A stretch of 64,000 nucleotides of DNA from NCBI GenBank assembly GCA_913031125.1, contig CAJWFK010000004.1, forward strand, positions 1-64,000. The letters are read 5' to 3'. A program made the position numbers and the translations under genes. Below are positions 1 to 64,000 of this stretch, one piece after another; position 1 is the stretch's first letter; every line of letters begins with the position of its first letter. The notes beneath the pieces are model-generated. The model had not been told where the DNA came from, did not search any database, and was given only the letters and a program-made list of their open reading frames with translations. Source of the DNA: an uncultured Woeseia sp. (GTDB lineage Bacteria > Pseudomonadota > Gammaproteobacteria > Steroidobacterales > Woeseiaceae).

Positions 1-2009
1 CTGTTAGCGATCGAAAAATTTGGTGTTTTCTCGGTGATGGTGAAATGGATGAACCAGAGTCGATGGGGGCTATTACGATGGCAGTCCGGGAGCGCCTGGA
101 TAACCTTATCTTTGTGGTCAATTGCAACTTGCAGCGGCTAGATGGCCCGGTTAGGGGCAATGGAAAAATCATTCAGGAACTTGAAGCGGCTTTCCTTGGG
201 GCCGGTTGGAATGTCTTGAAGGTCATATGGGGATCTCGTTGGGATCCATTACTTGCTAAAGATCATAAAGGGTTGCTCCGCCGTGTTATGGAAGAATGTG
301 TTGACGGTGAGTATCAAAACTTCAAGTCTAAGGGAGGAGCCTACGTTCGCGAGCATTTTTTTGGACGCCATCCAGAAACAGCTGAAATGGTCGCCAATCT
401 TTCTGATGATGAAATCTGGCGACTGCACCGTGGCGGGCACGACTCAGCAAAGGTTTATGCAGCTTATGATAATGCCATGAATCATACAGAGCGCCCGACC
501 ATTATTTTGGCGAAGACGGTTAAAGGTTTTGGGATGGGAGAGGCTGGTGAAGGACAGAATGTGGCTCATCAGCAGAAGAAACTCGATATTGATGAGATTA
601 AGGAGTTCCGCGATCGTTTTAATATTCCTGTCGCGGATAAAAATATCGAAGACATCCCATATTGTAAGCCCGCAGCCGACAGTTTGGAGATGGAATACTT
701 ACATGAGCGACGTAACAGACTAGGGGGCTATTTACCAAGTCGACGCACCCAGTCAATCGCGCTCGATGTACCTTCACTAGAAGCATTTAAAACCCAACTT
801 GATGGTACCGGCGAGCGTGAGGCATCCACGACTATGGCTTTTGTAAGAATTCTAGCTGCCTTAATGCGCGATAAAGATATTGGGCAACGAATTGTGCCGA
901 TTGTTCCTGATGAGGCTCGTACTTTCGGAATGGAGGGCTTGTTTCGTCAGGTCGGAATTTACTCGTCCGAGGGACAGCTGTATACACCGGAGGATGCGGA
1001 CCAGTTGATGTATTACAGGGAAGATAAGGGTGGCCAGATTCTTGAGGAAGGTATCAACGAGGCTGGCGCTTTTTGTTCCTGGCTGGCTTCAGGTACTTCT
1101 TACAGTAACCATGACACTCCCATGATTCCTTTCTATATTTACTACTCCATGTTCGGTTTTCAGCGGGTAGGGGATTTCGTCTGGGCTGGTGGTGATCAGC
1201 AGTCAAGGGGATTTTTGATTGGTGGTACGGCAGGACGTACGACATTAGCAGGCGAAGGATTACAACATCAGGATGGTCATAGCCTGGTGACCGCAACGAC
1301 GATACCTAATTGTGTTTCATATGATCCGACCTACGCTTACGAGTTAGCTGTGATCATCCAGGATGGTATGCGACGGATGTTTGTTGATCAGGAGAATGTC
1401 TTCTATTACATCACCTGCATGAATGAGAACTACGTTCATCCTCCCATGCCAAGTGGTGTTAAAGATGGAATTTTAAAGGGTTTATATCAGCTGCATGTCG
1501 GTGGCAAAGGTAAAAATCGGGTGCAGCTGATGGGTTCCGGTACGATCCTCCGTGAGGTTATTGCCGCATCGGAGCTGCTCGCGAATGATTACGGGGTGCC
1601 ATCTGATGTTTGGTCCGTGACCAGCTTTAATGAGCTGCGCCGGGAGGCGCTTGCGACGGAACGCTGGAACCAGTTACACCCGGATAAAGAGCCTCGCCAG
1701 AGTTATCTGGAGTCGGCGCTCGCACATCGAGAGGGACCATATGTTGCGGCTACTGACTATATGAAAATTGTTCCAGACCAGGTTCAACGCTGGATGCCGG
1801 GCCCTTATGTAACTCTTGGGACGGATGGTTTTGGACGAAGCGATAGTCGCCATGCGCTGCGACGTTTTTTTGAGGTGGATAGGCGTTACATTGCAGTAAC
1901 AGCGCTGAAAGCGCTAGCGGATGAAGGAAAGATTGAGCAACAGGTAGTTGCAGCGGCGATCGCGAAGTACGAAATCGATCCGGATAAGCCAGATCCAGTG
2001 ACCCTCTGA
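1..2009 (+). CDS. aceE: Pyruvate dehydrogenase E1 component, 3' part
   Basis: Homodimeric-type pyruvate dehydrogenase E1: thiamine-diphosphate-dependent decarboxylation of pyruvate and acetylation of the lipoyl group on E2. The gene enters from the left edge; the frame is open from base 3, so the N-terminus (about a quarter of the usual ~890 aa) lies outside. The first visible residues hold the ThDP/Mg motif GDGEMDEPES followed by NLIFVVNCNLQRLDGPVRGN, characteristic of bacterial AceE. The later part carries the transketolase pyrimidine-binding and C-terminal domains (for example VPDEARTFGMEGLFRQVG). The stop codon overlaps the next start by one base (TGATG), indicating translational coupling with aceF. 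Confidence 0.97.
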   Translation, partial: VSDRKIWCFLGDGEMDEPESMGAITMAVRERLDNLIFVVNCNLQRLDGPVRGNGKIIQELEAAFLGAGWNVLKVIWGSRWDPLLAKDHKGLLRRVMEECVDGEYQNFKSKGGAYVREHFFGRHPETAEMVANLSDDEIWRLHRGGHDSAKVYAAYDNAMNHTERPTIILAKTVKGFGMGEAGEGQNVAHQQKKLDIDEIKEFRDRFNIPVADKNIEDIPYCKPAADSLEMEYLHERRNRLGGYLPSRRTQSIALDVPSLEAFKTQLDGTGEREASTTMAFVRILAALMRDKDIGQRIVPIVPDEARTFGMEGLFRQVGIYSSEGQLYTPEDADQLMYYREDKGGQILEEGINEAGAFCSWLASGTSYSNHDTPMIPFYIYYSMFGFQRVGDFVWAGGDQQSRGFLIGGTAGRTTLAGEGLQHQDGHSLVTATTIPNCVSYDPTYAYELAVIIQDGMRRMFVDQENVFYYITCMNENYVHPPMPSGVKDGILKGLYQLHVGGKGKNRVQLMGSGTILREVIAASELLANDYGVPSDVWSVTSFNELRREALATERWNQLHPDKEPRQSYLESALAHREGPYVAATDYMKIVPDQVQRWMPGPYVTLGTDGFGRSDSRHALRRFFEVDRRYIAVTALKALADEGKIEQQVVAAAIAKYEIDPDKPDPVTL

Positions 2010-3301
2010 TGTCTAATCTTACCGAGATTGTCGTGCCGAATATCGGTGATTTTACTGACGTTGATGTTATTGAGGTCTTGGTAAAAAAAGGAGACAAGGT
2101 AAACCCCGAGGATGGATTGATCACTTTAGAGACAGATAAAGCCACGATAGAGGTGCCGACAACTGTGGGAGGAACCGTTGAGTCAGTGCTGGTTTCGGTG
2201 GGTGACAAAGTTACCGAGGGTCATCCGATTGCCGTTCTACTGGAGGAAAAAGCAGTTGCCGAAAATATAACGTCATCACCTGAAGAAATAGTTGCGGTAG
2301 CAGTTGATACCCCACCGCCAGTTACCGCTTCAAAGCCTGTCTCATCACCAAGACCTGTCAGTGGCGAGTTGCCGCCTATTGATGAAGCTGGTTTTGCCAA
2401 GGCACATGCTAGTCCGTCCGTAAGGAAATTAGCTCGTGAGCTGGGCGTTGATCTGATTCAGGTTAAAGGAACTGGACAAAAACTTCGTATTCTTCATGAG
2501 GATGTTAAGGGTTTTGTGAAGGCGATCTTGACGGGGAAGTTTTCACCTTCAGGTATGTCCTTACCGCAGGTTCCCAAGGTTGATTTTAGTAAATTTGGTG
2601 AAATAGATGTTCAGCCACTTAGCCGTATCCAGAAAATATCAGGACCGCGGTTACAGGCTAGCTGGATTAATTTACCGCATGTTACACAACATGATCTTGC
2701 GGATATTACGGACTTGGAAGCTAAGCGCAGTGAACTAAAGGGGGCAGCTAAAGAGAGAGGTATCAGTCTTACACCCCTGGCGTTCGTTATTAAAGCCTGC
2801 ATAAGGGCTCTTAAGGAGTATCCGAAGGTTAATGCTTCATTATCAGGGGATGGGGAGTCAGTAGTTTACAAGCAATATTGGCATATTGGTTTTGCGGCTG
2901 ATACTGAGCATGGTTTGATGGTTCCGGTTATTCGCGATGCCGATAAGCTGAGCCTCCACGAATTGGCGACAGAGCTTGGTTTGCTGTCTATGGCGGCTCG
3001 CAATGGAACTTTAAAAGGTGATCAGTTGCAAGGTGCTTCGTTTACGGTTTCAAGTCTTGGGGGTATTGGAGGTACTGGCTTTACCCCTATTGTTAATGCG
3101 CCAGAAGCCGCAATTCTCGGTGTAGCCCGAAGCTCTATGCAGCCGGTCTGGAATGGCTCCGAGTTCGAACCGCGCCTGATGCTTCCAGTAGCACTTTCCT
3201 ATGATCACCGATTGATAGATGGAGCGTATGCTGTTCGTTTTACAACTTTTTTGTGTGAGCAGTTGGCCAATGTAGAAAAATTAACAAAGGCAACGCCTTA
3301 G
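2009..3301 (+). CDS. aceF: Dihydrolipoamide acetyltransferase (PDH E2)
   Basis: E2 core of the pyruvate dehydrogenase complex; transfers acetyl from lipoamide to CoA. 430 aa with one lipoyl domain (residues ~3-80, modified Lys in ETDKATIEVP), a Pro/Ala-rich linker, a peripheral-subunit-binding domain (~residues 133-170, ASPSVRKLARELGVDL) and the catalytic domain ending in SYDHRLIDGAYAVRF with the active-site His and Asp. It has one lipoyl domain rather than the three of the E. coli enzyme, which explains the smaller size. It overlaps aceE and lpd by one base each, so the three genes form one operon. Confidence 0.97.
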   Translation: MSNLTEIVVPNIGDFTDVDVIEVLVKKGDKVNPEDGLITLETDKATIEVPTTVGGTVESVLVSVGDKVTEGHPIAVLLEEKAVAENITSSPEEIVAVAVDTPPPVTASKPVSSPRPVSGELPPIDEAGFAKAHASPSVRKLARELGVDLIQVKGTGQKLRILHEDVKGFVKAILTGKFSPSGMSLPQVPKVDFSKFGEIDVQPLSRIQKISGPRLQASWINLPHVTQHDLADITDLEAKRSELKGAAKERGISLTPLAFVIKACIRALKEYPKVNASLSGDGESVVYKQYWHIGFAADTEHGLMVPVIRDADKLSLHELATELGLLSMAARNGTLKGDQLQGASFTVSSLGGIGGTGFTPIVNAPEAAILGVARSSMQPVWNGSEFEPRLMLPVALSYDHRLIDGAYAVRFTTFLCEQLANVEKLTKATP

Positions 3302-5046
3302 TGGCAGCCACGACAAACATTTCTATCCCGAACCTTGGCGATTTCAATGACGTTGAAGTCATAGAAGTATTAGTGAAAATAGGTGAACAAGTAACTGCCG
3401 AAGATTCACTTATTACGCTTGAAACTGATAAAGCCACCATGGATATTCCGGCGCCAATCACCGGGACTATCCTTTCTATAGATGTAGCGATCGGTGACAC
3501 CGTCAACTCCGGAGATATTATTGCTACTGTTGACGCTCAGGATGAAACAAATGCCGCTCCTGCGAAGGCTGTAAAGTCTGATACAGCGGAAGTGACGCCT
3601 ATTAGCAAAGCGTCGGTTGATACCAAAAAAATACATTCATCAACGGATTATTCTGCGGATTTAGTCGTTATCGGCGCTGGTCCAGGAGGCTACACTGCAG
3701 CTTTTCGTGCAGCAGATCTTGGGCTTGAGGTTATTCTGGTAGAGCGTCGTGAGACTCTGGGTGGTGTCTGTCTCAATGTGGGGTGTATTCCGTCGAAAGC
3801 ATTACTGCATGCAGCTAAGGTGATCGATGATGCTAAAGCAATGGCGGACCATGGAGTAAGATTTGGTACACCTGAAATCGATGCAGATTCGCTTCGGGGA
3901 TGGAAAAATGAGGTGATCGGCGGACTTACTAGTGGTCTTGACCAACTCGCGAAAAAACGCAAGGTGCAGGTCATTCAGGGGAGCGCAAGTTTCGGATCTC
4001 CAACCCACCTTGATTTGGATAACGGCGAAACAATTGGGTTTAATCAATGCATTATCGCCGCGGGTTCGGAGCCCATCATGTTGCCCGAATTGCCGGACGA
4101 CCCGCGTATTGTCGATTCAACCGGAGCGTTAGAAGTTGATCCAATACCGGAACGATTGCTGGTTGTTGGTGGAGGTATTATCGGTCTCGAGATGGCTTGC
4201 GTTTATAGCGCGCTCGGGGCTGGTGTAACAGTAGTTGAGCTGCTGGATCAGCTGATGCCAGAAACTGATCGTGATCTCGTCAAGCCATTCCTTAAGATAG
4301 TTGAAAGTAGGTATGACAATATTATTTTAGGAACTAAAGTCGCGGGAATGCAGGCTGAGACTGATGGGATTAATGTTACCTTCGAGAAAGGTGGTGAGCA
4401 ATCTGTTCAGATGTTTGACAAAGTGCTGGTCTCGATTGGTCGCCGGGCAAACGGAGACAAATTAAATGCCGATAAAGCAGGTGTCGCTGTCGATGAACGA
4501 GGAAATATTGCAGTAAATAAGCAAATGCAGACTAATGTCACCCATATTTTTGCCGTTGGTGATCTTGCTGGCGGACCGATGCTAGCGCACAAGGCGACGC
4601 ATGAAGCTAAAGTGGCAGCAGAAGTTGCTGCTGGTGAAAAAAGTGCTTTTGATGCACGCGCAATTCCATCGGTCGCTTATACAGATCCGGAAATTGCCTG
4701 GGTGGGACTCACAGAAACAGAAGCTACTGAACAGGGTATTAATTATGAGAAAGCCCAATTTCCGTGGGCTGCGAGTGGCCGAGCCTTGTCTCTGAGCAGG
4801 GCGGAGGGTTTTACCAAGCTTCTTTTTGATACGGTAACAGGTAGAGTTTTAGGTGGCGGTATTGTGGGGCCGAGTGCTGGTGACCTGATTGCTGAAGTAG
4901 CGCTTGCGGTTGAGATGGGTGCAGATGCCGTCGACGTCAGTCGTGCGATTCATCCTCATCCGACACTCTCAGAAACGGTTGCCTTTGCCGCGGAAGCATT
5001 CGACGGTACTCTGACCGATCTGTATATACCAAAAACTAATAGGTAA
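3301..5046 (+). CDS. lpd: Dihydrolipoamide dehydrogenase (E3) with N-terminal lipoyl domain
   Basis: FAD flavoprotein that reoxidises dihydrolipoamide and makes NADH. 581 aa, about 110 longer than a plain E3. Residues ~4-80 are a biotinyl/lipoyl domain with target Lys in ETDKATMDIP, then a linker, then the pyridine-nucleotide disulfide oxidoreductase core starting near residue 118. The redox-active cysteines are in GGVCLNVGCIPSKALLH, the NAD fold is VVGGGIIGLEMA, and the C-terminal His-Glu dyad is in HPHPTLSE. The GTG start overlaps the TAG stop of aceF (TAGTG). The N-terminal domain closely matches that of aceF (GDFNDVEVIEVLVK against GDFTDVDVIEVLVK), which suggests duplication or fusion of one lipoyl module. 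Confidence 0.97.
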   Translation: MAATTNISIPNLGDFNDVEVIEVLVKIGEQVTAEDSLITLETDKATMDIPAPITGTILSIDVAIGDTVNSGDIIATVDAQDETNAAPAKAVKSDTAEVTPISKASVDTKKIHSSTDYSADLVVIGAGPGGYTAAFRAADLGLEVILVERRETLGGVCLNVGCIPSKALLHAAKVIDDAKAMADHGVRFGTPEIDADSLRGWKNEVIGGLTSGLDQLAKKRKVQVIQGSASFGSPTHLDLDNGETIGFNQCIIAAGSEPIMLPELPDDPRIVDSTGALEVDPIPERLLVVGGGIIGLEMACVYSALGAGVTVVELLDQLMPETDRDLVKPFLKIVESRYDNIILGTKVAGMQAETDGINVTFEKGGEQSVQMFDKVLVSIGRRANGDKLNADKAGVAVDERGNIAVNKQMQTNVTHIFAVGDLAGGPMLAHKATHEAKVAAEVAAGEKSAFDARAIPSVAYTDPEIAWVGLTETEATEQGINYEKAQFPWAASGRALSLSRAEGFTKLLFDTVTGRVLGGGIVGPSAGDLIAEVALAVEMGADAVDVSRAIHPHPTLSETVAFAAEAFDGTLTDLYIPKTNR

Positions 5047-5053
5047 TAAACTT

Positions 5054-6190
5054 TTGGCCAAGACATCTAAACTGACATTGGAAACATTAGCCGCTAATGC
5101 TGACGGTGCTTTTGAGAACGCCAGAAGCATGCCGCCAGCGATGTACCATGACCCGGAAATATACGATCTGGAACTTGATCGGCTATTTCGACATGAATGG
5201 ATCTGCATCGGTAGGCTAGCGGAAATGCCTGAGCCTGGTGATTATATTTGTCGTGACATCATTGATTCACCGGTTTTTACGGTTCGTCAGGTTGATAGAT
5301 CGGTAAAGGCATTTGCAAATGTGTGCCTTCATCGTTCGGCCAGCCTCTTGCAGGGTCAGGGGCATGTTAGCCGCATCAGTTGCCCATACCATTCCTGGAC
5401 TTATGACCTGGATGGTCAGCTGGTTGGTGCACCTTTTATGAATGAGACGCCGGGTTTCGATGTAAAAAAATTCCGACTGAAGGCTTTGCCTTGCGATATT
5501 TGGGAGGGGTTTGTATACGTCTCCCTCGATGCTAATGCGAGCCCATTGGCTGAAAGTCTCACCGGTATGTCGCAGCTTGTCAGTGATTTTAGAATGGGAG
5601 ACTACGTTTCTGTTTTTGAGCAGGTCGAAACCTGGGACACGAATTGGAAGTGCCTCGTTGAAAATTTCATGGATTCCTACCATATTCACCGGGTACACAA
5701 GGATTCTTTTGCTAAGTATGGGAGCTCGGAAGACATCACAAGTCTGTTTCCGGGCGGCGAGCGGTATACCTACCACCTGATTCAGGAACATGAAGAGCGA
5801 AAATCTGTTTATGCTCATCCTGATAACACATGGCTTAAGGGTGATGACCGCTATAAGACGTACCTAATTAACATTTTTCCATCACACGTTATCCAGCTCC
5901 AACCCGATCTTCTATGGTATTTGTCTATCCTGCCCTCTGGTATAGGACAAATATCCATTCGTTGGGGGGTTTCCATACCCGCCGAAATATTAGAGGATGC
6001 ACCTATTCGTCAAGCTGTTATTGACGAACAAATGGACCTTATCCACCAGGTAAATAGTGAAGACCGGCCAATTGTTGAGAATGTGTTTTGCAGTACGGCG
6101 TCACCTAAGGCTGTTCCGGGCCCACTGTCTTATCTGGAAAGAAATTTGTGGGATTTCGAGCGCTATTTAGCTCGCCATTTATCCAGCTAG
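5054..6190 (+). CDS. Rieske non-heme iron oxygenase, alpha-subunit type
   Basis: Aromatic-ring-hydroxylating-dioxygenase family protein, 378 aa, probably cytoplasmic. The Rieske [2Fe-2S] ligands are Cys91, His93, Cys110 and His113 (CLHRS then CPYHSW). The mononuclear-iron segment is ENFMDSYHIHRVH with Asn204, Asp207, His210 and His215. Length and motifs fit the small subfamily that includes glycine-betaine and carnitine-type monooxygenases, but the substrate cannot be read from sequence. It starts with TTG 7 bp after the lpd stop, so it is probably cotranscribed with the pyruvate dehydrogenase genes, which is odd. No reductase or ferredoxin partner gene is adjacent. The 3' end overlaps the converging MarR-like gene by 4 bp. 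Confidence 0.9.
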   Translation: MAKTSKLTLETLAANADGAFENARSMPPAMYHDPEIYDLELDRLFRHEWICIGRLAEMPEPGDYICRDIIDSPVFTVRQVDRSVKAFANVCLHRSASLLQGQGHVSRISCPYHSWTYDLDGQLVGAPFMNETPGFDVKKFRLKALPCDIWEGFVYVSLDANASPLAESLTGMSQLVSDFRMGDYVSVFEQVETWDTNWKCLVENFMDSYHIHRVHKDSFAKYGSSEDITSLFPGGERYTYHLIQEHEERKSVYAHPDNTWLKGDDRYKTYLINIFPSHVIQLQPDLLWYLSILPSGIGQISIRWGVSIPAEILEDAPIRQAVIDEQMDLIHQVNSEDRPIVENVFCSTASPKAVPGPLSYLERNLWDFERYLARHLSS

Positions 6191-6654
6191 TTAATTTTCT
6201 CTTTTTTCGCCATACCATGTTGCAAAGAACGCGAATAATCTCTTTGTGACCGAGCTGGTTTGGTTTTTTTATCAGCACTGACGCCCATAGAATTTGAAAC
6301 CAAACTTTGGGCTAAATTGGTTAGTTCCTCGGTGTCTTTTAATAGGGCGTCGCGATAGGGTGTTGTCAAACCATAAAGTTTTTTTCGGGCATCATCCCCA
6401 TCATAAGACCAATCGCAAACGCCATGTTTGACCAGTTTCCGCAAGGTATTGGCCACCGAACTCTTAGGCATTTGTAATGTTTGCGTTGCCTCAGTCAGAA
6501 AGACCGGTTGGTTATTTCTTGCGCAGTTGATAACGTAGCCAATGATGACTAATTCGTTAAGTGTTATATCACCGCCATATTTATTTCGCAGTTTATAGAC
6601 GACGACCCGTATAAACATTGCGGTATCTTCATTTGTCCATAGAGTTTTTTGCAT
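6187..6654 (-). CDS. MarR-like winged-helix regulator, copy A
   Basis: 155 aa DNA-binding protein with a winged helix: the recognition region is TLQMPKSSVANTLRKLVKHGV followed by a wing with Asp/Arg/Lys (DDARKKLYGLT). It is a clear paralog of the gene immediately upstream on the same strand; shared blocks include GGD(I/L)TLNELV, MPKSS(V/I)ANTL and GVC. The unusually basic C-terminal tail (residues ~130-155) differs between the two. It likely dimerises and represses transcription in response to a small molecule. The target is unknown; the convergent Rieske gene and the neighbouring lipoprotein genes are candidates. Confidence 0.8.
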   Translation of the reverse strand: MQKTLWTNEDTAMFIRVVVYKLRNKYGGDITLNELVIIGYVINCARNNQPVFLTEATQTLQMPKSSVANTLRKLVKHGVCDWSYDGDDARKKLYGLTTPYRDALLKDTEELTNLAQSLVSNSMGVSADKKTKPARSQRDYSRSLQHGMAKKEKIN

Positions 6655-6749
6655 CGACCCAAAGTCTATAACTTCTCGATCGCAAAAGCCGATTTAGTAC
6701 GATCTGTGGTACTAGTTTTGAAAAATATTCTCGCTCTCTATTAGTTGCT

Positions 6750-7202
6750 TTATTCGATCCGAAATCTTGTGGAGAGATATATATCGTCATCCGATCTGCG
6801 GCTGAATCGCTTTGATCCTGAGGGCTTTTGTTTATGATTTGAGGTAATAAAACCTCTTGCCATTTCGCTTAATTCCTCGACATGCTCTGACAAAATTACA
6901 CGATAAGTTTCGGTCATCTGGTAAATCTTCTTTCGTCCATCATCGGGATCAGTAGTGCATTCACAGACCCCACGGTTTGCAAGTTTATTCAGTGTGTTTG
7001 CTATTGAACTTTTAGGCATCTCCAATACCGATACAGCGTCACTTAAGAAAATTTCTTCGTCATAACGAATACAGGCAATGATGTAAGCGATGACAACTAA
7101 CTCATTTAGTGTCAAATCTCCGCCGAACACATCCCGGAGTTTGTAAACACCGGCCCGTATCAACAGTGTGGTGTTTTTATTCTTCCAAAAGTTTTTATCC
7201 AT
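6750..7202 (-). CDS. MarR-like winged-helix regulator, copy B
   Basis: 150 aa, roughly half identical by eye to copy A over the first ~120 residues, with the same helix-turn-helix core (LEMPKSSIANTLNKLANRGV) and a wing ending in DDGRKKIYQMT. Copies A and B are 95 bp apart on the minus strand and arose by tandem duplication. It is divergent from the lipoprotein gene at 7355, with about 150 bp of shared promoter space in which it could act. The ligand and operator are not recognisable. Confidence 0.8.
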   Translation of the reverse strand: MDKNFWKNKNTTLLIRAGVYKLRDVFGGDLTLNELVVIAYIIACIRYDEEIFLSDAVSVLEMPKSSIANTLNKLANRGVCECTTDPDDGRKKIYQMTETYRVILSEHVEELSEMARGFITSNHKQKPSGSKRFSRRSDDDIYLSTRFRIE

Positions 7203-7354
7203 AGAGAACTTATCTTACCCTTCTTTCCGCTTAAGCCTAACAAATTGAATTCATGGCTAAAAAGAATGTCCGATCCATCGTACTAGATTTTAAAACAGCT
7301 AATCCGCTCATATATGCTTGAACTCTTTTCACTGATTTCTTGAAAGGATGTTCA

Positions 7355-7807
7355 ATGCTGAAAATTTTGAAAATCGGATTAATCATTGTGCTTGCCTGTT
7401 CCGGGTGTGCGTCATCACCAAAGAAGCTTGAACCACAGAAAGTTTCTGTCGTACCTGAAAGCATTACTAATCAAGCGCAATATGAACAAGACGTTGTTGA
7501 GTGTGATGAGATCGCGCAGCAGTATGATTTGAGCGATAAAAAGGTCTTGAAAAAGATTTTGGGTGCCGGCATTGGAGGGGCTGGAGGGTACTTCGTTACT
7601 GGTAGTTTGGCGGGCCTTGGGATGTTAGTGGGTGCTGTTCCGGTGGGTAGCTGGTTGGCACTGTCTGCGATAGGGACACTTGCTGGCGCTGCTGCGGGCG
7701 CCAAGATGCAGGAAGCAGATACTTCACAGGAGGAGCTGCGCGCGCGACAAAATATTTTGTACAACTGTCTGGATGAAAAAGGCTATGACATCAAGGTTGA
7801 GAAATAA
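7355..7807 (+). CDS. Small glycine-zipper lipoprotein, copy 1
   Basis: 150 aa predicted lipoprotein: a short hydrophobic signal with lipobox ACSGC and the acylated Cys about 18 residues in. The middle (residues ~70-110) is a Gly/Ala-rich hydrophobic zipper (GAGIGGAGGYFVTGSLAG and further) able to insert in or pack against membranes. Conserved single cysteines sit in VVECDE and YNCLDEKGY. I chose ATG at 7355 over an upstream in-frame TTG (7340) because AAAGGA at 7343-7348 is well spaced for it. Function unknown. It is homologous to the next gene. Confidence 0.75.
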   Translation: MLKILKIGLIIVLACSGCASSPKKLEPQKVSVVPESITNQAQYEQDVVECDEIAQQYDLSDKKVLKKILGAGIGGAGGYFVTGSLAGLGMLVGAVPVGSWLALSAIGTLAGAAAGAKMQEADTSQEELRARQNILYNCLDEKGYDIKVEK

Positions 7808-7813
7808 CCATAC

Positions 7814-8257
7814 ATGGAATCTAAGATACAAAAACAGGTCATGGTTTGCGGGGCAGCTGTAATGATTTGCTCCGGCTGTGCAACGATAGATCAGTTGGCG
7901 CCCGTTCCACCGGAGCCGGGTTTCATGGTCGATGAGAGAACTATAACTGATCGGGCCAAATACGAGTCGGATTTTTTCGAGTGTGCCCAGACGGCAAACT
8001 ACAACTCGACCGATCAAAAAGCGGAGAGGGTTGGTACTGCGGTGGCAATAGATATTGGCCTGGCTGCTCTCTCAGCCGGACTGGCGCCATTTACGGGTGG
8101 TTTGAGTGTATATGGTGGTGGTCGAGCTAGCGATATGTTGGCAAAAGAATTGCTCGAGGAGGCCAGCAATCCAGAAGAAAAAGCTGTTCTGGTTGGTTGT
8201 CTGGAGGATAGGGGGTATGCGGTCTACTTAACAACCTTGGAAGAGGATGATGATTAA
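7814..8257 (+). CDS. Small lipoprotein, copy 2
   Basis: 147 aa predicted lipoprotein with lipobox ICSGC, 6 bp after copy 1 and paralogous to it. Shared elements are the post-lipobox Pro-rich segment, (T/N)(D/Q)(R/A)AKYE-like helix, a Cys in FFECAQ, a Gly-rich hydrophobic centre (~residues 75-110) and the terminal GCLEDRGY matching NCLDEKGY of copy 1. Probably outer-membrane-anchored, role unknown. The stop codon overlaps a following small ORF (ATGATGATTAA). Confidence 0.75.
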   Translation: MESKIQKQVMVCGAAVMICSGCATIDQLAPVPPEPGFMVDERTITDRAKYESDFFECAQTANYNSTDQKAERVGTAVAIDIGLAALSAGLAPFTGGLSVYGGGRASDMLAKELLEEASNPEEKAVLVGCLEDRGYAVYLTTLEEDDD

Positions 8258-8336
8258 GCTAGGTCACTTAGCGTTAATCGGATTGCTGGCGATAATTTAT
8301 ACAAGTCCGGCACTCGCACAAATGCCATCCAACTAG
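8250..8336 (+). CDS. Orphan signal-peptide mini-ORF (possible gene remnant)
   Basis: A 28-codon ORF starting inside the last codons of the preceding lipoprotein gene (ATGATGATTAA overlap; an ATG at 8247 is also in frame). It reads as an almost textbook Sec signal peptide: Lys near the start, a hydrophobic core, then SPALAQ as a cleavage site, followed by only five more residues (MPSN ending at TAG). Either this is the 5' remnant of a secreted-protein gene whose body was deleted, or it is a genuine tiny translationally coupled product. Nothing homologous continues in any frame downstream. Confidence 0.4.
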   Translation: MIKLGHLALIGLLAIIYTSPALAQMPSN

Positions 8337-8482
8337 GTAACGATCGCTTTAAGTCGCTAAGTATAATAATTATTCGAGATATACGAGATAAGTATATGTA
8401 GTCAATAGTTAAACTATACTATTCTTTCTCGTCGGGAATTGCATTATTTTAGTTCCACAGGGTGTTGGGACCAGACAAGCAA
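8337..8482. other. Intergenic, convergent, AT-rich
   Basis: Gap between the lipoprotein cluster (+) and the converging M24 gene (-). It contains short AT palindromes (AATAATTATT near 8370; ATAGTT-A-AACTAT at 8405-8417) but no GC-rich terminator stem with a T-run and no credible ORF. Confidence 0.5.
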
Positions 8483-9826
8483 TTATCGAATTACGATGAT
8501 GTCCTCGTTGACTGGCGATAGGTACTCGACACCGTTATGTGTGACGATCGCATTGTCCTCGAAGTTAATGCTGGCACGCTTGTTCCACTCCGGTATCCAT
8601 GTATTGATTTCAAATTCGAAAGCGAAAATATGCGTAGGCTGAATTTTCAGGTGTGCACGATCCGAGCGCCAGGGTGCGATTTGCGCGCCGGCCGCCGCAT
8701 CGCCGACACTCATATTTCCGGTTGTATGTAGATCAACAGAGAAACCCGACTTATCAGAATCTCCAAGCTCGATCATCAGATCAGTGTATTGCGATGTTCT
8801 GTCATCAGATGGCGTAGATACAAATCCGGCTGCTTCCAATGTTTCTACGATCGCATCATGCGTTTCGCCGGCGGTGCGACCGACTTTGATAGTCTTTTTT
8901 AGTATTTCGCGAGCTTTTTTTCCTCGTTCCCAGGCGTGCTTGAGACCTTGAGGGATATCTTTCTCACCTTCTTTGAGGACGTAGCCGTAACGTTTGATAT
9001 CGGTGCCGAAGTTAAGGTAGCCGACACCCATATCCCACATAATGAAGGAACCACGTTCAAACACTCCGCCAGCGGTTTCTTCTGGCATATAGGTGAAAGG
9101 CATATAGGGAAGAAAAAGGGTAGCTGCTTGATAAGAGGGACCAATCCCTTGTGCAAGTAATTGGTCTGCAGCCCACCACCCAATATCCTCTGGCGTTGAA
9201 ATACCTGGTTTTATTCGTTTTAGGGCCGCTTCCATCACTTGCCGCTGTATTTCGAGCGCGTGAGATATTGCAGTAATCTCTCTTTGCACTCGTCGAACCC
9301 GAAAATCGGTAATCACGTTCTCTGCTGAAGTCAGCCTCTTCGTGTATTTGTTGCCAAGTGCATTGACCAGCCGTAAGTAGGAGGTATGGGATAGTCCATT
9401 CGCAATACCGAGGGATTTCGACATATTGATTGCAATGACTTTTGGATTTCTTTCTGTCACTAACGACAAAAGGTCATTGCCTGACCCCTCGACATCATAA
9501 AACCCATCTACATCCTCTCCGCCGAGGATAATGCGTTCAATCCGGTCCCCACCCCGGTCAGTAAAGATGTAGTAAGAGGCGGGCTCCCACGCTCTATATT
9601 CGGTCCAACCACCCAGATCTAGAGCCAACGGATCCATTCGCCCACTTTCGACAACGTGGATCCACATATCAACATCGTTATCCCGCATGGCACCAGGAAG
9701 AATGAGATCTAACTTCTCCTGGCGGATTAATTTCATAATCTCATAGTTTCGTTTGGATTCCTGAGCTGCTACAGCAGAGACTAACGAGATAGAGCAAAGT
9801 AGAACGGCTAACAAACTTTTTTTCAT
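8483..9826 (-). CDS. Secreted M24 (creatinase/prolidase-fold) peptidase, paralog 1, intact site
   Basis: 447 aa. A Sec signal peptide (MKKSLLAVLL start, cleavage after SAVAAQ) is followed by a creatinase-N domain and a pita-bread M24 domain (~residues 185-447). All five dinuclear-metal ligands of the family are present: Asp265, Asp276, His367, Glu404 and Glu423. M24 enzymes of this type cleave Xaa-Pro or related imide-like bonds; creatinase-like hydrolysis is an alternative. The signature LPGAMRDNDVDMWIHV near residues 43-58 is shared by the M24 proteins of this window. It is the second gene of a two-gene minus-strand operon, 13 bp after paralog 2. Confidence 0.88.
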   Translation of the reverse strand: MKKSLLAVLLCSISLVSAVAAQESKRNYEIMKLIRQEKLDLILPGAMRDNDVDMWIHVVESGRMDPLALDLGGWTEYRAWEPASYYIFTDRGGDRIERIILGGEDVDGFYDVEGSGNDLLSLVTERNPKVIAINMSKSLGIANGLSHTSYLRLVNALGNKYTKRLTSAENVITDFRVRRVQREITAISHALEIQRQVMEAALKRIKPGISTPEDIGWWAADQLLAQGIGPSYQAATLFLPYMPFTYMPEETAGGVFERGSFIMWDMGVGYLNFGTDIKRYGYVLKEGEKDIPQGLKHAWERGKKAREILKKTIKVGRTAGETHDAIVETLEAAGFVSTPSDDRTSQYTDLMIELGDSDKSGFSVDLHTTGNMSVGDAAAGAQIAPWRSDRAHLKIQPTHIFAFEFEINTWIPEWNKRASINFEDNAIVTHNGVEYLSPVNEDIIVIR

Positions 9827-9839
9827 GGGACTAGAATCC

Positions 9840-11129
9840 TCAACGTATTATTCGTATTCCTTGGTCTGGTGGGTAGGGCCATTCAACCCCGCGTTCTGTG
9901 ACGACAGCACCATCATGAAAAGCAATATATAAGTGTTTACCTTTACCTAATTTAGGTAAAGGCATGTGAATCATATATTCAAAGGTAAAGGTATGAAACA
10001 GAGGTATTGTCATCTCGCGTTGCCAATCTGCGCCTAGCGGGGAAATACGAGGCGCATCCATCCACCTGACTCCTTGAGCATGCAGATCGAAGTGGACCTG
10101 TGTTTTCTTAGGGTCAGCATTCAAATCAAATTGGTCCACGTTTGTATAATGAAAGCCGGCATCCTCAGCCTTTTCTATTAGTATGTTTAGTGTTTCGCCA
10201 GCCGTGCGACCGACTTTAATATTTTTGCGGCAGATTTCACGAATGGTCATCGCGTCTTGCCAGATTTTTTCCACTTCTTCCGGTAACCCGGTTTCGCCGT
10301 CCCTTAGTACATAGCCATTCCCACCTAGATCCGCAACAAAGATGCCTTCACCAGCTCCATTAAGAATCGTAATAAGGTCTCCACCTTTTAAGATATAGTC
10401 GTTGCCATTGTTTTCGTTGCCATCAATATCCCTGACGAAAACGTTTCCATCAATCTCAGCAAGAGTTGTTCGTCCCACTTCAATTTTCTCGAATTCCCGA
10501 TCAATCTTTGCAGCTGCTTCCAGGCCAAAGTAACCATCAAGCACGATTTCTCCTAAAACCCGTCCCGAGATGTAATCTCCGATGATATTTTCCGCTGATA
10601 CGACTCTCGCGGCGAAACTGTCTCCTAGGGCATTAATCATTTTTACGTAGTCAGTTGACGATATGCCATCTGCTGCAGCGTTATTTGACGAATAATTTAA
10701 GGCGATGCGCTGCGGGTCACGTTCGGCTACAAAATCATGAATGATGTCTTGCCAAGCCATGTCACCTTCGAATGCTTCTTCTCCGCTAATAAATAAATCA
10801 TAGGCCTCTAGGCTCCAAAGTTCCTCATCAGCTATACCGAGGACGGCCCTCTCTATGCGGTCACCACCCTTGTCAGTAAATATGAACACACCGGCGTTGC
10901 CACCTAAATCTAAAGCTAACGGCTCCGGTTTTTTTTGACGGATTACATGTATCCACATGTCGACGTTGTTGTCGCGCATGGCTTTCGGTAATACGTAGTC
11001 AAACTTGTCTTTACGGATTTCTTTAAGCATCTCGGCAAGATTTTTTGGATGGATGCTTGCAGCTGATAAGCTAGATACAAAAACCAAGGCGACTATCGTT
11101 GTTAGGACTTTTTGTATTGCGGTTATCAT
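9840..11129 (-). CDS. Secreted M24-fold protein, paralog 2, degenerate metal site
   Basis: 429 aa with signal peptide (cleavage near SSLSAAS) and the same two-domain layout as its downstream neighbour. Aligned on conserved blocks, the first metal Asp is Leu256 and the final metal Glu is His405 (IAFHDGAVV where paralog 1 has INFEDNAIV). Asp267, His350 and Glu384 remain. A standard two-metal site therefore looks impossible. The protein may be a pseudoenzyme, a binding partner of the intact paralog encoded 13 bp away, or an enzyme with altered metal chemistry. It is the first gene of the operon. Its promoter region holds a GntR-type palindrome, shared with the divergent gene at 11236. Confidence 0.82.
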   Translation of the reverse strand: MITAIQKVLTTIVALVFVSSLSAASIHPKNLAEMLKEIRKDKFDYVLPKAMRDNNVDMWIHVIRQKKPEPLALDLGGNAGVFIFTDKGGDRIERAVLGIADEELWSLEAYDLFISGEEAFEGDMAWQDIIHDFVAERDPQRIALNYSSNNAAADGISSTDYVKMINALGDSFAARVVSAENIIGDYISGRVLGEIVLDGYFGLEAAAKIDREFEKIEVGRTTLAEIDGNVFVRDIDGNENNGNDYILKGGDLITILNGAGEGIFVADLGGNGYVLRDGETGLPEEVEKIWQDAMTIREICRKNIKVGRTAGETLNILIEKAEDAGFHYTNVDQFDLNADPKKTQVHFDLHAQGVRWMDAPRISPLGADWQREMTIPLFHTFTFEYMIHMPLPKLGKGKHLYIAFHDGAVVTERGVEWPYPPDQGIRIIR

Positions 11130-11183
11130 TGTTTTTCTCTTTTATAAAATAAAAATGAGTTGGTATTCTATATAATTAATATC

Positions 11184-11197
11184 TATTGTATACAATA
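11184..11197. promoter_or_regulatory. Putative GntR/FCD operator, site A
   Basis: Perfect 14-bp palindrome TATTGTATACAATA in the 106-bp divergent gap between M24 paralog 2 (-) and the DUF885 gene (+). The core resembles the TTGTATACAA type recognised by FCD-class GntR regulators. On the minus strand its TTGTAT could serve as the -35 of a promoter with -10 TATAGA, 17 bp away (11172-11167), so binding would block transcription. Near matches lie at 21787, 26723 and 41281. Confidence 0.65.
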
Positions 11198-11235
11198 TCC
11201 AAGATCGACGGAGCCAAACCTAAATACCTATCAAT

Positions 11236-12834
11236 ATGTCTAAAGTAACACACAGCTATGAAGCCTTACTTGAACTTTTCTTTGAATTTCGAGAACTCTT
11301 GAAACCTACGATTGTTGATGGTGTGCCGGACTTCAGTTCTGACGCCATGGCAGCGCAATATGCAGAGCTCCAGTACCTGAAAAAGCGACTCCGGGCAATT
11401 GACACCAGCGACTGGTCCCGAGCAGATTGCGTTGACTACCATGTGGTTCGTGCTGAAATAAACGGGGTCGATTTTGATCATCGAGTTCTTAAACCATGGG
11501 CGAGGGACCCCGGATTTTATAATCTTACCGATGGTATTTACCCTCGCTTGCTGGTGCATCACTCCCGGAGCTTATCTAACTGGGGGCTGATTGAGCCGGC
11601 TCTTCCTCTGGACAAGGAGGGAGTGAAAGATTTTCGGACAAGGCTCCAGTGTGTCCCGAAACTATTTTTAGATGCCAAGAAAAACTTAGTCGAGGCCGCT
11701 GGAGAACTGGCTACGATTGCCATCAGGGTCAAGGAAAAAGATATTGAGCTGCTGGAGCGTTTTAGACAGGGTTTTGCTGAGCACCATCCGGATCTCATTC
11801 CAGACGTTGACAAAGCACTCTTCGCTACAAAGGATTTTCGCGACTGGTTGATTGAAAACCAAAATCGTATGCCGGCCACGGCAGGTATTGGAAAGGAAAA
11901 CTATAACTGGTGGATGAAGAACGTCCATCTTATTCCCTATACCTGGGACCAGTTCCACACAATGATACAGGCTGAATATGATCGCACCATCTCTTTTCTG
12001 AAGCTTGAGGAAAATAAGAATCGGCGCCTTCCGGATTTTGAACTAACATCCAGTGCAGAGGAAAACAACCTTCGGCAACAGGAAGCCGTAGAAAAATTAA
12101 TGCAGTTTCTTCAGGAAGAAGAGATTATCACGGTGCCTCCTGAGCTCGCACCACTGCCAACTGACCAGTACCCGCGCGTATGGGGCATAAGTGCTTACTT
12201 ACGGGCGGGAGATCGGGGCTTTTTCGAGGAAACTAACGATCGCGAGCCGATGACCAATATCGCTCATGTATTTTTTGGGCACTATTACGTAGGTGGAAGA
12301 AAGATTTGGTATCAGGATAGCGATCAGCGTCCCATTAGGGGGGCGATTCGTCTTTATGATCTCCATGAAGCGCGGTCAGAGGCTTTGGCCTATGGTATAG
12401 AAGAATGGCTCCTGCAATCGGGCTTGTTTGATGATCGTCCAAGATCAAGAGAAATTACTTATATATGGTCAATTTTCCGAGCAGTTCGTGCATTAACTGA
12501 TTTAAAGATGCATGCTAATGAATACAGTCTCGAAGATGGTTTGAAGAATATTTCGGAAAGTATTCCATATCAATGGGCCAAGCCGAATAGTGACGCGGTA
12601 TGGTGGGATACGGAGGAGGCACTGCGCTCTCCTGGCCACAGCTCAAACTATGTTGTTGGACGAAACATGATGCAAGGGCTAATGGCTCAACGCGCGAGAC
12701 AGTTAGGAGAGGATTTTAGTGTGCGTAGGTTTTTTGATGAGTTTATGAATGGCGGAATAATTCCCATCTCGCTGACACGATGGGAATTGACTGGGTTAGA
12801 AGATGAAATGAATAGCTTGCTCGACGTGAACTGA
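11236..12834 (+). CDS. DUF885-type peptidase family protein, paralog 1, degenerate motif, no signal
   Basis: 532 aa, homologous along its length to the proteins at 33627 and 41386. These proteins resemble the DUF885 group of putative zinc peptidases: a helical protein with an HExxGH motif followed by a downstream Glu-rich helix. Here the motif reads His344-Val-Phe-Phe-Gly-His349, so the catalytic Glu is missing, while the later SEALAYGIEEWLLQSG helix is kept. Unlike its two paralogs it has no signal peptide from this start. No strong ribosome site lies just before the ATG. It heads a plus-strand run of transporter and enzyme genes (12849-19161) and starts 38 bp after operator site A. Confidence 0.75.
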   Translation: MSKVTHSYEALLELFFEFRELLKPTIVDGVPDFSSDAMAAQYAELQYLKKRLRAIDTSDWSRADCVDYHVVRAEINGVDFDHRVLKPWARDPGFYNLTDGIYPRLLVHHSRSLSNWGLIEPALPLDKEGVKDFRTRLQCVPKLFLDAKKNLVEAAGELATIAIRVKEKDIELLERFRQGFAEHHPDLIPDVDKALFATKDFRDWLIENQNRMPATAGIGKENYNWWMKNVHLIPYTWDQFHTMIQAEYDRTISFLKLEENKNRRLPDFELTSSAEENNLRQQEAVEKLMQFLQEEEIITVPPELAPLPTDQYPRVWGISAYLRAGDRGFFEETNDREPMTNIAHVFFGHYYVGGRKIWYQDSDQRPIRGAIRLYDLHEARSEALAYGIEEWLLQSGLFDDRPRSREITYIWSIFRAVRALTDLKMHANEYSLEDGLKNISESIPYQWAKPNSDAVWWDTEEALRSPGHSSNYVVGRNMMQGLMAQRARQLGEDFSVRRFFDEFMNGGIIPISLTRWELTGLEDEMNSLLDVN

Positions 12835-12848
12835 GGTATCTGAGCTTC

Positions 12849-14537
12849 GTGTCGATCGATCTCGCTGTTGTTATTGTCTACCTGATAGCGATCACTGTGC
12901 TTGGTATTTCTATGGCCAGGAGAGTGACCTCTTCAGCCTCGTTTTTTATAAGCGATCGTAGCTTTGGCAAAGCGATGATGACATTCTTTGCCTTCGGCAC
13001 CGGAACCAATACGGATCAGGCGGTCAGTGTCGCATCAAAAACATATAGCGTCGGGGCGTCCGGGATCTGGTACCAGTGGCTTTGGCTGCCTGCAACGCCT
13101 TTCTATTGGTTGCTGGTGCCACTCTTCAGACGAATGCGGGCAGTGACGACAGCGGACTACTTATCCGTCCGATATGGCTCCAGTGTTGCAGTTCTCTTTG
13201 GAATAGTAGGCATTGTCCAGACGTCAGTGACTATCGGCGTTGTGTTGAAAGCAACGAGTGTGATGATCACACCTGTCTCAGGCGGTGCTATTGGATCTGA
13301 CACGGCAATTATAGGGATGACATTATTATTCGTTGCCTACGGTGTGGCGGGTGGTTTGACTGCGGCAATTGTGACGGATGCGATTCAAGGTGTTTTGACA
13401 GTTGTACTATCGTTTTTGATATTGCCATTTGCGCTCAATCTCGTCGGAGGTATGGATGGCTTGCGTGCGAGCATCTCTGATCCAACCGTGTTTGATATCG
13501 TGGCCCCAGGCGAAATCACCCTTCTCTACATTGTAGTAATCGCTATCAATGCGCTTGTGGGCTGGGTCGCTGCTCCGTATTCCATGGCTATGGTCGGCGC
13601 GGGAAAAAGTGAGTCAGTTGCCCGAGTTGGATTTGTTAGTGGAATGCTACTCAAAAGGGTTTGTACCATTGCGTGGGTCCTTACAGGAATGTGTGCAATA
13701 GCACTCTATGCTGGAACTACAGTGGCTCCTGATCACGTCTATGGGTTAATGGCACGGGACTTGCTCCCAACAATCGCCCCGGGACTATTGGGCCTGTTTG
13801 TCGCATGTATGCTAAGTGCTGTGATGAGTTCCTGTGATGCGCTGATGCTTTCAGCGTCTGCTTTGTTCACCGAGAACATCTATAAACCTTTATTTCAGCC
13901 CAATCGGGATGAAAAACATTACATTCTGGTTGGTCGGGTTGCATCTATAACTGCTGTTGTTGGTGGAATTTTTGTAGCATTCGGTTTATCCAGTGTTGTG
14001 CAGGGACTGGAGCTTTTCTGGCAAGTGCAGGCGATGATGGGGATAGCTATTTGGGTTAGTTTTTTCTGGAGGCGCGCCACTGCTGCCGGTGCCTGGGCAT
14101 CGACAATTGGCGGCTTTGCGGCATTCGCCTTTGTCAATGAAATCAGTTTTATAGGTTGGGACTTCAACTCGGTTTTCGGTAGCCACCTTCCAGCTTTTAT
14201 GCTGTATGAGGGAAATATTTCCCTTCCATGGCAGATGATATTTTATTTGACGGTAAGCCTCGTACTCATGGTTAGTGTCAGTGTTTTGACGCGACCAAGG
14301 GATGAAAAAATACTGGATCGTGTCTATGCATGCCTTCGAACTCCGGTAATGCCCGGGGAACCTGAAGTGACACCAGTAACCCTTCCCGAGACTGTAATAC
14401 CAGCACCTAGGTCCGTTTTAATCAAACATCCGGACTTTGAGGTAATGAAACCTAGTCGTGAATCTATCGTTGGCTTCATTGTTACATGGTTGCTAGTTAT
14501 TGCATTGATTGGTGTTTTCGTATGGATTATCCACTGA
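12849..14537 (+). CDS. Sodium:solute symporter (SSS family)
   Basis: 562 aa integral membrane protein with about 13 predicted helices and SSS-family segments (FAFGTGTNTDQAVSVASKTY near residues 45-65, then RRMRAVTTADYLSVRYG). It has a long polar stretch near residues 480-525 and a last helix at the C-terminus (IVTWLLVIALIGVFVWII). It would import a small organic solute with Na+; relatives carry proline, sugars, vitamins or carboxylates. Its position between a peptidase-family gene and TRAP genes suggests an amino acid, imino acid or short peptide derivative, but specificity is not readable. GTG start, 14 bp after the previous stop. Confidence 0.9.
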   Translation: MSIDLAVVIVYLIAITVLGISMARRVTSSASFFISDRSFGKAMMTFFAFGTGTNTDQAVSVASKTYSVGASGIWYQWLWLPATPFYWLLVPLFRRMRAVTTADYLSVRYGSSVAVLFGIVGIVQTSVTIGVVLKATSVMITPVSGGAIGSDTAIIGMTLLFVAYGVAGGLTAAIVTDAIQGVLTVVLSFLILPFALNLVGGMDGLRASISDPTVFDIVAPGEITLLYIVVIAINALVGWVAAPYSMAMVGAGKSESVARVGFVSGMLLKRVCTIAWVLTGMCAIALYAGTTVAPDHVYGLMARDLLPTIAPGLLGLFVACMLSAVMSSCDALMLSASALFTENIYKPLFQPNRDEKHYILVGRVASITAVVGGIFVAFGLSSVVQGLELFWQVQAMMGIAIWVSFFWRRATAAGAWASTIGGFAAFAFVNEISFIGWDFNSVFGSHLPAFMLYEGNISLPWQMIFYLTVSLVLMVSVSVLTRPRDEKILDRVYACLRTPVMPGEPEVTPVTLPETVIPAPRSVLIKHPDFEVMKPSRESIVGFIVTWLLVIALIGVFVWIIH

Positions 14538-14613
14538 CCCTCCAGTATCTATATCTTAGATTTCCGGTACGCCTGTAGCGGTTTAAATTCTTTCAATTTG
14601 GAATATTAAGGTA

Positions 14614-15636
14614 TTGGCTAAAACAAAATTTCAATCGTCTCTTCGACACTTTTTTCAGTGGTTACTGCTGGTGTTTTCCGTTGTCGTAGGTGGCTGTATG
14701 GATACAGATATAAGCACCGATACAACAGTCATAAAAGCGGCGCACAATGGTAATGAGCAGCATCCGTTTCAGGTTGGTTATGAGATTTTTCGTGATGCTC
14801 TCGAGCGGGAAACCGAAGGCCGGTATTCACTCGACATTTTCCCGAATAGTCAGCTTGGTAGTGAGGAGGAAGCGACGGAAATGGTGAAACTTGGTGTGAT
14901 TAGCTCGACCGCCGCCAGCGCAGCAAGTCTCGCCTCTTTTGTTCCTGAAATAGACGTCTTAAATTTCCCTTTTATTTTTCGTGATTTGAAGCATTTCTAT
15001 GCGGTCCTGGATGGTCCGGTCGGAAAACGTATTAGTGTTCAGATAGAAAAAGACCTTGATATTCTGGTTCTAGGCTGGTGGTTCGCTGGTGTCCGGAATG
15101 TCTGGAATGAGCAAAGACCGATTTATGTTCCGGATGATTTACAAGGTCTTAAAATTCGCGTAATCGGCAGCTCAATCGTCCTGGATGCTTTTGATACCCT
15201 CGGCGCACAAGCTACCACCATGTCATTTGGTGAATTGTACTCGGCGATGCAGCAGGGCGTTCTTGATGGTGCTGAGTCGGATCACACTGATTTGCTTGTT
15301 GAAAAATTTTATGAGGTAACCAAATTTGTTTCCCTGACCCAACATCTTTATCTTGCGGTGCCGCTGGCATACAGTAAGAAGAAATTTGACAGATTACCGC
15401 ATCATGTCCAGCTGGCTTTGAGGGTTGCGGCAGCTGAATCTGTACATGCACAACGTACCGCAATGGAGTCCAGCAACCAACAATCCCTGTTCGCGCTTCA
15501 GGAACTGGGGCTGCAATTCAATGAGGTCGATGGCGAAAAGTTTCGTCAGCAGATAGCGATCGGACGGGTCTATGAGAACAATTCGGCGCGAGTTGGTGGT
15601 GGAGCTATGATCGAAGAAGTAATTAATCAACAGTAA
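14614..15636 (+). CDS. TRAP transporter substrate-binding lipoprotein (DctP)
   Basis: 340 aa extracytoplasmic binding protein. An N-terminal signal ends in a lipobox-like VVGGC, so it may be membrane-tethered rather than free. DctP-family features: FPNSQLGSEEEATEMVKLG, FPFIFRDLKHFYAVLDGPVG, and the carboxylate-binding Arg region LKIRVIGS near residue 185. It starts with TTG. It is followed 15 bp later by the DctQ and then the DctM gene, making a complete TRAP system. Ligands of this family are mostly carboxylates, including amino and hydroxy acids. Confidence 0.93.
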   Translation: MAKTKFQSSLRHFFQWLLLVFSVVVGGCMDTDISTDTTVIKAAHNGNEQHPFQVGYEIFRDALERETEGRYSLDIFPNSQLGSEEEATEMVKLGVISSTAASAASLASFVPEIDVLNFPFIFRDLKHFYAVLDGPVGKRISVQIEKDLDILVLGWWFAGVRNVWNEQRPIYVPDDLQGLKIRVIGSSIVLDAFDTLGAQATTMSFGELYSAMQQGVLDGAESDHTDLLVEKFYEVTKFVSLTQHLYLAVPLAYSKKKFDRLPHHVQLALRVAAAESVHAQRTAMESSNQQSLFALQELGLQFNEVDGEKFRQQIAIGRVYENNSARVGGGAMIEEVINQQ

Positions 15637-15651
15637 TGGTTATGGCGAATT

Positions 15652-16170
15652 ATGGATCCTGAAGTTAGCGAAAATACTAAGTCGCCGGCCGGCAAATTGA
15701 GCATTTTGGAATGGGCGCTATGCTTATTACTGACTGCTATTGTAATGGTGACTTTTGTCCAAGTAGTTTCGAGGTATGTCCTTCAATCATCGCTGGCATG
15801 GACTGAAGAATTAGCGCGGTATATGTTCATCTGGCTTGCTGCACTTGGAGCAGCATATGCTTATAAGATAAAAGCCCATTTCCTCCTGCGTTTCGTCGTT
15901 GAAAGATTGTCCAATAAAAATCAAAGACTTATTGCGAATCTAGTTATCGGTTTAACGTCAGCATTTCTTGTTGTTTTTACATGGCAGGCTGTGCTGTATG
16001 TGGAGAGTGTTGCCGGGCAGACAGCGCCTGGTACAGGTCTCTCGAAGGCAGTGCCGGCATTGGCTGCTGTTGTCGGAGGAGTATTGATGTTGTTCTATTC
16101 GATACGCAACTGGTACCGAGAAATTGATAATTTACGCGATTCTGCCGATACTGACAGTGAGTCTAAATAG
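15652..16170 (+). CDS. TRAP transporter small permease (DctQ)
   Basis: 172 aa with four predicted transmembrane helices (residues ~18-42, 55-75, 95-118 and 132-152) and the DctQ pattern SRYVLQSSLAWTEELARYMFIW. It partners with the DctM protein, whose ATG follows this stop codon with no gap. Confidence 0.93.
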   Translation: MDPEVSENTKSPAGKLSILEWALCLLLTAIVMVTFVQVVSRYVLQSSLAWTEELARYMFIWLAALGAAYAYKIKAHFLLRFVVERLSNKNQRLIANLVIGLTSAFLVVFTWQAVLYVESVAGQTAPGTGLSKAVPALAAVVGGVLMLFYSIRNWYREIDNLRDSADTDSESK

Positions 16171-17451
16171 ATGGGCCTCCTCCTCATTGTGACGCTTATC
16201 TTGACTATGCTCATGGGTGTGCCTGTCGGGATATGCCTTGGTATCACCACAGTGGTAGGCATGCTTTATATCTCGCCGGACTTACTGATAATGCTTCCGC
16301 AAAAGTTCATTTCAGGGCTTGATTCATTCCCGCTTTTGGCAATTCCACTATTCGTTCTCGCTGGTCAATTAATGGCTCAAGGCGGCCTTGCCAAACGAAT
16401 CGTTGAGTTGTCACTTATATTTGTGGGGCAGGTTCGCGGCGGACTAGGGATGGTTGTGATTTTTGCGACCATGCTGATGTCAGGAATATCTGGCTCGCCT
16501 GCCGCGAATACAGCTGCTATCGGTTCAATTGCTGTGCCTGAAATGAAAAAACAACAGTATCCCACAGAGTTTTCTACCGTCTTGCTGGCTGCTGCCGGAG
16601 GTGTATCCACATTGGTTCCACCTGCTATAGACCTAATTATCATTGGGGTCATAGCCAATATTTCGATTAGTGCATTATTCGCAGCCGGTATTTTGCCGGC
16701 AGTACTCTGTGGAATTGGCATAATGGCGTTAGCTCATCGTAAGGCTCAAAATCTCGAGTTGCCGCTTGCCGAGCCAATGACCGAGGATGAAAAGCGTCAG
16801 ACGCTTTTTGATGGACTGCTCCCCTTGCTGATGGTGGTTATCATTCTCGGTGGTATCTATGGAGGTGTATTCACGCCGACCGAAGCAGCAGCGGTTGCTG
16901 TTGTTTACGGTTTTTGTGTTTCATTCTTTATTTATAAAGAGCTTAAACTAACAGAGCTGCCCAATGTCTTGCTGAAAAGTTGTGCACTCACTGGTGTTGT
17001 ATTGCTAGTTTTGGCTTGTGCTGCGATGTTTTCGTTTCTTTTGACATTCGAAGGTATTCCGCTGGCAATGGCGGATATGATTACGACATACGCGTTTAAC
17101 TGGATTGTGTTCATCCTTTTCGTTCATGTCTTGTTCTTTGTACTGGGTATGGTCATGGACTGCTTGCCGCCCATTTTGATTTTGATGCCTATCTTGGTGC
17201 CTGTCGCCAGTGCGATGGGAATAGATCCGGTACATTTCGGCATTATTGTTGCGGCTAACGTAGGATTAGGGATGGTATCTCCACCAGTTGGTATTTGTTT
17301 GTTTGTTTCCTGCGGTTTGAGTGGTACGCCTATCGAGCGTGTAGTAAAGCCGCTATTACCTTTCCTGTTAGTGCTTACGATTTCTCTAATGGTCATTACA
17401 TTTGTGCCTCAAGTAAGTCTCTTTTTGCCCAAATTGTTAGGGTTATCATGA
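16171..17451 (+). CDS. TRAP transporter large permease (DctM)
   Basis: 426 aa, about twelve membrane segments, the Na+-coupled translocation subunit. Typical family blocks: LIMLPQKFISGLDSFPLLAIPLF, ATMLMSGISGSPAANTAAIG, and a C-terminal half with MDCLPPILILMPILVPVA. It is immediately downstream of DctQ and its stop overlaps the next start (ATGA at 17448-17451), so transport and the following enzyme are translationally coupled. Confidence 0.95.
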   Translation: MGLLLIVTLILTMLMGVPVGICLGITTVVGMLYISPDLLIMLPQKFISGLDSFPLLAIPLFVLAGQLMAQGGLAKRIVELSLIFVGQVRGGLGMVVIFATMLMSGISGSPAANTAAIGSIAVPEMKKQQYPTEFSTVLLAAAGGVSTLVPPAIDLIIIGVIANISISALFAAGILPAVLCGIGIMALAHRKAQNLELPLAEPMTEDEKRQTLFDGLLPLLMVVIILGGIYGGVFTPTEAAAVAVVYGFCVSFFIYKELKLTELPNVLLKSCALTGVVLLVLACAAMFSFLLTFEGIPLAMADMITTYAFNWIVFILFVHVLFFVLGMVMDCLPPILILMPILVPVASAMGIDPVHFGIIVAANVGLGMVSPPVGICLFVSCGLSGTPIERVVKPLLPFLLVLTISLMVITFVPQVSLFLPKLLGLS

Positions 17452-18404
17452 TTTTCATTGGCGAAGAAGATGTTCGACATGTACTCGGTTACAAGGAGTT
17501 GGTTGAGGAGCTGCGGCACATGTATTGCGCCGATAATATGTATGCAGGTCGTGAGTTATTAGATTTACAGTCGCTGGGTAGTGCCAGTGGAACCTGCATG
17601 GGGCTAATGCCAGCTTATGGTCCGGGGCATGACATCACGACTAAAATTTTTACACTCTTCCCGAGCAATCAGGCAAAGGGATTACCGACTATTACAGCGG
17701 TAATCATCGTATTTGATTCGGAGACTGGGGAGCTGACAGCTGTTGTCGATGGTATTGAAGTAACAAAACGCAGAACGTCTGCTATGTGCGCTTTGGCATC
17801 GACTTACATGTCCAGGGAAGACAGCAAGTCATTGCTTGTCTGTGGTTCCGGTGCACTTGCGCCACATGCGGCTTTGGCCCACGCAGTTGTCCGGCCGATA
17901 AAGAAAATTGAGATCTGGGCGCGAAGGCCAGATGCAGCTGCTGAGACTGCAAATATTGTCCGCGCTGACCGCCCGGATATTGATATCAGCGTATCTCGAG
18001 ACCTGAAAGACTCTTGTTCGCGGGCAGATATTGTATCCTGCCAGACTAGCGCATCTTATCCAATTATATTTGGAGACTGGATCAGTCCGGGAACACATCT
18101 TGATTTTGTTGGTAGCCATGATCCACAGAAACGCGAATGCGATGATGAGGTTGTTCGTAAGGGACGAATTATTGTTGATGTGATGGAAACGTCGATGCGG
18201 GAAGCAGGAGATATTTTGATCCCGATTGCCAATGGGACAATTAAAAAATCAGATGTGCTTGGGGACCTTAGCGATTTGTGCAGATCCCGGGTTCTTGGAC
18301 GGCAAACTACTGATGATATTACGGTTTTTAAATCAACCGGATCGTCATTGGCGGATATGGCAGCAGCAGAACTGGCCGTTCGAAATTCAGTAAAAAGAAA
18401 ATAG
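17448..18404 (+). CDS. Ornithine cyclodeaminase/mu-crystallin family, likely pyrroline-2-carboxylate reductase
   Basis: 318 aa from the ATG that overlaps the dctM stop; a longer in-frame reading back to 17295 merely runs through dctM. The N-terminal dimerisation part (~1-110) carries KIFTLFPSN with the substrate-binding Lys and KRRTSAMCALASTY; the Rossmann part has LLVCGSGALAPHAALAH and DFVGSHDPQKRECDDEVV. Members of this family include ornithine cyclodeaminase, ketimine reductases and the NAD(P)H-dependent delta1-pyrroline-2-carboxylate reductase that makes L-proline from trans-3-hydroxyproline or D-proline breakdown. The last fits a window with a proline-racemase relative and peptidases of the prolidase fold. 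Confidence 0.85.
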   Translation: MIFIGEEDVRHVLGYKELVEELRHMYCADNMYAGRELLDLQSLGSASGTCMGLMPAYGPGHDITTKIFTLFPSNQAKGLPTITAVIIVFDSETGELTAVVDGIEVTKRRTSAMCALASTYMSREDSKSLLVCGSGALAPHAALAHAVVRPIKKIEIWARRPDAAAETANIVRADRPDIDISVSRDLKDSCSRADIVSCQTSASYPIIFGDWISPGTHLDFVGSHDPQKRECDDEVVRKGRIIVDVMETSMREAGDILIPIANGTIKKSDVLGDLSDLCRSRVLGRQTTDDITVFKSTGSSLADMAAAELAVRNSVKRK

Positions 18405-18414
18405 GAGAAATAAG

Positions 18415-19161
18415 GTGGCAACTGACGATGTGATATTAGTGACAGGATCGGCAACGGGACTCGGGGCTGAAATTATTCGTAGTTTTGCTGAGAAAGGATA
18501 TCGCGTCGTGATTAATTATTTGAACGACGGAGAGGGAGAAGCACTGCGTTCGGAAATAGCTAATAGATATGGAAAAGAGAATGTTCTCGCCTGTCAGGCA
18601 AATGTTGCAGATCGTTTGGCGGTCAAGGCAATGTTCGAATCCGCCATTCAGGCATTCGGTCGTGTGGACGTACTTGTGAATTGTGCCGGTATTAACCTCG
18701 ATGCACCTTTTACTGAGCTTACAGATGAAACTTGGGACGCCGTAATAGATGCCCACCTAAAGGGACACTTTGTTTGTGGTCAGGAATATGTCTTTCACAA
18801 CACTGACCGCGAGGGTGTGATCATTAATTTGGGTGCAGCGGCCGGTTCTATTGGTCGCAAGAATGGCGCAAACTTTTGTGCGGCGAAAGCGGGCTGCATC
18901 GTTCTAACAAAGTGTATGGCGCTGGAACTAGCGCCTAGAATACGAGTTAATTGTTTGGTGCCCGGTTCAGTTAGGACACGTGAAGTTATTGAGCGTTATG
19001 ATCTTGAGACTGAAGAAGGCTTGGAAAAAGAGCTGGCGACCTTGCCGATGGGCCGACTAGGCGAGTTTGAGGATATTACGGAAATGGTTCACTGTATCGT
19101 CAATGCAAAGTTCACTACGGGTGCGAAATTTTATGTAAATGGCGGCCAGTATATGCACTAG
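18415..19161 (+). CDS. Short-chain dehydrogenase/reductase fold protein lacking catalytic Ser and Tyr
   Basis: 248 aa, FabG-like. The cofactor site is intact (VTGSATGLG, residues 9-17; NVAD; VNCAG), and the catalytic Lys158 remains. The catalytic Ser is Ala141 (NLGAAAG in place of an IGSVVG-type block) and the catalytic Tyr is Phe154 (ANFCAAK in place of ANYAAAK). Classical SDR chemistry needs both, so this protein is probably not an ordinary alcohol/ketone oxidoreductase. GTG start with AGGAG at 18403-18407, 10 bp after the pyrroline-reductase-like gene; last gene of the plus-strand operon. Confidence 0.85.
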   Translation: MATDDVILVTGSATGLGAEIIRSFAEKGYRVVINYLNDGEGEALRSEIANRYGKENVLACQANVADRLAVKAMFESAIQAFGRVDVLVNCAGINLDAPFTELTDETWDAVIDAHLKGHFVCGQEYVFHNTDREGVIINLGAAAGSIGRKNGANFCAAKAGCIVLTKCMALELAPRIRVNCLVPGSVRTREVIERYDLETEEGLEKELATLPMGRLGEFEDITEMVHCIVNAKFTTGAKFYVNGGQYMH

Positions 19162-19180
19162 CTGGGAAATTGGTTCTGGG

Positions 19181-20623
19181 TTAATGGATTTCCAGAATTT
19201 TTTCATTCCGCGGATGAAGGTATTTTACTCCGTCGGTGGTGATTAGATGATTACCCTCGATATTTATTGAAATTGGAAAGCCCGGCCGTTCTGGCAGATT
19301 TGTGTGCACCATGTATTCGAAGGAAAAGAAATGATTGTGTTGGAGTACCTGATCAAATCGGTCGGTTCGAAATGGTGCAACTGAAGCACCTACAGTGACC
19401 AGGCTCCCTCCATTGTTACCCATTGCATGTAGATCAATGGAAAATCCGGAATTATTTTTACCAAGTAGCGCTTTCTGAATTAGTTCGTAGTCTTTCGTTC
19501 CAATGTCAACGAATGGTGTGTAAATGTAATTTTCGTTTTCAAGAGCCACTACAAGTGCATCAAGAGTTTGTTTCGCGGTTCGTCCCGCAACTATATGCGG
19601 CCGCATAATACTATGGGCGTCAATCGCACGATCAAAAGCTTTCTGAATACTTTCGGGGATTGTTGTTTCGCCCTCACGAAATACATATGCGTTGCGTTTG
19701 AAGTCAGTCGTGAAATAATCGAGGTGACGAACAGATATGTCATAGGTCATGAAATCGCCACGCTGAATTACGTAGTCTCCGTCATGAATAATCCATCGAA
19801 CGTCTGGAGCAGCATCAGTTGTTGATGCGGCCGAAAACAGAATACGGGGTAATGGCACATAACTGTCTACTCCATACCCAATACCTTGCCGCTGCTGCTC
19901 TTCAACAATCCACTGACCAACGTCTCTTAGTGTGGTTTTTCCCGGATTGATAACTTCACGACTCAGGGCCCTTATCAGGAGCTGTCGATGCATTTCAAGA
20001 GCCTTTCCGAATTCGGAAATCTCACTGCCTGTTCGTCGCGCACGAAAATCGGTGATTAACTGCTCAGCTGAGACAAAACGATCTGAATATTTCTTCCCGA
20101 TAATTGATTCAAGTTTGACGTATTGTGAATACGATAGTCCATCTGCGACTGCCAGCCAGGCTGAGAAATTTAGTGCAATCCGTTTGGGATTGCGCTCTGC
20201 TACGAATTTAGCAAATTCATCGTAAATGCTGGGGTCCTGGTCCACAAAACCATAACCCTCTATCGCTCGTCTGATTTGATCGGATCCAAATATATCGAAG
20301 AGTTCTGGGTGTCCGCCGTTTCCGAAAATCGCGCGTTCAATTCTGTCACTGCCCCGATCTGTAAAGACGATGTATCCTGAAACTTGACCGAAATGCAGCT
20401 GCATGGGATCTGGATTTCCATCACGGATCACATGAATCCACATGTCGATATCATTATCACGCATAGCACCGGGCAATACACTGTCAAGCTTCTCACGGCG
20501 AATTTGATGCAGAGTGTTAGCCTGCTCAATGACAGAAGGTTGTTTGGAAGCTGCTGGTGTTTGTGCACTCCATAGCAGCAGCGTGGCCATAAGTCCGGCG
20601 GTGATTCGGTAGTTTGTATGCAT
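19181..20623 (-). CDS. Secreted M24 (creatinase/prolidase-fold) peptidase, paralog 3, intact site
   Basis: 480 aa with signal peptide (cleavage near TPAASK) and the LPGAMRDNDIDMWIHV signature. The five metal ligands can all be placed: Asp in MTYDIS, Asp in FTTDFKR (one residue further apart than in paralog 1), His in DLHAMGNNGG, Glu in FSFEYMVH, and Glu456 in INIEGNHLI. It most resembles paralog 4 (shared DLHAMGNNGG, ENYIYTPF). It is downstream of the aldo/keto reductase gene on the minus strand, 31 bp apart, likely one operon under operator site B. Confidence 0.87.
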   Translation of the reverse strand: MHTNYRITAGLMATLLLWSAQTPAASKQPSVIEQANTLHQIRREKLDSVLPGAMRDNDIDMWIHVIRDGNPDPMQLHFGQVSGYIVFTDRGSDRIERAIFGNGGHPELFDIFGSDQIRRAIEGYGFVDQDPSIYDEFAKFVAERNPKRIALNFSAWLAVADGLSYSQYVKLESIIGKKYSDRFVSAEQLITDFRARRTGSEISEFGKALEMHRQLLIRALSREVINPGKTTLRDVGQWIVEEQQRQGIGYGVDSYVPLPRILFSAASTTDAAPDVRWIIHDGDYVIQRGDFMTYDISVRHLDYFTTDFKRNAYVFREGETTIPESIQKAFDRAIDAHSIMRPHIVAGRTAKQTLDALVVALENENYIYTPFVDIGTKDYELIQKALLGKNNSGFSIDLHAMGNNGGSLVTVGASVAPFRTDRFDQVLQHNHFFSFEYMVHTNLPERPGFPISINIEGNHLITTDGVKYLHPRNEKILEIH

Positions 20624-20654
20624 TACTAATGCTTCTCGGCAGGTTGCTTTCTGA

Positions 20655-21689
20655 CTAAATAATGGTTCCTTTCATCCAGTCAGCTGTATTATGGAAGTTC
20701 GCTGCGGCGCTGCCCGGAGGAACTAACTCATCACAGGCCTTACGAGTCTCTTCGTCAAGTTCAGTATTTATGATATCCAGAAATTCTGGCACTTGCTCGA
20801 TTGTGCGTGGTCCAATCAATGGTGCGGTAATACCCGGCTGATCTTTACACCATACGACCGCTAATTGAGCAGGGGTCAATCCAATATTTTTGGCGAGCTT
20901 GCTAAACTCGATACCTATTTCAATGCCGCGGCGTGTCACTCGGTCCGCATAAAATCCGCCCCGAAGCACTGCACGAGAATCCTTGGGCGGGTTTTCCGGG
21001 TCATCATAGCGGCCAGCTAAAACACCCATTGCCATTGGTGACCAGGTGATAACGCCGACGCCGTGTTCCTCGCACATAGGTAATAGCTCATTCTCAATAC
21101 GTCTGTCCAGTAGGTTGTATGGTGGTTGCTCGCACACAATACGCGCATATCCTTTTAGTTCACTGACCATAATTGAGTTCATCACCGCCCAAGCGGGGTG
21201 TGTTGAGCTGCCGATATAACGAATTTTCCCTTGCTGAACCAGCGTATTCAGAGCGCTGAGCTGCTCATCCCACGGGATGGTAGGCGAGGGGCGATGAATT
21301 TGATAAAGATCAATATAATCCGTTTGCAGTCGTTTTAGCGAGTTCTCGCAAGCTCTTATGATATTGAGACGGGTATGTCCATGGTCATTAGGACCGAACT
21401 GTGCTGGGTCATCAACACTGAACCCGGGGCGCCGCTGGCCATGATCCACTTTAGTTGCGATAAGCACTTGATCTCGTTTTCCAGTTTTCTTTAGGGTTTC
21501 GCCAATAATCTTTTCACCGCCACCATTAGCGTAAGTGTCGCCGGTATCAATCAGATTAATACCTGCATCTAAAGACATTTCAAGAATTCGAGCTGATTCG
21601 TCTGCTGGCGTTGGATCCAAGAAATTGTCTGTGCCCAAGGCAAGTGGGGCAACTTGAATACCGGTTCGCCCAAGAATTCTGTAGTCCAT
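20655..21689 (-). CDS. Aldo/keto reductase
   Basis: 344 aa NAD(P)H-dependent oxidoreductase with a TIM barrel. The catalytic tetrad is visible: Asp and Tyr in LIDTGDTYANGGGE, Lys in VLIATKVDHG, and His in DLYQIHRPSP. The C-terminal cofactor-binding part is PLIGPRTIEQV. It is of the YajO/YghZ-like bacterial type, with broad aldehyde and ketone substrates. In this setting it could handle an aldehyde from imino-acid breakdown, but that is inference. First gene of a minus-strand pair; the promoter region is shared with the DapA-family gene. Confidence 0.9.
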   Translation of the reverse strand: MDYRILGRTGIQVAPLALGTDNFLDPTPADESARILEMSLDAGINLIDTGDTYANGGGEKIIGETLKKTGKRDQVLIATKVDHGQRRPGFSVDDPAQFGPNDHGHTRLNIIRACENSLKRLQTDYIDLYQIHRPSPTIPWDEQLSALNTLVQQGKIRYIGSSTHPAWAVMNSIMVSELKGYARIVCEQPPYNLLDRRIENELLPMCEEHGVGVITWSPMAMGVLAGRYDDPENPPKDSRAVLRGGFYADRVTRRGIEIGIEFSKLAKNIGLTPAQLAVVWCKDQPGITAPLIGPRTIEQVPEFLDIINTELDEETRKACDELVPPGSAAANFHNTADWMKGTII

Positions 21690-21735
21690 TATTTATTTCC
21701 TATTGATGAAGAGGTTTAATTTCTAAAACTTTTGT

Positions 21736-21777
21736 CAAAATGCTAACTAGCTAACAAATTAAGTTAGTAGCATTTTG
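21736..21777. repeat. Inverted repeat in divergent promoter region
   Basis: Arms CAAAATGCTA (21736-21745) and TAGCATTTTG (21768-21777) are perfectly complementary, with further short CTAAC/GTTAG complementarity inside. The unit TTTTGTCAA also occurs as a direct repeat at 21730-21738 and 21773-21781. It lies between the aldo/keto reductase and DapA-family genes, just before operator site B, and may bind a second regulator. Confidence 0.5.
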
Positions 21778-21786
21778 TCAAGTGTA

Positions 21787-21800
21787 TATTGTATACGATA
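21787..21800. promoter_or_regulatory. Putative GntR/FCD operator, site B
   Basis: TATTGTATACGATA, 13 of 14 positions identical to the perfect palindrome at 11184. It lies between divergent genes (aldo/keto reductase start at 21689, DapA-family start at 21905), the same arrangement as the other sites. Confidence 0.6.
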
Positions 21801-21904
21801 GGGTATATAATCAAGTTACGTTTTCCGGTGCTTTGGCTAAGTGTAGACCAGCATCGTCCGGCGTCAATAATTAAGTCTTAAAAAAATGAATTGGAGTGGT
21901 ATTC

Positions 21905-22810
21905 ATGGAAAAAGCCCGATGGCAAGGTGTGATGCCGGCACTTATGACAGAGATGCATGCGGATGGCAGCATCGATCTTGATAGCACGGCTGCCCATGCT
22001 GATAAGTGTATTGCGGCAGGTGTTCAGGGAATTATTGCCATCGGAACACTTGGAGAAAACTGCTCTTTGACCCCTGGGGAGAAAGAATCGGTACTGCGAG
22101 CGGTAGTCGAGGTTGCAGGTGGCCGAGTTCCGGTAATATGCGGAATCGCCGAGTACACAAGCAATTTTGCACTCGAACGTGCTCGGATGGCAGAGAAAGC
22201 TGGAGCTGACGGTTTAATGACCCTGCCTGGAATGGTCTATAAACAGGATTCGCGCGAGGCAATCAGGCATTTCAGTAACATTGCAGAAGGAACGGACTTG
22301 CCAATAATGATCTATAACAATCATGTTGGCTACAAAGTAGACCTTCTGCCGCATGATTTTCTTGACCTCGCAAAGTTCGACAACATAGTCGCGGTTAAAG
22401 AGTCATCTCATGACAGTAGGCGTCTCACCGACATGGTCAATGTCTGTGGTGACCGATACATATTATTTTCAGGAGTTGATGACTTAGCACTTGAAAATTT
22501 CTTGTTCGGTGCTGTCGGGTGGGTTTCTGGGATTGCTAATTCATTCCCTCATGAGGCTGTGAGGCTGTTCAATCTGGCAAAGTCCAACCAGGTAGATGAT
22601 GCTGTTGCTCTCTACCGATGGTTAATGCCGATGTTGCATCTAGACACTGATGTGAAGCTTGTGCAATACCTGAAGCTCGTCAATCAGATGACAGGGATGG
22701 GATCTGAATGGGTACGAGAACCCAGATTGCCACTAGAGGGCGCGGAGCGCGCTAGGGTCGAGAAAATAGTTCAAAGTGCGTTAGATAGTCGCCCTGCACT
22801 CGCTGCTTAA
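21905..22810 (+). CDS. DapA-family lyase, likely pyrroline-4-hydroxy-2-carboxylate deaminase
   Basis: 301 aa class-I aldolase-type TIM barrel. The Schiff-base Lys is in IVAVKESSHD, the Tyr is in MIYNNHVGY, and GTLGENCSLTPGE replaces the GTTGE block of true dihydrodipicolinate synthases. The blocks RVPVICGIAEYT, FSGVDDLALE, GAVGWVSG and LHLDTDVKLVQYLKL are what I recall from DapA relatives found with 4-hydroxyproline catabolic genes, where the enzyme deaminates delta1-pyrroline-4-hydroxy-2-carboxylate to 2-oxoglutarate semialdehyde. The assignment rests on memory of the family and on context. ATG at 21905 has TTGGAG upstream at a good distance; a GTG three codons earlier overlaps that site and is less likely. 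Confidence 0.75.
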   Translation: MEKARWQGVMPALMTEMHADGSIDLDSTAAHADKCIAAGVQGIIAIGTLGENCSLTPGEKESVLRAVVEVAGGRVPVICGIAEYTSNFALERARMAEKAGADGLMTLPGMVYKQDSREAIRHFSNIAEGTDLPIMIYNNHVGYKVDLLPHDFLDLAKFDNIVAVKESSHDSRRLTDMVNVCGDRYILFSGVDDLALENFLFGAVGWVSGIANSFPHEAVRLFNLAKSNQVDDAVALYRWLMPMLHLDTDVKLVQYLKLVNQMTGMGSEWVREPRLPLEGAERARVEKIVQSALDSRPALAA

Positions 22811-22834
22811 TGCAATAACCGTAGCCACGCCACG

Positions 22835-24220
22835 CTAATGGATTACGAAAATTCCCTCATTAGCGGGTTGAATCCACTCAATACCTAAGTTTGTCACGAC
22901 CTGTGGATTCGAAAAGTTGATTGTTATGGGATAGCTCGGCCTGTCCGATAAATGGGTATGCACTGCAAATTCGAACGCGAGAATATGGTTCTCACGAATG
23001 ATGATATCGTCGCGGTCCCGTCGGAATGGTGCGATCGATGGCCCAACCGTTACCAGTGTACCTCCATTGTTACCCATGGCATGTAAATCAACGTAAAAGC
23101 CTGATTGATTCTTGCCGGCCAGCATATCTTGGATCATTCGATAGTCATCAGCAGGATCATCGGTGAATGGTGTGTATATATAATTTTCTTCCTCAAGTGC
23201 ACGCACAATTGCTGTGAGTGCTTCTCCGGAGGTCATGCCGACCTCAACCTGCTCCCGTATGATTCCTTGGGCCTTTTTGGTTTGGTCCCATGCATACTGC
23301 AATTCGTCGGGAACATTGTCCTCACCGTCACGCAGGATATAGGCATGATGTTTTGTATCGACACCAAATGAGTTGGGGCCAAAATCCATCCAATTTGCGT
23401 CCCCACTAAAAGCAAAGAAATCACCCTTTTGAAACACGTAGTCCGGGTGTCGAATCCATGATGTCGCGTGAGGTTCCCGGATCCTTTCGGATTTGTCCGA
23501 GTAGTAAATACGAGCATCACAGGCGCAATCGCCTATTGTTGTAACACCAGGAATAATCCTTGAAAGGTTTTTTAAAGCATTTTGTCGTGCAATCTCCAAC
23601 GTGTTGGTTTGCACAACGATTTCTCTGAGGGTGCGGCGGGAACGATAGTCCGTAATTAAATATTCTGCTGAAACAATTCTTTGAGCATACTTTTCTCCTA
23701 GGATTTTGCTGAGTTTTAGGAATTGCGTGTAGGAGATATCATCCGCAACAGATAACCAGTCCGAATAATTAACAGCGATGGTTTTGGGATCATTTTTGGC
23801 TACATATTGACGAATTTCATCGTAGGCTGAAAGATCTTCTGGATCATATTCATATCCGGCAACAGCTCTGGCGACTTTGGTAGAGCCTATGACATCTACA
23901 TTATTAATCCCGCCCGGTCCTGTGAATATGCCACCAAACATGGCACGTTCAATATGTTCCCCGGTGTCAGTAAAGATCAGATAACCATCGAAATGCCCGA
24001 ACTCATACTCCAGGGAACTTGGTTGTCCATCGCGAGCAACGTTGATCCACATATCAACGTCGTTATCCCTCATGGCGCTGGGAAGAATAAGGTCCAGCTT
24101 GTCATTTCGGATTAAATTTAAAACTGCCTGTGTATCAGGATTATATTCGTCCGGACTAACAGCTTTGGCTCCCGACATTAGTGAAATGCCGATAATTAGA
24201 AAGCTTAATGCTCTAATCAT
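22835..24220 (-). CDS. Secreted M24-fold protein, paralog 4, last metal Glu missing
   Basis: 461 aa, signal peptide ending near SGAKA, signature LPSAMRDNDVDMWINV. It is closest to paralog 3. The His in DLHAMGNNGG and the Glu in LAFEFAVH are kept, but the final ligand is Ser437 (INFSNPQVV in place of INFEDNAIV). The first-Asp region (FSGDANWMDFGPNSFGVD) is rearranged, so the spacing to the second Asp is abnormal. It also has a Cys-containing insert (GDCACDARIYY). Probably impaired as a two-metal peptidase. GGAGAT precedes the ATG. A strong terminator lies between it and the upstream receptor gene. Confidence 0.82.
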   Translation of the reverse strand: MIRALSFLIIGISLMSGAKAVSPDEYNPDTQAVLNLIRNDKLDLILPSAMRDNDVDMWINVARDGQPSSLEYEFGHFDGYLIFTDTGEHIERAMFGGIFTGPGGINNVDVIGSTKVARAVAGYEYDPEDLSAYDEIRQYVAKNDPKTIAVNYSDWLSVADDISYTQFLKLSKILGEKYAQRIVSAEYLITDYRSRRTLREIVVQTNTLEIARQNALKNLSRIIPGVTTIGDCACDARIYYSDKSERIREPHATSWIRHPDYVFQKGDFFAFSGDANWMDFGPNSFGVDTKHHAYILRDGEDNVPDELQYAWDQTKKAQGIIREQVEVGMTSGEALTAIVRALEEENYIYTPFTDDPADDYRMIQDMLAGKNQSGFYVDLHAMGNNGGTLVTVGPSIAPFRRDRDDIIIRENHILAFEFAVHTHLSDRPSYPITINFSNPQVVTNLGIEWIQPANEGIFVIH

Positions 24221-24235
24221 TATGATCTCCAGCGC

Positions 24236-24274
24236 AAAAAAAAACGCAACACCGAGAAACTCGGTGCTGCGTTT
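24236..24274 (-). terminator. Rho-independent terminator after the TonB-dependent receptor
   Basis: On the minus strand a 15-bp stem (AAACGCAGCACCGAG / CTCGGTGTTGCGTTT, one G-U pair) with a 3-nt loop is followed by a run of U (plus-strand A-run 24236-24244). The plus-strand reading would have an A-C mismatch and no T-run, so it acts on minus-strand transcripts. It sits 14 bp after the receptor stop and just before M24 paralog 4. Confidence 0.88.
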
Positions 24275-24287
24275 AGATTTTCATTAC

Positions 24288-26627
24288 TTAAAACTTGGTT
24301 CTGTATTGAATTCCGGCAGTCAATGGTCGGAGGAATATGGTTCGTTTGAACTCATTTTCTAAGCCATTAGAAAAGACTTTACCTCTCTCATTGAGTAAAT
24401 TGTCAATGTAGAAGGTCAAACCATATGTTTCCGTCTCATACCCGGCACGGAGATTTACAATACTGTATTCGCCTGACTCATTGCGGGGCTCGCCAAACTC
24501 AAAGGCCCCAAGAATCTGGCCTATGTATTGAGCATCCGCGCGAACGAATCCGGTATTACCATTGTCCATCGGCCAGGAATAGTCAGCGGAGATAGCTAAT
24601 TGCATATCTGGTGATCCTGGTAGGCGCTCTCCTTTCTCAGCACCAAGGAATGGTTCCCACTTATCAAGTGTTGCGTCAACCCATGAACCACTGCCCGAGA
24701 TCATTAAATTATCAGATACGTTATAAGCGAATTCGCCTTCAATACCCGTAGAGGTAGCTGATGCCGCGTTGGCCATGAATCCTGTATTACATTGGCCTGA
24801 TGGGTCATCAACCTCAACTTCTACCTGGATGTCTTTCCAGTCACCAAGGAAGAAACCGCCGGCAAAGTAGCCTTTACCACTAGCAAAAGAATGCTTAATA
24901 CCAACTTCATGCATCCACAACGTGTCACTTGTGGTACCCGGGAGACGTCCATTGACTAAGAATCCTTCCAGTCCATTGGCGTTTAAGAAATTAACAATGA
25001 CGCCCTCGCATTGTGGGTCGAACGGCGGAGGTACTTCCGATCCAAAGCCTAGTCGGAAGCCTTCACCTGACTGAAAATACATCATTGAGTCATCGGTCAG
25101 GTCATAGGAGATATTAAATTTGAGTGTGTCAAATTCTTCTGGGTATGGCTCAGTGGCAAATATATCAAGAAAGGCCATTCCGGGCTCATCTTCCTCTTCG
25201 CCAATGACTGCGAAAGCTTCGAAACTACTTTCGAACTCAGAATGACGGTAACCAACAGTTGCTGATAAGCGCTCCGTGGCAAACCATGTCATTTCACCAA
25301 ACACTGCTGTTTGTGTCAGGAAGGTTTTGAAATCTTCCTTGAACAACCAATCCACATTAGCAGTACTGCCGTAGCCGAAGGTTCCAACATAGGCACCGCC
25401 ACCTGGTGGCGTAAAGTCACCCACTGCGACATCTTCCTCGCCGTCTTCGTAGTAAGAGCCAACAATCCATGAGAACTTACTATCTTCATCAACCTCTGAT
25501 ACCAATCTGAATTCCTGACTAACCGTGTAGTTATCATTGTCGTCATTAATCCATAAGCGAAGTAACGGATCATAATCAGATACTAACTGTGCACTGGTAA
25601 TCGTTTCATCATCCATGAATGCTCTTGCCCAGGGGAGTGAGACGTCATTATGACGAACAAAATCCATTTGCAGGTAGCCTGTTGATGACGTGAATGTTGC
25701 AAAACCCGGGATTTCATAGTCGAAAGTCAGGTCATGCATTTGCATTTTATTGGTCAGCCATTCCGGCGTTACGGTCGCGTCTCCTTGATCCAATTCATCG
25801 ACATTTACTCCACGAGCTTCCGGAAAACCGTTTTGTTCCAGGTTTTGGTACAGATATTTATAATCTACGGTAAAGCGGTCGTTTGGCGTAGCTCGAACGG
25901 AAATACGTGCACCCGAGTTTTCAATAGTCGATACGCCATCCAGGCCTAGGAGACTATTTTTTAGATAACCGCCATCCTCTAGGGTATAACCTACAAGACG
26001 AACGGCTAACTTATCCTCTATTATCGGAATATTAACCATGGCATCGAGCGCATGATTCATGCCGTCAGCGCCGTCAGTAGTCGACATATCAGCTGCTACG
26101 TTGTAACTGAAACCTGTAGGATCTGCGCGATTTGAGATGAAGCGCATGGTTCCAGCTAGCGAACCGCCACCAAACAGTGTTCCTTGAGGTCCTCGAAGAA
26201 CCTCCACGCGCTGCATGTCGAAAAGGCGGGGATCTCCTGTTGCTATGACTGTCGTGATTCGCTGATTATCAAGGTAGACGTCCGTCACAGAGGATTCAGT
26301 TGAAGTACTGGTCTGTATGCCTCGTATAATTACGTTCTTGCGGGCCGCGCCTTGGTCGATAACCATCAAGCTTGGCACAAGTCTAAAGATATCTGCCATC
26401 TTACCTAAACCGGCAGCTTCTATGTGGTCTTGCCCGATAGCTGTAATGGAGAGAGGTACATCGAGAATAGACTGCTCACGCTTCTGAGCGGTGACTATGA
26501 TGACGTCAAGGACATCGTCATCGTCATCTTGAGCCCAGGCAGGACTAAATCCGACTAAGGACAAGCATAAGATTAGTAACGAGCGATTAAAAATATGCCC
26601 GAATGTTTGAGTTTTTCGCAATTGCAT
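24288..26627 (-). CDS. TonB-dependent outer-membrane receptor
   Basis: 779 aa from the ATG at 26627, which gives a clean signal peptide (MQLRKTQTFG start, cleavage after PAWAQ). A longer in-frame reading to 26687 would put 20 extra residues before it. After an acidic Asp stretch comes a TonB-box-like VIIVTAQKREQS, the plug domain (~residues 50-160, VPLSITAIGQDHIEAAGLG and RGPQGTLFGGGSLAGTMRF) and a 22-strand barrel ending in the aromatic C-terminus QYRTKF. It would take up a substrate too large for porins, here perhaps peptides. Divergent from the proline-racemase operon across operator site C. Confidence 0.95.
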   Translation of the reverse strand: MQLRKTQTFGHIFNRSLLILCLSLVGFSPAWAQDDDDDVLDVIIVTAQKREQSILDVPLSITAIGQDHIEAAGLGKMADIFRLVPSLMVIDQGAARKNVIIRGIQTSTSTESSVTDVYLDNQRITTVIATGDPRLFDMQRVEVLRGPQGTLFGGGSLAGTMRFISNRADPTGFSYNVAADMSTTDGADGMNHALDAMVNIPIIEDKLAVRLVGYTLEDGGYLKNSLLGLDGVSTIENSGARISVRATPNDRFTVDYKYLYQNLEQNGFPEARGVNVDELDQGDATVTPEWLTNKMQMHDLTFDYEIPGFATFTSSTGYLQMDFVRHNDVSLPWARAFMDDETITSAQLVSDYDPLLRLWINDDNDNYTVSQEFRLVSEVDEDSKFSWIVGSYYEDGEEDVAVGDFTPPGGGAYVGTFGYGSTANVDWLFKEDFKTFLTQTAVFGEMTWFATERLSATVGYRHSEFESSFEAFAVIGEEEDEPGMAFLDIFATEPYPEEFDTLKFNISYDLTDDSMMYFQSGEGFRLGFGSEVPPPFDPQCEGVIVNFLNANGLEGFLVNGRLPGTTSDTLWMHEVGIKHSFASGKGYFAGGFFLGDWKDIQVEVEVDDPSGQCNTGFMANAASATSTGIEGEFAYNVSDNLMISGSGSWVDATLDKWEPFLGAEKGERLPGSPDMQLAISADYSWPMDNGNTGFVRADAQYIGQILGAFEFGEPRNESGEYSIVNLRAGYETETYGLTFYIDNLLNERGKVFSNGLENEFKRTIFLRPLTAGIQYRTKF

Positions 26628-26722
26628 CGTGTTTCCCCGTATAGCAGAAAAAAGTAAACAGCTGTTAAAACATACTAATTGCGCCAATTTTCGTATCTTA
26701 TTGGCTGCTGCATAATGGAGAA

Positions 26723-26736
26723 TATAATATACAATA
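26723..26736. promoter_or_regulatory. Putative GntR/FCD operator, site C
   Basis: TATAATATACAATA, 12 of 14 positions matching the palindrome at 11184, in the 259-bp gap between the receptor gene (-) and the proline-racemase-family gene (+). The plus-strand operon it would control ends with the GntR gene itself, so autoregulation is expected. Confidence 0.5.
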
Positions 26737-26789
26737 TACTAAGTATAGTGTGATGAATGCTTTGTAATTAATATCAGTTCAAATACTTT

Positions 26790-26816
26790 ATTGCTTCCAG
26801 AGTCTGGAATGGCAAT
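26790..26816. promoter_or_regulatory. Long dyad in the leader of the proline-racemase operon
   Basis: Inner arms TTCCAGA (26795-26801) and TCTGGAA (26803-26809) flank a single G; outer arms ATTGC (26790-26794) and GCAAT (26812-26816) extend it with a 2-nt bulge. There is no T-run after it, so it is not a standard terminator. It may be an operator for another dimeric regulator or an mRNA leader hairpin, 71 bp before the ATG. Confidence 0.5.
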
Positions 26817-26886
26817 AGACCATCAAACCACGTAGTCTTTAATTATCGATTTCGGATGCAAATTCGGGAGTTTAGGAGTTTTAAGA

Positions 26887-27915
26887 ATGGCAGGTTTTTC
26901 CGCACGCACCGTCAAAACTATCGATTCCCATACTGAGGGCAATCCAACCCGCGTTATCGTAGATGGTGTGCCGGTCCCTCCAGGTACGACGCTTTTGGAG
27001 CAAAGGGAGTGGCTGAAGAAAGAGAGTGACGGTTTGCGTCGGATGATCAATTTTGAACCGCGTGGCTCGGGCCTCATGTGTTCGGTGTTAATTTTACCTC
27101 CTCATTCGGAGAGCGCAGATTTTTCGGCCATTATTATGGAGCAAGATGAGTACGTGCCAATGTGTGGCCACTGCATTATTGGTACCGCAACCACAGTAGT
27201 TTCTGAAGGAATGGTTGAAGTGGCTGAACCGATTACCACAGTGAGGTTCGATACGCCTGCTGGGTTGGTTGTTTGTGATGTTGAAGTGACAAACGGCAAC
27301 GTTGGAGCAGTTAGCTTCGAAAATGTGGACAGCTTTTTGCTACATGAAAAGGTAGCTATAGATGTACCAACGTTTGGCGAGATTATTGTTGATATAGCGT
27401 ATGGCGGTGACATGTACGCTTTCGTTGATGCGGATGCACTCGGACTTGAGCTGAGCCTAAATAATGATGCTCAGTTGATTGATGCCTGGCTCAAAATTCG
27501 GGCCGCAGTTGGTGAGCAGATAGAAACGATTCATCCTGAAGATAACGATATTAATCGTTGCTACCAAGTGTTGTTTACCTCTGAGAGAAAAACAACGGGG
27601 GACTATAAACAGACCATTCTTGTTCCGCCTGGGACCCTTGATAGATCTCCGTGTGGAACCGGAGCCAGTGCCCGCGTGGCCCTTTTGTATAGTAGGGGTG
27701 AAATTGCTTTGAATGAGCCCAAGCGTTTTGAGGGACCCCTTGGAACGTTTTTTATTGGCCAGGCGGTAGCCGCTGAAGAACGAAATGGCATCAAATATAT
27801 TCAGCCGAGAATAACAGGGCGAGCGTATATCACTGGATATCACCAGTTCGTACTGCATCCTGAAGATCCCATTCCAGAAGGCTACAGGGTAGGACCTGCA
27901 CCCCAAAAATTATAG
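26887..27915 (+). CDS. Proline racemase family protein (proline racemase / 4-hydroxyproline 2-epimerase type)
   Basis: 342 aa cytoplasmic enzyme. Both catalytic cysteines are present: Cys93 in PMCGHC and Cys256 in DRSPCGTGASAR with Asp252. This argues for a two-base racemase/epimerase and against the trans-3-hydroxyproline dehydratases, which lack one Cys. The N-terminal IDSHTEGNPTRVIVDG block is that of the hydroxyproline epimerase branch. A Cys follows MCGH where Gly or Ser is more common. AGGAG at 26874-26878 sets the start. First gene of an operon with an M28 peptidase, an amidohydrolase, a lipoprotein and a GntR regulator. Confidence 0.88.
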   Translation: MAGFSARTVKTIDSHTEGNPTRVIVDGVPVPPGTTLLEQREWLKKESDGLRRMINFEPRGSGLMCSVLILPPHSESADFSAIIMEQDEYVPMCGHCIIGTATTVVSEGMVEVAEPITTVRFDTPAGLVVCDVEVTNGNVGAVSFENVDSFLLHEKVAIDVPTFGEIIVDIAYGGDMYAFVDADALGLELSLNNDAQLIDAWLKIRAAVGEQIETIHPEDNDINRCYQVLFTSERKTTGDYKQTILVPPGTLDRSPCGTGASARVALLYSRGEIALNEPKRFEGPLGTFFIGQAVAAEERNGIKYIQPRITGRAYITGYHQFVLHPEDPIPEGYRVGPAPQKL

Positions 27916-27933
27916 TCACGTATTGGAACGTGT

Positions 27934-29508
27934 ATGTTTATGAAGGGTATCTCATCTAAAGCACTAGTTTTTTCTTTGTTATGTTGTCCGGCAGGTTGGA
28001 TTTTGGCGGCGGAATCACCGAACAATATCTACGATAAGATTAAAAATGAGCTCACCTCAGGATCGATGATTGCAGAAAACCTGCACCAATTATCAAATGT
28101 ATATGGCCCCAGGCTTACCGGCACTCCTCGCTACGTTGAGATGGTCCAGTGGACGGAGTCAACTATACGTAAGTGGGGTGTGGATGACGTCCGTATTGAA
28201 GAATATGGTGTCAATGACAGGGGCTGGGAAGTTGAGTCTTTTTACGCCGCGATCACGTCACCAATATTCTCAGGGCTTGGAGCCCAACCTGTTTGTTGCG
28301 GCGCCAGCATTGATGGTGAGGTGTCTGGTATTCCTCTGGTGGTTGATTTCTATGATCTTGCAGCACTGCAGAAATTCGAAGGCCGGCTTAGCGGTAAAAT
28401 TCTACTTCACCCCTCAGTAACTAAAGTTGCTGATGCAATCACTGGGAAATGGTCGAAGGAGCGTTTGAGGGCAGCAGCAGAACGCACAGATGCTGTTACA
28501 CCTGATGGTCTGGATGGGCCCGGCTCGACGACTACATTTGTTGAGACCCTTAGAGAACGCCAGAATAGAGGCGTTGATCATGACCGTGCTTTGGCCGAGT
28601 ACTTGATTGAACAAGGCGTCGCTGCAGTTTTACGGTCTAGCTCTGCCCCAGCCGGCTTAGTTAACAATCGATTTGACTCTGGTTTGATTGAATTTCACAG
28701 TGTCGGTGATCCTGAGCCTGTGCCACTTTTTGTACTAGCACGGGAGGGACACGAGCGATTATTGGCAATGCTGCAAGATGGAGCTAAACCACATGTTTCG
28801 TTGCGACTTGAAACAGTGTTTTATGAAGCACCGGGGTTTCATGTCAATTTGATTGCGGATATTAAGGGGTCCGATCCGGATCTTAAAGATGAAGTGGTGA
28901 TGCTGGGCGCGCATCTGGATTCGGTAGAAATGGCTACAGGTGCTGCGGATAACGGGATAGGTGCTGCAACTTCTATGGAAGTATTGAGACTTATCAAAGC
29001 CTTAAAGCTTAAACCTCGAAGAACTATTCGCGTTGCTCTGTGGGGTGGCGAAGAACAGGGCCTGAAGGGATCGCTTGCATATATGCGGCGACACATCGGA
29101 GACATTATCAATGGTGAGTATTTCACTGAGCATACGCGGATATCCGCGTATTTTAATCATGACAATAACGGTCATGATATTCGTGGAATTTTCACCGTTG
29201 GGCATGAGGAGATAAAACAGCTGTTTCGACCAATATTTGCAAAGTTTGCCGATGTTGGTGCTGATACCGTAACAATAGAAAATGCTGGAGGTACCGATAT
29301 TTTAGTATTTGATGCGAGTGGTATCCCTAGTTTTGAATGGATTCACGATCCAGGGGATTATTTCACACATCAACTGCATACGAGCCTCGATATCCCATCT
29401 ATGGTGAATGTTCAATCGGCAAACCGGAACGCAGCGATAATTGCGACTACTATTTACGAGACGGCAATGATGGATGAAATGTTGCCACGAAAAAAGGTTG
29501 GTAAATGA
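27934..29508 (+). CDS. Secreted M28 family metallopeptidase with PA insert
   Basis: 524 aa; signal peptide (MFMKGISSKALVF start, cleavage near ILAAES). The zinc aminopeptidase domain shows His327 in GAHLDS, bridging Asp339 in GAADNG, catalytic Glu373 and Glu374 in WGGEEQG, Asp in FNHDNNG, and the last His in FTHQLHTSLD. Residues ~110-290 fit an inserted PA domain. It would release N-terminal residues from peptides in the periplasm. It is 18 bp after the proline-racemase-family gene and 19 bp before the amidohydrolase ATG, consistent with stepwise peptide breakdown. Confidence 0.92.
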   Translation: MFMKGISSKALVFSLLCCPAGWILAAESPNNIYDKIKNELTSGSMIAENLHQLSNVYGPRLTGTPRYVEMVQWTESTIRKWGVDDVRIEEYGVNDRGWEVESFYAAITSPIFSGLGAQPVCCGASIDGEVSGIPLVVDFYDLAALQKFEGRLSGKILLHPSVTKVADAITGKWSKERLRAAAERTDAVTPDGLDGPGSTTTFVETLRERQNRGVDHDRALAEYLIEQGVAAVLRSSSAPAGLVNNRFDSGLIEFHSVGDPEPVPLFVLAREGHERLLAMLQDGAKPHVSLRLETVFYEAPGFHVNLIADIKGSDPDLKDEVVMLGAHLDSVEMATGAADNGIGAATSMEVLRLIKALKLKPRRTIRVALWGGEEQGLKGSLAYMRRHIGDIINGEYFTEHTRISAYFNHDNNGHDIRGIFTVGHEEIKQLFRPIFAKFADVGADTVTIENAGGTDILVFDASGIPSFEWIHDPGDYFTHQLHTSLDIPSMVNVQSANRNAAIIATTIYETAMMDEMLPRKKVGK

Positions 29509-29527
29509 TCTATAAGGAAGGTTGGTA

Positions 29528-30883
29528 ATGGTGGAGTTGAGGCGATGGTTCATTGCGTGTGTCTTTTGTTTTTTGGCGGCGGGGTGTGTAGCTGATGAGG
29601 TGACTCCCAGCGACCTCACATTAGTGCTTACCAATGCAGCTTTAATCGACGGCAACGGAGGTGATGTCAGATTTAACTCGACTATTGAGATAGCTGATAC
29701 CCGCATTTCCCGTGTTTATAGCGGAGGCTATGATGGTGCTAAAGACAGTAGTGCTAGAGTTATTGATCTAAATGGTTCTTACGTAATGCCGGGCTTATGG
29801 AACAATCATTCGCATCTCGCCGATCTGCTTCCAGATCCTAAAAACACTTTAAATAAAGAGGGGCCTTATGACGCGACTATTCGCGCTGGCAGGAACGCCA
29901 TGGATGCGTTGCGCGCAGGTTTTACATCTCTTCGGGTTGTCGGGGAGACCGATTACATAGATGTTGCCTGGCGTGATGCGTTTGAGGCTGGTGTTTTCGT
30001 CGGTCCGAGGATATATGCATCAGGGCCGCCAATTACATCGGTCGGCGGGCATGGAACTGAACCCGGTATGAACGGTGTTGCGGTGCAACAAGCAGCTAGC
30101 GTTGAAGAGATAATAAATGCGGTAAATGAGCATGCCGACCGTGGCGTAGATTTGGTCAAAATAATGGTCGATGGATTAACTCTACCGCAGTTGGGTGCCG
30201 CGATAGAGACAGCTCATGAACGTGACATAAAGATTGTAGGGCACGCGGAGGAACCGGGTGCCGGAAGAGCCGTTGCACTTGGCATTGATGGTATCGAACA
30301 TGGTTATGGATTGACTGATGCAACCATAGATAAAATGGTCGAGAACGGCACATTTTATGATCCAACTATTGTGTGTAATCTGAGTGCCGCCTATATCGCA
30401 GAACGTGAAACGTTTGTAACACGGGCGGGCTATATAGCGGATAAGGCGACTCGAGATGGCCGTATCATGGTGGCTTATGCTGATGAACGGCACCCTGAAC
30501 AGGCCGAAATTCAAAGAGAAATAATTAAGAAAGCATTGGCGGCTGGTGTCAAAGTAATCAGTGGCAGTGACTCTAATCCGATTAATGAGATTGGGATCTT
30601 GGAAATTGAACAGTTAGTTATATCAGGCGCAACGGAAATGGAAGCATTGTTGGCGACTACACGAAACTCTGCGGAGATGATGGGTGTATTAGACAAAGTT
30701 GGTACGATCGAACCGGGAAAGATAGCAGATGTGATTGTATTAAATAAAAACCCACTTGATAACATCTCTAATTTGCGTTCTATTGCCCAGGTTTATAGAA
30801 ATGGCTCGCCGGTTGTACTGAAAACAAATAAAGGTCGTCGTAGCTTCTGGGACCTCTACTTTCTTGAGGGAGAACACAAATGA
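29528..30883 (+). CDS. Exported amidohydrolase-superfamily protein (imidazolonepropionase-like)
   Basis: 451 aa, lipoprotein signal (lipobox LAAGC). It has the binuclear-metal amidohydrolase pattern: HSH after strand 1 (NNHSHLAD), the carbamylated-Lys candidate in VDLVKIMVDG, His in KIVGHAEEPG, His in GIEHGYG, and the catalytic Asp in VISGSDSNP. A C-terminal beta-sandwich closes with GKIADVIVLNKNP. Some members of this group hydrolyse Xaa-Pro or Xaa-Arg/Lys dipeptides, which would suit this locus; cyclic imides are an alternative. I chose ATG 29528, which follows AAGGAAGG, over a TTG at 29522. Confidence 0.87.
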   Translation: MVELRRWFIACVFCFLAAGCVADEVTPSDLTLVLTNAALIDGNGGDVRFNSTIEIADTRISRVYSGGYDGAKDSSARVIDLNGSYVMPGLWNNHSHLADLLPDPKNTLNKEGPYDATIRAGRNAMDALRAGFTSLRVVGETDYIDVAWRDAFEAGVFVGPRIYASGPPITSVGGHGTEPGMNGVAVQQAASVEEIINAVNEHADRGVDLVKIMVDGLTLPQLGAAIETAHERDIKIVGHAEEPGAGRAVALGIDGIEHGYGLTDATIDKMVENGTFYDPTIVCNLSAAYIAERETFVTRAGYIADKATRDGRIMVAYADERHPEQAEIQREIIKKALAAGVKVISGSDSNPINEIGILEIEQLVISGATEMEALLATTRNSAEMMGVLDKVGTIEPGKIADVIVLNKNPLDNISNLRSIAQVYRNGSPVVLKTNKGRRSFWDLYFLEGEHK

Positions 30884-31821
30884 GAGCGTTCGTAATTTTA
30901 CTTTTAACAGGCATTCTTTATTCGTGCTCAGAAGAAAAGGAGAGTGTTGCCACGGTAGCTGAAGAGCAGGTAGCTCAGCTTCCGGAGACGGATACTCCTG
31001 CCCATTTGGGCGGCTGTATTTTGATGGATCCGCGAGGTAAGGTTCCGGAAGATTTATATGCTGTTAGTGATGTCATACCAACCACAGCGATTTCTCCTTT
31101 TACAAAAGAGTTGCAGGTTTATGGTCTTGCTTTAGTTGCTCAGGATAATGCTTCCGATGATTTTATGAGGCTGGTTGCTAAGACTATTGTTGAAATATTT
31201 CCACAACGCGATGATCTGGATCTGTCCCTGCAACGTGAGGTGATAGCCAATCAATACCGTTACCGCGCATTGATCCCGGTTCCGCTGGGCGATGACTTTA
31301 GTTTTATGGAGCAAAATGCTGAGCGATGGGCTGAGCTCGAAAGTGCATATTCTATCTGTGACATCATCATGCAAGATGTGCCGGCTCGTCAGGTAATGGA
31401 AGTTGTTGAGCATATTCTTCACTATGTCAGTGACATAGGATTGCACTATACCTTTCCAGATGAGTGGGGCATTCATCGCTCATCCAAACTTGCTGTTGCC
31501 ATGCAATTTGCAATCGACAATGGTTATTATGATGTGTCCGGGTACGACGACATAGATGACGCAGAAGTTCGTTTTCGGGTCGAAATGCAGGAATTTGCAT
31601 ACTGGTTTATCTCAACGGCATGGAATTTACAGGAACCTTATGGGCCTGCTGAGGAACAGGAATGGTTAATCAAGAATCAGGAAGAACTTAAGCAGAAATT
31701 TTCGTCTATGTACGAGACTTATGAGAACACTGCTGGGCGTGTGATGGTCCCCCCATCAATTGTAACCCTGCAGCAAATAGGACCGACGTGGGCTGAGGAA
31801 AAAAGTAAAATAGAGAGATAA
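30880..31821 (+). CDS. Uncharacterised lipoprotein, EEIxH-like family member A
   Basis: 313 aa, lipobox LYSC. Its ATG overlaps the amidohydrolase stop (ATGA), so it belongs to that operon. I recognise no known domain. It appears distantly related to the proteins at 39980 and 43861: a mid-protein helix (QVMEVVEHILHYVSDIG) aligns with their EEI-x-H-(L/I)-I segment, followed by an aromatic EF(A/F)Y block. It is mostly acidic and helical, probably periplasmic and membrane-anchored. A role in peptide binding or cleavage is only suggested by its neighbours. Confidence 0.7.
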   Translation: MRAFVILLLTGILYSCSEEKESVATVAEEQVAQLPETDTPAHLGGCILMDPRGKVPEDLYAVSDVIPTTAISPFTKELQVYGLALVAQDNASDDFMRLVAKTIVEIFPQRDDLDLSLQREVIANQYRYRALIPVPLGDDFSFMEQNAERWAELESAYSICDIIMQDVPARQVMEVVEHILHYVSDIGLHYTFPDEWGIHRSSKLAVAMQFAIDNGYYDVSGYDDIDDAEVRFRVEMQEFAYWFISTAWNLQEPYGPAEEQEWLIKNQEELKQKFSSMYETYENTAGRVMVPPSIVTLQQIGPTWAEEKSKIER

Positions 31822-31900
31822 ACAGAACTGGACTTAAATTGTGCGGGCAGTTTTCGCATTATATAATCCTGAGTCTTACAGATTGAGGCACAGAACCCCA

Positions 31901-32578
31901 ATGGCCACAGCAGTTAAGCAAATACAGGCGTCGAGAAAGACGATTACCTCGTCTGTTGTTGAGATACTCCGGGAAAAAATAATATCGCATGAGATCGTCG
32001 GTGGTCAGCCGCTTCGGCAGGACGCACTGGCGGACGAGTTGAATGTCAGTCGCATTCCCATCAGGGAAGCCTTATTGCAGCTTGAAGCAGAGGGGTTGGT
32101 GCGGTTTGCACCACATAAGGGAGCAGTCGCGACAAAAATCTCGGCATCAGAAGTAGATGAGTTGTTTGGCTTGCGGGTGCTACTTGAGTGCAATGTCCTG
32201 AAAACATCACTGAGCAAGATTAGTGATGAGGAACTCGATAAGGCTGAAAATATTCTGGCTGAGTTTGATGAGTTGCTTGAACCGGATGCTGATCTGCATG
32301 CATGGGGTGCCATTAACTGGAAATTCCACAAAAGCCTGTACTCACCTTCGGAACAAAAGCGGACGTTAGGCATCCTCGGGCAGCTACATACCAACACAGA
32401 TCGGTATCTGCGACTTCAGATTCAATTAAGTGCTGACTACTCGCGGGCTGAGCAAGAGCACCATGATTTGCTTGCGCTATGCCGTGAGCGCGACACCCGG
32501 ACCGCCGTTAAGTGTCTAAAAAGTCATATCCTGACGACGAAGAAAGAGCTCATTCGGGTGATCAAGTCCCTGCAGTAG
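31901..32578 (+). CDS. GntR-family regulator, FCD type
   Basis: 225 aa from ATG 31901; an in-frame GTG at 31841 would add 20 residues and cannot be excluded. The winged helix (residues ~15-85) contains RQDALADELNVSRIPIREALLQLEAEGLV. The all-helical FCD ligand domain (~90-220) has His residues in NWKFHKSLY, EQEHHDLL and KSHIL, the usual metal-binding set. FCD regulators sense carboxylic acids or amino-acid derivatives and bind short palindromes with a GTATAC-type centre, as found at 11184, 21787 and 26723. Last gene of the proline-racemase operon. Confidence 0.92.
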   Translation: MATAVKQIQASRKTITSSVVEILREKIISHEIVGGQPLRQDALADELNVSRIPIREALLQLEAEGLVRFAPHKGAVATKISASEVDELFGLRVLLECNVLKTSLSKISDEELDKAENILAEFDELLEPDADLHAWGAINWKFHKSLYSPSEQKRTLGILGQLHTNTDRYLRLQIQLSADYSRAEQEHHDLLALCRERDTRTAVKCLKSHILTTKKELIRVIKSLQ

Positions 32579-32610
32579 ACTCTTTTGGCGTTTGTGTGAG
32601 TTATTAAACC

Positions 32611-32624
32611 AGCGTTCTGACGCT
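32611..32624 (+). terminator. Weak stem-loop after the GntR gene
   Basis: AGCGT / ACGCT with a TCTG loop, 32 bp after the regulator stop. The stem is only 5 bp and a proper T-run is missing, so termination here is uncertain. Confidence 0.25.
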
Positions 32625-32717
32625 TGCTTTCAAAACTAGCGCGCCATTACGACTACTATTCAAGTAGCTCAAGATTGCATATTATATTCAATCCTTCAAA
32701 CGCTAAGTGTTGCGACT

Positions 32718-33617
32718 ATGAGCAATTTTATCTTTGTAAAAACCCTGGTCGTCCTAATCAGTTGTCTAGGGTTAGTTGCCTATGCCGAGGAACGAGTACC
32801 TAGTATTGTCTACACTAAGTTCGCTGATTCAGGGCCAGAGATATGGCGTGTCAATATTCATGGCCGTAATAATCGAAAGATTGGTGAAGGTGCTGAAGCT
32901 ACGTGGTCTCCGGATGGTGAAACGCTCGCATTCGTGTCGGAGGTGGATGGGAATAAAGATGTCTATATGATGGATGCTAATGGTGGTCGGATCACACGTC
33001 TTACCAGTGATGCAGCCGAAGAGCATAGTCCGACATGGTCTCCTGATGGATCCATGATCGCATTCAACTCTGATCGGAGCGGCAGCGATCAGATTTGGCG
33101 CAGTAATACGGAGTCTGGAAGCTGGGGCTATAATTTAACTAAAATCACTCAAGACACTCATCACAATCGCGTCAATAATTTCATTGCTTGGTCACCTGAC
33201 GGACGATGGATCGCATTTGAAGCAGACCGGGATAGGGATGATCCGGAGATTTATCTTGCCAATTCAGTTGATGGCACTAATCAACAGCGATTGACTTACA
33301 CGCGGGCATTGGATGAAGTGCCGAGTTGGTCACCAGACAGCAGGCAGATATTATTTTCCTCTGATATGCATGATGCTCCACAAAGCGGCACGTATGACAT
33401 CTATATTATGAATGTAGACGGTTCCGACCAGCGTCGACTAACAGTTACGCCTGGCATGGCTTCCTACCCCTCGATGTCGGTTGATGGCGAAAAGGTTGTG
33501 TATACGTACCAAGGTAAAGAAGATTCATCTTCCAACATTTGGATTATGAATTCTGATGGAAGTGAACAAAAGATTTTGGTGCGAGATGGAACTATCCCGA
33601 GATTCTCGCCGTTTTAG
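32718..33617 (+). CDS. Secreted TolB-like beta-propeller protein
   Basis: 299 aa with a signal peptide (cleavage near VAYAEE) and PD40/WD40-like repeats with the hallmark WSPDG: EATWSPDGETLAF, SPTWSPDGSMIAF, FIAWSPDGRWIAF, PSWSPDSRQILF and a degenerate final blade, plus the paired D(I/V)Y(I/M)M(D/N) strands. Probably a six-bladed propeller in the periplasm that binds a protein or peptide. It is not TolB itself: it lacks the TolB N-terminal domain and the tol-pal neighbours. Followed 9 bp later by a DUF885 peptidase gene. Confidence 0.88.
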   Translation: MSNFIFVKTLVVLISCLGLVAYAEERVPSIVYTKFADSGPEIWRVNIHGRNNRKIGEGAEATWSPDGETLAFVSEVDGNKDVYMMDANGGRITRLTSDAAEEHSPTWSPDGSMIAFNSDRSGSDQIWRSNTESGSWGYNLTKITQDTHHNRVNNFIAWSPDGRWIAFEADRDRDDPEIYLANSVDGTNQQRLTYTRALDEVPSWSPDSRQILFSSDMHDAPQSGTYDIYIMNVDGSDQRRLTVTPGMASYPSMSVDGEKVVYTYQGKEDSSSNIWIMNSDGSEQKILVRDGTIPRFSPF

Positions 33618-33626
33618 GTTTGGACG

Positions 33627-35243
33627 ATGATTAGAAATCGATTAGCACAGGTATTTGCGCCGTTATTTTTAGCTCCGCTATTCAGTGGGCTTGCGTTAGC
33701 TGAGGATGATGTTCAATACGAAGAACTCGTTCAGTTGTTTCAGGAGTTTAGGGTGATGACGGGCGTTACGGCAGGGGATGTCGACTCCATACCGGTTGTC
33801 TCACCTGATGCCATTCAGGCAGAGGCTCTTACGCTGAAGCTGTTTCAGAATCGTTTGCGGGACATTAGATGGTCAGAATGGCCTGTATCCAAACAAATTG
33901 ACTATCATCTGATACGAGCAGAGATGAATGGGCTTGAGTTTCGGCACCGGGTGACTAAGCCCTGGTTTCGTGACCCTGGAATATATAGCGACATGGTTCT
34001 GTTTCTGGGAGAGCGGATACCACATGAACCGAAGTACGAAGATTTTTTGCGAATCCGCAAGACAATCACCTCAATTCCCGATATATATTCACAGGCCATC
34101 ATTAATCTGCGAGACGTTGAGAATATACCGTCTGATTTGGCCGATCTTGCTATACGAGATTTAGAAAATGGCGTCGTAACTTTCAATCGGCTAACCAGTG
34201 CCCTTGGCCAGAATGAGCCAAAATTGGCTAAAGAAATAGAGGCGGCTGCCAAGTCTAACGGCGAACTGCTGGCGTGGCTTAAGGAACATCGCCCTAGCAT
34301 GATTGCGACGGCTGGCATAGGACGTGAGAACTATAATTGGCTCCTAAAGAACGTCTACCTATTTCCTTACACTTGGGAAGAGTTGAGGACCATTGTTGAA
34401 CTGGAGGATAACCGGGTCATAGCTTTCCAAAAACTGGAAGAAAACCGAAACGAAGACATCCCAAGAATTAAGCCAGTGCAGTCGCAAGCTGAGTACAAGG
34501 CGAGTGTCGAAGCTGCGATTGACGACATTATGGAGTTTCTTCATAGGGAAGAAATATTTACTATGCCGGATTACCTGACACCTGATGGATACTTTGGATC
34601 CTGGCATGGTTTTGACAGGCCATGGCCCGATCGCCACGATTACTTTTTCAACTTCTCTCATCGTGAACCACGCATGGAAGAGGTTCACGAGATGGTTGGA
34701 CATCATTTCGACCAATTGCGCGCCCAGAACAGTACCCACCCTATCAGAAAAGGCTGGCGTCCTTATAAGATATCGACGGCGCGGACCGAAGGTTTCGCGT
34801 TCGCCCTGGAAGAATTGTTGATGCATGCTGGTTATCTCGATCAACGGACACCTCGAGCTCGCGAGATTGCCTATGAACAGGCAGCATTCAGGACGGTACG
34901 CGCATTGTCAGATATTTATATGCACGACAATCAATGGAGTCTTGAGGATGCAATGACTTACTCAGTAGCCAATGCGCCGCACGGTGAACTTCTCGATGAT
35001 AGTGCTCATCTATGGTTTGAAATGGCAACCACGCTTCGTGGTGTGGGCCACCACATGCTAATGGTTGTTGGCAAGGTGCAGTTTATGAAGTTACTCAGGG
35101 ATCGGTCTCAGCAGTTGGGACATATGTTCAAACTTGAGGTGTTCATGGATGAATTTTTCGCGTCTGGACTCATTCCGATCGCGCTGATTCGATGGGAAAT
35201 GACTGGTTACCGCGACGAAATTGATCGCCTGTTGATGGAATGA
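33627..35243 (+). CDS. Secreted DUF885-type metallopeptidase, paralog 2
   Basis: 538 aa with signal peptide (cleavage near GLALAED). The zinc-peptidase-like motif is intact: His354-Glu355-Met-Val-Gly-His359, and the downstream TEGFAFALEELLMHAG helix supplies a third-ligand Glu candidate. Other family blocks: KQIDYHLIRAEMNGLEFRHR, PWFRDPGIY, and a C-terminal ASGLIPIALIRWEMTGY. The protein is helix-rich. Predicted periplasmic carboxypeptidase- or dipeptidase-like activity follows from the motif; the substrate is unknown. It lies between two TolB-like genes, all on the plus strand with short gaps. Confidence 0.83.
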   Translation: MIRNRLAQVFAPLFLAPLFSGLALAEDDVQYEELVQLFQEFRVMTGVTAGDVDSIPVVSPDAIQAEALTLKLFQNRLRDIRWSEWPVSKQIDYHLIRAEMNGLEFRHRVTKPWFRDPGIYSDMVLFLGERIPHEPKYEDFLRIRKTITSIPDIYSQAIINLRDVENIPSDLADLAIRDLENGVVTFNRLTSALGQNEPKLAKEIEAAAKSNGELLAWLKEHRPSMIATAGIGRENYNWLLKNVYLFPYTWEELRTIVELEDNRVIAFQKLEENRNEDIPRIKPVQSQAEYKASVEAAIDDIMEFLHREEIFTMPDYLTPDGYFGSWHGFDRPWPDRHDYFFNFSHREPRMEEVHEMVGHHFDQLRAQNSTHPIRKGWRPYKISTARTEGFAFALEELLMHAGYLDQRTPRAREIAYEQAAFRTVRALSDIYMHDNQWSLEDAMTYSVANAPHGELLDDSAHLWFEMATTLRGVGHHMLMVVGKVQFMKLLRDRSQQLGHMFKLEVFMDEFFASGLIPIALIRWEMTGYRDEIDRLLME

Positions 35244-35357
35244 CGCTCGAAAATGTCTAGAGTGCGGAAAATATCGTTTAGCTGTCCACAGCTTCTTCAT
35301 TGGGGCGTGTCGGCAAATGTTGTTACCGAGATTGGAGAACCATTTGGGATCCAGCCC

Positions 35358-36254
35358 ATGAATGTAGTTCGCCGCATTCTTATGTGTTTCCTTTTGGCAG
35401 TAATCATGGGTTGTGCAGCTACGGAGACTCAATCAGTATCGGACCTCCACATACCAGATTTGATATTTGTTCGCTATGATAGTGACGGAAGCGATATTTA
35501 TGGTCTTCGTGTGGCTGACATGGCAGTGACCCAAATGACTGATACAAAGGCAGCCGAAGAGTTTCCGGTATGGTCGAAGGATGGATCCCAGTTTGCTTAT
35601 CTGTCTATGCTAGGAGATCAGTTCGAGATCAAAGCACGGACTGCACTATCTGATGAAGATATCGTGCTGCTGGTTGGAGCCGCGGAGCCTGTTTCGTGGT
35701 CTGGTGATTCGAAATTTATCGTCGTGACCAAGAAACTAGGTGAATCACGTGGACTGGTTATGGTTAGCACGCGTACTGGTGACGAGACAATTATTCCAAC
35801 TGGAGCAAGTGGAGATGCTTATGCAACATGGTCGCCGAAAAGTGATGCCATTGCATTTGAGTCCACGCGCGATGGCAATCCAGAGATTTATACTGCGGAC
35901 ATTGATGGCCGGAGCGTTGCCAGATTGACTGATAATAACGTTCTTGACGAGTGGCCGCAGTGGTCGAATAGTGGGGAACACATAGCTTATGCTTCCGGAG
36001 TAGAGGGTGATAAAGACCTTTGGATTATGCGTTCGGATGGCACTGAGAAAAGGCAGCTTACGAGTAATCTCTTATTTGGTGATTCGTATCCTAGCTGGTC
36101 TCCCGATGATTCAAAAGTGGTTATTACTGTAATAGCTGGAGATAAGGATACAAATTTGATGGTGGTTGATGTTGAGAGCGGAGTGACTGAATTATTAATA
36201 GAGGGAGCTGCTGCTAGTTGGAGGCCAAGACGCGCAGAGGAGTTTTTGCAATGA
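35358..36254 (+). CDS. TolB-like beta-propeller lipoprotein
   Basis: 298 aa. ATG 35358 gives a lipoprotein signal (lipobox IMGC); an in-frame ATG at 35253 would add 35 residues with no signal character. Repeats like those of the protein at 32718 follow: PVWSKDGSQFAYLS, ATWSPKSDAIAFES, PQWSNSGEHIAYAS and PSWSPDDSKVVI with DLWIMRSDGTEKRQLT. A second propeller in the same gene run suggests that each works with an adjacent peptidase. The stop overlaps the next start (ATGA at 36251). Confidence 0.83.
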   Translation: MNVVRRILMCFLLAVIMGCAATETQSVSDLHIPDLIFVRYDSDGSDIYGLRVADMAVTQMTDTKAAEEFPVWSKDGSQFAYLSMLGDQFEIKARTALSDEDIVLLVGAAEPVSWSGDSKFIVVTKKLGESRGLVMVSTRTGDETIIPTGASGDAYATWSPKSDAIAFESTRDGNPEIYTADIDGRSVARLTDNNVLDEWPQWSNSGEHIAYASGVEGDKDLWIMRSDGTEKRQLTSNLLFGDSYPSWSPDDSKVVITVIAGDKDTNLMVVDVESGVTELLIEGAAASWRPRRAEEFLQ

Positions 36255-37579
36255 ATTGTTTCTTTAAGATAATTAGTGTTGTGTCTTTTTCGTTGGTTTT
36301 ACAAAATGTTGTTGCTTTGGAAGGTGAGCCCGAATGGGCGATGTCATGCAAAATCCGATCTGACAAATTCGATTACGTTTTGCCGGAAGCGATGCGGGCA
36401 AACAATATTGATATGTGGATTGTTATCGACAAAGGTCGTGGAACTGAGCCGCTAGCCCGAGATTTTGGGTCAATATCCAGCAATGGTAATGGAATCATTG
36501 TTTTTTTTGATCGCGGTGAAGATCGAATTGAGCGCGCGATACTTGGACCTGGTGAAGACGAAATAAAGGATTGTGGGGTTTACGATATTGTCGGCGATCC
36601 AGCGGACTTCGCTGAATTTGTGCAAAGTAGAAATCCCCAAAGAATAGGCCTCAATTTTACCACTGACACAGAGCTTTATCCGATGGAGGGCAGACACTTA
36701 TCGGATGGTTTGTCTCACACGGATTTTAAGAATATCCAGAGAGTCTTAGGAGAGCCTTATGCATCCAGGCTCGTTTCCGCTGAAAAACTGATTGCTCATT
36801 ACCGGGGCCGCCGCGTTGCGACGGAATTGATCGAATTTTCTAAAATAGCTGAAGGCACGAGATTATTACTCGACAGAGCTCTGTCTAATGAAGTGATTAC
36901 ACCAGGTGTTACCACTTTAGGTGACATAAGCTGGTGGCTTGAAAAGCAGCGAATTCAAAACGGTTTCGAACCAGGTTGGGATGCTACGGTATATGTCCAC
37001 CTTCCGGATGGTAATGAGGTCGGCAATACCTATCGCACGATACACAGGGGAGATATTGTTCAAATTGACTATGGGGTTGGCAGGAATAATTTCTTTACTG
37101 ATATAAAGAGATTCGCATATGTCATGCGGGAGGAAGAGGAGTATCTCCCACAGTGGGTCGAGACAGCGTTCGATAATGCGATGATTGTTAGGAAACTAAT
37201 TCGACAGAATGTGCAGTCTGGCGGAAGAGGCCGCGAGAAACTCAACGCTTTAAAGCAGCTCGTGGCGGATTCAGGATTTGTTTATACAGAAGATGAGAGG
37301 GCTAGTGATGTGCCTGGCATTGAAGTTAACATCGGAATGCACGCTGCTGGGAATCTTGGTCACGATGCCGGAGCGGGTATATTCCAGATTTATCCTATTC
37401 GTACTGATTATGATGTGCAGCCATATAGCATAATCTCCCTGGAGTTCATCGTATTCACACCTACTGATGAATGGGGTGGTAACAAGGTGCCCGTAAATAT
37501 CGAAGAGAATGTTTTAGTTACTCCACACGGTATAGAGTGGCTTCATGTTCCACAAGATCGGCCACGTGTTATTCGCTGA
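36251..37579 (+). CDS. Secreted M24 (creatinase/prolidase-fold) peptidase, paralog 5, intact site
   Basis: 442 aa from ATG 36251, preceded by AGAGGAG and overlapping the propeller gene stop. Signal peptide ends near NVVALEG. Signature LPEAMRANNIDMWIVI. All five metal ligands are in place: Asp in QIDYGVG, Asp in FFTDIKR, His in GMHAAGN, Glu in SLEFIVF and Glu in VNIEENVLV. The 3' end overlaps the next M24 gene's longest reading by 35 bp, so the two are a tandem pair. Confidence 0.88.
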   Translation: MNCFFKIISVVSFSLVLQNVVALEGEPEWAMSCKIRSDKFDYVLPEAMRANNIDMWIVIDKGRGTEPLARDFGSISSNGNGIIVFFDRGEDRIERAILGPGEDEIKDCGVYDIVGDPADFAEFVQSRNPQRIGLNFTTDTELYPMEGRHLSDGLSHTDFKNIQRVLGEPYASRLVSAEKLIAHYRGRRVATELIEFSKIAEGTRLLLDRALSNEVITPGVTTLGDISWWLEKQRIQNGFEPGWDATVYVHLPDGNEVGNTYRTIHRGDIVQIDYGVGRNNFFTDIKRFAYVMREEEEYLPQWVETAFDNAMIVRKLIRQNVQSGGRGREKLNALKQLVADSGFVYTEDERASDVPGIEVNIGMHAAGNLGHDAGAGIFQIYPIRTDYDVQPYSIISLEFIVFTPTDEWGGNKVPVNIEENVLVTPHGIEWLHVPQDRPRVIR

Positions 37580-38987
37580 CGGGGTATTTGAGATCAACAG
37601 GATACTGCGAACACTAAGATTAATGCTGATTGGCAGCGGACTGCTGGTGTTCCCGACTGCTGGAGTAACGGACGATTCCGCGACATCTCAGGGTGAATAT
37701 TTGCGAAACATCTTGCCCATGCGCCAGCGCGTTCAGGTCATGGAGGATTGGTGGAAGCGCAAGAAACAAATCGTGTTGCCGCAGCTTATGCGAGAACAGT
37801 CGGTGGACATGTGGATAGTGCGTAATGACGAGGCTGACAAGTACTACAACAACGAAGGTCCGGTCTACACGTCGCTTCTACCAGCAAATCACGAAGGAAT
37901 GACGACTCCGAGTCAGTACGCATCCCCCGGAAGTCAGCAGGTTCCCCGTTTTATGTTATTTCACGACAACGGTGGCAATATCGATTACATAGAACCGCGT
38001 AGTTATGAGCACATTGGCGAACTGGTCGACGATCTCGAGCCGTCGAAAATAGCGATCGGCAAACATAATAACGCGGCCATGCTCGACGCGCTTGGCGAAC
38101 GATTCAGCGCGCGAATGATCGATAGCTGGACGCTCGGCGTCCGCTGGCTTGAAGCGATGTTGCCGGAGCAGGTGACGGCATATCGCGATGTACAGGGAAT
38201 AGCGAACGATTTAATTGCTGAAGGATTTTCCAACAGGGCGATCATGCCTGGTGTCACGACCACCGACGATCTCAACTGGTGGTTTAGGCAGCGCATGCTG
38301 GATCTCGATATTGAGTATGAGAATCACCCGAGTATTCGAGTGCAACGACGTCCAGCGTATATTAAGAAGTATCCGGATGACGCCGCAGCATTTGTGAACG
38401 GAAGGATTGGCAACGGCAGCAATGTTACGATCCAGCGCGGCGATATCGTCAGCATAGACTCGGATATTTTCATGCTTGGCCTGGTGACGGATTCGCATCA
38501 GCACGCCTATATTCTGGACGAAGGTGAGCAGGACGTTCCGGACGAATTGCAGTCGGCGCTCGAAATTGTCAATGCAATGCAGGACCGGTTCGCCAAGGAA
38601 TTTGTCATTGGCAGAACGGGCCGGGAAATAGCAGCAATCTCGGAGAAAATAGAAATTCCCGAGCGCGTTATTGAAACCGATACAGCGTTCCATCCTCCAC
38701 CAATGTTCCTGCGACGATTTTTGCTGGGTGGGTACATGTTCTCGCACAAAACCTACGTCGCCGGGATGACCTCGGGCCCCGGTTACTATCCGACCTCTAT
38801 TGTTTCAAACGAGCACAAACTCTATGCGAATACGCTGTACGCGTTCGAACCGCACACTTGGGTGGCGGTTAGCGGCTGGGGAAAAAGTGGCGTCGAGCTC
38901 GGCATGGGTCAGATCGTTGTGGTCGATGATGCCGGCCTGCATTATCTGGGCCGTTCTCAGCAGTCAGATTGGCATGTTGTGCGATGA
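37545..38987 (+). CDS. M24-fold protein, paralog 6, divergent and GC-richer
   Basis: Up to 480 aa. The start is uncertain: ATG 37545 overlaps the previous gene, GTG 37566 or ATG 37623 are alternatives, and each is followed by a hydrophobic segment (MLIGSGLLVFP). Signature LPQLMREQSVDMWIV. Both Asp (SIDSDIF, LVTDSHQ), His (FSHKTY) and one Glu (YAFEPH) are kept, but the final Glu position is Gly453 (ELGMGQIVV). It is the most divergent of the six, lacking the DLHxxGN block. Codon use is clearly more GC-rich than its neighbours from about 37700 to 38990, suggesting a separate origin. Confidence 0.8.
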   Translation: MFHKIGHVLFADGVFEINRILRTLRLMLIGSGLLVFPTAGVTDDSATSQGEYLRNILPMRQRVQVMEDWWKRKKQIVLPQLMREQSVDMWIVRNDEADKYYNNEGPVYTSLLPANHEGMTTPSQYASPGSQQVPRFMLFHDNGGNIDYIEPRSYEHIGELVDDLEPSKIAIGKHNNAAMLDALGERFSARMIDSWTLGVRWLEAMLPEQVTAYRDVQGIANDLIAEGFSNRAIMPGVTTTDDLNWWFRQRMLDLDIEYENHPSIRVQRRPAYIKKYPDDAAAFVNGRIGNGSNVTIQRGDIVSIDSDIFMLGLVTDSHQHAYILDEGEQDVPDELQSALEIVNAMQDRFAKEFVIGRTGREIAAISEKIEIPERVIETDTAFHPPPMFLRRFLLGGYMFSHKTYVAGMTSGPGYYPTSIVSNEHKLYANTLYAFEPHTWVAVSGWGKSGVELGMGQIVVVDDAGLHYLGRSQQSDWHVVR

Positions 38988-39000
38988 CAAGCCTCGGTGA

Positions 39001-39870
39001 GTGCGCCAAGTGATGTTGACGCCGAAAATAGTTGGTGAGTGGTGGACGATTGCAACCAATCCGGATCTGGGGAATTATTCTACCGACCAGCAGGAAACAA
39101 TGGATTTTGGTATTTGGCAGGCGGCTGATGGTAGCTGGCAGCTGGGTGCATGTATACGTGAAACTGCGTGTGGAGGGCATGGACGCCTGCTGTACCGTTG
39201 GCAGTCAGCAAGCATTGAAGCATCCGACTGGATACCTAAAGGGATTATTTTCGAAGGAGACCCATTAGTTGGTGAAACTCTAGGTGGACTTCAGGCGCCC
39301 TACGTGATCAGGGATGGCAGAGAGTTCGTAATGGTTTATGGCGATTGGGTCAATATCTGTATGGCGATTAGTGCAGATGGAAAATCGTTTAATCGACGAT
39401 TGAACTCACTGGGTCAATCTGCCCAATTTGGCGAGGGCGAAAATTCAAATACGCGTGACCCTATGTTGTTTAAACATGAGGACAAATATTTTGCCTACTA
39501 TACTGGCGTTATTGATGGGTCCGGAGCGATCTATTGCAGGACTTCAGACAATCTTAGAGACTGGTCTGAATCATGTGTTGTTTCAGCTGGTGGCAGCGGT
39601 GGAAGTGGCGCATCTGATGCCGAGTGTGCCTTCGTTTGCTATCAGGAAGCAACGGATAATTTTTATCTTTTCAGGTGGCACAGCGACAGGCTGACAAGCG
39701 TATATCAGTCAGCAGATCCAATGGATTTTGGTATTGATGATGATAGTAAAAGAATCTGCATCCTACCCATTGAGGTGGCTCGGATCATCGAGTGCGATGG
39801 GAACTTATATATTTCTTCGCTGCTTGACGATTATACTGGTATTCGTTTAGCGCGCATGTCCTGGCTGTAG
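39001..39870 (+). CDS. GH43/GH32-like five-bladed propeller protein
   Basis: 289 aa without a signal peptide. Repeated strands of the pattern (R)DPMLFKHEDKYFAYYTG, GRLLYRWQSASIEASDW and AIYCRTSDNLRDWS are typical of five-bladed furanosidase-clan glycoside hydrolases (GH43, GH32, GH68, GH130). Likely acidic residues occur in NTRDPMLF and SDAECAFV, but I cannot place a full catalytic triad, so it may be a binding propeller. GTG start 13 bp after M24 paralog 6, with ATG at 39013 as an alternative. It has no other carbohydrate genes near it. Confidence 0.65.
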   Translation: MRQVMLTPKIVGEWWTIATNPDLGNYSTDQQETMDFGIWQAADGSWQLGACIRETACGGHGRLLYRWQSASIEASDWIPKGIIFEGDPLVGETLGGLQAPYVIRDGREFVMVYGDWVNICMAISADGKSFNRRLNSLGQSAQFGEGENSNTRDPMLFKHEDKYFAYYTGVIDGSGAIYCRTSDNLRDWSESCVVSAGGSGGSGASDAECAFVCYQEATDNFYLFRWHSDRLTSVYQSADPMDFGIDDDSKRICILPIEVARIIECDGNLYISSLLDDYTGIRLARMSWL

Positions 39871-39979
39871 GGTGAGCCATTATCGTTTAGGTGTTTCTAG
39901 GTAGAGTGAGTCAGCATAAAACTATTTATTACTGTGGATTTCCGGACTATGACAATAAGTCCTGATTTAGAAAATTAGA

Positions 39980-41119
39980 TTACCAACCCATAGCTTCCCA
40001 GAACTCTTTTTTGCTTGGGAACAAAAATGAGACAATTTCATATAGCTCAGGATCATATGTTTTGAGATTCTCGGCGGTCATAAACTGATTGTTGTCGGTC
40101 GTAAGTCGAAATGCTGGTTGGCGAGGGCTTCCGTCTTCATTAGTTGTCGAGCCCATTGTTTTTGCGCGTTGCCTCCCACCATAAAAAATCTCCAGTCCGA
40201 TCGTCAGATATTCATGACTAAAAGAATCCTCAGGTAGGCCATCCCATGGGCGAAATAGCTTTTTATCGATTGCTGCATGCGTAGCATTTTCTAGGCGTTG
40301 CTGCACATCTGGATAGACAGCCATAATTCCACCATCGTGGATAAGATGTGTTATTTCCTCAATGGACGCATCACGTCTCAATTCGAGTGGTCCCCCAGTT
40401 CTAAAGTATTCGGGAATGATTTCTTCATCCTGGAGGTCCTGACCATGAAATGCATCAGCGTACATATAAAATTCAATCGCTGTGTTTCGTTCTTCAAAGT
40501 CTTTAAAAATAGTCATGGATGCTTGAACTTTTTCCATTTCGGCCGTTACAGGCCCTCCACGTCGCCGGTCTTTTACTAGAAGAGCAGATGCAACTGCTGC
40601 AGCATATTCAATCTTTTGCGGATCGACTTCGGTAGTGGCATAAAAATTGAGCCCGGAGGCAGAACGTCTTTGAGTAAAAATATCTAGGGCATTCTCTCTC
40701 TTTGGTGTCTCTTCTCGTGCAATGATAATGAGCACCTGATCCATGCTGCCGTCTTCGTTAGTTGCTCTAACTTCAGCATAGTATTCGACTCCAAATATAT
40801 CCGGAGTATTCCTAAGGAAAAGGCTGCCGTTTTTGGAATCGATTTCTACAATACTCGTTGCGTCAAGTTGGCCCTCTCTCAGATAATTGCGTCTATCAGC
40901 TCCCGGAACAGGTCGGACTAGTTCCCATGTAATTATTTTATCGTTGGGAAATACAGGCTCAATTTTCCCTATCCTGTCTCCGACTTTGGTTTCCTTGGTC
41001 ACTAAAAATCGGTCAAACTCATCCGTGAGGATAGGCGCATCCGCAAATACTATCGATGAGGAAAGATAGCTCAGTAATATGAGTAAGACATGGCTGCTTT
41101 TAGTCAGGCTCAACAGCAT
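39980..41119 (-). CDS. Secreted uncharacterised protein with cadherin-like and EEIxH domains (family member B)
   Basis: 379 aa from ATG 41119, which has GGAG upstream and starts a signal peptide (cleavage near SIVFADA); a longer reading to 41188 is unlikely. Residues ~30-135 look like a cadherin-type beta-sandwich (VTKETKVGDRIGKIEPV, SKNGSLFLRN, YYAEVRATNEDGS). The remainder is the uncharacterised domain shared with the 43861 protein: FYATTEVDPQKIEYAAAVAS against ICATHLVPDEKLKYAANVAA, RRDASIEEITHLIHDGG against RRDASQEEIHHIIVVGG. The role is unknown; metal binding by the E-E-x-x-H helix is possible. Divergent from DUF885 paralog 3. Confidence 0.75.
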   Translation of the reverse strand: MLLSLTKSSHVLLILLSYLSSSIVFADAPILTDEFDRFLVTKETKVGDRIGKIEPVFPNDKIITWELVRPVPGADRRNYLREGQLDATSIVEIDSKNGSLFLRNTPDIFGVEYYAEVRATNEDGSMDQVLIIIAREETPKRENALDIFTQRRSASGLNFYATTEVDPQKIEYAAAVASALLVKDRRRGGPVTAEMEKVQASMTIFKDFEERNTAIEFYMYADAFHGQDLQDEEIIPEYFRTGGPLELRRDASIEEITHLIHDGGIMAVYPDVQQRLENATHAAIDKKLFRPWDGLPEDSFSHEYLTIGLEIFYGGRQRAKTMGSTTNEDGSPRQPAFRLTTDNNQFMTAENLKTYDPELYEIVSFLFPSKKEFWEAMGW

Positions 41120-41280
41120 TAATAGTCTCCTTCGAGGGTTTTTATGTATCTGATGGTTTCGGGCGTTTAATCTGATTCTAAATCTCATTCCACTAATATT
41201 TTCATGAATTATGTATTTCTTGAGGATCCAGCATAGCCAAGCCTAGTATAGGTGTCGATGGCATAAAAGTTGCGAGCTTA

Positions 41281-41294
41281 AATAGGATACAATA
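41281..41294. promoter_or_regulatory. Weak copy of the GntR-type palindrome, site D
   Basis: AATAGGATACAATA matches the site-A palindrome at 11 of 14 positions; the right half TACAATA is perfect, the left half poor. It lies between divergent genes like sites A to C, 91 bp before the DUF885 paralog 3 start. Marginal on its own. Confidence 0.35.
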
Positions 41295-41385
41295 TACGAA
41301 ACTTGCTGGCCCTGCTCAAGCCACTAATGGTCATGTGAAAACAATGATGGGTTCTGTCAGTTTGACATTGAATTAAGGTGACAAA

Positions 41386-43101
41386 ATGAAAGCGCGAATA
41401 TACAAGGTTTGCACCGTCATAGTGGTAGGAATGTTCGCTACATCTTCTGCCATTGCGACTGATTACGATCAACTTACAGACTTGTTTGAGGATTTTAGGC
41501 AATTTCAGGAAGCGACATTGCACAATGGGTTTCCTGACTACTCTAACTCGGCGGTTGCTGACAAGCTACAGGGTCTTGGAGAGTACCAAGAAGCGTTGAA
41601 TAATATTGAAAATTCTAGCTGGCCAGTGTGGCAAAAGGTTGATTATCACTTAGTTCGCGCTGAAATGAATGCGATGGAATTTCAGCATAGAATTCAAAGG
41701 CCGTGGTCCCGGGATCCAGGTTTCTACTCGATGATGGGCGGTGATGCGGGGGCAACAATTAATGCCCCAAAATTCTTTGAACCTATTTTTTCATTACTAG
41801 GATTTTCTGAAGAAGGTCCGACGATGACCGAAGAGCAGCGACGAAGTTCGCCAAAACTGACCTTAGATGAACAACATGCTACGCGCTCAAGTCTCTTGGC
41901 GATTCCCGGCATGTATAAACAGGCACGGCTAAATCTGACTGAGGCCGCCGCAGACTTTGCAGAGTTCGCAATCAGAAACCTTGAAGAGGATCAAGGTGTT
42001 TATGAGGAGCTCGCCGAGCGGCTTACAAAGAATCATCCGGATTTAGCGAGCGATGCTAGTAGAGCTGCTAGCGCTGTCCACGAATTCCGGGAGTGGATGT
42101 TAGCGAATAAAGATGAAATGGCGCCATATGCTGGGCTCGGAAAGAAAAACTACGACTGGTGGATGCACAATGTTCAGTTATCGCCCTGGGGCTGGGAAGA
42201 TAGTAATCGCATTATTCAAAGCGAGTACAACCGCATTATTACTTTCCTGAAACTGGAAGAACACAGAAATCGAAAATCACCAAACCTCCCAGTAACCATG
42301 TCACAGAAAGGGTGGGCCGATAGTTTGCGTATCGCCCTACACCACGTTGTGGACTTTATGCGTGATGAGGAGATCATGACTGTCGACGACTGGGTTAATC
42401 CTGAAGACTATTATGCTTATGACCATGGCAGTGCCAGCGATGAGCTCGATGATTCACTTAGTGACGAATTTTTGCCAGAGAATACAAGTATTGATACGAA
42501 GGTGAGGCAAAGAGAAATTCTTCCTGGCGAAACGCATGAATATATTGGTCATATGCTGGACTATCAGCGTCAGGCAGTTTTAACAAAGAGTCCGATTCGT
42601 AGCGCAGGTCGCCGTTTTAACATGGGTTCAATGCGGCTTGAAGGTTGGGCCGTGGCACTTGAAGAGCTCTTGATGCAGGCTGGGGTACTGGATGAACGTC
42701 CGCAGAGAGGTCGCATCATGGAATATTTGATGAATGCGTCTCATATGAGTCTGGCTATTCCTGACATGAAGATGCACGCTAATGAAATAAACCTTGCCGA
42801 AGCAAGACAGCTGTGCGCGGAGATTATGCCGCGAGGATGGTCCCAAGAAGACGAGAGAATGGTGTGGTTTGAGATGCAGTCGAATCTTCGAAACCCCGGA
42901 GGTTTCCATAGCAATGTTGTCACCGGAAAAGCCTATTTCATGAAGTTATTTAGAGAAGCTGCACAGGAAGCCGATACCGAGTTTGTTATTAGAGACTTTG
43001 TTGACGATTTCCTGTCAGCCGGTACGATTCCAATGTCGCTGATACGATGGGAAATGACCGGAAATAGTGACGATGTAACTCTGGTTTCAGAGGAGCTATA
43101 A
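41386..43101 (+). CDS. Secreted DUF885-type metallopeptidase, paralog 3
   Basis: 571 aa, signal peptide (cleavage near SSAIATD). The motif is intact as His384-Glu385-Tyr-Ile-Gly-His389, followed by LEGWAVALEELLMQAG. It shares the PWSRDPGFY, KKNYDWWMHNVQLSPW and AGTIPMSLIRWEMTG blocks with the other two copies. It is about 35 residues longer than its paralogs, with acidic inserts around residues 345-375. Predicted periplasmic peptidase. Converges with the Asp/Glu racemase gene, 7 bp away. Confidence 0.83.
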   Translation: MKARIYKVCTVIVVGMFATSSAIATDYDQLTDLFEDFRQFQEATLHNGFPDYSNSAVADKLQGLGEYQEALNNIENSSWPVWQKVDYHLVRAEMNAMEFQHRIQRPWSRDPGFYSMMGGDAGATINAPKFFEPIFSLLGFSEEGPTMTEEQRRSSPKLTLDEQHATRSSLLAIPGMYKQARLNLTEAAADFAEFAIRNLEEDQGVYEELAERLTKNHPDLASDASRAASAVHEFREWMLANKDEMAPYAGLGKKNYDWWMHNVQLSPWGWEDSNRIIQSEYNRIITFLKLEEHRNRKSPNLPVTMSQKGWADSLRIALHHVVDFMRDEEIMTVDDWVNPEDYYAYDHGSASDELDDSLSDEFLPENTSIDTKVRQREILPGETHEYIGHMLDYQRQAVLTKSPIRSAGRRFNMGSMRLEGWAVALEELLMQAGVLDERPQRGRIMEYLMNASHMSLAIPDMKMHANEINLAEARQLCAEIMPRGWSQEDERMVWFEMQSNLRNPGGFHSNVVTGKAYFMKLFREAAQEADTEFVIRDFVDDFLSAGTIPMSLIRWEMTGNSDDVTLVSEEL

Positions 43102-43108
43102 ATGCCTG

Positions 43109-43864
43109 TTAGGCAGACGGAAGGAGGTCGTTAAGAGAACGAGTGCCGAGAAGTATACGACTCACCTCTTTAATGTGAATTGCAGCTGATGGCAGCAAGG
43201 GTGTGTTTGGAATGTTTTCCTGATGAACAAGAAGTTCTATTTCTGTACAGCCGAGCAGACAAGCAGTAGCGCCTTGATCAACCATTTTGCTAATTATGCT
43301 AATTATGAACTCCCGTGAATCGTCTTTAATGATATTGAATGACAGCTCTTGGCAGATAATATTGTAAATACGCGCTTGGTCTTCCATGGAATCTGGAATA
43401 ATGGTTTCTATATTGTGACGCTTTAGTCTTGCTTTCAGGAAGTCATTCTTCATTGTTGGTTGGGTGCCTATTAGGCCGATCTTGGAAAAACCACCTTCCT
43501 GGGCGGCGGCGGCGGCACAATCCGCAATATGAATAAGCTGAAGTTTCGGGTAGGCGGCATTAATAGCCGGGGCACTAATATGGCCGGTATTTGATGCTAT
43601 CGCCAGATAATCGCATTCCGCATCTACTAGTTGTTTTACTCCTGTAAGTAAGTGTTCGTCCACCTTTTTGTATTGGCCTGAAGTTAAATAGTGTACATAT
43701 CGATCACAATCCACTGATGCCATGACTATCTTCGGATTGGGGGGCATGACACGACCTTTACCAAGTTTGCTAGATACTCGTCTATTAATTCCCTCGTAAT
43801 AGTCGAGACCCGATATATATGAAATGCCAGTAAGAATACCCAGTGTGTTAGAGGTCATAATCAC
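43109..43864 (-). CDS. Aspartate/glutamate racemase family protein, first Cys replaced by Ser
   Basis: 251 aa, cofactor-independent racemase fold. Of the two catalytic cysteines of the family, the second is present (LLGCTEIELL), but the first is Ser in AIASNTGHISA, where CNTxH is usual. Family members with one replaced Cys (a Thr in an E. coli enzyme) are still active, with changed specificity or direction, so this may be a selective racemase or isomerase. The start is GTG 43864, overlapping the previous stop, or ATG 43858. It is coupled to the upstream EEIxH-family gene. Confidence 0.87.
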   Translation of the reverse strand: MIMTSNTLGILTGISYISGLDYYEGINRRVSSKLGKGRVMPPNPKIVMASVDCDRYVHYLTSGQYKKVDEHLLTGVKQLVDAECDYLAIASNTGHISAPAINAAYPKLQLIHIADCAAAAAQEGGFSKIGLIGTQPTMKNDFLKARLKRHNIETIIPDSMEDQARIYNIICQELSFNIIKDDSREFIISIISKMVDQGATACLLGCTEIELLVHQENIPNTPLLPSAAIHIKEVSRILLGTRSLNDLLPSA

Positions 43865-44697
43865 TCACTATCAATACCGGAGAGCTGGATATTTTTCTTA
43901 TGAGTATAAACTCCTGTTGGCCAATGATTAGTTGGATAGGAGTAATCCGTGGATTCAAAAATATCCATGATGTTCGGGATATGCTTTCTCATAGCCACCT
44001 TATCTTTGAGGCGCATTTCATCGGAAAAAAGATCTGCCATTGAGCCAAGGTAAGCAGCGGTTGCAAGATAGAAGAATTCGACTGTTTTACAGCTATCATC
44101 ACAAGTAGGGTCATCATATGAATAGTGACCATTGTCATCGGCGAATTTCCAAATGTTGTAAAGATCGCTTCTATCATCTTTTTGATCACTAAATATTTTA
44201 GGCAATGCTTTAATCCATCCCCCGACTACAATGATATGGTGGATCTCTTCCTGTGAGGCATCTCGCCGCGTTGGATTATTGGTTTCTTCAGCAGAGAGAT
44301 CCTGAATTGTATAACCACCAACTACTGAGGCAGCTGCAATTTTCAAAAATGCTAATGATGAAAACCCATCGAGGGACATTACAACTAAAGACTGGCTTTC
44401 TTTTAACGAGTCAAGAATACGTGGTTCATCAGCGTCACCGTCACCGTCGTTGTCCAGCCATTCGGCTGCAACGTTAGCCGCGTATTTCAATTTTTCATCA
44501 GGCACCAGATGTGTTGCACAGATTTGCAAGCTGCCAAAAATCATCGCAGATTTCGTGAAGATTTTGGTAGGACAGGAGGTTTGCACGTTTTTGGTATTTA
44601 TGTATTCCTCATCCAAAAATAAATCGGCTGTAACAACCGTTATAACGATCATCCCAACAAGGACTCCTACAATATTTTTGAAATTTATCTTGTCCAA
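43861..44697 (-). CDS. Uncharacterised exported protein, EEIxH family member C
   Basis: 278 aa with an N-terminal membrane or signal segment (~residues 8-26). The next part has CATHLVPDEKLKYAANVAAEWLD followed by an Asp-rich NDGDGDADEP loop that looks like a calcium site, then RRDASQEEIHHIIVVGGW and EFFYLATAAYLG. It shares these blocks with the 39980 protein and more faintly with the 30880 protein. Two Cys in DPTCDDSCKT could form a disulfide. Function unknown. It is the first gene of a pair with the Asp/Glu racemase, overlapping by 4 bp. Confidence 0.72.
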   Translation of the reverse strand: MDKINFKNIVGVLVGMIVITVVTADLFLDEEYINTKNVQTSCPTKIFTKSAMIFGSLQICATHLVPDEKLKYAANVAAEWLDNDGDGDADEPRILDSLKESQSLVVMSLDGFSSLAFLKIAAASVVGGYTIQDLSAEETNNPTRRDASQEEIHHIIVVGGWIKALPKIFSDQKDDRSDLYNIWKFADDNGHYSYDDPTCDDSCKTVEFFYLATAAYLGSMADLFSDEMRLKDKVAMRKHIPNIMDIFESTDYSYPTNHWPTGVYTHKKNIQLSGIDSE

Positions 44698-44800
44698 ATT
44701 TTATTACACCTTGCTGTTATATTTAATTAATGTATTTTATAAAAAAAGTATATAAAATTTTGAAAAAAATAATAAAAGTATATTTATTTAGGGTGATAAT
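44698..44800. other. Very AT-rich spacer at the edge of the accessory region
   Basis: About 103 bp, overwhelmingly A and T, with an inverted repeat ATTTTATA (44734-44741) / TATAAAAT (44751-44758) and long A-runs. It separates the accessory genes from the DUF1841-nth core block and probably holds the promoter of the 43861-44697 gene. No ORF. Confidence 0.6.
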
Positions 44801-45220
44801 CTAGAGATTTAGTATTTTTACCAAGTAGCCTGCCTCATCAGGTGTTGTATTATTTCTTTGGGCTTCCCACAGCGTTTCGGCCAGGCATTCTAGAACCAAG
44901 TGCTCAGCTTTGTGGTTATCTCCTGTTCTTGTGACTAATTTTTGAAATGCGGCGGCAATACCCGGTGGTCTGTTAGTGGATATCTGATCTCGGATCGCAA
45001 GGTGTAACCCCATATGCAGAAACGGGTTTGTTTGTCCTGCCTCCGGAACGAAATCTTTGCCAATTGTATTCGGTGTAAGCATGTCCTGGTATTCAGGATG
45101 ATCCTCGATAACCTTGGCAATCTGCGCCTCGAGTGGCGAGAGCGCTATGTTCACGGACAATTTTTTCCATACATCGACATACATTTGTCGCAGTTCATCC
45201 CTGTCTTGTCCAAAAATCAT
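44801..45220 (-). CDS. DUF1841 family protein
   Basis: 139 aa, small soluble protein recognised by FGQDRDELRQMYVDVWKKL at the start and NPFLHMGLHLAIRDQISTNRPPG in the middle. The family is widespread in beta- and gammaproteobacteria, commonly near nth, and has no assigned function. Its ATG overlaps the nth stop by 4 bp (45217-45220), so the two are translated together. Confidence 0.9.
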   Translation of the reverse strand: MIFGQDRDELRQMYVDVWKKLSVNIALSPLEAQIAKVIEDHPEYQDMLTPNTIGKDFVPEAGQTNPFLHMGLHLAIRDQISTNRPPGIAAAFQKLVTRTGDNHKAEHLVLECLAETLWEAQRNNTTPDEAGYLVKILNL

Positions 45221-45861
45221 GAATTTGTGTCTTTCGTTTTGTGGCGGTATTCACACAGATCATTGATATTGCAGTTTGTGCAGGCTGGGTTTCTGGCCAT
45301 ACAAGTGTACCGACCATGCAGTATGAGCCAATGATGCGCATCTTTTTTGAACTCGTCAGGCGTTAGGCGTACAAGCCGTTTTTCAACTTCTAGTGGCGTT
45401 TTTCCTTTTGCTATACCTGTGCGGTTAGAAACCCGGAATATATGTGTATCCACAGCGATGGTTGGTTCGCCAAAGGCTGTATTCAGGATGACATTAGCTG
45501 TTTTTCGGCCCACTCCTGGAAGAGATTCTAGGGCCTCTCGGGTGCGTGGAACTTGCCCATCAAAGTGATCCAATAGTAAACGACAAGTCTTTATTATATT
45601 TTCAGCTTTGTTGTTGTATAGGCCGATAGTCTTAATATAACCCTTGAGCTTACGGACTCCCAGATCCAATAGGCTTTGCGGGGTATTTGCGACGGGAAAT
45701 AGCAGAGTCGTTGCTTTATTGACGCTGACATCAGTCGCCTGGGCTGAGAGGATAACCGAGATCAGTAATTCGAATGGATTTGCATAGTGGAGTTCTGTAG
45801 TAGGCTGCGGCCTTTTTTTGCGCAGGCGCGAATAAATTTCTGTTCGAATATCTTTGTTCAA
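45217..45861 (-). CDS. nth: Endonuclease III
   Basis: DNA glycosylase/AP lyase that removes oxidised pyrimidines in base-excision repair. 214 aa, the usual size. The helix-hairpin-helix is LPGVGRKTANVIL with the catalytic Lys; the catalytic Asp is in AVDTHIFR. The C-terminal [4Fe-4S] ligands follow the family spacing C-x6-C-x2-C-x5-C (CMARNPACTNCNINDLC). It lies between the ferredoxin gene and DUF1841. Confidence 0.97.
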   Translation of the reverse strand: MNKDIRTEIYSRLRKKRPQPTTELHYANPFELLISVILSAQATDVSVNKATTLLFPVANTPQSLLDLGVRKLKGYIKTIGLYNNKAENIIKTCRLLLDHFDGQVPRTREALESLPGVGRKTANVILNTAFGEPTIAVDTHIFRVSNRTGIAKGKTPLEVEKRLVRLTPDEFKKDAHHWLILHGRYTCMARNPACTNCNINDLCEYRHKTKDTNS

Positions 45862-45882
45862 GCTGGCTGCCCCGTCATTTTG

Positions 45883-46248
45883 CTATCGTTTTTTTCTCTG
45901 CAAAATTTCTGAAATTAGGGACGCACCGTCTTTAAGTACGGCATCCTTCTGTTTTCTTAGCTCTGCCAGGCGCTCAACTTTTTCCGATTTAAGTCTGGCA
46001 TTCCGGAATTGTATTCGGACCTTTGCATGTTTCCCGGCAACTCTTTCATCGGCTGGAATCATGCTGATACAGTCTACCGGGCACGGTGCAATACACAATT
46101 TACAGCCTGTACATTCGGAACTAATAATTGTGTGCATAAACTGATGTGCGCCGGTAATACAATCAACCGGACAGGCCTTCCTGCAATGCGTGCACCCGAT
46201 ACATTTCGACTCATCTATAAATGCTACGCTGACAGAATTTTTCGCCAC
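45883..46248 (-). CDS. RsxB/RnfB-like 2[4Fe-4S] ferredoxin
   Basis: 121 aa: two C-x2-C-x2-C-x3-C-P clusters ([15 protein letters not shown] and [15 protein letters not shown]) followed by a Lys/Arg-rich C-terminal helix. It matches the ferredoxin half of RnfB/RsxB but lacks the N-terminal membrane segment and first iron-sulfur domain. No other rnf genes are near. It likely donates electrons to a partner, possibly nearby Nth, though that is speculation. Confidence 0.85.
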
Positions 46249-46336
46249 TGCTTCTACCTTGAAGAAAAATTATTAGCCAAGACTCTCTGGTGGCTAGAAT
46301 GAGTAATAGGTCCAACATGGTAGGTTTATTGTACGC

Positions 46337-48346
46337 CTACTTTATTTTCATTCCCGGCTTCGCTCCTGAGTCTACTGAAAGCAGGAATATCTCCTTACCT
46401 CCGGGGCCGGCTGCTAATACCATGCCCTCTGATGTTCCAAATTTCATCTTACGTGGTTTCAGATTTGCGACGGCAACAACAAGACGACCCTCTAATTCAG
46501 TAGGCCCGTAAGCACTTTTAATTCCTGCGAAAACAGATCGTTGATCATCACCAAGATTCAATGTGAGTTGGAGCAGTTTATCGGCACCTTTTACGACTTC
46601 GGCTTTTTCGATGCGAGCCACGCGCAAGTCAATTTTGGCGAATTCATCAATACTAATGTGTGGTGACTGTTGCTCCGCCAATTCGGAGTGGATTTCCGGT
46701 TCTTTGGATTGTTCGACCATAGTTTTTACCTGGGCCGCATCAACTCTTTTCAGTAGCGGCTTAAATTTATCGATTTTGCACCCGAGCAGCGGCTCCGATG
46801 CAGATGACCAAACCCATTCACTTTCATTGAATAGTGCCTGAGCGTTTTTAGCAAGCGTTGGAATGACTGGTGTAAGGTAGATGGCAAGTACCCGAAACAT
46901 GTTCAAACCCTGAGTACAAACCAATTGCAACTCTTCGAGTTGGTTTTCTTGCTTCACCATGACCCATGGTTTTTTCTCATCAATGTAGCGATTAGCGAGG
47001 TCGGCGAGAGTCATGATCTTTTTAATAGCCTTGGAATATTCTCGATGCTCCACATGATTCGCGATTTCTTCTGATGCACCCGAAAACTTTTCGAAAAGTG
47101 CAGAATCATCCAACTCATTGGACAGCTTTCCGTCAAACCGTTTGCTAATAAATCCGGCACATCGACTGGCAATATTGACAAATTTGCCGACTAGATCTGA
47201 ATTAACTCGCGCCACGAAGTCATCGAGATTAAGATCGATATCTTCCATGCTAGACCCGAGTTTGGCAGCGTAGTAGTAACGAAGACATGTTGGGTCAAGA
47301 TGATCCGCATAGGTTCTTGCCTTAATAAAGGTTCCACGCGACTTTGACATTTTCTTACCGTTAACGGTAAGAAAGCCATGTGCAAAAACACTTGTTGGCG
47401 TTCGGAACCCAGCTCCCGCTAAGACTGCTGGCCAGAACAGCGTATGGAAGTAAACAATATCCTTACCAATAAAATGATATACCTCAGTGTCCGTTCCTGG
47501 CATCCAATAGTCATCAAAGACAAGGTCCGAATTTCTTTCACAGTAGTTTAGGAAGCTTGCTAGGTAGCCAACTGGCGCATCCAGCCACACGTAAAAATAC
47601 TTATCTGCAGTACCGGGAATCGTAAAACCGAAGTAGGGGGAATCACGTGAGATATCCCAATCCTGCAGCCCAACGTCAAACCATTCTTTAAGTTTGCTCA
47701 CGATGTTTTGATGCAGGTTTGCTGTCTTTATCCATTCCTCTAATTGATCGCTAAAGGCACTAAGCCTGAAAAAATAGTGCTCTGACTCACGCCAGACTGG
47801 TGTGCTGTCAGACAATACGGAAACTGGGTCAATAAGTTCGTTAGGAGTATAGGTGGCTCCACAACTTTCACATGCATCTCCGTACTGATTGACGGCTTTA
47901 CACCGTGGGCAAGTGCCATTGACAAAGCGATCGGGAAGAAACATCTCCTCTTTTTCATCGTAAGCCTGTTCAATCGTCTTTGTGTAGATATATCCGCGCT
48001 TTTTTAGCTCTTGGAAAATACGGCAGGTCAGTTCTTCGTTTTCGGGTGAATGTGTTGTGTAGAAGTTATCGAACGAGACATCAAAGGATTCAAAATCCTT
48101 ATATTGCTCGGCAGATACTCGTTCCACTAATTCCTCTGGAGAGCAGCCCTCCTGACGTGCCCTGATCATGATCGGTGTACCATGCGCATCTGCAGCACAT
48201 ACATAAGTGCATTGATGTCCGCGCAATTTTTGGAAACGTGACCAGATGTCGGACTGTATATACTCGACTAGGTGCCCCATGTGGATGTCTCCATTCGCAT
48301 ACGGAAGCGCGCTAGATATCATAATTTTTCGGATTTCTTGGGACAT
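46337..48346 (-). CDS. metG: Methionyl-tRNA synthetase
   Basis: 669 aa from ATG 48346; a GTG at 48379 would add 11 residues. Class Ia synthetase: the HIGH-type motif appears as NGDIHMGHL, the zinc knuckle as CPRCKAVNQYGDACESCG, and the KMSKS loop as GKKMSKSRG. A C-terminal EMAP/Arc1-type tRNA-binding domain (~residues 560-669, FAKIDLRVARIEKAE) makes it the long, dimeric form. Charges tRNA-Met with methionine. Confidence 0.97.
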   Translation of the reverse strand: MSQEIRKIMISSALPYANGDIHMGHLVEYIQSDIWSRFQKLRGHQCTYVCAADAHGTPIMIRARQEGCSPEELVERVSAEQYKDFESFDVSFDNFYTTHSPENEELTCRIFQELKKRGYIYTKTIEQAYDEKEEMFLPDRFVNGTCPRCKAVNQYGDACESCGATYTPNELIDPVSVLSDSTPVWRESEHYFFRLSAFSDQLEEWIKTANLHQNIVSKLKEWFDVGLQDWDISRDSPYFGFTIPGTADKYFYVWLDAPVGYLASFLNYCERNSDLVFDDYWMPGTDTEVYHFIGKDIVYFHTLFWPAVLAGAGFRTPTSVFAHGFLTVNGKKMSKSRGTFIKARTYADHLDPTCLRYYYAAKLGSSMEDIDLNLDDFVARVNSDLVGKFVNIASRCAGFISKRFDGKLSNELDDSALFEKFSGASEEIANHVEHREYSKAIKKIMTLADLANRYIDEKKPWVMVKQENQLEELQLVCTQGLNMFRVLAIYLTPVIPTLAKNAQALFNESEWVWSSASEPLLGCKIDKFKPLLKRVDAAQVKTMVEQSKEPEIHSELAEQQSPHISIDEFAKIDLRVARIEKAEVVKGADKLLQLTLNLGDDQRSVFAGIKSAYGPTELEGRLVVAVANLKPRKMKFGTSEGMVLAAGPGGKEIFLLSVDSGAKPGMKIK

Positions 48347-48463
48347 TTTTTTACGGTTCACTGAAACCGAAGAATGCACCGCATTATGCCATGGTGTGGC
48401 CGTGGAGGTTTGATTTGATCCTATATCTAAGTGTGATGAGGAGCGAACGTCTTTGTTTTGTGA

Positions 48464-49522
48464 CTAATCTTCGATTAAGGCTTTGAAGTTCACCTTGTTA
48501 TTGGCGTGTTGGTAGGCGTCAAGAGCACTAACCTGATTTTCTTCTACGAGATTCATCAGGGCCGTGTCCATTGTTTGCATGCCGGCTCGTTTTCCTGACT
48601 GCATCGAGGTTTCAAGCTGTTCAAGCTTGCCTTGGCGGATCTGATTGGCGACAGCGGGCGTATTAACCATGATCTCCAGAGCTGCAAGGCGTCCTGATTT
48701 GTCTTTCTTAGGGAGCAATTGCTGTGAAATAACCCCTCTAAGGGAGGTCGAGAGCATGGTGCGGATGTGCGCCTGTTTCTCGGCTGGGAAGCTATTAATA
48801 ATACGGTCTACTGTTTGCGCCGCGCCATTGGTGTGCAGGGTTCCCATCACCAGGATACCCATTTCGGCAGCTGTTACCGCGGCAGAAATTGTTTCGAGGT
48901 CGCGCAGTTCGCCAACTAGGATGACATCGGGATCTTCACGCAAAGCTGAGTGTAGGGCAGCAGCGAAATTGTTTGTGTGCCTACCTACTTCACGTTGGCT
49001 GATTAGGCAATTCTGTCGATCGTGCACAAATTCTATCGGGTCTTCAATAGTTATTATGTGGCCTTTGAGACGTTTATTTATGGCGTCAATCATTGCGGCC
49101 AGTGTCGTAGATTTACCAGATCCCGTCTTTCCGGTAACAAGAATCATTCCTTGTGTTTGTTTGCAGAGGTTTGCCACAACCTCTGGCATGCTAAGTTCCT
49201 GCAGAGTTAACGCTTTTGATGGAATTGTTCTGAAGACAGCACCGATGCCATTGAGGTGTCGCATTACATTTACGCGAAATCGTGAGAGCCTTTTAATTTC
49301 ATATGCGAAATCGACCGTATCATTTGCCTCGAAATCTTTTTGGGTGCTGCCAGTCATAATTTCGTAAAGTGCTTCTTCAACGGCATCAGTCGTAAGAGCC
49401 TGATCGTCAAGTAGCTTTAGAGCACCATGCACGCGCACTCTCGGCGGATCGCCTGATATAAAGTGGAGATCAGAGCTATTCTGAGATAGACCATCTTTCA
49501 GTAATTCATCTATCTTATTCAT
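48464..49522 (-). CDS. PilT/PilU-family twitching ATPase, second copy
   Basis: 352 aa from ATG 49522, which overlaps the upstream stop (ATGAATAA); a longer reading to 49582 would run through the previous gene. Type IV pilus retraction-ATPase family: N-terminal PAS-like domain, Walker A VTGKTGSGKSTT, Asp box ALREDPDVILVGELRD and His box GTLHTNGA. As the second of a tandem pair it is the likelier PilU equivalent. Hexameric motor at the inner-membrane base of the pilus. Confidence 0.9.
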   Translation of the reverse strand: MNKIDELLKDGLSQNSSDLHFISGDPPRVRVHGALKLLDDQALTTDAVEEALYEIMTGSTQKDFEANDTVDFAYEIKRLSRFRVNVMRHLNGIGAVFRTIPSKALTLQELSMPEVVANLCKQTQGMILVTGKTGSGKSTTLAAMIDAINKRLKGHIITIEDPIEFVHDRQNCLISQREVGRHTNNFAAALHSALREDPDVILVGELRDLETISAAVTAAEMGILVMGTLHTNGAAQTVDRIINSFPAEKQAHIRTMLSTSLRGVISQQLLPKKDKSGRLAALEIMVNTPAVANQIRQGKLEQLETSMQSGKRAGMQTMDTALMNLVEENQVSALDAYQHANNKVNFKALIED

Positions 49523-50630
49523 GCTGTGAACTCTCTTTCGATGGTTCGTCAAAGACCGGGAGGATTGATAAGTCGGAAACAAATGGCTGAAATCTAGCTT
49601 TGTCTAGAGCGTGACGCACCGCATCATCAGGATCGATCTCTTTAGCCTCGACAGCCTCAAATAATGCCTGATCCATCAGTTTCATTCCGGCATCCCGCCC
49701 GGTTTGCAATTGCGATGGAATTTGGTGGTTTTGATCGGACATGATCAACTTCGAAATAGCACGGTTATTGATAAGGATTTCCATTATCGCTTTGCGGCCC
49801 TGACCCTCAGGCATTTTAACCAGAACTTGTGTGACGACTGCTTTTAAACTTTGGGCAAGAAAGCTTTTGGTTTGCTCACGCAGTTCGCCTGGGAGGGCGT
49901 CGACGATTCGATCGATTGTTTTAACTGCGCCGGTGGTGTGTAGTGTACCGAGTACCAAGTGGCCGGTTTCGGCGGCCGTCATAGCCATAGAAATAGTTTC
50001 AGCGTCGCGTAATTCTCCAACTAATATAACGTCCGGATCTTCGCGCATAGCGGAGCGAACGCCATCAGCAAAGCTGTTCAGGTGCGTGCCGAGCTCACGT
50101 TGAATTACCTGACTGCGTTTACTTTGGTGCACGAATTCGATCGGGTCCTCTAAACTTATAATGTTTAGTTCCCTAGTGCTATTCAGGTGGTCAATCATTG
50201 CAGCGAGCGTTGTGGACTTTCCGGTACCTGTCGAACCGGTGACTAGCACCATACCTTGGTGATAGTCACAAAATGTGCGGATGATTTCGGGCATACCAAG
50301 CTGTTCAAGTGTTGGCACTTCATTTGGAATGTATCTGAACACAGCACCCACTCCTGTCGCCTTATGAAAAAGATTTACCCGGAATCGTCCGTTACTTTCC
50401 TCGGTGACATAAGAGAAGTCGAGATCCTGGCCGGCATAGAAAAATTCCTTTTGCGAGTCGGTTAGAATCTCCATGACATAGCTTTCGAGTTCGGTATCCT
50501 CGAGCTGCCGAAATTTGATGGGCATCAGATCGCCATTCATACGCAACATCGGTGGAACACCGACAGCGAGATGTATATCGGAACAGCCTTGGGCAAGGCC
50601 GAGTTTAAGGAATGCGTCGATACGTGGCAT
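49515..50630 (-). CDS. PilT/PilU-family twitching ATPase, first copy
   Basis: 371 aa. Walker A is VTGSTGTGKSTT, with AMREDPDVILVGELRD and GTLHTTGAVKTIDRI. It retracts type IV pili; close in length and motifs to the next gene, with which it overlaps by 8 bp. No other pilus genes are in the window. Both lie downstream of a HEAT-repeat kinase gene on the same strand, implying kinase control of retraction (inference). Confidence 0.9.
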   Translation of the reverse strand: MPRIDAFLKLGLAQGCSDIHLAVGVPPMLRMNGDLMPIKFRQLEDTELESYVMEILTDSQKEFFYAGQDLDFSYVTEESNGRFRVNLFHKATGVGAVFRYIPNEVPTLEQLGMPEIIRTFCDYHQGMVLVTGSTGTGKSTTLAAMIDHLNSTRELNIISLEDPIEFVHQSKRSQVIQRELGTHLNSFADGVRSAMREDPDVILVGELRDAETISMAMTAAETGHLVLGTLHTTGAVKTIDRIVDALPGELREQTKSFLAQSLKAVVTQVLVKMPEGQGRKAIMEILINNRAISKLIMSDQNHQIPSQLQTGRDAGMKLMDQALFEAVEAKEIDPDDAVRHALDKARFQPFVSDLSILPVFDEPSKESSQHE

Positions 50631-50704
50631 GTTTTTCCTTGTCGCTCGTTTAATTGCGCTAAAAATCAGCGATTTGAGTGTATCGTAGGACTAATGAAGC
50701 CAAC

Positions 50705-50722
50705 GCACCAGTGAGCTGGTGC
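50705..50722 (-). other. Stem-loop between kinase and pilT-like genes
   Basis: Perfect 7-bp arms GCACCAG / CTGGTGC around TGAG, in the 145-bp gap between the kinase stop and the first PilT-family start. No U-run follows on the minus strand, so it is more likely an mRNA-processing or stability hairpin than a terminator. Confidence 0.45.
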
Positions 50723-50775
50723 ACATTTTCAAGTTAAATTGGCGATTTACCCCAAATTTTGTGAAATACGCCTTA

Positions 50776-53205
50776 CTAAAGCTGAATTTCGCTGAGTGCG
50801 TCTATAAGTTCATCCATAGACTCATAACGCATGGATTTGTTGACCTCCATAGCTTTCGTAATCACTCCAGCATAATCGTCAGGGATTTTCGGGTTAACTT
50901 CTTGGCACGCTTTGGCCTTGCCCTGCACATGCTGATACATAACAGACATGTGGTCACCGCGTGTATACGGCGGAATCCCTGTAACCATCTCGTACATCAT
51001 GATTCCGATACTATAGATGTCTGCTGCTTCATCGACCTTCTTACCGAGAATTTGTTCCGGGGCCATATATTTCGGTGACCCAATTACATAACCGGTTTTG
51101 GTAAGTTGAGTATCGCCACTGCTGGCTGCTGCGGCCACGCCAAAATCAACAATCTTAAGTAGTCCATCGTCGTTTACCAAAATATTAGCTGGCTTCAGGT
51201 CGCGATGGATCACACCGGCCTGATGGGCTACAGACATTCCTGCTGCCATATCAGTTGAAAAGCGCATGGCCTTTTCAAAATTCATCGGGTTCTTGTCCGG
51301 AATCTCTGCTGATAAGGTGTGAGACGGGAAATATTCCATCGAGATAGCATAGGCACCCTGGAGATGTAAAAAGTCATAGATTCTGATGACATTTTTGTGA
51401 GTAATCATCCGAGAATACCTTAGCTCATGCACGAAACGTTTCATTGTCTCTTCATCTGACGAAACATTCGGATTGAGGAATTTCAGAACTAATTTCTCAT
51501 CCACAACCATATCCTGCATTAGTAGCACGGTGCCAAATGCGCCCTTGCCAATTTTTTCAACAAACTTGTAACGGCCATCAACGATTGAACCTGTTTGTAA
51601 TCCTGCTATATCAAGCACCGGCTGGCGTATTGGAATTTTTTGCGTGGTGTTTGAGGTGCCATCTCCCGTGACTTGTTGCGCATTGATGAATTTATCGAGT
51701 TCTTCGTCTTCGATGAGAAGGGTGTTTGTATGTGCCTGCATTTTTTCTGCCCTCACATTTTGTTCTAAAACTTCTGCTGAGAATTTAGCATCAATCTCCT
51801 TTATTGCTTTGTCCGCATTATTGATAATTATCTTATCGTTTGATTGTTTAAGTTGCTTCATCAGGCGACGAATAGTTTCTGCATGCTTCTTATCCGTAAG
51901 GAGAGAAATAGCCTTTATTGTCTCTACTCTAATATCTCGTTCCTTTCGTTCTAACATCGGAACCAGACGGGTAATGACATTGGCATCACCCAGTTTGCCT
52001 AGTGCCCGTATCACTACCGTATCTGTTTTTGGGTCTTGTCCGAGCATGCCAAGTAACTTTGGTAAAGCTTTCCTATCTCCAATATGAGCCAGTGCGTCAA
52101 CTGCTCGCTCTCGGACCCACCAGTCACCGTCGTCAGTTGCCTTCATTAAGGTATCGACAGCGTGCTCATCTTTGGTTTGGTTTAAAATTTCAATTGCTGT
52201 TCGTCGTATCTCCTCATCAGTATCTTTTACGAGTTCAAGTACGGAGCTGACGACTTTTGGTCCACCAATTTCTGCGAGTGCATCACCGGCTCTCGAACGT
52301 ACCCACCAGTCGTCATCTTTTATCGCATTAAGCAGATCCTTTACGGAGTCTGGATTACAGATTTCATTCAAAACTTCAACGGCCGATCGCCGTGCGTATT
52401 CGGATTCGTCTTTTAATGCGGGAATAAGGTATTTGATGGTATCTGGGTGCTTTATATTGACGATAAGATCGACAGCCTTATTTTGTACTTCAAGGTCAGG
52501 GTCTTGGAGCAACCCAGATATTTTTTCAATATTGAATTTACCCGTACGCTTCGATAGTGAGTCGAGGGCCGCGGCTCTAATCACTCTATTGGGGTCAGTT
52601 AGTTGATCTTCTAGGACCTGATGAATATCTTGCCTTTTAAATTTCGCAAGGACTTGCATAAGGTGTACTTTAATACTGGGGTCTTTACCGCCCATTCGGT
52701 TGATTAGATCGGGCACCATGTCCTCGGTAATGATTTCCTGCATGATATTAAAAAGTCCTGCTTTTTCTTGCGCGTGAACTTTGTAGGCGTGCCTGAGTAA
52801 TTCGTGCACGCTTAACTCATTTTGATGGACTTTTAAAACTTTCATTAAAGCTGGTTTAGAGACCTCGTCATCATCGAAAAAGTCTAGAAGTGAATTAACG
52901 TTATAGTTAGTCGCACTCGATAGAGCCCATACCGTTCCAGATACGACACGCTCTCCACCATCTGAAAGTCCTTCACGGAAAAAATTTAAGGTTTTATCGT
53001 TTACGTAGCTCGCGAGGATGTCCACATATACAACTGTGTGTTTTTTGTCGCTCATCGCTATGGCATCGATGATGCGAGGAATCACCTTGGGCCCCAGATT
53101 TTTAAGGCGTTCAACCATTTTCTGCGCGGCAGCTGAGTCAATGTCCCGTTGATTATTGAGAGAACTAATCAGCTGATCGGCCCTGAATCCGCTAAGAAGT
53201 GCCAT
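50776..53205 (-). CDS. HEAT-repeat protein with C-terminal Ser/Thr protein kinase
   Basis: 809 aa, no membrane segment. Residues ~80-470 are tandem HEAT/PBS-like helical repeats (DDWWVRSRAGDALAEIGG, DGDWWVRERAVDALAHIGD and others). Residues ~545-809 form a complete Hanks-type kinase: glycine loop GKGAFGTV, Lys in LVLKFLNP, catalytic loop HRDLKPANIL, DFGVAAAA, and APEQILG. The order (repeats first, kinase last) is uncommon for bacterial kinases. It probably binds a partner through the repeats and phosphorylates it. Position suggests type IV pilus motility control together with the two ATPases downstream. Confidence 0.93.
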   Translation of the reverse strand: MALLSGFRADQLISSLNNQRDIDSAAAQKMVERLKNLGPKVIPRIIDAIAMSDKKHTVVYVDILASYVNDKTLNFFREGLSDGGERVVSGTVWALSSATNYNVNSLLDFFDDDEVSKPALMKVLKVHQNELSVHELLRHAYKVHAQEKAGLFNIMQEIITEDMVPDLINRMGGKDPSIKVHLMQVLAKFKRQDIHQVLEDQLTDPNRVIRAAALDSLSKRTGKFNIEKISGLLQDPDLEVQNKAVDLIVNIKHPDTIKYLIPALKDESEYARRSAVEVLNEICNPDSVKDLLNAIKDDDWWVRSRAGDALAEIGGPKVVSSVLELVKDTDEEIRRTAIEILNQTKDEHAVDTLMKATDDGDWWVRERAVDALAHIGDRKALPKLLGMLGQDPKTDTVVIRALGKLGDANVITRLVPMLERKERDIRVETIKAISLLTDKKHAETIRRLMKQLKQSNDKIIINNADKAIKEIDAKFSAEVLEQNVRAEKMQAHTNTLLIEDEELDKFINAQQVTGDGTSNTTQKIPIRQPVLDIAGLQTGSIVDGRYKFVEKIGKGAFGTVLLMQDMVVDEKLVLKFLNPNVSSDEETMKRFVHELRYSRMITHKNVIRIYDFLHLQGAYAISMEYFPSHTLSAEIPDKNPMNFEKAMRFSTDMAAGMSVAHQAGVIHRDLKPANILVNDDGLLKIVDFGVAAAASSGDTQLTKTGYVIGSPKYMAPEQILGKKVDEAADIYSIGIMMYEMVTGIPPYTRGDHMSVMYQHVQGKAKACQEVNPKIPDDYAGVITKAMEVNKSMRYESMDELIDALSEIQL

Positions 53206-53525
53206 TAAACGGCTCCACTTTTAGGTCGGTGTTTGGTTACTTGCTGCTCTAACAAAACTTGTTGAGGTATATCCATGTCAGAACTTAAAATAATTGGCTG
53301 GGATGTGATAAGTTTCTTTATTATCGATGCCATTAATGTTTTATTGCGTTTAGCCAAGCAATGGGCAGAATTCATTAGATAACATGCTGATTGCACTATT
53401 GCTGCCCTACTAGCACTATTTAGCATTATGCCACAGAGCTATATGTTCCATATGCAAACTATAAACAACTTGTGTTGAAACACCGTTTCTAAGATTCAAC
53501 TTACACTAATGCCCAAATATAGAAT
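53206..53525. other. Divergent intergenic region between kinase and apbC
   Basis: About 320 bp without a certain gene. A minus-strand frame open from 53426 ends at the kinase start with a TAATG overlap and could give a coupled small protein of 43-73 aa. It has no good ribosome site and no recognisable domain, so I do not call it. A short dyad GAAAC-ACC-GTTTC lies at 53477-53489 ahead of apbC. The promoters of both divergent units must lie here. Confidence 0.5.
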
Positions 53526-54620
53526 GTGACCGTGCCTACAAAATCCGATATACGTAATGCTTTAAAGACTTTAACTCTTCCCTTGGTTGGCCGCCCAATA
53601 GTTGAGGTTGGAAAGGTGATCGACGTCACAGTTAACAGTGATGGGGTAAGTGTGACTATCGAATTAGGTTTTCCCGCATTGAACCTTTTTGCTGATATTG
53701 TTGATGCTATTACCGCTCATATGAAAGAAAAATGCAGTATTGATGCGATAAATGTCGAGGTCACTTCGAAGGTTACCGCTCATGGCGTACAGAGAAACCT
53801 GAAGCCGTTACCGAATGTGCGTAATGTAATTGCTGTAGCGTCGGGGAAAGGAGGGGTAGGCAAGTCGACTACTGCCGTTAATCTTGCATTAGCACTGGCG
53901 ACGAATGGTGCCAGCATAGGAATTCTTGATGCTGATATCTATGGCCCCAGTATTCCCTTAATGCTCGGTGTTTCCGGTATGAATCCAACAAGCGAAGATG
54001 GCCAATCGATGGAGCCAATCGAGGCTCATGACATACAGCTTATGTCCATTGGATTTTTGATTGATTCAGACCAGCCAATGGCCTGGCGTGGCCCAATGGT
54101 TACGCAGGCGTTGAACCAGATGTTACAGCAAACTCAGTGGAATGATCTTGACTACCTGATCGTTGATATGCCGCCAGGTACTGGCGATATTCAACTGACA
54201 CTGTCCCAGCAGGTACCGGTTAGTGGAGCGGTGATTGTCACGACTCCACAGGACATAGCTTTGCTTGATGCTCGGAAGGGGTTGCAGATGTTCCGTAAAG
54301 TATCTGTTCCGGTGCTTGGTATCGTGGAAAATATGAGTACCTATATCTGTGAGGGCTGTGGCCGTGAGGAACCTCTATTTGGGCGGGGCGGTGGCGAACA
54401 GATGGCTCTCGAGTACGATGTAGAGTTGTTGGGTCAGCTGCCTCTGGATCTTACGATTCGAGAACAGACTGATAGTGGTCGGCCTTGTGTGATTGCTGAT
54501 CCCGAAGGAGGGCCTGCAATTTCTTATAATCGTACAGCCATGCGGATGGCTGCAGGGTTAGCGGTGCAGGGGAAAGACTACAGTAGCAAGTTCCCCAACA
54601 TAGTTATAGAAAATAGCTAA
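53526..54620 (+). CDS. apbC: Mrp/ApbC iron-sulfur cluster carrier ATPase
   Basis: 364 aa. N-terminal DUF59/MIP18-like domain (~residues 1-85), then a ParA/MinD-type P-loop ATPase with the deviant Walker [11 protein letters not shown] at ~residue 107. The bridging Cys pair is in YICEGCG, where the Fe-S cluster is held between subunits. Delivers Fe-S clusters to apoproteins in the cytosol. GTG start; the stop overlaps the dcd start. Confidence 0.95.
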
Positions 54621-55186
54621 TGACCATCAAAGCAGATCATTGGATACGCAAGATGGCCCATGAAGAGCTCATGATAGAGCCGTTTGAACCAGGGCAGATA
54701 CGGAACAGCGACTACGGACGAATCGTGTCCTATGGAACGTCAAGTTATGGCTACGATGTACGGTGCGCTGATGAATTTAAGGTTTTTACAAATATTGAGT
54801 CCGCATTTGTTGATCCCAAATCATTTGATGAATCAAGTTTTGTCGATAAGAAGAGTGATGTTTGTGTTATTCCACCTAACTCGTTTGCACTGGCGCGGAC
54901 CGTCGAATATTTCAGAATTCCACGGAATGTTCTAACGATTTGTCTGGGAAAGTCCACTTATGCTCGGTGCGGTATTATCGTGAATGTGACACCGCTTGAA
55001 CCTGAATGGGAAGGGCACGTCACTTTGGAGTTTTCGAATACGACGCCACTGCCTGCCAAGATATATGCTAATGAGGGCGTTGCGCAGATGTTGTTCTTTG
55101 AGTCTGATGAGGAATGCGAGATGTCTTACAAGGACCGCGGTGGAAAATACCAGGGCCAACAGGGTGTCACACTCCCAAAGACTTAG
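54620..55186 (+). CDS. dcd: dCTP deaminase
   Basis: 188 aa trimeric enzyme making dUTP from dCTP for thymidylate synthesis. Motifs: [40 protein letters not shown] with the catalytic Glu nearby, and the C-terminal [14 protein letters not shown] that closes the active site. The apbC-dcd pairing is common in gammaproteobacteria. Confidence 0.97.
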
Positions 55187-55231
55187 ACAAAAATCCAGCC
55201 CGATCTCTTGATGGGTTCTAAATATTAAAAT

Positions 55232-55891
55232 TTAGGAATATTGGATCGGTTTTAGCAAGAGTTTCCCGTCTAAATAAGCTGCACCGCCTTCATACTTTAG
55301 TCGCTCCATACTCAAAAGCGATAGCGCTTCAGGATAAATTTGATGTTCGATCTTTAATACACGTGCCGCTAGTTGCTCCGCGGTATCCTCTCTCTTAATA
55401 GGCACTCGTCCCTGAATGATCATTGGACCAGCGTCTAATTCCTCGGTAGCAAAGTGAACTGTGCTTCCGGCCCATTTTTCACCAGCATCAATTGCCCTCT
55501 GATGTGTATTCAGGCCTGGATAATCGGGCAATAATGAAGGATGGATATTTAAGATGCGTCCTTCAAATTTAGCGATAAAGATAGGGGTAAGGACGCGCAT
55601 AAAACCAGCGAGAATTATAAAATCCGGTAGGTAGGGGTCGAGTGCTTCGACTAATGCTGCATCAAATGATTGCCGATCTGGATAGTTGTTGTGGCTGATG
55701 CAAACTGTTGGAATCTGAGCATTGTTAGCGCGGGAAAGCCCGGCTGCTCCAGAATTATTACTCAGCACTACGCAGAGATCCAAAGCAAGATCTCCTGTTT
55801 GGATTTTATCAATGAACGACTGAAGATTTGTGCCGCTGCCTGAGATAAGAACAGCTGCTCGTCTTCGATTGGGCCTAAAATTAGTCATCAA
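55232..55891 (-). CDS. purN: Phosphoribosylglycinamide formyltransferase 1
   Basis: 219 aa; transfers formyl from 10-formyl-tetrahydrofolate to GAR in purine synthesis. The substrate loop is [11 protein letters not shown] and the catalytic block [14 protein letters not shown] with Asn and His; the catalytic Asp is in EELDAGPMI. The start overlaps the purM stop by 4 bp. Confidence 0.97.
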
Positions 55892-56907
55892 ACGTAAACG
55901 ACTGGGCCTTCATCAGCGGCTACTGATCCGATAACCCATGCAGACTCACCGCATGTTTCGAGTGTAGTTAGTGCATCAGAGACTTCAGATTGAGGGATAA
56001 CAAGCGCCACACCAACCCCACAGTTGAAGGTACGTCGCATTTCCGCGGTATCTATTCGGCCAGATGTTTGCAGCCAATCAAAAATAGGAGGTTGCTTCCA
56101 GCTATTAATATAGATTTCTGCATGTAAGTTTTTTGGCAGGATACGGGGCACGTTTTCCGTTATTCCACCACCTGTAATGTGGGCGAGCCCCTTGAGATTG
56201 AATGATTCCATCAGCTGCATTACGGGCTTTACATAAATTCGTGTTGGTTCCATCAATAATGTTGCGACATCGCACCCCTCAACGTCTCTTTCAGTTGTTA
56301 TTTCCAGTATTTTTCTGATTAGAGAATATCCGTTTGAGTGTGGCCCACTTGATGGGAGTGCAATAATTGAGTCACCTTCGCAAATTGAACTACCATCAAT
56401 TAGTTCATCCCGCTCTACAGCACCAACACAGAAACCAGCTAAGTCATACTCACCAATAGCATACATGTCGGGCATCTCTGCAGTTTCTCCTCCGATCAAT
56501 GCCGCACCAGATTGTTCACAGCCGTTTGCTATACCGCTGATCACTGCTGCTGCAATCTCCTGGTCGAGCTTTCCACAAGCAAAATAATCAAGGAAGAATA
56601 GTGGCTCTGCACCGTGGGCGAGTATATCGTTGACACACATTGCGACCAGGTCTATTCCAATTGTGTCGTGAATGCCAGTTAGTTGTGCAAGTTTTAATTT
56701 TGTTCCGACACCATCTGTGCCTGATACTAGGACAGGTTCTTTATAGCGATCGGGAGGTAGAGCGAATAGCCCTCCAAAACCGCCGAGCCCCGCGATAACT
56801 TCTGGTCGTGTAGTTCTTGCCGCAAGATGCTTGATCCGTTCGACAAGCGTGTTGCCTGCCTCTATATCAACACCAGCATCCTTATAGGTTAATGGCTTTG
56901 AGGTCAT
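55888..56907 (-). CDS. purM: Phosphoribosylformylglycinamidine cyclo-ligase (AIR synthetase)
   Basis: 339 aa from ATG 56907, the usual length; an upstream in-frame start at 56964 adds 19 unrelated residues. ATP-dependent ring closure of FGAM to AIR. Motifs: [13 protein letters not shown], the [12 protein letters not shown] nucleotide loop, [11 protein letters not shown] and [14 protein letters not shown]. Divergent from the DUF2066 gene, an arrangement common in gammaproteobacteria. Confidence 0.97.
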
Positions 56908-57055
56908 AATTTTTTCAATATAATTATTTTCACATGTTACCTTGGACGAATATTTTAAGAACAATGCGTAGTAAACGTCTCAGGACGATATAATAGGTTT
57001 TTCGCAGGTATGGGAAAACACCCACGAATCAAGACCTGTTAGCTGAATTATCTGC

Positions 57056-58174
57056 ATGTTAACTAATTTATTACAAAGACGACGATCTGTCTCTATATCT
57101 CTAGCTAGGTACCTATTAGTTAGCGGCATATTAACGACTGCACTAATTGGTGAGGTCGGACACACCCTAGAAATAGCTTCGCCCTATACGGTTGAGGTTC
57201 ATTTGGATCCGGAAGACCAAGATGCAGAGAAGAATGCGTATGTCACCGCATTGACAGAAGCCCTGATACGTATTACTGGCAGCAATATTGCGGCTAACAC
57301 AGAAACAGCATCAATATTATTTGCAAATCCGATTCGTTACGTCTTGCAGCAAAAATTCGGAGTTAATAACACGTTGATTGTCACTCTAGATGGTCCGGCA
57401 ATTGAACAGACATTGCGTGCTGCTAATGTTTCTGTATGGAGCTTAGACAGACCGCTCACGATTATTTGGTTAGCGGTTGATAGAGGTTTAGGAAATCGCG
57501 AAATTGTCTCAGCGGAAGACTCTGGTTATGGTTTTGATGGCGCGATTGTGCAAAATAATTTATTAAGGGAGAGATTGCATAGTGTAGCTACTCGTTACGG
57601 TGTACCTATCATTTTTCCATTGTTAGATATTGAGGATTTAGGGAACATCGGATTTATAGACATTTGGGGCGGATTTGATGCGTCGCTGCTTAATGCTTCA
57701 TCGCGCTACAAGACGTCATCGGTGCTCGTCGGACGTATCAAAATTGATGATCCTGAACCCTCTCGTTGGACTTGGTACATTGGAGAGGACCGTATCGATT
57801 GGACAGGGGAACCGGAGCAAGCTATCGAAGAACTGGCTAAAGGCTTAGCTTTACGTGATGCAGGGCGTTCCCAATATGGTGATCAATTGTTTGAATTGGT
57901 TATATCGGGAGTTAATTCAGTTGATGCCTATGGACAGGTGCAGAGTTATTTGGAGAACATTGGAGGTATCCAGAGTGTAAAGGTGAAAATGGTAGTATCA
58001 AATCAAATCACGTACTTAGTTGAGTTTCTTGGGGGGAGTGAGCGGTTAAAAAAATCGCTAGCGTCAAGTGGTTTTTTGTTGGCAGAAAATGCGAACCATC
58101 CGACGAATTTTCCGAATTCTGAAAGCTCCGAGATGCTCCAAATTAATGCTTTATTTTATAGGTACGTTCATTGA
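57056..58174 (+). CDS. DUF2066 domain protein, exported
   Basis: 372 aa with an N-terminal signal/anchor after a basic start (LLQRRRSV), then a periplasmic domain beginning YTVEVHLDPEDQDAEKNAY and ALTEALIRITGS, the DUF2066 signature. The function is not established. Its place opposite purM and upstream of the pgsA-like, permease and hda genes matches the conserved gammaproteobacterial block. Confidence 0.85.
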   Translation: MLTNLLQRRRSVSISLARYLLVSGILTTALIGEVGHTLEIASPYTVEVHLDPEDQDAEKNAYVTALTEALIRITGSNIAANTETASILFANPIRYVLQQKFGVNNTLIVTLDGPAIEQTLRAANVSVWSLDRPLTIIWLAVDRGLGNREIVSAEDSGYGFDGAIVQNNLLRERLHSVATRYGVPIIFPLLDIEDLGNIGFIDIWGGFDASLLNASSRYKTSSVLVGRIKIDDPEPSRWTWYIGEDRIDWTGEPEQAIEELAKGLALRDAGRSQYGDQLFELVISGVNSVDAYGQVQSYLENIGGIQSVKVKMVVSNQITYLVEFLGGSERLKKSLASSGFLLAENANHPTNFPNSESSEMLQINALFYRYVH

Positions 58175-58238
58175 AATTATTCGGTCTTAATATGGTTGGA
58201 GAAATTACTAGAATAATGAGAGTAGGGAGACTAGTTAA

Positions 58239-58811
58239 ATGACGTTAAGTTGGCTCCCTAACTTTATTTCCATTGCACGTATTGCGCTTGTTGGACCTAT
58301 TTTGATTTATATTCAAACAGAACAATATGGCTTAGCACTTGCACTATTTTTAGTTGCCGGTGTATCCGACGGTATCGATGGTTATCTAGCTAAGACTTTT
58401 GATTGGCAGACACGTTTAGGCGTGATATTGGATCCGTTCGCTGACAAGGTTCTGGTGGGTGTGACGTTTTTCGCAATCTTTATCAACGGTCTTGCCCCAT
58501 TATGGTTTGCGGTACTAGTGATTTTTCGCGATATCGTCATTATGACCAGCGCAATCACCTACAATTTCTGTGTATCTAAGCTGCAAGGTGAGCCAACGCG
58601 CATAAGCAAGCTGAACACCGCTCTTCAAATCATTTTCATTATCTGCATATTAAGCGAAGCTGGGATTGGCTGGCCAGGGCAATTTTTCATCACTCTCATA
58701 GGTGCTGGTATGACGGTGACACTTATCGTCAGCAGTGTTGATTATCTCACTTCCTGGATGCGTGGAGCTAGAGAAAAACGCTTACGATTGAGAGCTGCTG
58801 AGGCGAAATAA
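58239..58811 (+). CDS. CDP-alcohol phosphatidyltransferase (PgsA-like)
   Basis: 190 aa, about six membrane helices. The family motif D-G-x2-D-G-x2-A-x8-9-G-x3-D-x3-D is complete in SDGIDGYLAKTF followed by LGVILDPFADK. Forms phospholipid head groups such as phosphatidylglycerolphosphate from CDP-diacylglycerol in the inner membrane. In this conserved position it is usually annotated as a PgsA relative; the true alcohol acceptor is not proven. Confidence 0.88.
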   Translation: MTLSWLPNFISIARIALVGPILIYIQTEQYGLALALFLVAGVSDGIDGYLAKTFDWQTRLGVILDPFADKVLVGVTFFAIFINGLAPLWFAVLVIFRDIVIMTSAITYNFCVSKLQGEPTRISKLNTALQIIFIICILSEAGIGWPGQFFITLIGAGMTVTLIVSSVDYLTSWMRGAREKRLRLRAAEAK

Positions 58812-58813
58812 AT

Positions 58814-59902
58814 ATGAATATAGTCCTCCGCACAAATTGGTTGATTGCTATGGCCTTTGTCGGGTGGCTTGTCTGGTTATTAGCACCAGTACTCACTCCT
58901 TTCATTGTAGCTACATTATTAGCTTACATAGGTGATCCATTTGCCGAGCGATTAGAGAGTTTTAAGCTTCCGCGCACTATTGCAGTAGTCGTTGTTTTTT
59001 TACTGACATTTTTAGGGCTTGGTTTGTTAGTACTGCTTGTTGTGCCACTTATTCATAGCCAAGTTGCGGCTTTTTTGACTGCATTACCAGCTATCGTTCT
59101 AAATGCTGAACAGGTATGGCTTCCAAATTTGACTGGACTTTTTGGGTTGAATTTTGACCAGGGGATTGGCTTAGGTGCCTTTGTCGGACGTTATGCTGAC
59201 GTAGCTAGCAACTGGGCAGGTACCATTCTTGTATCCTTGTCAAAAAGTGGGGGAGCATTGGTTGCTGGAGTAATCAGCCTATTCCTAGTTCCCATTCTGA
59301 CATTCTATCTCTTACGAGATTGGAATCAGATTTTAGCTCGGATGAGTAACTTAGTACCGGCCGCTCAACGAGATACAATATTGCAATTAGTTAGGGAGGC
59401 AGACGAGGTACTTGGTGCTTTCCTCAGGGGGCAGATTTTGGTTATGGCCTCTTTGGCAATTATTTATTCGATTGGCCTTAAGTTGGTTGGCCTAGAATTT
59501 TCGATTGCGATTGGTGTAGTTGCAGGCTTAGTTAGTTTCGTGCCTTACCTTGGCTTTATTTGCGGTATTTTGCTAGCTAGTTTGACGGTAATGCTAGAGC
59601 CGACACCACTAGTTGCATTTGCCGGCGTGGCGGGAACATTCGTACTCGGACAAATTTTAGAGAGTACTGTCTTGACTCCAAAGCTTGTGGGTGACCGCAT
59701 CGGGCTCCATCCGGTTGCAGTTATTTTTGCGATTGCCGCAGGCGGGCAGCTTTTTGGGGTTTTCGGAATACTTCTGGCATTACCAGCAGCAGCCATATCG
59801 TCCGTCCTACTTAGATTCGCCTATAACGTCTATTTGAATCCCAACATTTCAGGTAAAGCGGTAACTAGTTCAACTCCACATATCGAGGAAACTCAGAATT
59901 GA
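58814..59902 (+). CDS. AI-2E family (PerM/UPF0118) permease
   Basis: 362 aa integral membrane protein with about eight helices, the family's central amphipathic region and C-terminal LVSFVPYLGFICGILLASL and GDRIGLHPVAVIFAIAAGGQLFG. Members export autoinducer-2 or act as Na+/H+ or osmotic carriers; the role here is unknown. It starts 2 bp after the phosphatidyltransferase stop and overlaps hda by 4 bp. Confidence 0.92.
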   Translation: MNIVLRTNWLIAMAFVGWLVWLLAPVLTPFIVATLLAYIGDPFAERLESFKLPRTIAVVVVFLLTFLGLGLLVLLVVPLIHSQVAAFLTALPAIVLNAEQVWLPNLTGLFGLNFDQGIGLGAFVGRYADVASNWAGTILVSLSKSGGALVAGVISLFLVPILTFYLLRDWNQILARMSNLVPAAQRDTILQLVREADEVLGAFLRGQILVMASLAIIYSIGLKLVGLEFSIAIGVVAGLVSFVPYLGFICGILLASLTVMLEPTPLVAFAGVAGTFVLGQILESTVLTPKLVGDRIGLHPVAVIFAIAAGGQLFGVFGILLALPAAAISSVLLRFAYNVYLNPNISGKAVTSSTPHIEETQN

Positions 59903-60591
59903 GCCAGCTAGCTTTGCCACTGAAACTTCATGATCACGCCGTATTTGAAAGTTTCCTGCCGGCGCGGAATGAGACATTAGTTGCCTTTTTAATCGAGATT
60001 GTAAACGCTGCTTCTGGTCCTGGTGTATGGTTCTGGGGAGCAAAAGGGACGGGGAAAACTCATTTACTTCAGGCTGTCTGTGAGCGTGCGGGTAGTTATG
60101 CCCAGTATGTGCCTTTACGAGAACTGGTTGCGGCTGAGTCGGCGATTCTTGATGGACTGCAAAGCCGGCAGTTCGTTTGTATTGACGATGTAGATACTGT
60201 AGCCGGGGATGAGATATGGGAGCTGGCGTTATTCTCTTTATCCAACATGCTTACCGATTCGGGTGGGGTGATGATTTGCACGGCCTCTTCGGCCCCACGT
60301 AAATGCGGATTTGCACTTGCGGATCTGGGTAGTCGGTTTGGAAAACTCCCTGCATTTCATCTGCGTACTCTGGCAGAGTCAGAGCGTATCGAGGCGCTAC
60401 AGTTAAGAGCACGATATCGTGGAATTGAGCTTCCGACAGAAACCGCCAATTATCTATTGACACGAAGCAAGCGCGATATGGCCAGCCTCTATGCAACCCT
60501 TGATAAACTAGATACAGAAGCGCTTAAAGCAAAGCGGCGGCTGACAATTCCATTTGTTAGGGAGATACTGGGAATTAGCTTAACTAGCTGA
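59899..60591 (+). CDS. hda: DnaA regulatory inactivator Hda
   Basis: 230 aa AAA+ protein related to the DnaA ATPase domain but without its DNA-binding domain. Walker A GAKGTGKTHLL, Walker B FVCIDDVDTV, sensor region GSRFGKLPAFHL. The N-terminal SQLALPLKL is the clamp-binding motif by which Hda joins the beta sliding clamp to promote DnaA-ATP hydrolysis. TTG start overlapping the permease stop. Confidence 0.93.
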   Translation: MSQLALPLKLHDHAVFESFLPARNETLVAFLIEIVNAASGPGVWFWGAKGTGKTHLLQAVCERAGSYAQYVPLRELVAAESAILDGLQSRQFVCIDDVDTVAGDEIWELALFSLSNMLTDSGGVMICTASSAPRKCGFALADLGSRFGKLPAFHLRTLAESERIEALQLRARYRGIELPTETANYLLTRSKRDMASLYATLDKLDTEALKAKRRLTIPFVREILGISLTS

Positions 60592-61174
60592 GTTTTACGG
60601 CTAAGCTGGCAATTCGTGTACCGAGTGCTCTGGCAACTTTTCGTTCTTCGTCGGAGAGACAGTCGGCGTCGCGATTCCAGGTAACATGGCTCGCGCCATA
60701 AGGGGAGCCTCCTGTCCTGGTGGATGATAGAGCCGACTCAGTAAAGGGTATTCCAACCAAAAACATTCCGTGGTGCAAAAGTGGAAGTGCCATTGTAAGC
60801 AGGGTTGTCTCTTGGCCGCCATGCAGGGTTGATGTCGATGTAAAAACTCCAGCCGGTTTGCTATTCAAAGTTCCTTTGGCCCATTCGGTACCGGTACTGT
60901 CTATGAAATGCTTTAAGGGCGCAGCCATATTACCAAAGCGGGTAGGGCTACCCATTACAAGTCCGCCGCATTCATGCAGGTCTTTTGCAACGACGTAGGG
61001 GGGGCCTTTTTCAGGGGGCTCGATGTCAGGGGTAGCTGTTAAAGCAGATAAGGCTGGTACAGTACGAAGTCTCGAAGTGGCAGCAGTTACGGTATCTATA
61101 CCCAGACAAACTTCGCGCGCTAGAGCTTCGGTAGCCCCGAAGCGTGAGTAGTATAGTACTAGTATTTCATTCAC
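60584..61174 (-). CDS. wrbA: NAD(P)H:quinone oxidoreductase, WrbA type
   Basis: 196 aa flavodoxin-like FMN protein. FMN-phosphate loop YYSRFGATEALA; typical WrbA blocks GSPTRFGNMAAPLKHF, STLHGGQETTLL and HHGMFLVGIPF. Two-electron reduction of quinones. It overlaps hda at the 3' end (convergent) and is overlapped by the arsC-like gene at its start. Confidence 0.93.
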   Translation of the reverse strand: MNEILVLYYSRFGATEALAREVCLGIDTVTAATSRLRTVPALSALTATPDIEPPEKGPPYVVAKDLHECGGLVMGSPTRFGNMAAPLKHFIDSTGTEWAKGTLNSKPAGVFTSTSTLHGGQETTLLTMALPLLHHGMFLVGIPFTESALSSTRTGGSPYGASHVTWNRDADCLSDEERKVARALGTRIASLAVKLS

Positions 61175-61524
61175 AGTAGCTGCAAGACATTTTCTGGTGG
61201 TCGGCCGATAACGGCTCGTTCGTGTTTTTCATCAATCACAATTGGTCTCTGCAGAACTCGCGGATTTTGGTGTAACCAAGCTGCGAGGGCTTTCTCATCA
61301 TTAACTGGCACAGAGTTTCCCGCATTCTTAAAGTCATCTTCGTTACGCCTCAGGATGTCTCTTAGCGGGATACCCAGTAACCGGGAAATCCTGAGTAAAT
61401 TTTCACAATCTGGCGGTGACTCAAGGTACGGAATGATTGTTGGCTCAATACCTTTAGATTGGATTAATTGTAATGTTTTTCGTGATTTCGAGCAGCGAGG
61501 ATTATGGTAGATAGTTAGGCTCAT
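61171..61524 (-). CDS. arsC: ArsC-family reductase (glutaredoxin-dependent arsenate reductase type)
   Basis: 117 aa thioredoxin-fold protein with the active Cys in HNPRCSKSRKT and the arginine-containing blocks RPIVI and IGRPPENVL typical of ArsC. It may reduce arsenate, but chromosomal members beside wrbA often lack any other ars gene, as here, so the physiological substrate is uncertain. It overlaps wrbA by 4 bp. Confidence 0.9.
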   Translation of the reverse strand: MSLTIYHNPRCSKSRKTLQLIQSKGIEPTIIPYLESPPDCENLLRISRLLGIPLRDILRRNEDDFKNAGNSVPVNDEKALAAWLHQNPRVLQRPIVIDEKHERAVIGRPPENVLQLL

Positions 61525-61645
61525 GATCTTATTATGTTTAATGCAAAAAATTTATAATGTCTTTTAACTGTAACAGTAATCCCTTTTTCCGTCAGGGTAG
61601 TTAGTTAGCTTGACGAAGCGTAGCACCACTTGTTAGCTTTGACCG

Positions 61646-61990
61646 GTGGAAAATAAAATAAGTCATGGTCGTCTTAGCGGAGCGGACAACAGATTTAAGT
61701 GTGCCGCCTTGCTTGCCGTACTGTGTTTGATATCTTCCTGTGCGGCAGGTCCTCCTGTACAAGAAATGAGTGATGCAAGGCAGGCCATTGCTGTAGCGCG
61801 AGAAGCCGGAGCTGCTGACCACGCACCAGACGCCTTACGTGCAGCGCAGGCATATTTAGACAGCGCGCTCCGTAACCTCGCAAAAAAAGAATATGAGCTT
61901 GCCAAAATTAACGCTATTGAGGCCAAAAAAGACGCGCAAAATGCGCTAGCGTTGGCAGCGGGTTCGTCGACTAAAAATCCTAATCCTTAA
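61646..61990 (+). CDS. DUF4398-type small lipoprotein
   Basis: 114 aa, lipobox ISSC after a basic N-terminus, followed by a helical domain rich in Ala (EMSDARQAIAVAREAGA, KEYELAKINAIEAKKDAQNALAL) typical of DUF4398 envelope proteins. GTG start. Probably anchored in the outer membrane; function unknown. Confidence 0.8.
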   Translation: MENKISHGRLSGADNRFKCAALLAVLCLISSCAAGPPVQEMSDARQAIAVAREAGAADHAPDALRAAQAYLDSALRNLAKKEYELAKINAIEAKKDAQNALALAAGSSTKNPNP

Positions 61991-62008
61991 GTCAGAACAT
62001 CATTAGCT

Positions 62009-62272
62009 ATGTGTCGGTTGTTCAAAATAACTGGCCGTGTCCAGGGCGTGTTTTTCAGGGGAAGTACCCGAGATGTTTGTGTACGTTTAGATGTTAAGGG
62101 GCAAGCAGTTAATCTGATAGACGGTAGTGTTGAGGTGCGTATCTGCGGAGACAAGGCAGCTACCCAACAGGTCAGAAATTGGCTTAAGCGAGGACCCCCA
62201 ATGGCACGAGTAAGTTTAGTGCGGGAGTTAGTGACACAATGCACCCGTCCACAGGACTTTCTGGTTCAATAA
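62009..62272 (+). CDS. Acylphosphatase
   Basis: 87 aa, the standard size. It hydrolyses acyl-phosphate bonds such as acetyl phosphate. Phosphate-cradle motif GRVQGVFFRGSTR with the catalytic Arg, and the Asn-containing strand VNLIDGSVEV (usual GWVRNxxDGxVE). The Trp-Val-x-Asn block is altered to QAVNL, but Asn is kept. It starts 18 bp after the lipoprotein stop. Confidence 0.92.
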   Translation: MCRLFKITGRVQGVFFRGSTRDVCVRLDVKGQAVNLIDGSVEVRICGDKAATQQVRNWLKRGPPMARVSLVRELVTQCTRPQDFLVQ

Positions 62273-62279
62273 GTTTGTG

Positions 62280-62792
62280 CTATCTGTTGATATATTTAGA
62301 TGGAAGTTCCTGATTGCCTTCTGGCTGGGTGGACCATGACGAAATCCACCAGCGTCCTTCATCCCAATATATCGATAAGCTATTGATACCACGGGATACT
62401 GCCGGACCATCCTCAGTATTACGAATTTCAAAGGTGCTCCAGACATGTGCTAGGTTGCCATACTGTTCGGTAATTCGCCCTATTTCTACTTCAAAGAACC
62501 CCTCGGTATAAGGTACTTCAATTGTGGTTTGCTCTGTTAGGAGGTTATGCCGTTGTGCTAACCCATTGTCATTGGTCCTGCTGATGATGGCATGCGGAGC
62601 ATGTAATGACTCATCGCGTGCTGCATTGTAGCTGTATCCTATGGGACCAGAAACAACCTCGTAATACGCGGCAACTAAGGCATCAATAGTTTCAACATCA
62701 GTTGCTAGTGGATAGTCATTTGCATAATTATTGCTAACCATTGTGAAGCATATTCCAATCGTGATCAGTATTTTTCGTAAGGTTCTTTTCAT
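62280..62792 (-). CDS. Exported NTF2-like protein
   Basis: 170 aa with signal peptide (cleavage near SNNYAND). The body shows an NTF2/SnoaL-like cone fold pattern: an initial helix (DALVAAYYEVVSG), then strands ending AHVWSTFEIR and INSLSIYWDEGRWWISSW. Such proteins bind small molecules or act as light enzymes; no catalytic residues can be assigned. Confidence 0.75.
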   Translation of the reverse strand: MKRTLRKILITIGICFTMVSNNYANDYPLATDVETIDALVAAYYEVVSGPIGYSYNAARDESLHAPHAIISRTNDNGLAQRHNLLTEQTTIEVPYTEGFFEVEIGRITEQYGNLAHVWSTFEIRNTEDGPAVSRGINSLSIYWDEGRWWISSWSTQPEGNQELPSKYINR

Positions 62793-62888
62793 TACAATTT
62801 TGCTCTAGTGTGAACTTGGTTTCCGGTGTGTTTTCTTAAGTTATTCTTATCTATAGTTTTTCAAAACAGTGCGATGGCATTCCAGAAT

Positions 62889-63479
62889 TTATCGTTTAAA
62901 CCACTTCAACCTAAGTTTTGTCAACACTTTATCAGGATATGTATTTTTACCCAGCGAACCATTGTAACGGGCTAGGGCTCGTTTCAAGTCTCCATTTTCA
63001 AGATCGATGTAATACTTTAGAATTGTGCAGCCGAAACGCAGATTGGTTGCAATGCGCATGAGGTTATCGTTAGGTCGGCCTATTTCATTAAGCCAGAAAG
63101 GCATGATCTGCATTAGACCTTGAGCGCCCGCAACTGAAATTGCGAAACGATCAAAATTACTTTCGATGTCGATCACAGCAAGAATTAATTCTGGGGGTAA
63201 ATCGGCTCGGAGAGCTTCATAATGGACTCGCTGTAGAATTTCAATTCGCTCTCTTGGATCTTTGACCTGTGCCTCAAGACGGGCAGCCATATCTGTCAGC
63301 CATACTTGAGCTTCGAACTGATCCGGAAAGCTGTCCATTTGGTTTGCAGCCTCACCCAGCAATTCGATCAGTTCGCGTTCATGTAAATTCTGTGTAAGAG
63401 CAAAGGGTGAATAAATGGCGATAATGAATGAAATGAATAGGGTACTTCGCCGCTCGATTAGTCTTTGTATTTGTGCCAG
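62889..63479 (-). CDS. Lytic transglycosylase (SLT family 1), apparent CTG start
   Basis: Peptidoglycan-cleaving lysozyme-like protein. Catalytic Glu in AVIDIESNFD, then GLMQIMP and LARYNGSLG, the family order. No ATG, GTG or TTG is in frame ahead of the signal peptide. The frame from CTG at 63479 gives 196 aa with a basic start (IQRLIERRST) and a hydrophobic core ending near SPFALTQ. A perfect AGGAGG (63489-63494) lies 9 bases before that CTG. The first conventional start (TTG 63362) would delete the signal. It is directly downstream of proS, a frequent pairing. Confidence 0.85.
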   Translation of the reverse strand: MAQIQRLIERRSTLFISFIIAIYSPFALTQNLHERELIELLGEAANQMDSFPDQFEAQVWLTDMAARLEAQVKDPRERIEILQRVHYEALRADLPPELILAVIDIESNFDRFAISVAGAQGLMQIMPFWLNEIGRPNDNLMRIATNLRFGCTILKYYIDLENGDLKRALARYNGSLGKNTYPDKVLTKLRLKWFKR

Positions 63480-63506
63480 TGAATGAAGCCTCCTGACTGA
63501 GTTTGT

Positions 63507-64000
63507 TTATGAAGGGGTGATTATTTGTAGCGCCTTATCGTATGCAATCATCTTAGCTTCTTCATCCCGACGGTGGCGGTATTCTAATTGTCCTACCTTA
63601 ATCCCACGTTCGCTGATGACCAAGCGATGGGGAATGCCAATAAGTTCTGCGTCTGCGAATTTTACACCCGGGCGCGCATCACGATCATCTAATAAGACAT
63701 CCAGGCCAGCAGCTTTAAGTTCTGAATAAAGCGTTGTCGCTACTTCGCGTACGGTTTCTGATTGATGCATGTTTATTGGTATTAAAACAACCTTAAATGG
63801 TGCTATCGACTCAGGCCAGATGATGCCTCGCTCATCATGATTTTGCTCGATTGCAGCCCCAACAATTCTAGTTACACCGATACCGTAACATCCCATAAAC
63901 AACGTAGCGTCGTTGCCATCTTTATCTTGCACCGTAGCTCTCATTGCTTCTGAATAGCTTTGACCTAACTGAAAGATATGGCCAACCTCTATTCCACGAG
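63507..64000 (-). CDS. proS: Prolyl-tRNA synthetase, 3' part
   Basis: The C-terminal ~164 residues of ProRS; the frame stays open to the right edge ([19 protein letters not shown] before residue MRATVQD). It has class II motif 3 [18 protein letters not shown] and the anticodon-binding domain ([36 protein letters not shown]). Charges tRNA-Pro; the remainder lies beyond the window. Confidence 0.96.

Follow-up and report, generated by a model that had tools for sequence, protein, structure and literature searches.

Xaa-Pro dipeptidases and aminopeptidase P (M24B; PDB 4r60, 2zsg, and 1pv9) have a two-domain creatinase-type fold with a pita-bread domain. In M24 enzymes, metal site A is formed by D, E, E, and H and metal site B by D, D, and E (PMC10377022), and M24 prolidases form head-to-tail dimers via both domains (PMC4213023). 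In Caenorhabditis elegans, PID-5 carries an inactive aminopeptidase P-like domain and associates with the active APP-1 (PMC7849312, PMC10377022). The original prediction for the locus studied here, a set of intact and altered M24 paralogs, had stated that no system of this form was described. This needs qualifying: PID-5/APP-1 is a described partial precedent, and it was the only one found in the open-access literature for pairs of an M24 enzyme and a pseudoenzyme. PID-5 has replaced metal ligands (the last Glu by Gly), as do the altered bacterial paralogs; it has an active paralog as its partner, which the bacterial copies may have, and one metal is predicted to remain. Unlike them, it is eukaryotic and intracellular, has a Tudor domain, and lacks a His replacement, and it is young and restricted to some Caenorhabditis, whereas the bacterial classes are old.

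Other systems are more distant in one respect or another. EBP1/PA2G4 and the N-terminal domain of Spt16 have the M24 fold without the full metal site, as do the altered paralogs, but they have roles in ribosome or chromatin binding, are not secreted, and have no active neighbor gene. Creatinase and the ectoine hydrolase EutD/DoeA share the fold and target C-N bonds in small molecules but are distant in sequence, lack a signal peptide, and have different ligand sets. Mitochondrial processing peptidase (M16 alpha/beta) is the model case of an active and inactive peptidase paralog pair, although it is of another family and fold and is a proven heterodimer, whereas the present system is known from genes and two monomer models.

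Six secreted M24 paralogs and their metal ligands

The window is a 64,000-nucleotide stretch of a contig from an uncultured Woeseia sp. All six paralog ORFs (P1 to P6) proved to be real and intact and to lie where the original prediction had placed them, and each N terminus, judged by eye, has a plausible signal peptide, consistent with the predicted secretion. P1 (8483..9826, minus strand) and P2 (9840..11129, minus strand) are 13 bp apart, and the end of P5 (36251..37579, plus strand; the ORF runs from 36218, with the likely ATG at 36251) is overlapped over 35 bp by P6 (37545..38987, plus strand). Between P3 (19181..20623, minus strand) and P4 (22835..24220, minus strand) there is a 2.2-kb gap containing an aldo-keto reductase gene and a DHDPS-family gene, and these two are the closest pair of the six at 46% identity. 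The predicted adjacency of 1+2 and of 5+6, and the description of P3 and P4 as mutually closest neighbors about 2 kb apart, were thus borne out.

Ligands are given below in the order D1, D2, H, E1, E2. In the sequence alignment, P1 (D265, D276, H367, E404, and E423), P3, and P5 have the DDHEE set of a dinuclear M24 peptidase, whereas P2 (L256, D267, H350, E384, and H405), P4 (S272, D288, H380, E417, and S437), and P6 read LDHEH, SDHES, and DDHEG, respectively. The original prediction was therefore correct that paralogs 1, 3, and 5 keep five ligands and that the last metal Glu has become His405, Ser437, and Gly in the others, but it overlooked the extent of the loss: P2 and P4 also lack the first Asp (now Leu256 and Ser272), together with about 20 to 30 residues preceding that position. 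The ligand His was assigned by the spacing and invariance of that residue, since HMMER aligned the conserved His of the family to a His lying 4 residues ahead of the ligand position usual in prolidases, and the profile alignment also allowed a match to a prolidase His that is not a ligand. A profile-profile alignment with PepP-type proteins did not decide the assignment. A second-shell His 7 residues past the ligand His is present in P5 and in basal relatives and absent from P1, P2, P3, P4, and P6. By these residues P5 is the most canonical of the six. In comparison with M24B enzymes, P1, P3, and P5 carry the same five ligands as far as the sequence alignment shows, and P5 also the +7 His; the differences are secretion, the missing +7 His of P1 and P3, and the altered sets of P2, P4, and P6. 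The curated cutoff of PF00557 (Peptidase M24) was passed by P1, P3, P5, and P6, while P2 scored 13.6 bits, under the threshold, and P4 gave no match to this profile, so that automatic annotation overlooks P2 and P4 entirely.

Altered paralogs belong to conserved classes

In trees computed without the ligand columns, with copies from named genomes as the relatives, the class of P2 (HEH) formed a single clade of 55 rows with a support of 100, the class of P4 (DHES) one of 11 rows with a support of 99, and the class of P6 (DDHEG) one of 3 rows with a support of 100. P3 belongs to the parent group of the DHES class. Because the 55, 11, and 3 relatives carry the same pattern within their own class, the altered ligands are not due to chance. 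On these trees, each altered paralog is a member of an old clade with a single origin, found across several phyla; three separate branches altered the same site and were then long retained.

Within the HEH class, the ligand His was present in 55/55 copies, E1 in 53/55 (two copies lack it), and the replacement of E2 by His in all but one (54/55). These near-fixed positions contrast with D1, which was Asp in 0/55, and D2, which was Asp or His in about half of the copies; both drift or are deleted. The replacement His is near-universal although HEH sequences diverge to about 30% identity, and the label "degenerate" given to P2 by the original prediction is unsuited to its class. The 11 DHES copies share the motif N-F/I/L-SNP. 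The open-access literature yielded no account of the HEH or DHES classes, and the HEH metal site appears to be undescribed.

Fold and proposed metal site

AlphaFold2 models of P2 and P4 had pLDDT values of 91 and 89. Despite only 8 to 18% identity to 4r60, 2zsg, and 1pv9, both domains of each model aligned with Xaa-Pro dipeptidase 4r60 (P2, Z of 26.5, rmsd of 4.5, 348 aligned; P4, Z of 23.6, rmsd of 4.9, 351 aligned). As modeled, P2 and P4 retain the whole creatinase-type fold, pita-bread domain and creatinase-type N-domain included, and by homology P1, P3, P5, and P6 are predicted to have the same two domains. Fold neighbors include creatinase, Spt16, and EutD/DoeA. Between classes, the N-terminal domain is far better conserved than the catalytic domain (47% versus 30% identity for HEH versus P1/P3-like copies), whereas within one class the two identities are nearly equal. 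Gene conversion was considered as the source of the similar N-domains and rejected, as co-located HEH/five-ligand pairs are barely more alike there than pairs from different loci (49% versus 47%). The 1,444-residue frame in L026, considered as a possible natural fusion between active and altered copies, proved to be one ordinary copy preceded by a long open leader.

The reading that we favor, with some reservation, is that a divergent secreted M24 (creatinase/prolidase) branch has expanded into functional classes in an island for peptide use of this Woeseiaceae-like gammaproteobacterium, some members being rebuilt around one metal and sharing substrates with the five-ligand copies. P5, P1, and P3, keeping the ligands for two metals, are predicted to be hydrolases. 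The P2 class would have lost the Asp that serves site B only and exchanged the bridging Glu for His, leaving His-Glu-His around site A, joined in roughly half of the copies by an Asp or His at D2; the P4 class would retain Asp-His-Glu around site A, and the P6 class would have lost the bridging Glu alone. We infer that a single metal most likely remains in P2 and P4, which have the same fold and the N-terminal domain in common with the five-ligand copies. They would most likely share substrates with these copies, whether by pairing with them as subunits or by serving as enzymes or binders whose chemistry has changed. More tentatively, and with the odds somewhat against it, the HEH class may represent a new pita-bread metal site, a mononuclear His-Glu-His (often with a fourth His replacing the bridging Asp) that arose from the dinuclear M24 site, has its own chemistry, and occurs with a five-ligand partner across sediment Pseudomonadota, Aminicenantes, Bacteroidota, and Marinimicrobia. 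The class offers a clean test of whether evolution can turn a dinuclear hydrolase site into a one-metal site, and a member of a peptidase family that has lost metal ligands is not necessarily a dead enzyme.

Linkage to five-ligand copies

Altered copies adjoin a five-ligand copy in many loci of different phyla and with varied gene order; maintenance and adjacency, as looked for in a pseudoenzyme and its partner, were both observed. A five-ligand copy was also present in 18/19 of the genomes checked that have HEH or DHES copies, a count to be read with the choice of these genomes for an altered copy and the general frequency of the five-ligand form; the small genome G071, which has HEH, yielded none. 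This linkage is what would be expected if the altered protein were the pseudoenzyme subunit of an obligate heteromer with the adjacent five-ligand subunit, as the original prediction suggested, the shared N-domain building a head-to-tail dimer. The 35-bp overlap and 13-bp spacing in the window, the conservation of the N-domain across classes, head-to-tail dimerization of M24 prolidases through both domains (PMC4213023), and the PID-5/APP-1 association (PMC7849312) agree with it. Stoichiometry argues the other way, as four arrays (L054, L058, G060, and G061) have 3 to 4 HEH copies per five-ligand copy, and in another array in the same genome as the window (C17), four HEH copies occur with five-ligand copies absent from the surrounding 19 kb. 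Furthermore, the partner of HEH is P1-type in some loci and P5-type in others, G071 lacks a detected partner, although it is small, and a plain scaffold would not need a conserved replacement His. We consider obligate heteromers rather unlikely; with altered and five-ligand genes adjacent, bacterial M24 enzyme and pseudoenzyme pairs are directly testable.

Neighboring genes and possible substrates

The genes around the paralogs include three for DUF885 proteins (11236..12834, 33627-35243, and 41386-43101, plus strand), an SSF-family sodium/solute symporter (12849..14537, plus strand), a TRAP transporter DctP-DctQ-DctM (14614..17451, plus strand), a delta-1-pyrroline-2-carboxylate/piperideine-2-carboxylate reductase over the NF004793 cutoff (17367..18404, plus strand), and the aldo-keto reductase (20655..21689, minus strand), which is conserved with the paralog set in Acidobacteria and Maribacter (71%). 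A TonB-dependent receptor (24288..26687, minus strand) is followed by a protein of the proline racemase/hydroxyproline epimerase family with both catalytic Cys (MCGH and SPCGTG; 26887..27915, plus strand), an M28 peptidase (27934..29508, plus strand), an amidohydrolase closest to the Xaa-Pro dipeptidases of the amidohydrolase superfamily (29522..30883, plus strand), and a GntR/FCD regulator (31841..32578, plus strand). An Asp/Glu racemase gene is also in the island. The proline racemase, the pyrroline-2-carboxylate reductase, and the Xaa-Pro-dipeptidase-like amidohydrolase, together with S15 peptidases adjoining HEH copies elsewhere (L044, L102, and L122), suggest proline-peptide use, and P5, P1, and P3 would probably act on proline- or hydroxyproline-containing peptides.

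In Maribacter, the paralog set lies ahead of guanidine-degradation genes (guanidine carboxylase, a DUF1989 pair, and allophanate hydrolase), and some hosts may therefore use the set on a substrate other than a proline peptide; this locus gave no Rfam match. Guanidine degradation was rejected as a general theme, being seen in Maribacter only, with no urea/guanidine carboxylase domain in the genome of the window. The whole branch, five-ligand copies included, could still act on small C-N compounds in the manner of creatinase or ectoine hydrolase rather than on peptides, given those fold neighbors, the Maribacter genes, the absence of the second-shell His from P1 and P3, and the TRAP transporter, reductase, and Asp/Glu racemase of the island; similar transporter and racemase genes also neighbor the ectoine genes. 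We regard this as unlikely, as the genome of the window lacks the carboxylase domain, several peptidase families are represented in or near the M24-paralog loci, and the paralogs look secreted, which creatinase and DoeA are not known to be.

Possible metal-free function, and selection

A role for the altered copies as substrate binders or chaperones that contain no metal, with the new His as a binding residue, is improbable in our estimation. Spt16 and creatinase have this fold and work without metal, and P2 and P4 have lost site B and the segment before D1, but each of three positions (H, E1, and the new His) is retained in at least 53/55 HEH copies, whereas D1 and D2 drift or are deleted, as would be expected if the three residues formed a metal site.

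Where measurable, omega was 0.05 to 0.32 for altered copies and 0.07 to 0.16 for five-ligand copies. Every class is under purifying selection, the altered ones about as strongly as the five-ligand ones. Decay in relatives had been named by the original prediction as evidence against it, and in these relatives the altered copies are maintained. That they are recent duplicates heading to loss is hardly credible: the ligand loss itself and the sub-threshold Pfam M24 scores of P2 and P4 would fit, but single old clades with cross-phylum orthologs, class-wise conservation, and this purifying selection rule it out.

Ligand sets and relatives of the six M24 paralogs

All six secreted M24 paralogs, P1 (8483-9826, minus strand), P2 (9840-11129, minus), P3 (19181-20623, minus), P4 (22835-24220, minus), P5 (36251-37579, plus) and P6 (37545-38987, plus), were found in the window with open reading frames. 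P1, P3, P5 and P6 had an M24 Pfam match above the cutoff; P2 and P4 had none, and their models (pLDDT 91 and 89, respectively) matched Xaa-Pro dipeptidases, creatinase, EutD/DoeA, Spt16 and DddP across both domains. Alignment on the five M24 metal-ligand columns (D1, D2, H, E1 and E2) gave DDHEE for P1, P3 and P5, LDHEH for P2, SDHES for P4 and DDHEG for P6. This bears out the original prediction that P2, P4 and P6 lack the last Glu, which had overlooked the loss of the first Asp in P2 and P4 and a deletion directly before it. P1, P3 and P5, described as intact, do show five ligands in sequence, but the second-shell His is absent from P1 and P3, and the label therefore suits P5 best.

A scan of named genomes yielded 77 loci, and 130 distinct rows, including regions drawn from the genomes behind the loci, were aligned. 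In trees built without the ligand columns (100 rows under a mixture model, and 130 rows), the altered copies formed three clades, each beyond a single well-supported branch in both trees. The HEH clade (P2 type, 55 rows) had Asp at D1 in no row, H in all 55, E1 in 53 and His at E2 in 54, while D2 was His in 17, Asp in 8 and deleted or other in the remainder. The DHES clade (P4 type, 11 rows) was nested beside P3-type copies; its members have Ser in place of E2 and share the motif N-[FIL]-SNP. The P6 type comprised three rows, one of them from Maribacter (59% identity to P6). Phylum counts are approximate because many records are MAG contigs, and binning errors may be the cause of closely similar copies labelled with different phyla (e.g., loci L029, L030 and L040); Maribacter antarcticus is a cultured strain.

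Metal site, domain conservation and selection

M24 site A is liganded by one Asp, two Glu and a His, and site B by two Asp and one Glu (PMC10377022). Given these roles, the substitutions in HEH and DHES mean that the Asp serving site B alone is lost and most of site A retained. In the basal groups two His stand seven residues apart, and the first of them is invariant. The ligand His and second-shell His of M24 enzymes have the same spacing, and on both grounds we infer that the first is the ligand, with profile alignment giving an alternative reading. Two orthologous HEH-clade copies (locus L218, 4124-5356; locus L221, 3522-4859) have also lost the middle Glu but have His in the D2, H and E2 columns, possibly an all-His site.

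Between classes (HEH, DHES and five-ligand), N-domain conservation was 1.3 to 1.55 times that of the C-domain, and within HEH and within DHES the two were nearly equal. The pattern is not explained by gene conversion and points to an assembly or substrate-entry role that the N-domains have in common.

Decay of the altered copies, which the original prediction named as a refutation, was not seen: in comparisons with unsaturated synonymous sites, omega was 0.05-0.32 for altered versus 0.07-0.16 for five-ligand copies. Synonymous sites were saturated in the window orthologues of P1 to P5, for which pN/pS was 0.19 (P2) and 0.22 (P4) versus 0.15-0.26 for P1, P3 and P5. P6 had a dS of only 0.24 to its orthologue at locus L125 (genome G002) while the adjoining P5 was saturated, and thus P6 seems, from this comparison, to have moved recently between lineages on its own.

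Genomic setting and proposed function

The source genome (2.98 Mb, 105 contigs) is nearest to Woeseiaceae MAGs. The island, at about 8.3 to 44.7 kb, is followed by DUF1841, an endonuclease-III-like gene and methionyl-tRNA synthetase. Interspersed with the M24 genes are three DUF885 genes, a TRAP transporter, an SSF symporter, a TonB receptor, a proline racemase with both Cys, a pyrroline-2-carboxylate reductase above the curated cutoff, an M28 peptidase and an amidohydrolase whose nearest relatives within its superfamily are Xaa-Pro dipeptidases. On the favored reading, the secreted M24 proteins form a set acting on proline-type peptides; the altered classes would retain either one metal or a modified pocket, and would cooperate with the five-ligand enzymes.

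Altered copies do sit beside five-ligand copies, as predicted. In Aminicenantes, Woeseia and the window, the neighbor of HEH copies is of the P1 type; in two other gammaproteobacterial MAGs it is of the P5 type, and the gene order varies. P3-type and DHES copies share a locus in four cases (L026, L029, L030 and L036), and P5 and P6 are adjacent in three Woeseiaceae genomes. A five-ligand copy was also present in 18 of 19 genomes holding altered copies (the exception being a 1.5-Mb MAG), which supports the linkage without being decisive, the genomes having been chosen for those copies and the co-occurrence not set against an equal-sized control.

Less probably, the set could be one of small-molecule C-N hydrolases, in view of the guanidine genes behind it in Maribacter. 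The M. antarcticus locus (L048, 750-19715) has an M24/DUF885/aldo-keto reductase set and, directly after it, a DUF1989 pair, a urea/guanidine carboxylase and an allophanate hydrolase; a guanidine pathway of such genes is named in PMC11410670. Obligate heteromers of altered and five-ligand copies, as originally suggested, are likewise a less probable alternative: HEH copies are in excess and their partner changes, and both facts count against a pair with fixed 1:1 composition.

Elsewhere in the source genome the M24 branch has at least six further members: contig C17 carries a second array, made up of four HEH-type copies, and C9 and C1 have one copy each. Near the C17 array (locus L023, C17:36000-55000; 7814-13666) lie an SSF symporter and an S9 peptidase; there is no five-ligand copy within 19 kb.

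The system had been thought undescribed. For the His-for-Glu class and such bacterial sets this stands, no description having been found among the open-access papers searched, but the M24 fold and the inactive-partner idea have precedents in EBP1, Spt16 and PID-5.

Four island genes (39001-39870, 39980-41188, 30880-31821 and 43861-44697) match no Pfam family above the cutoff; relatives of the first two accompany the M24 set in Aminicenantes, and of the second in Maribacter. The aldo-keto reductase (20655-21689), which also accompanies the set, is among the best-conserved island proteins, with 90% identity in Woeseiaceae and 71% in Acidobacteria and Maribacter.
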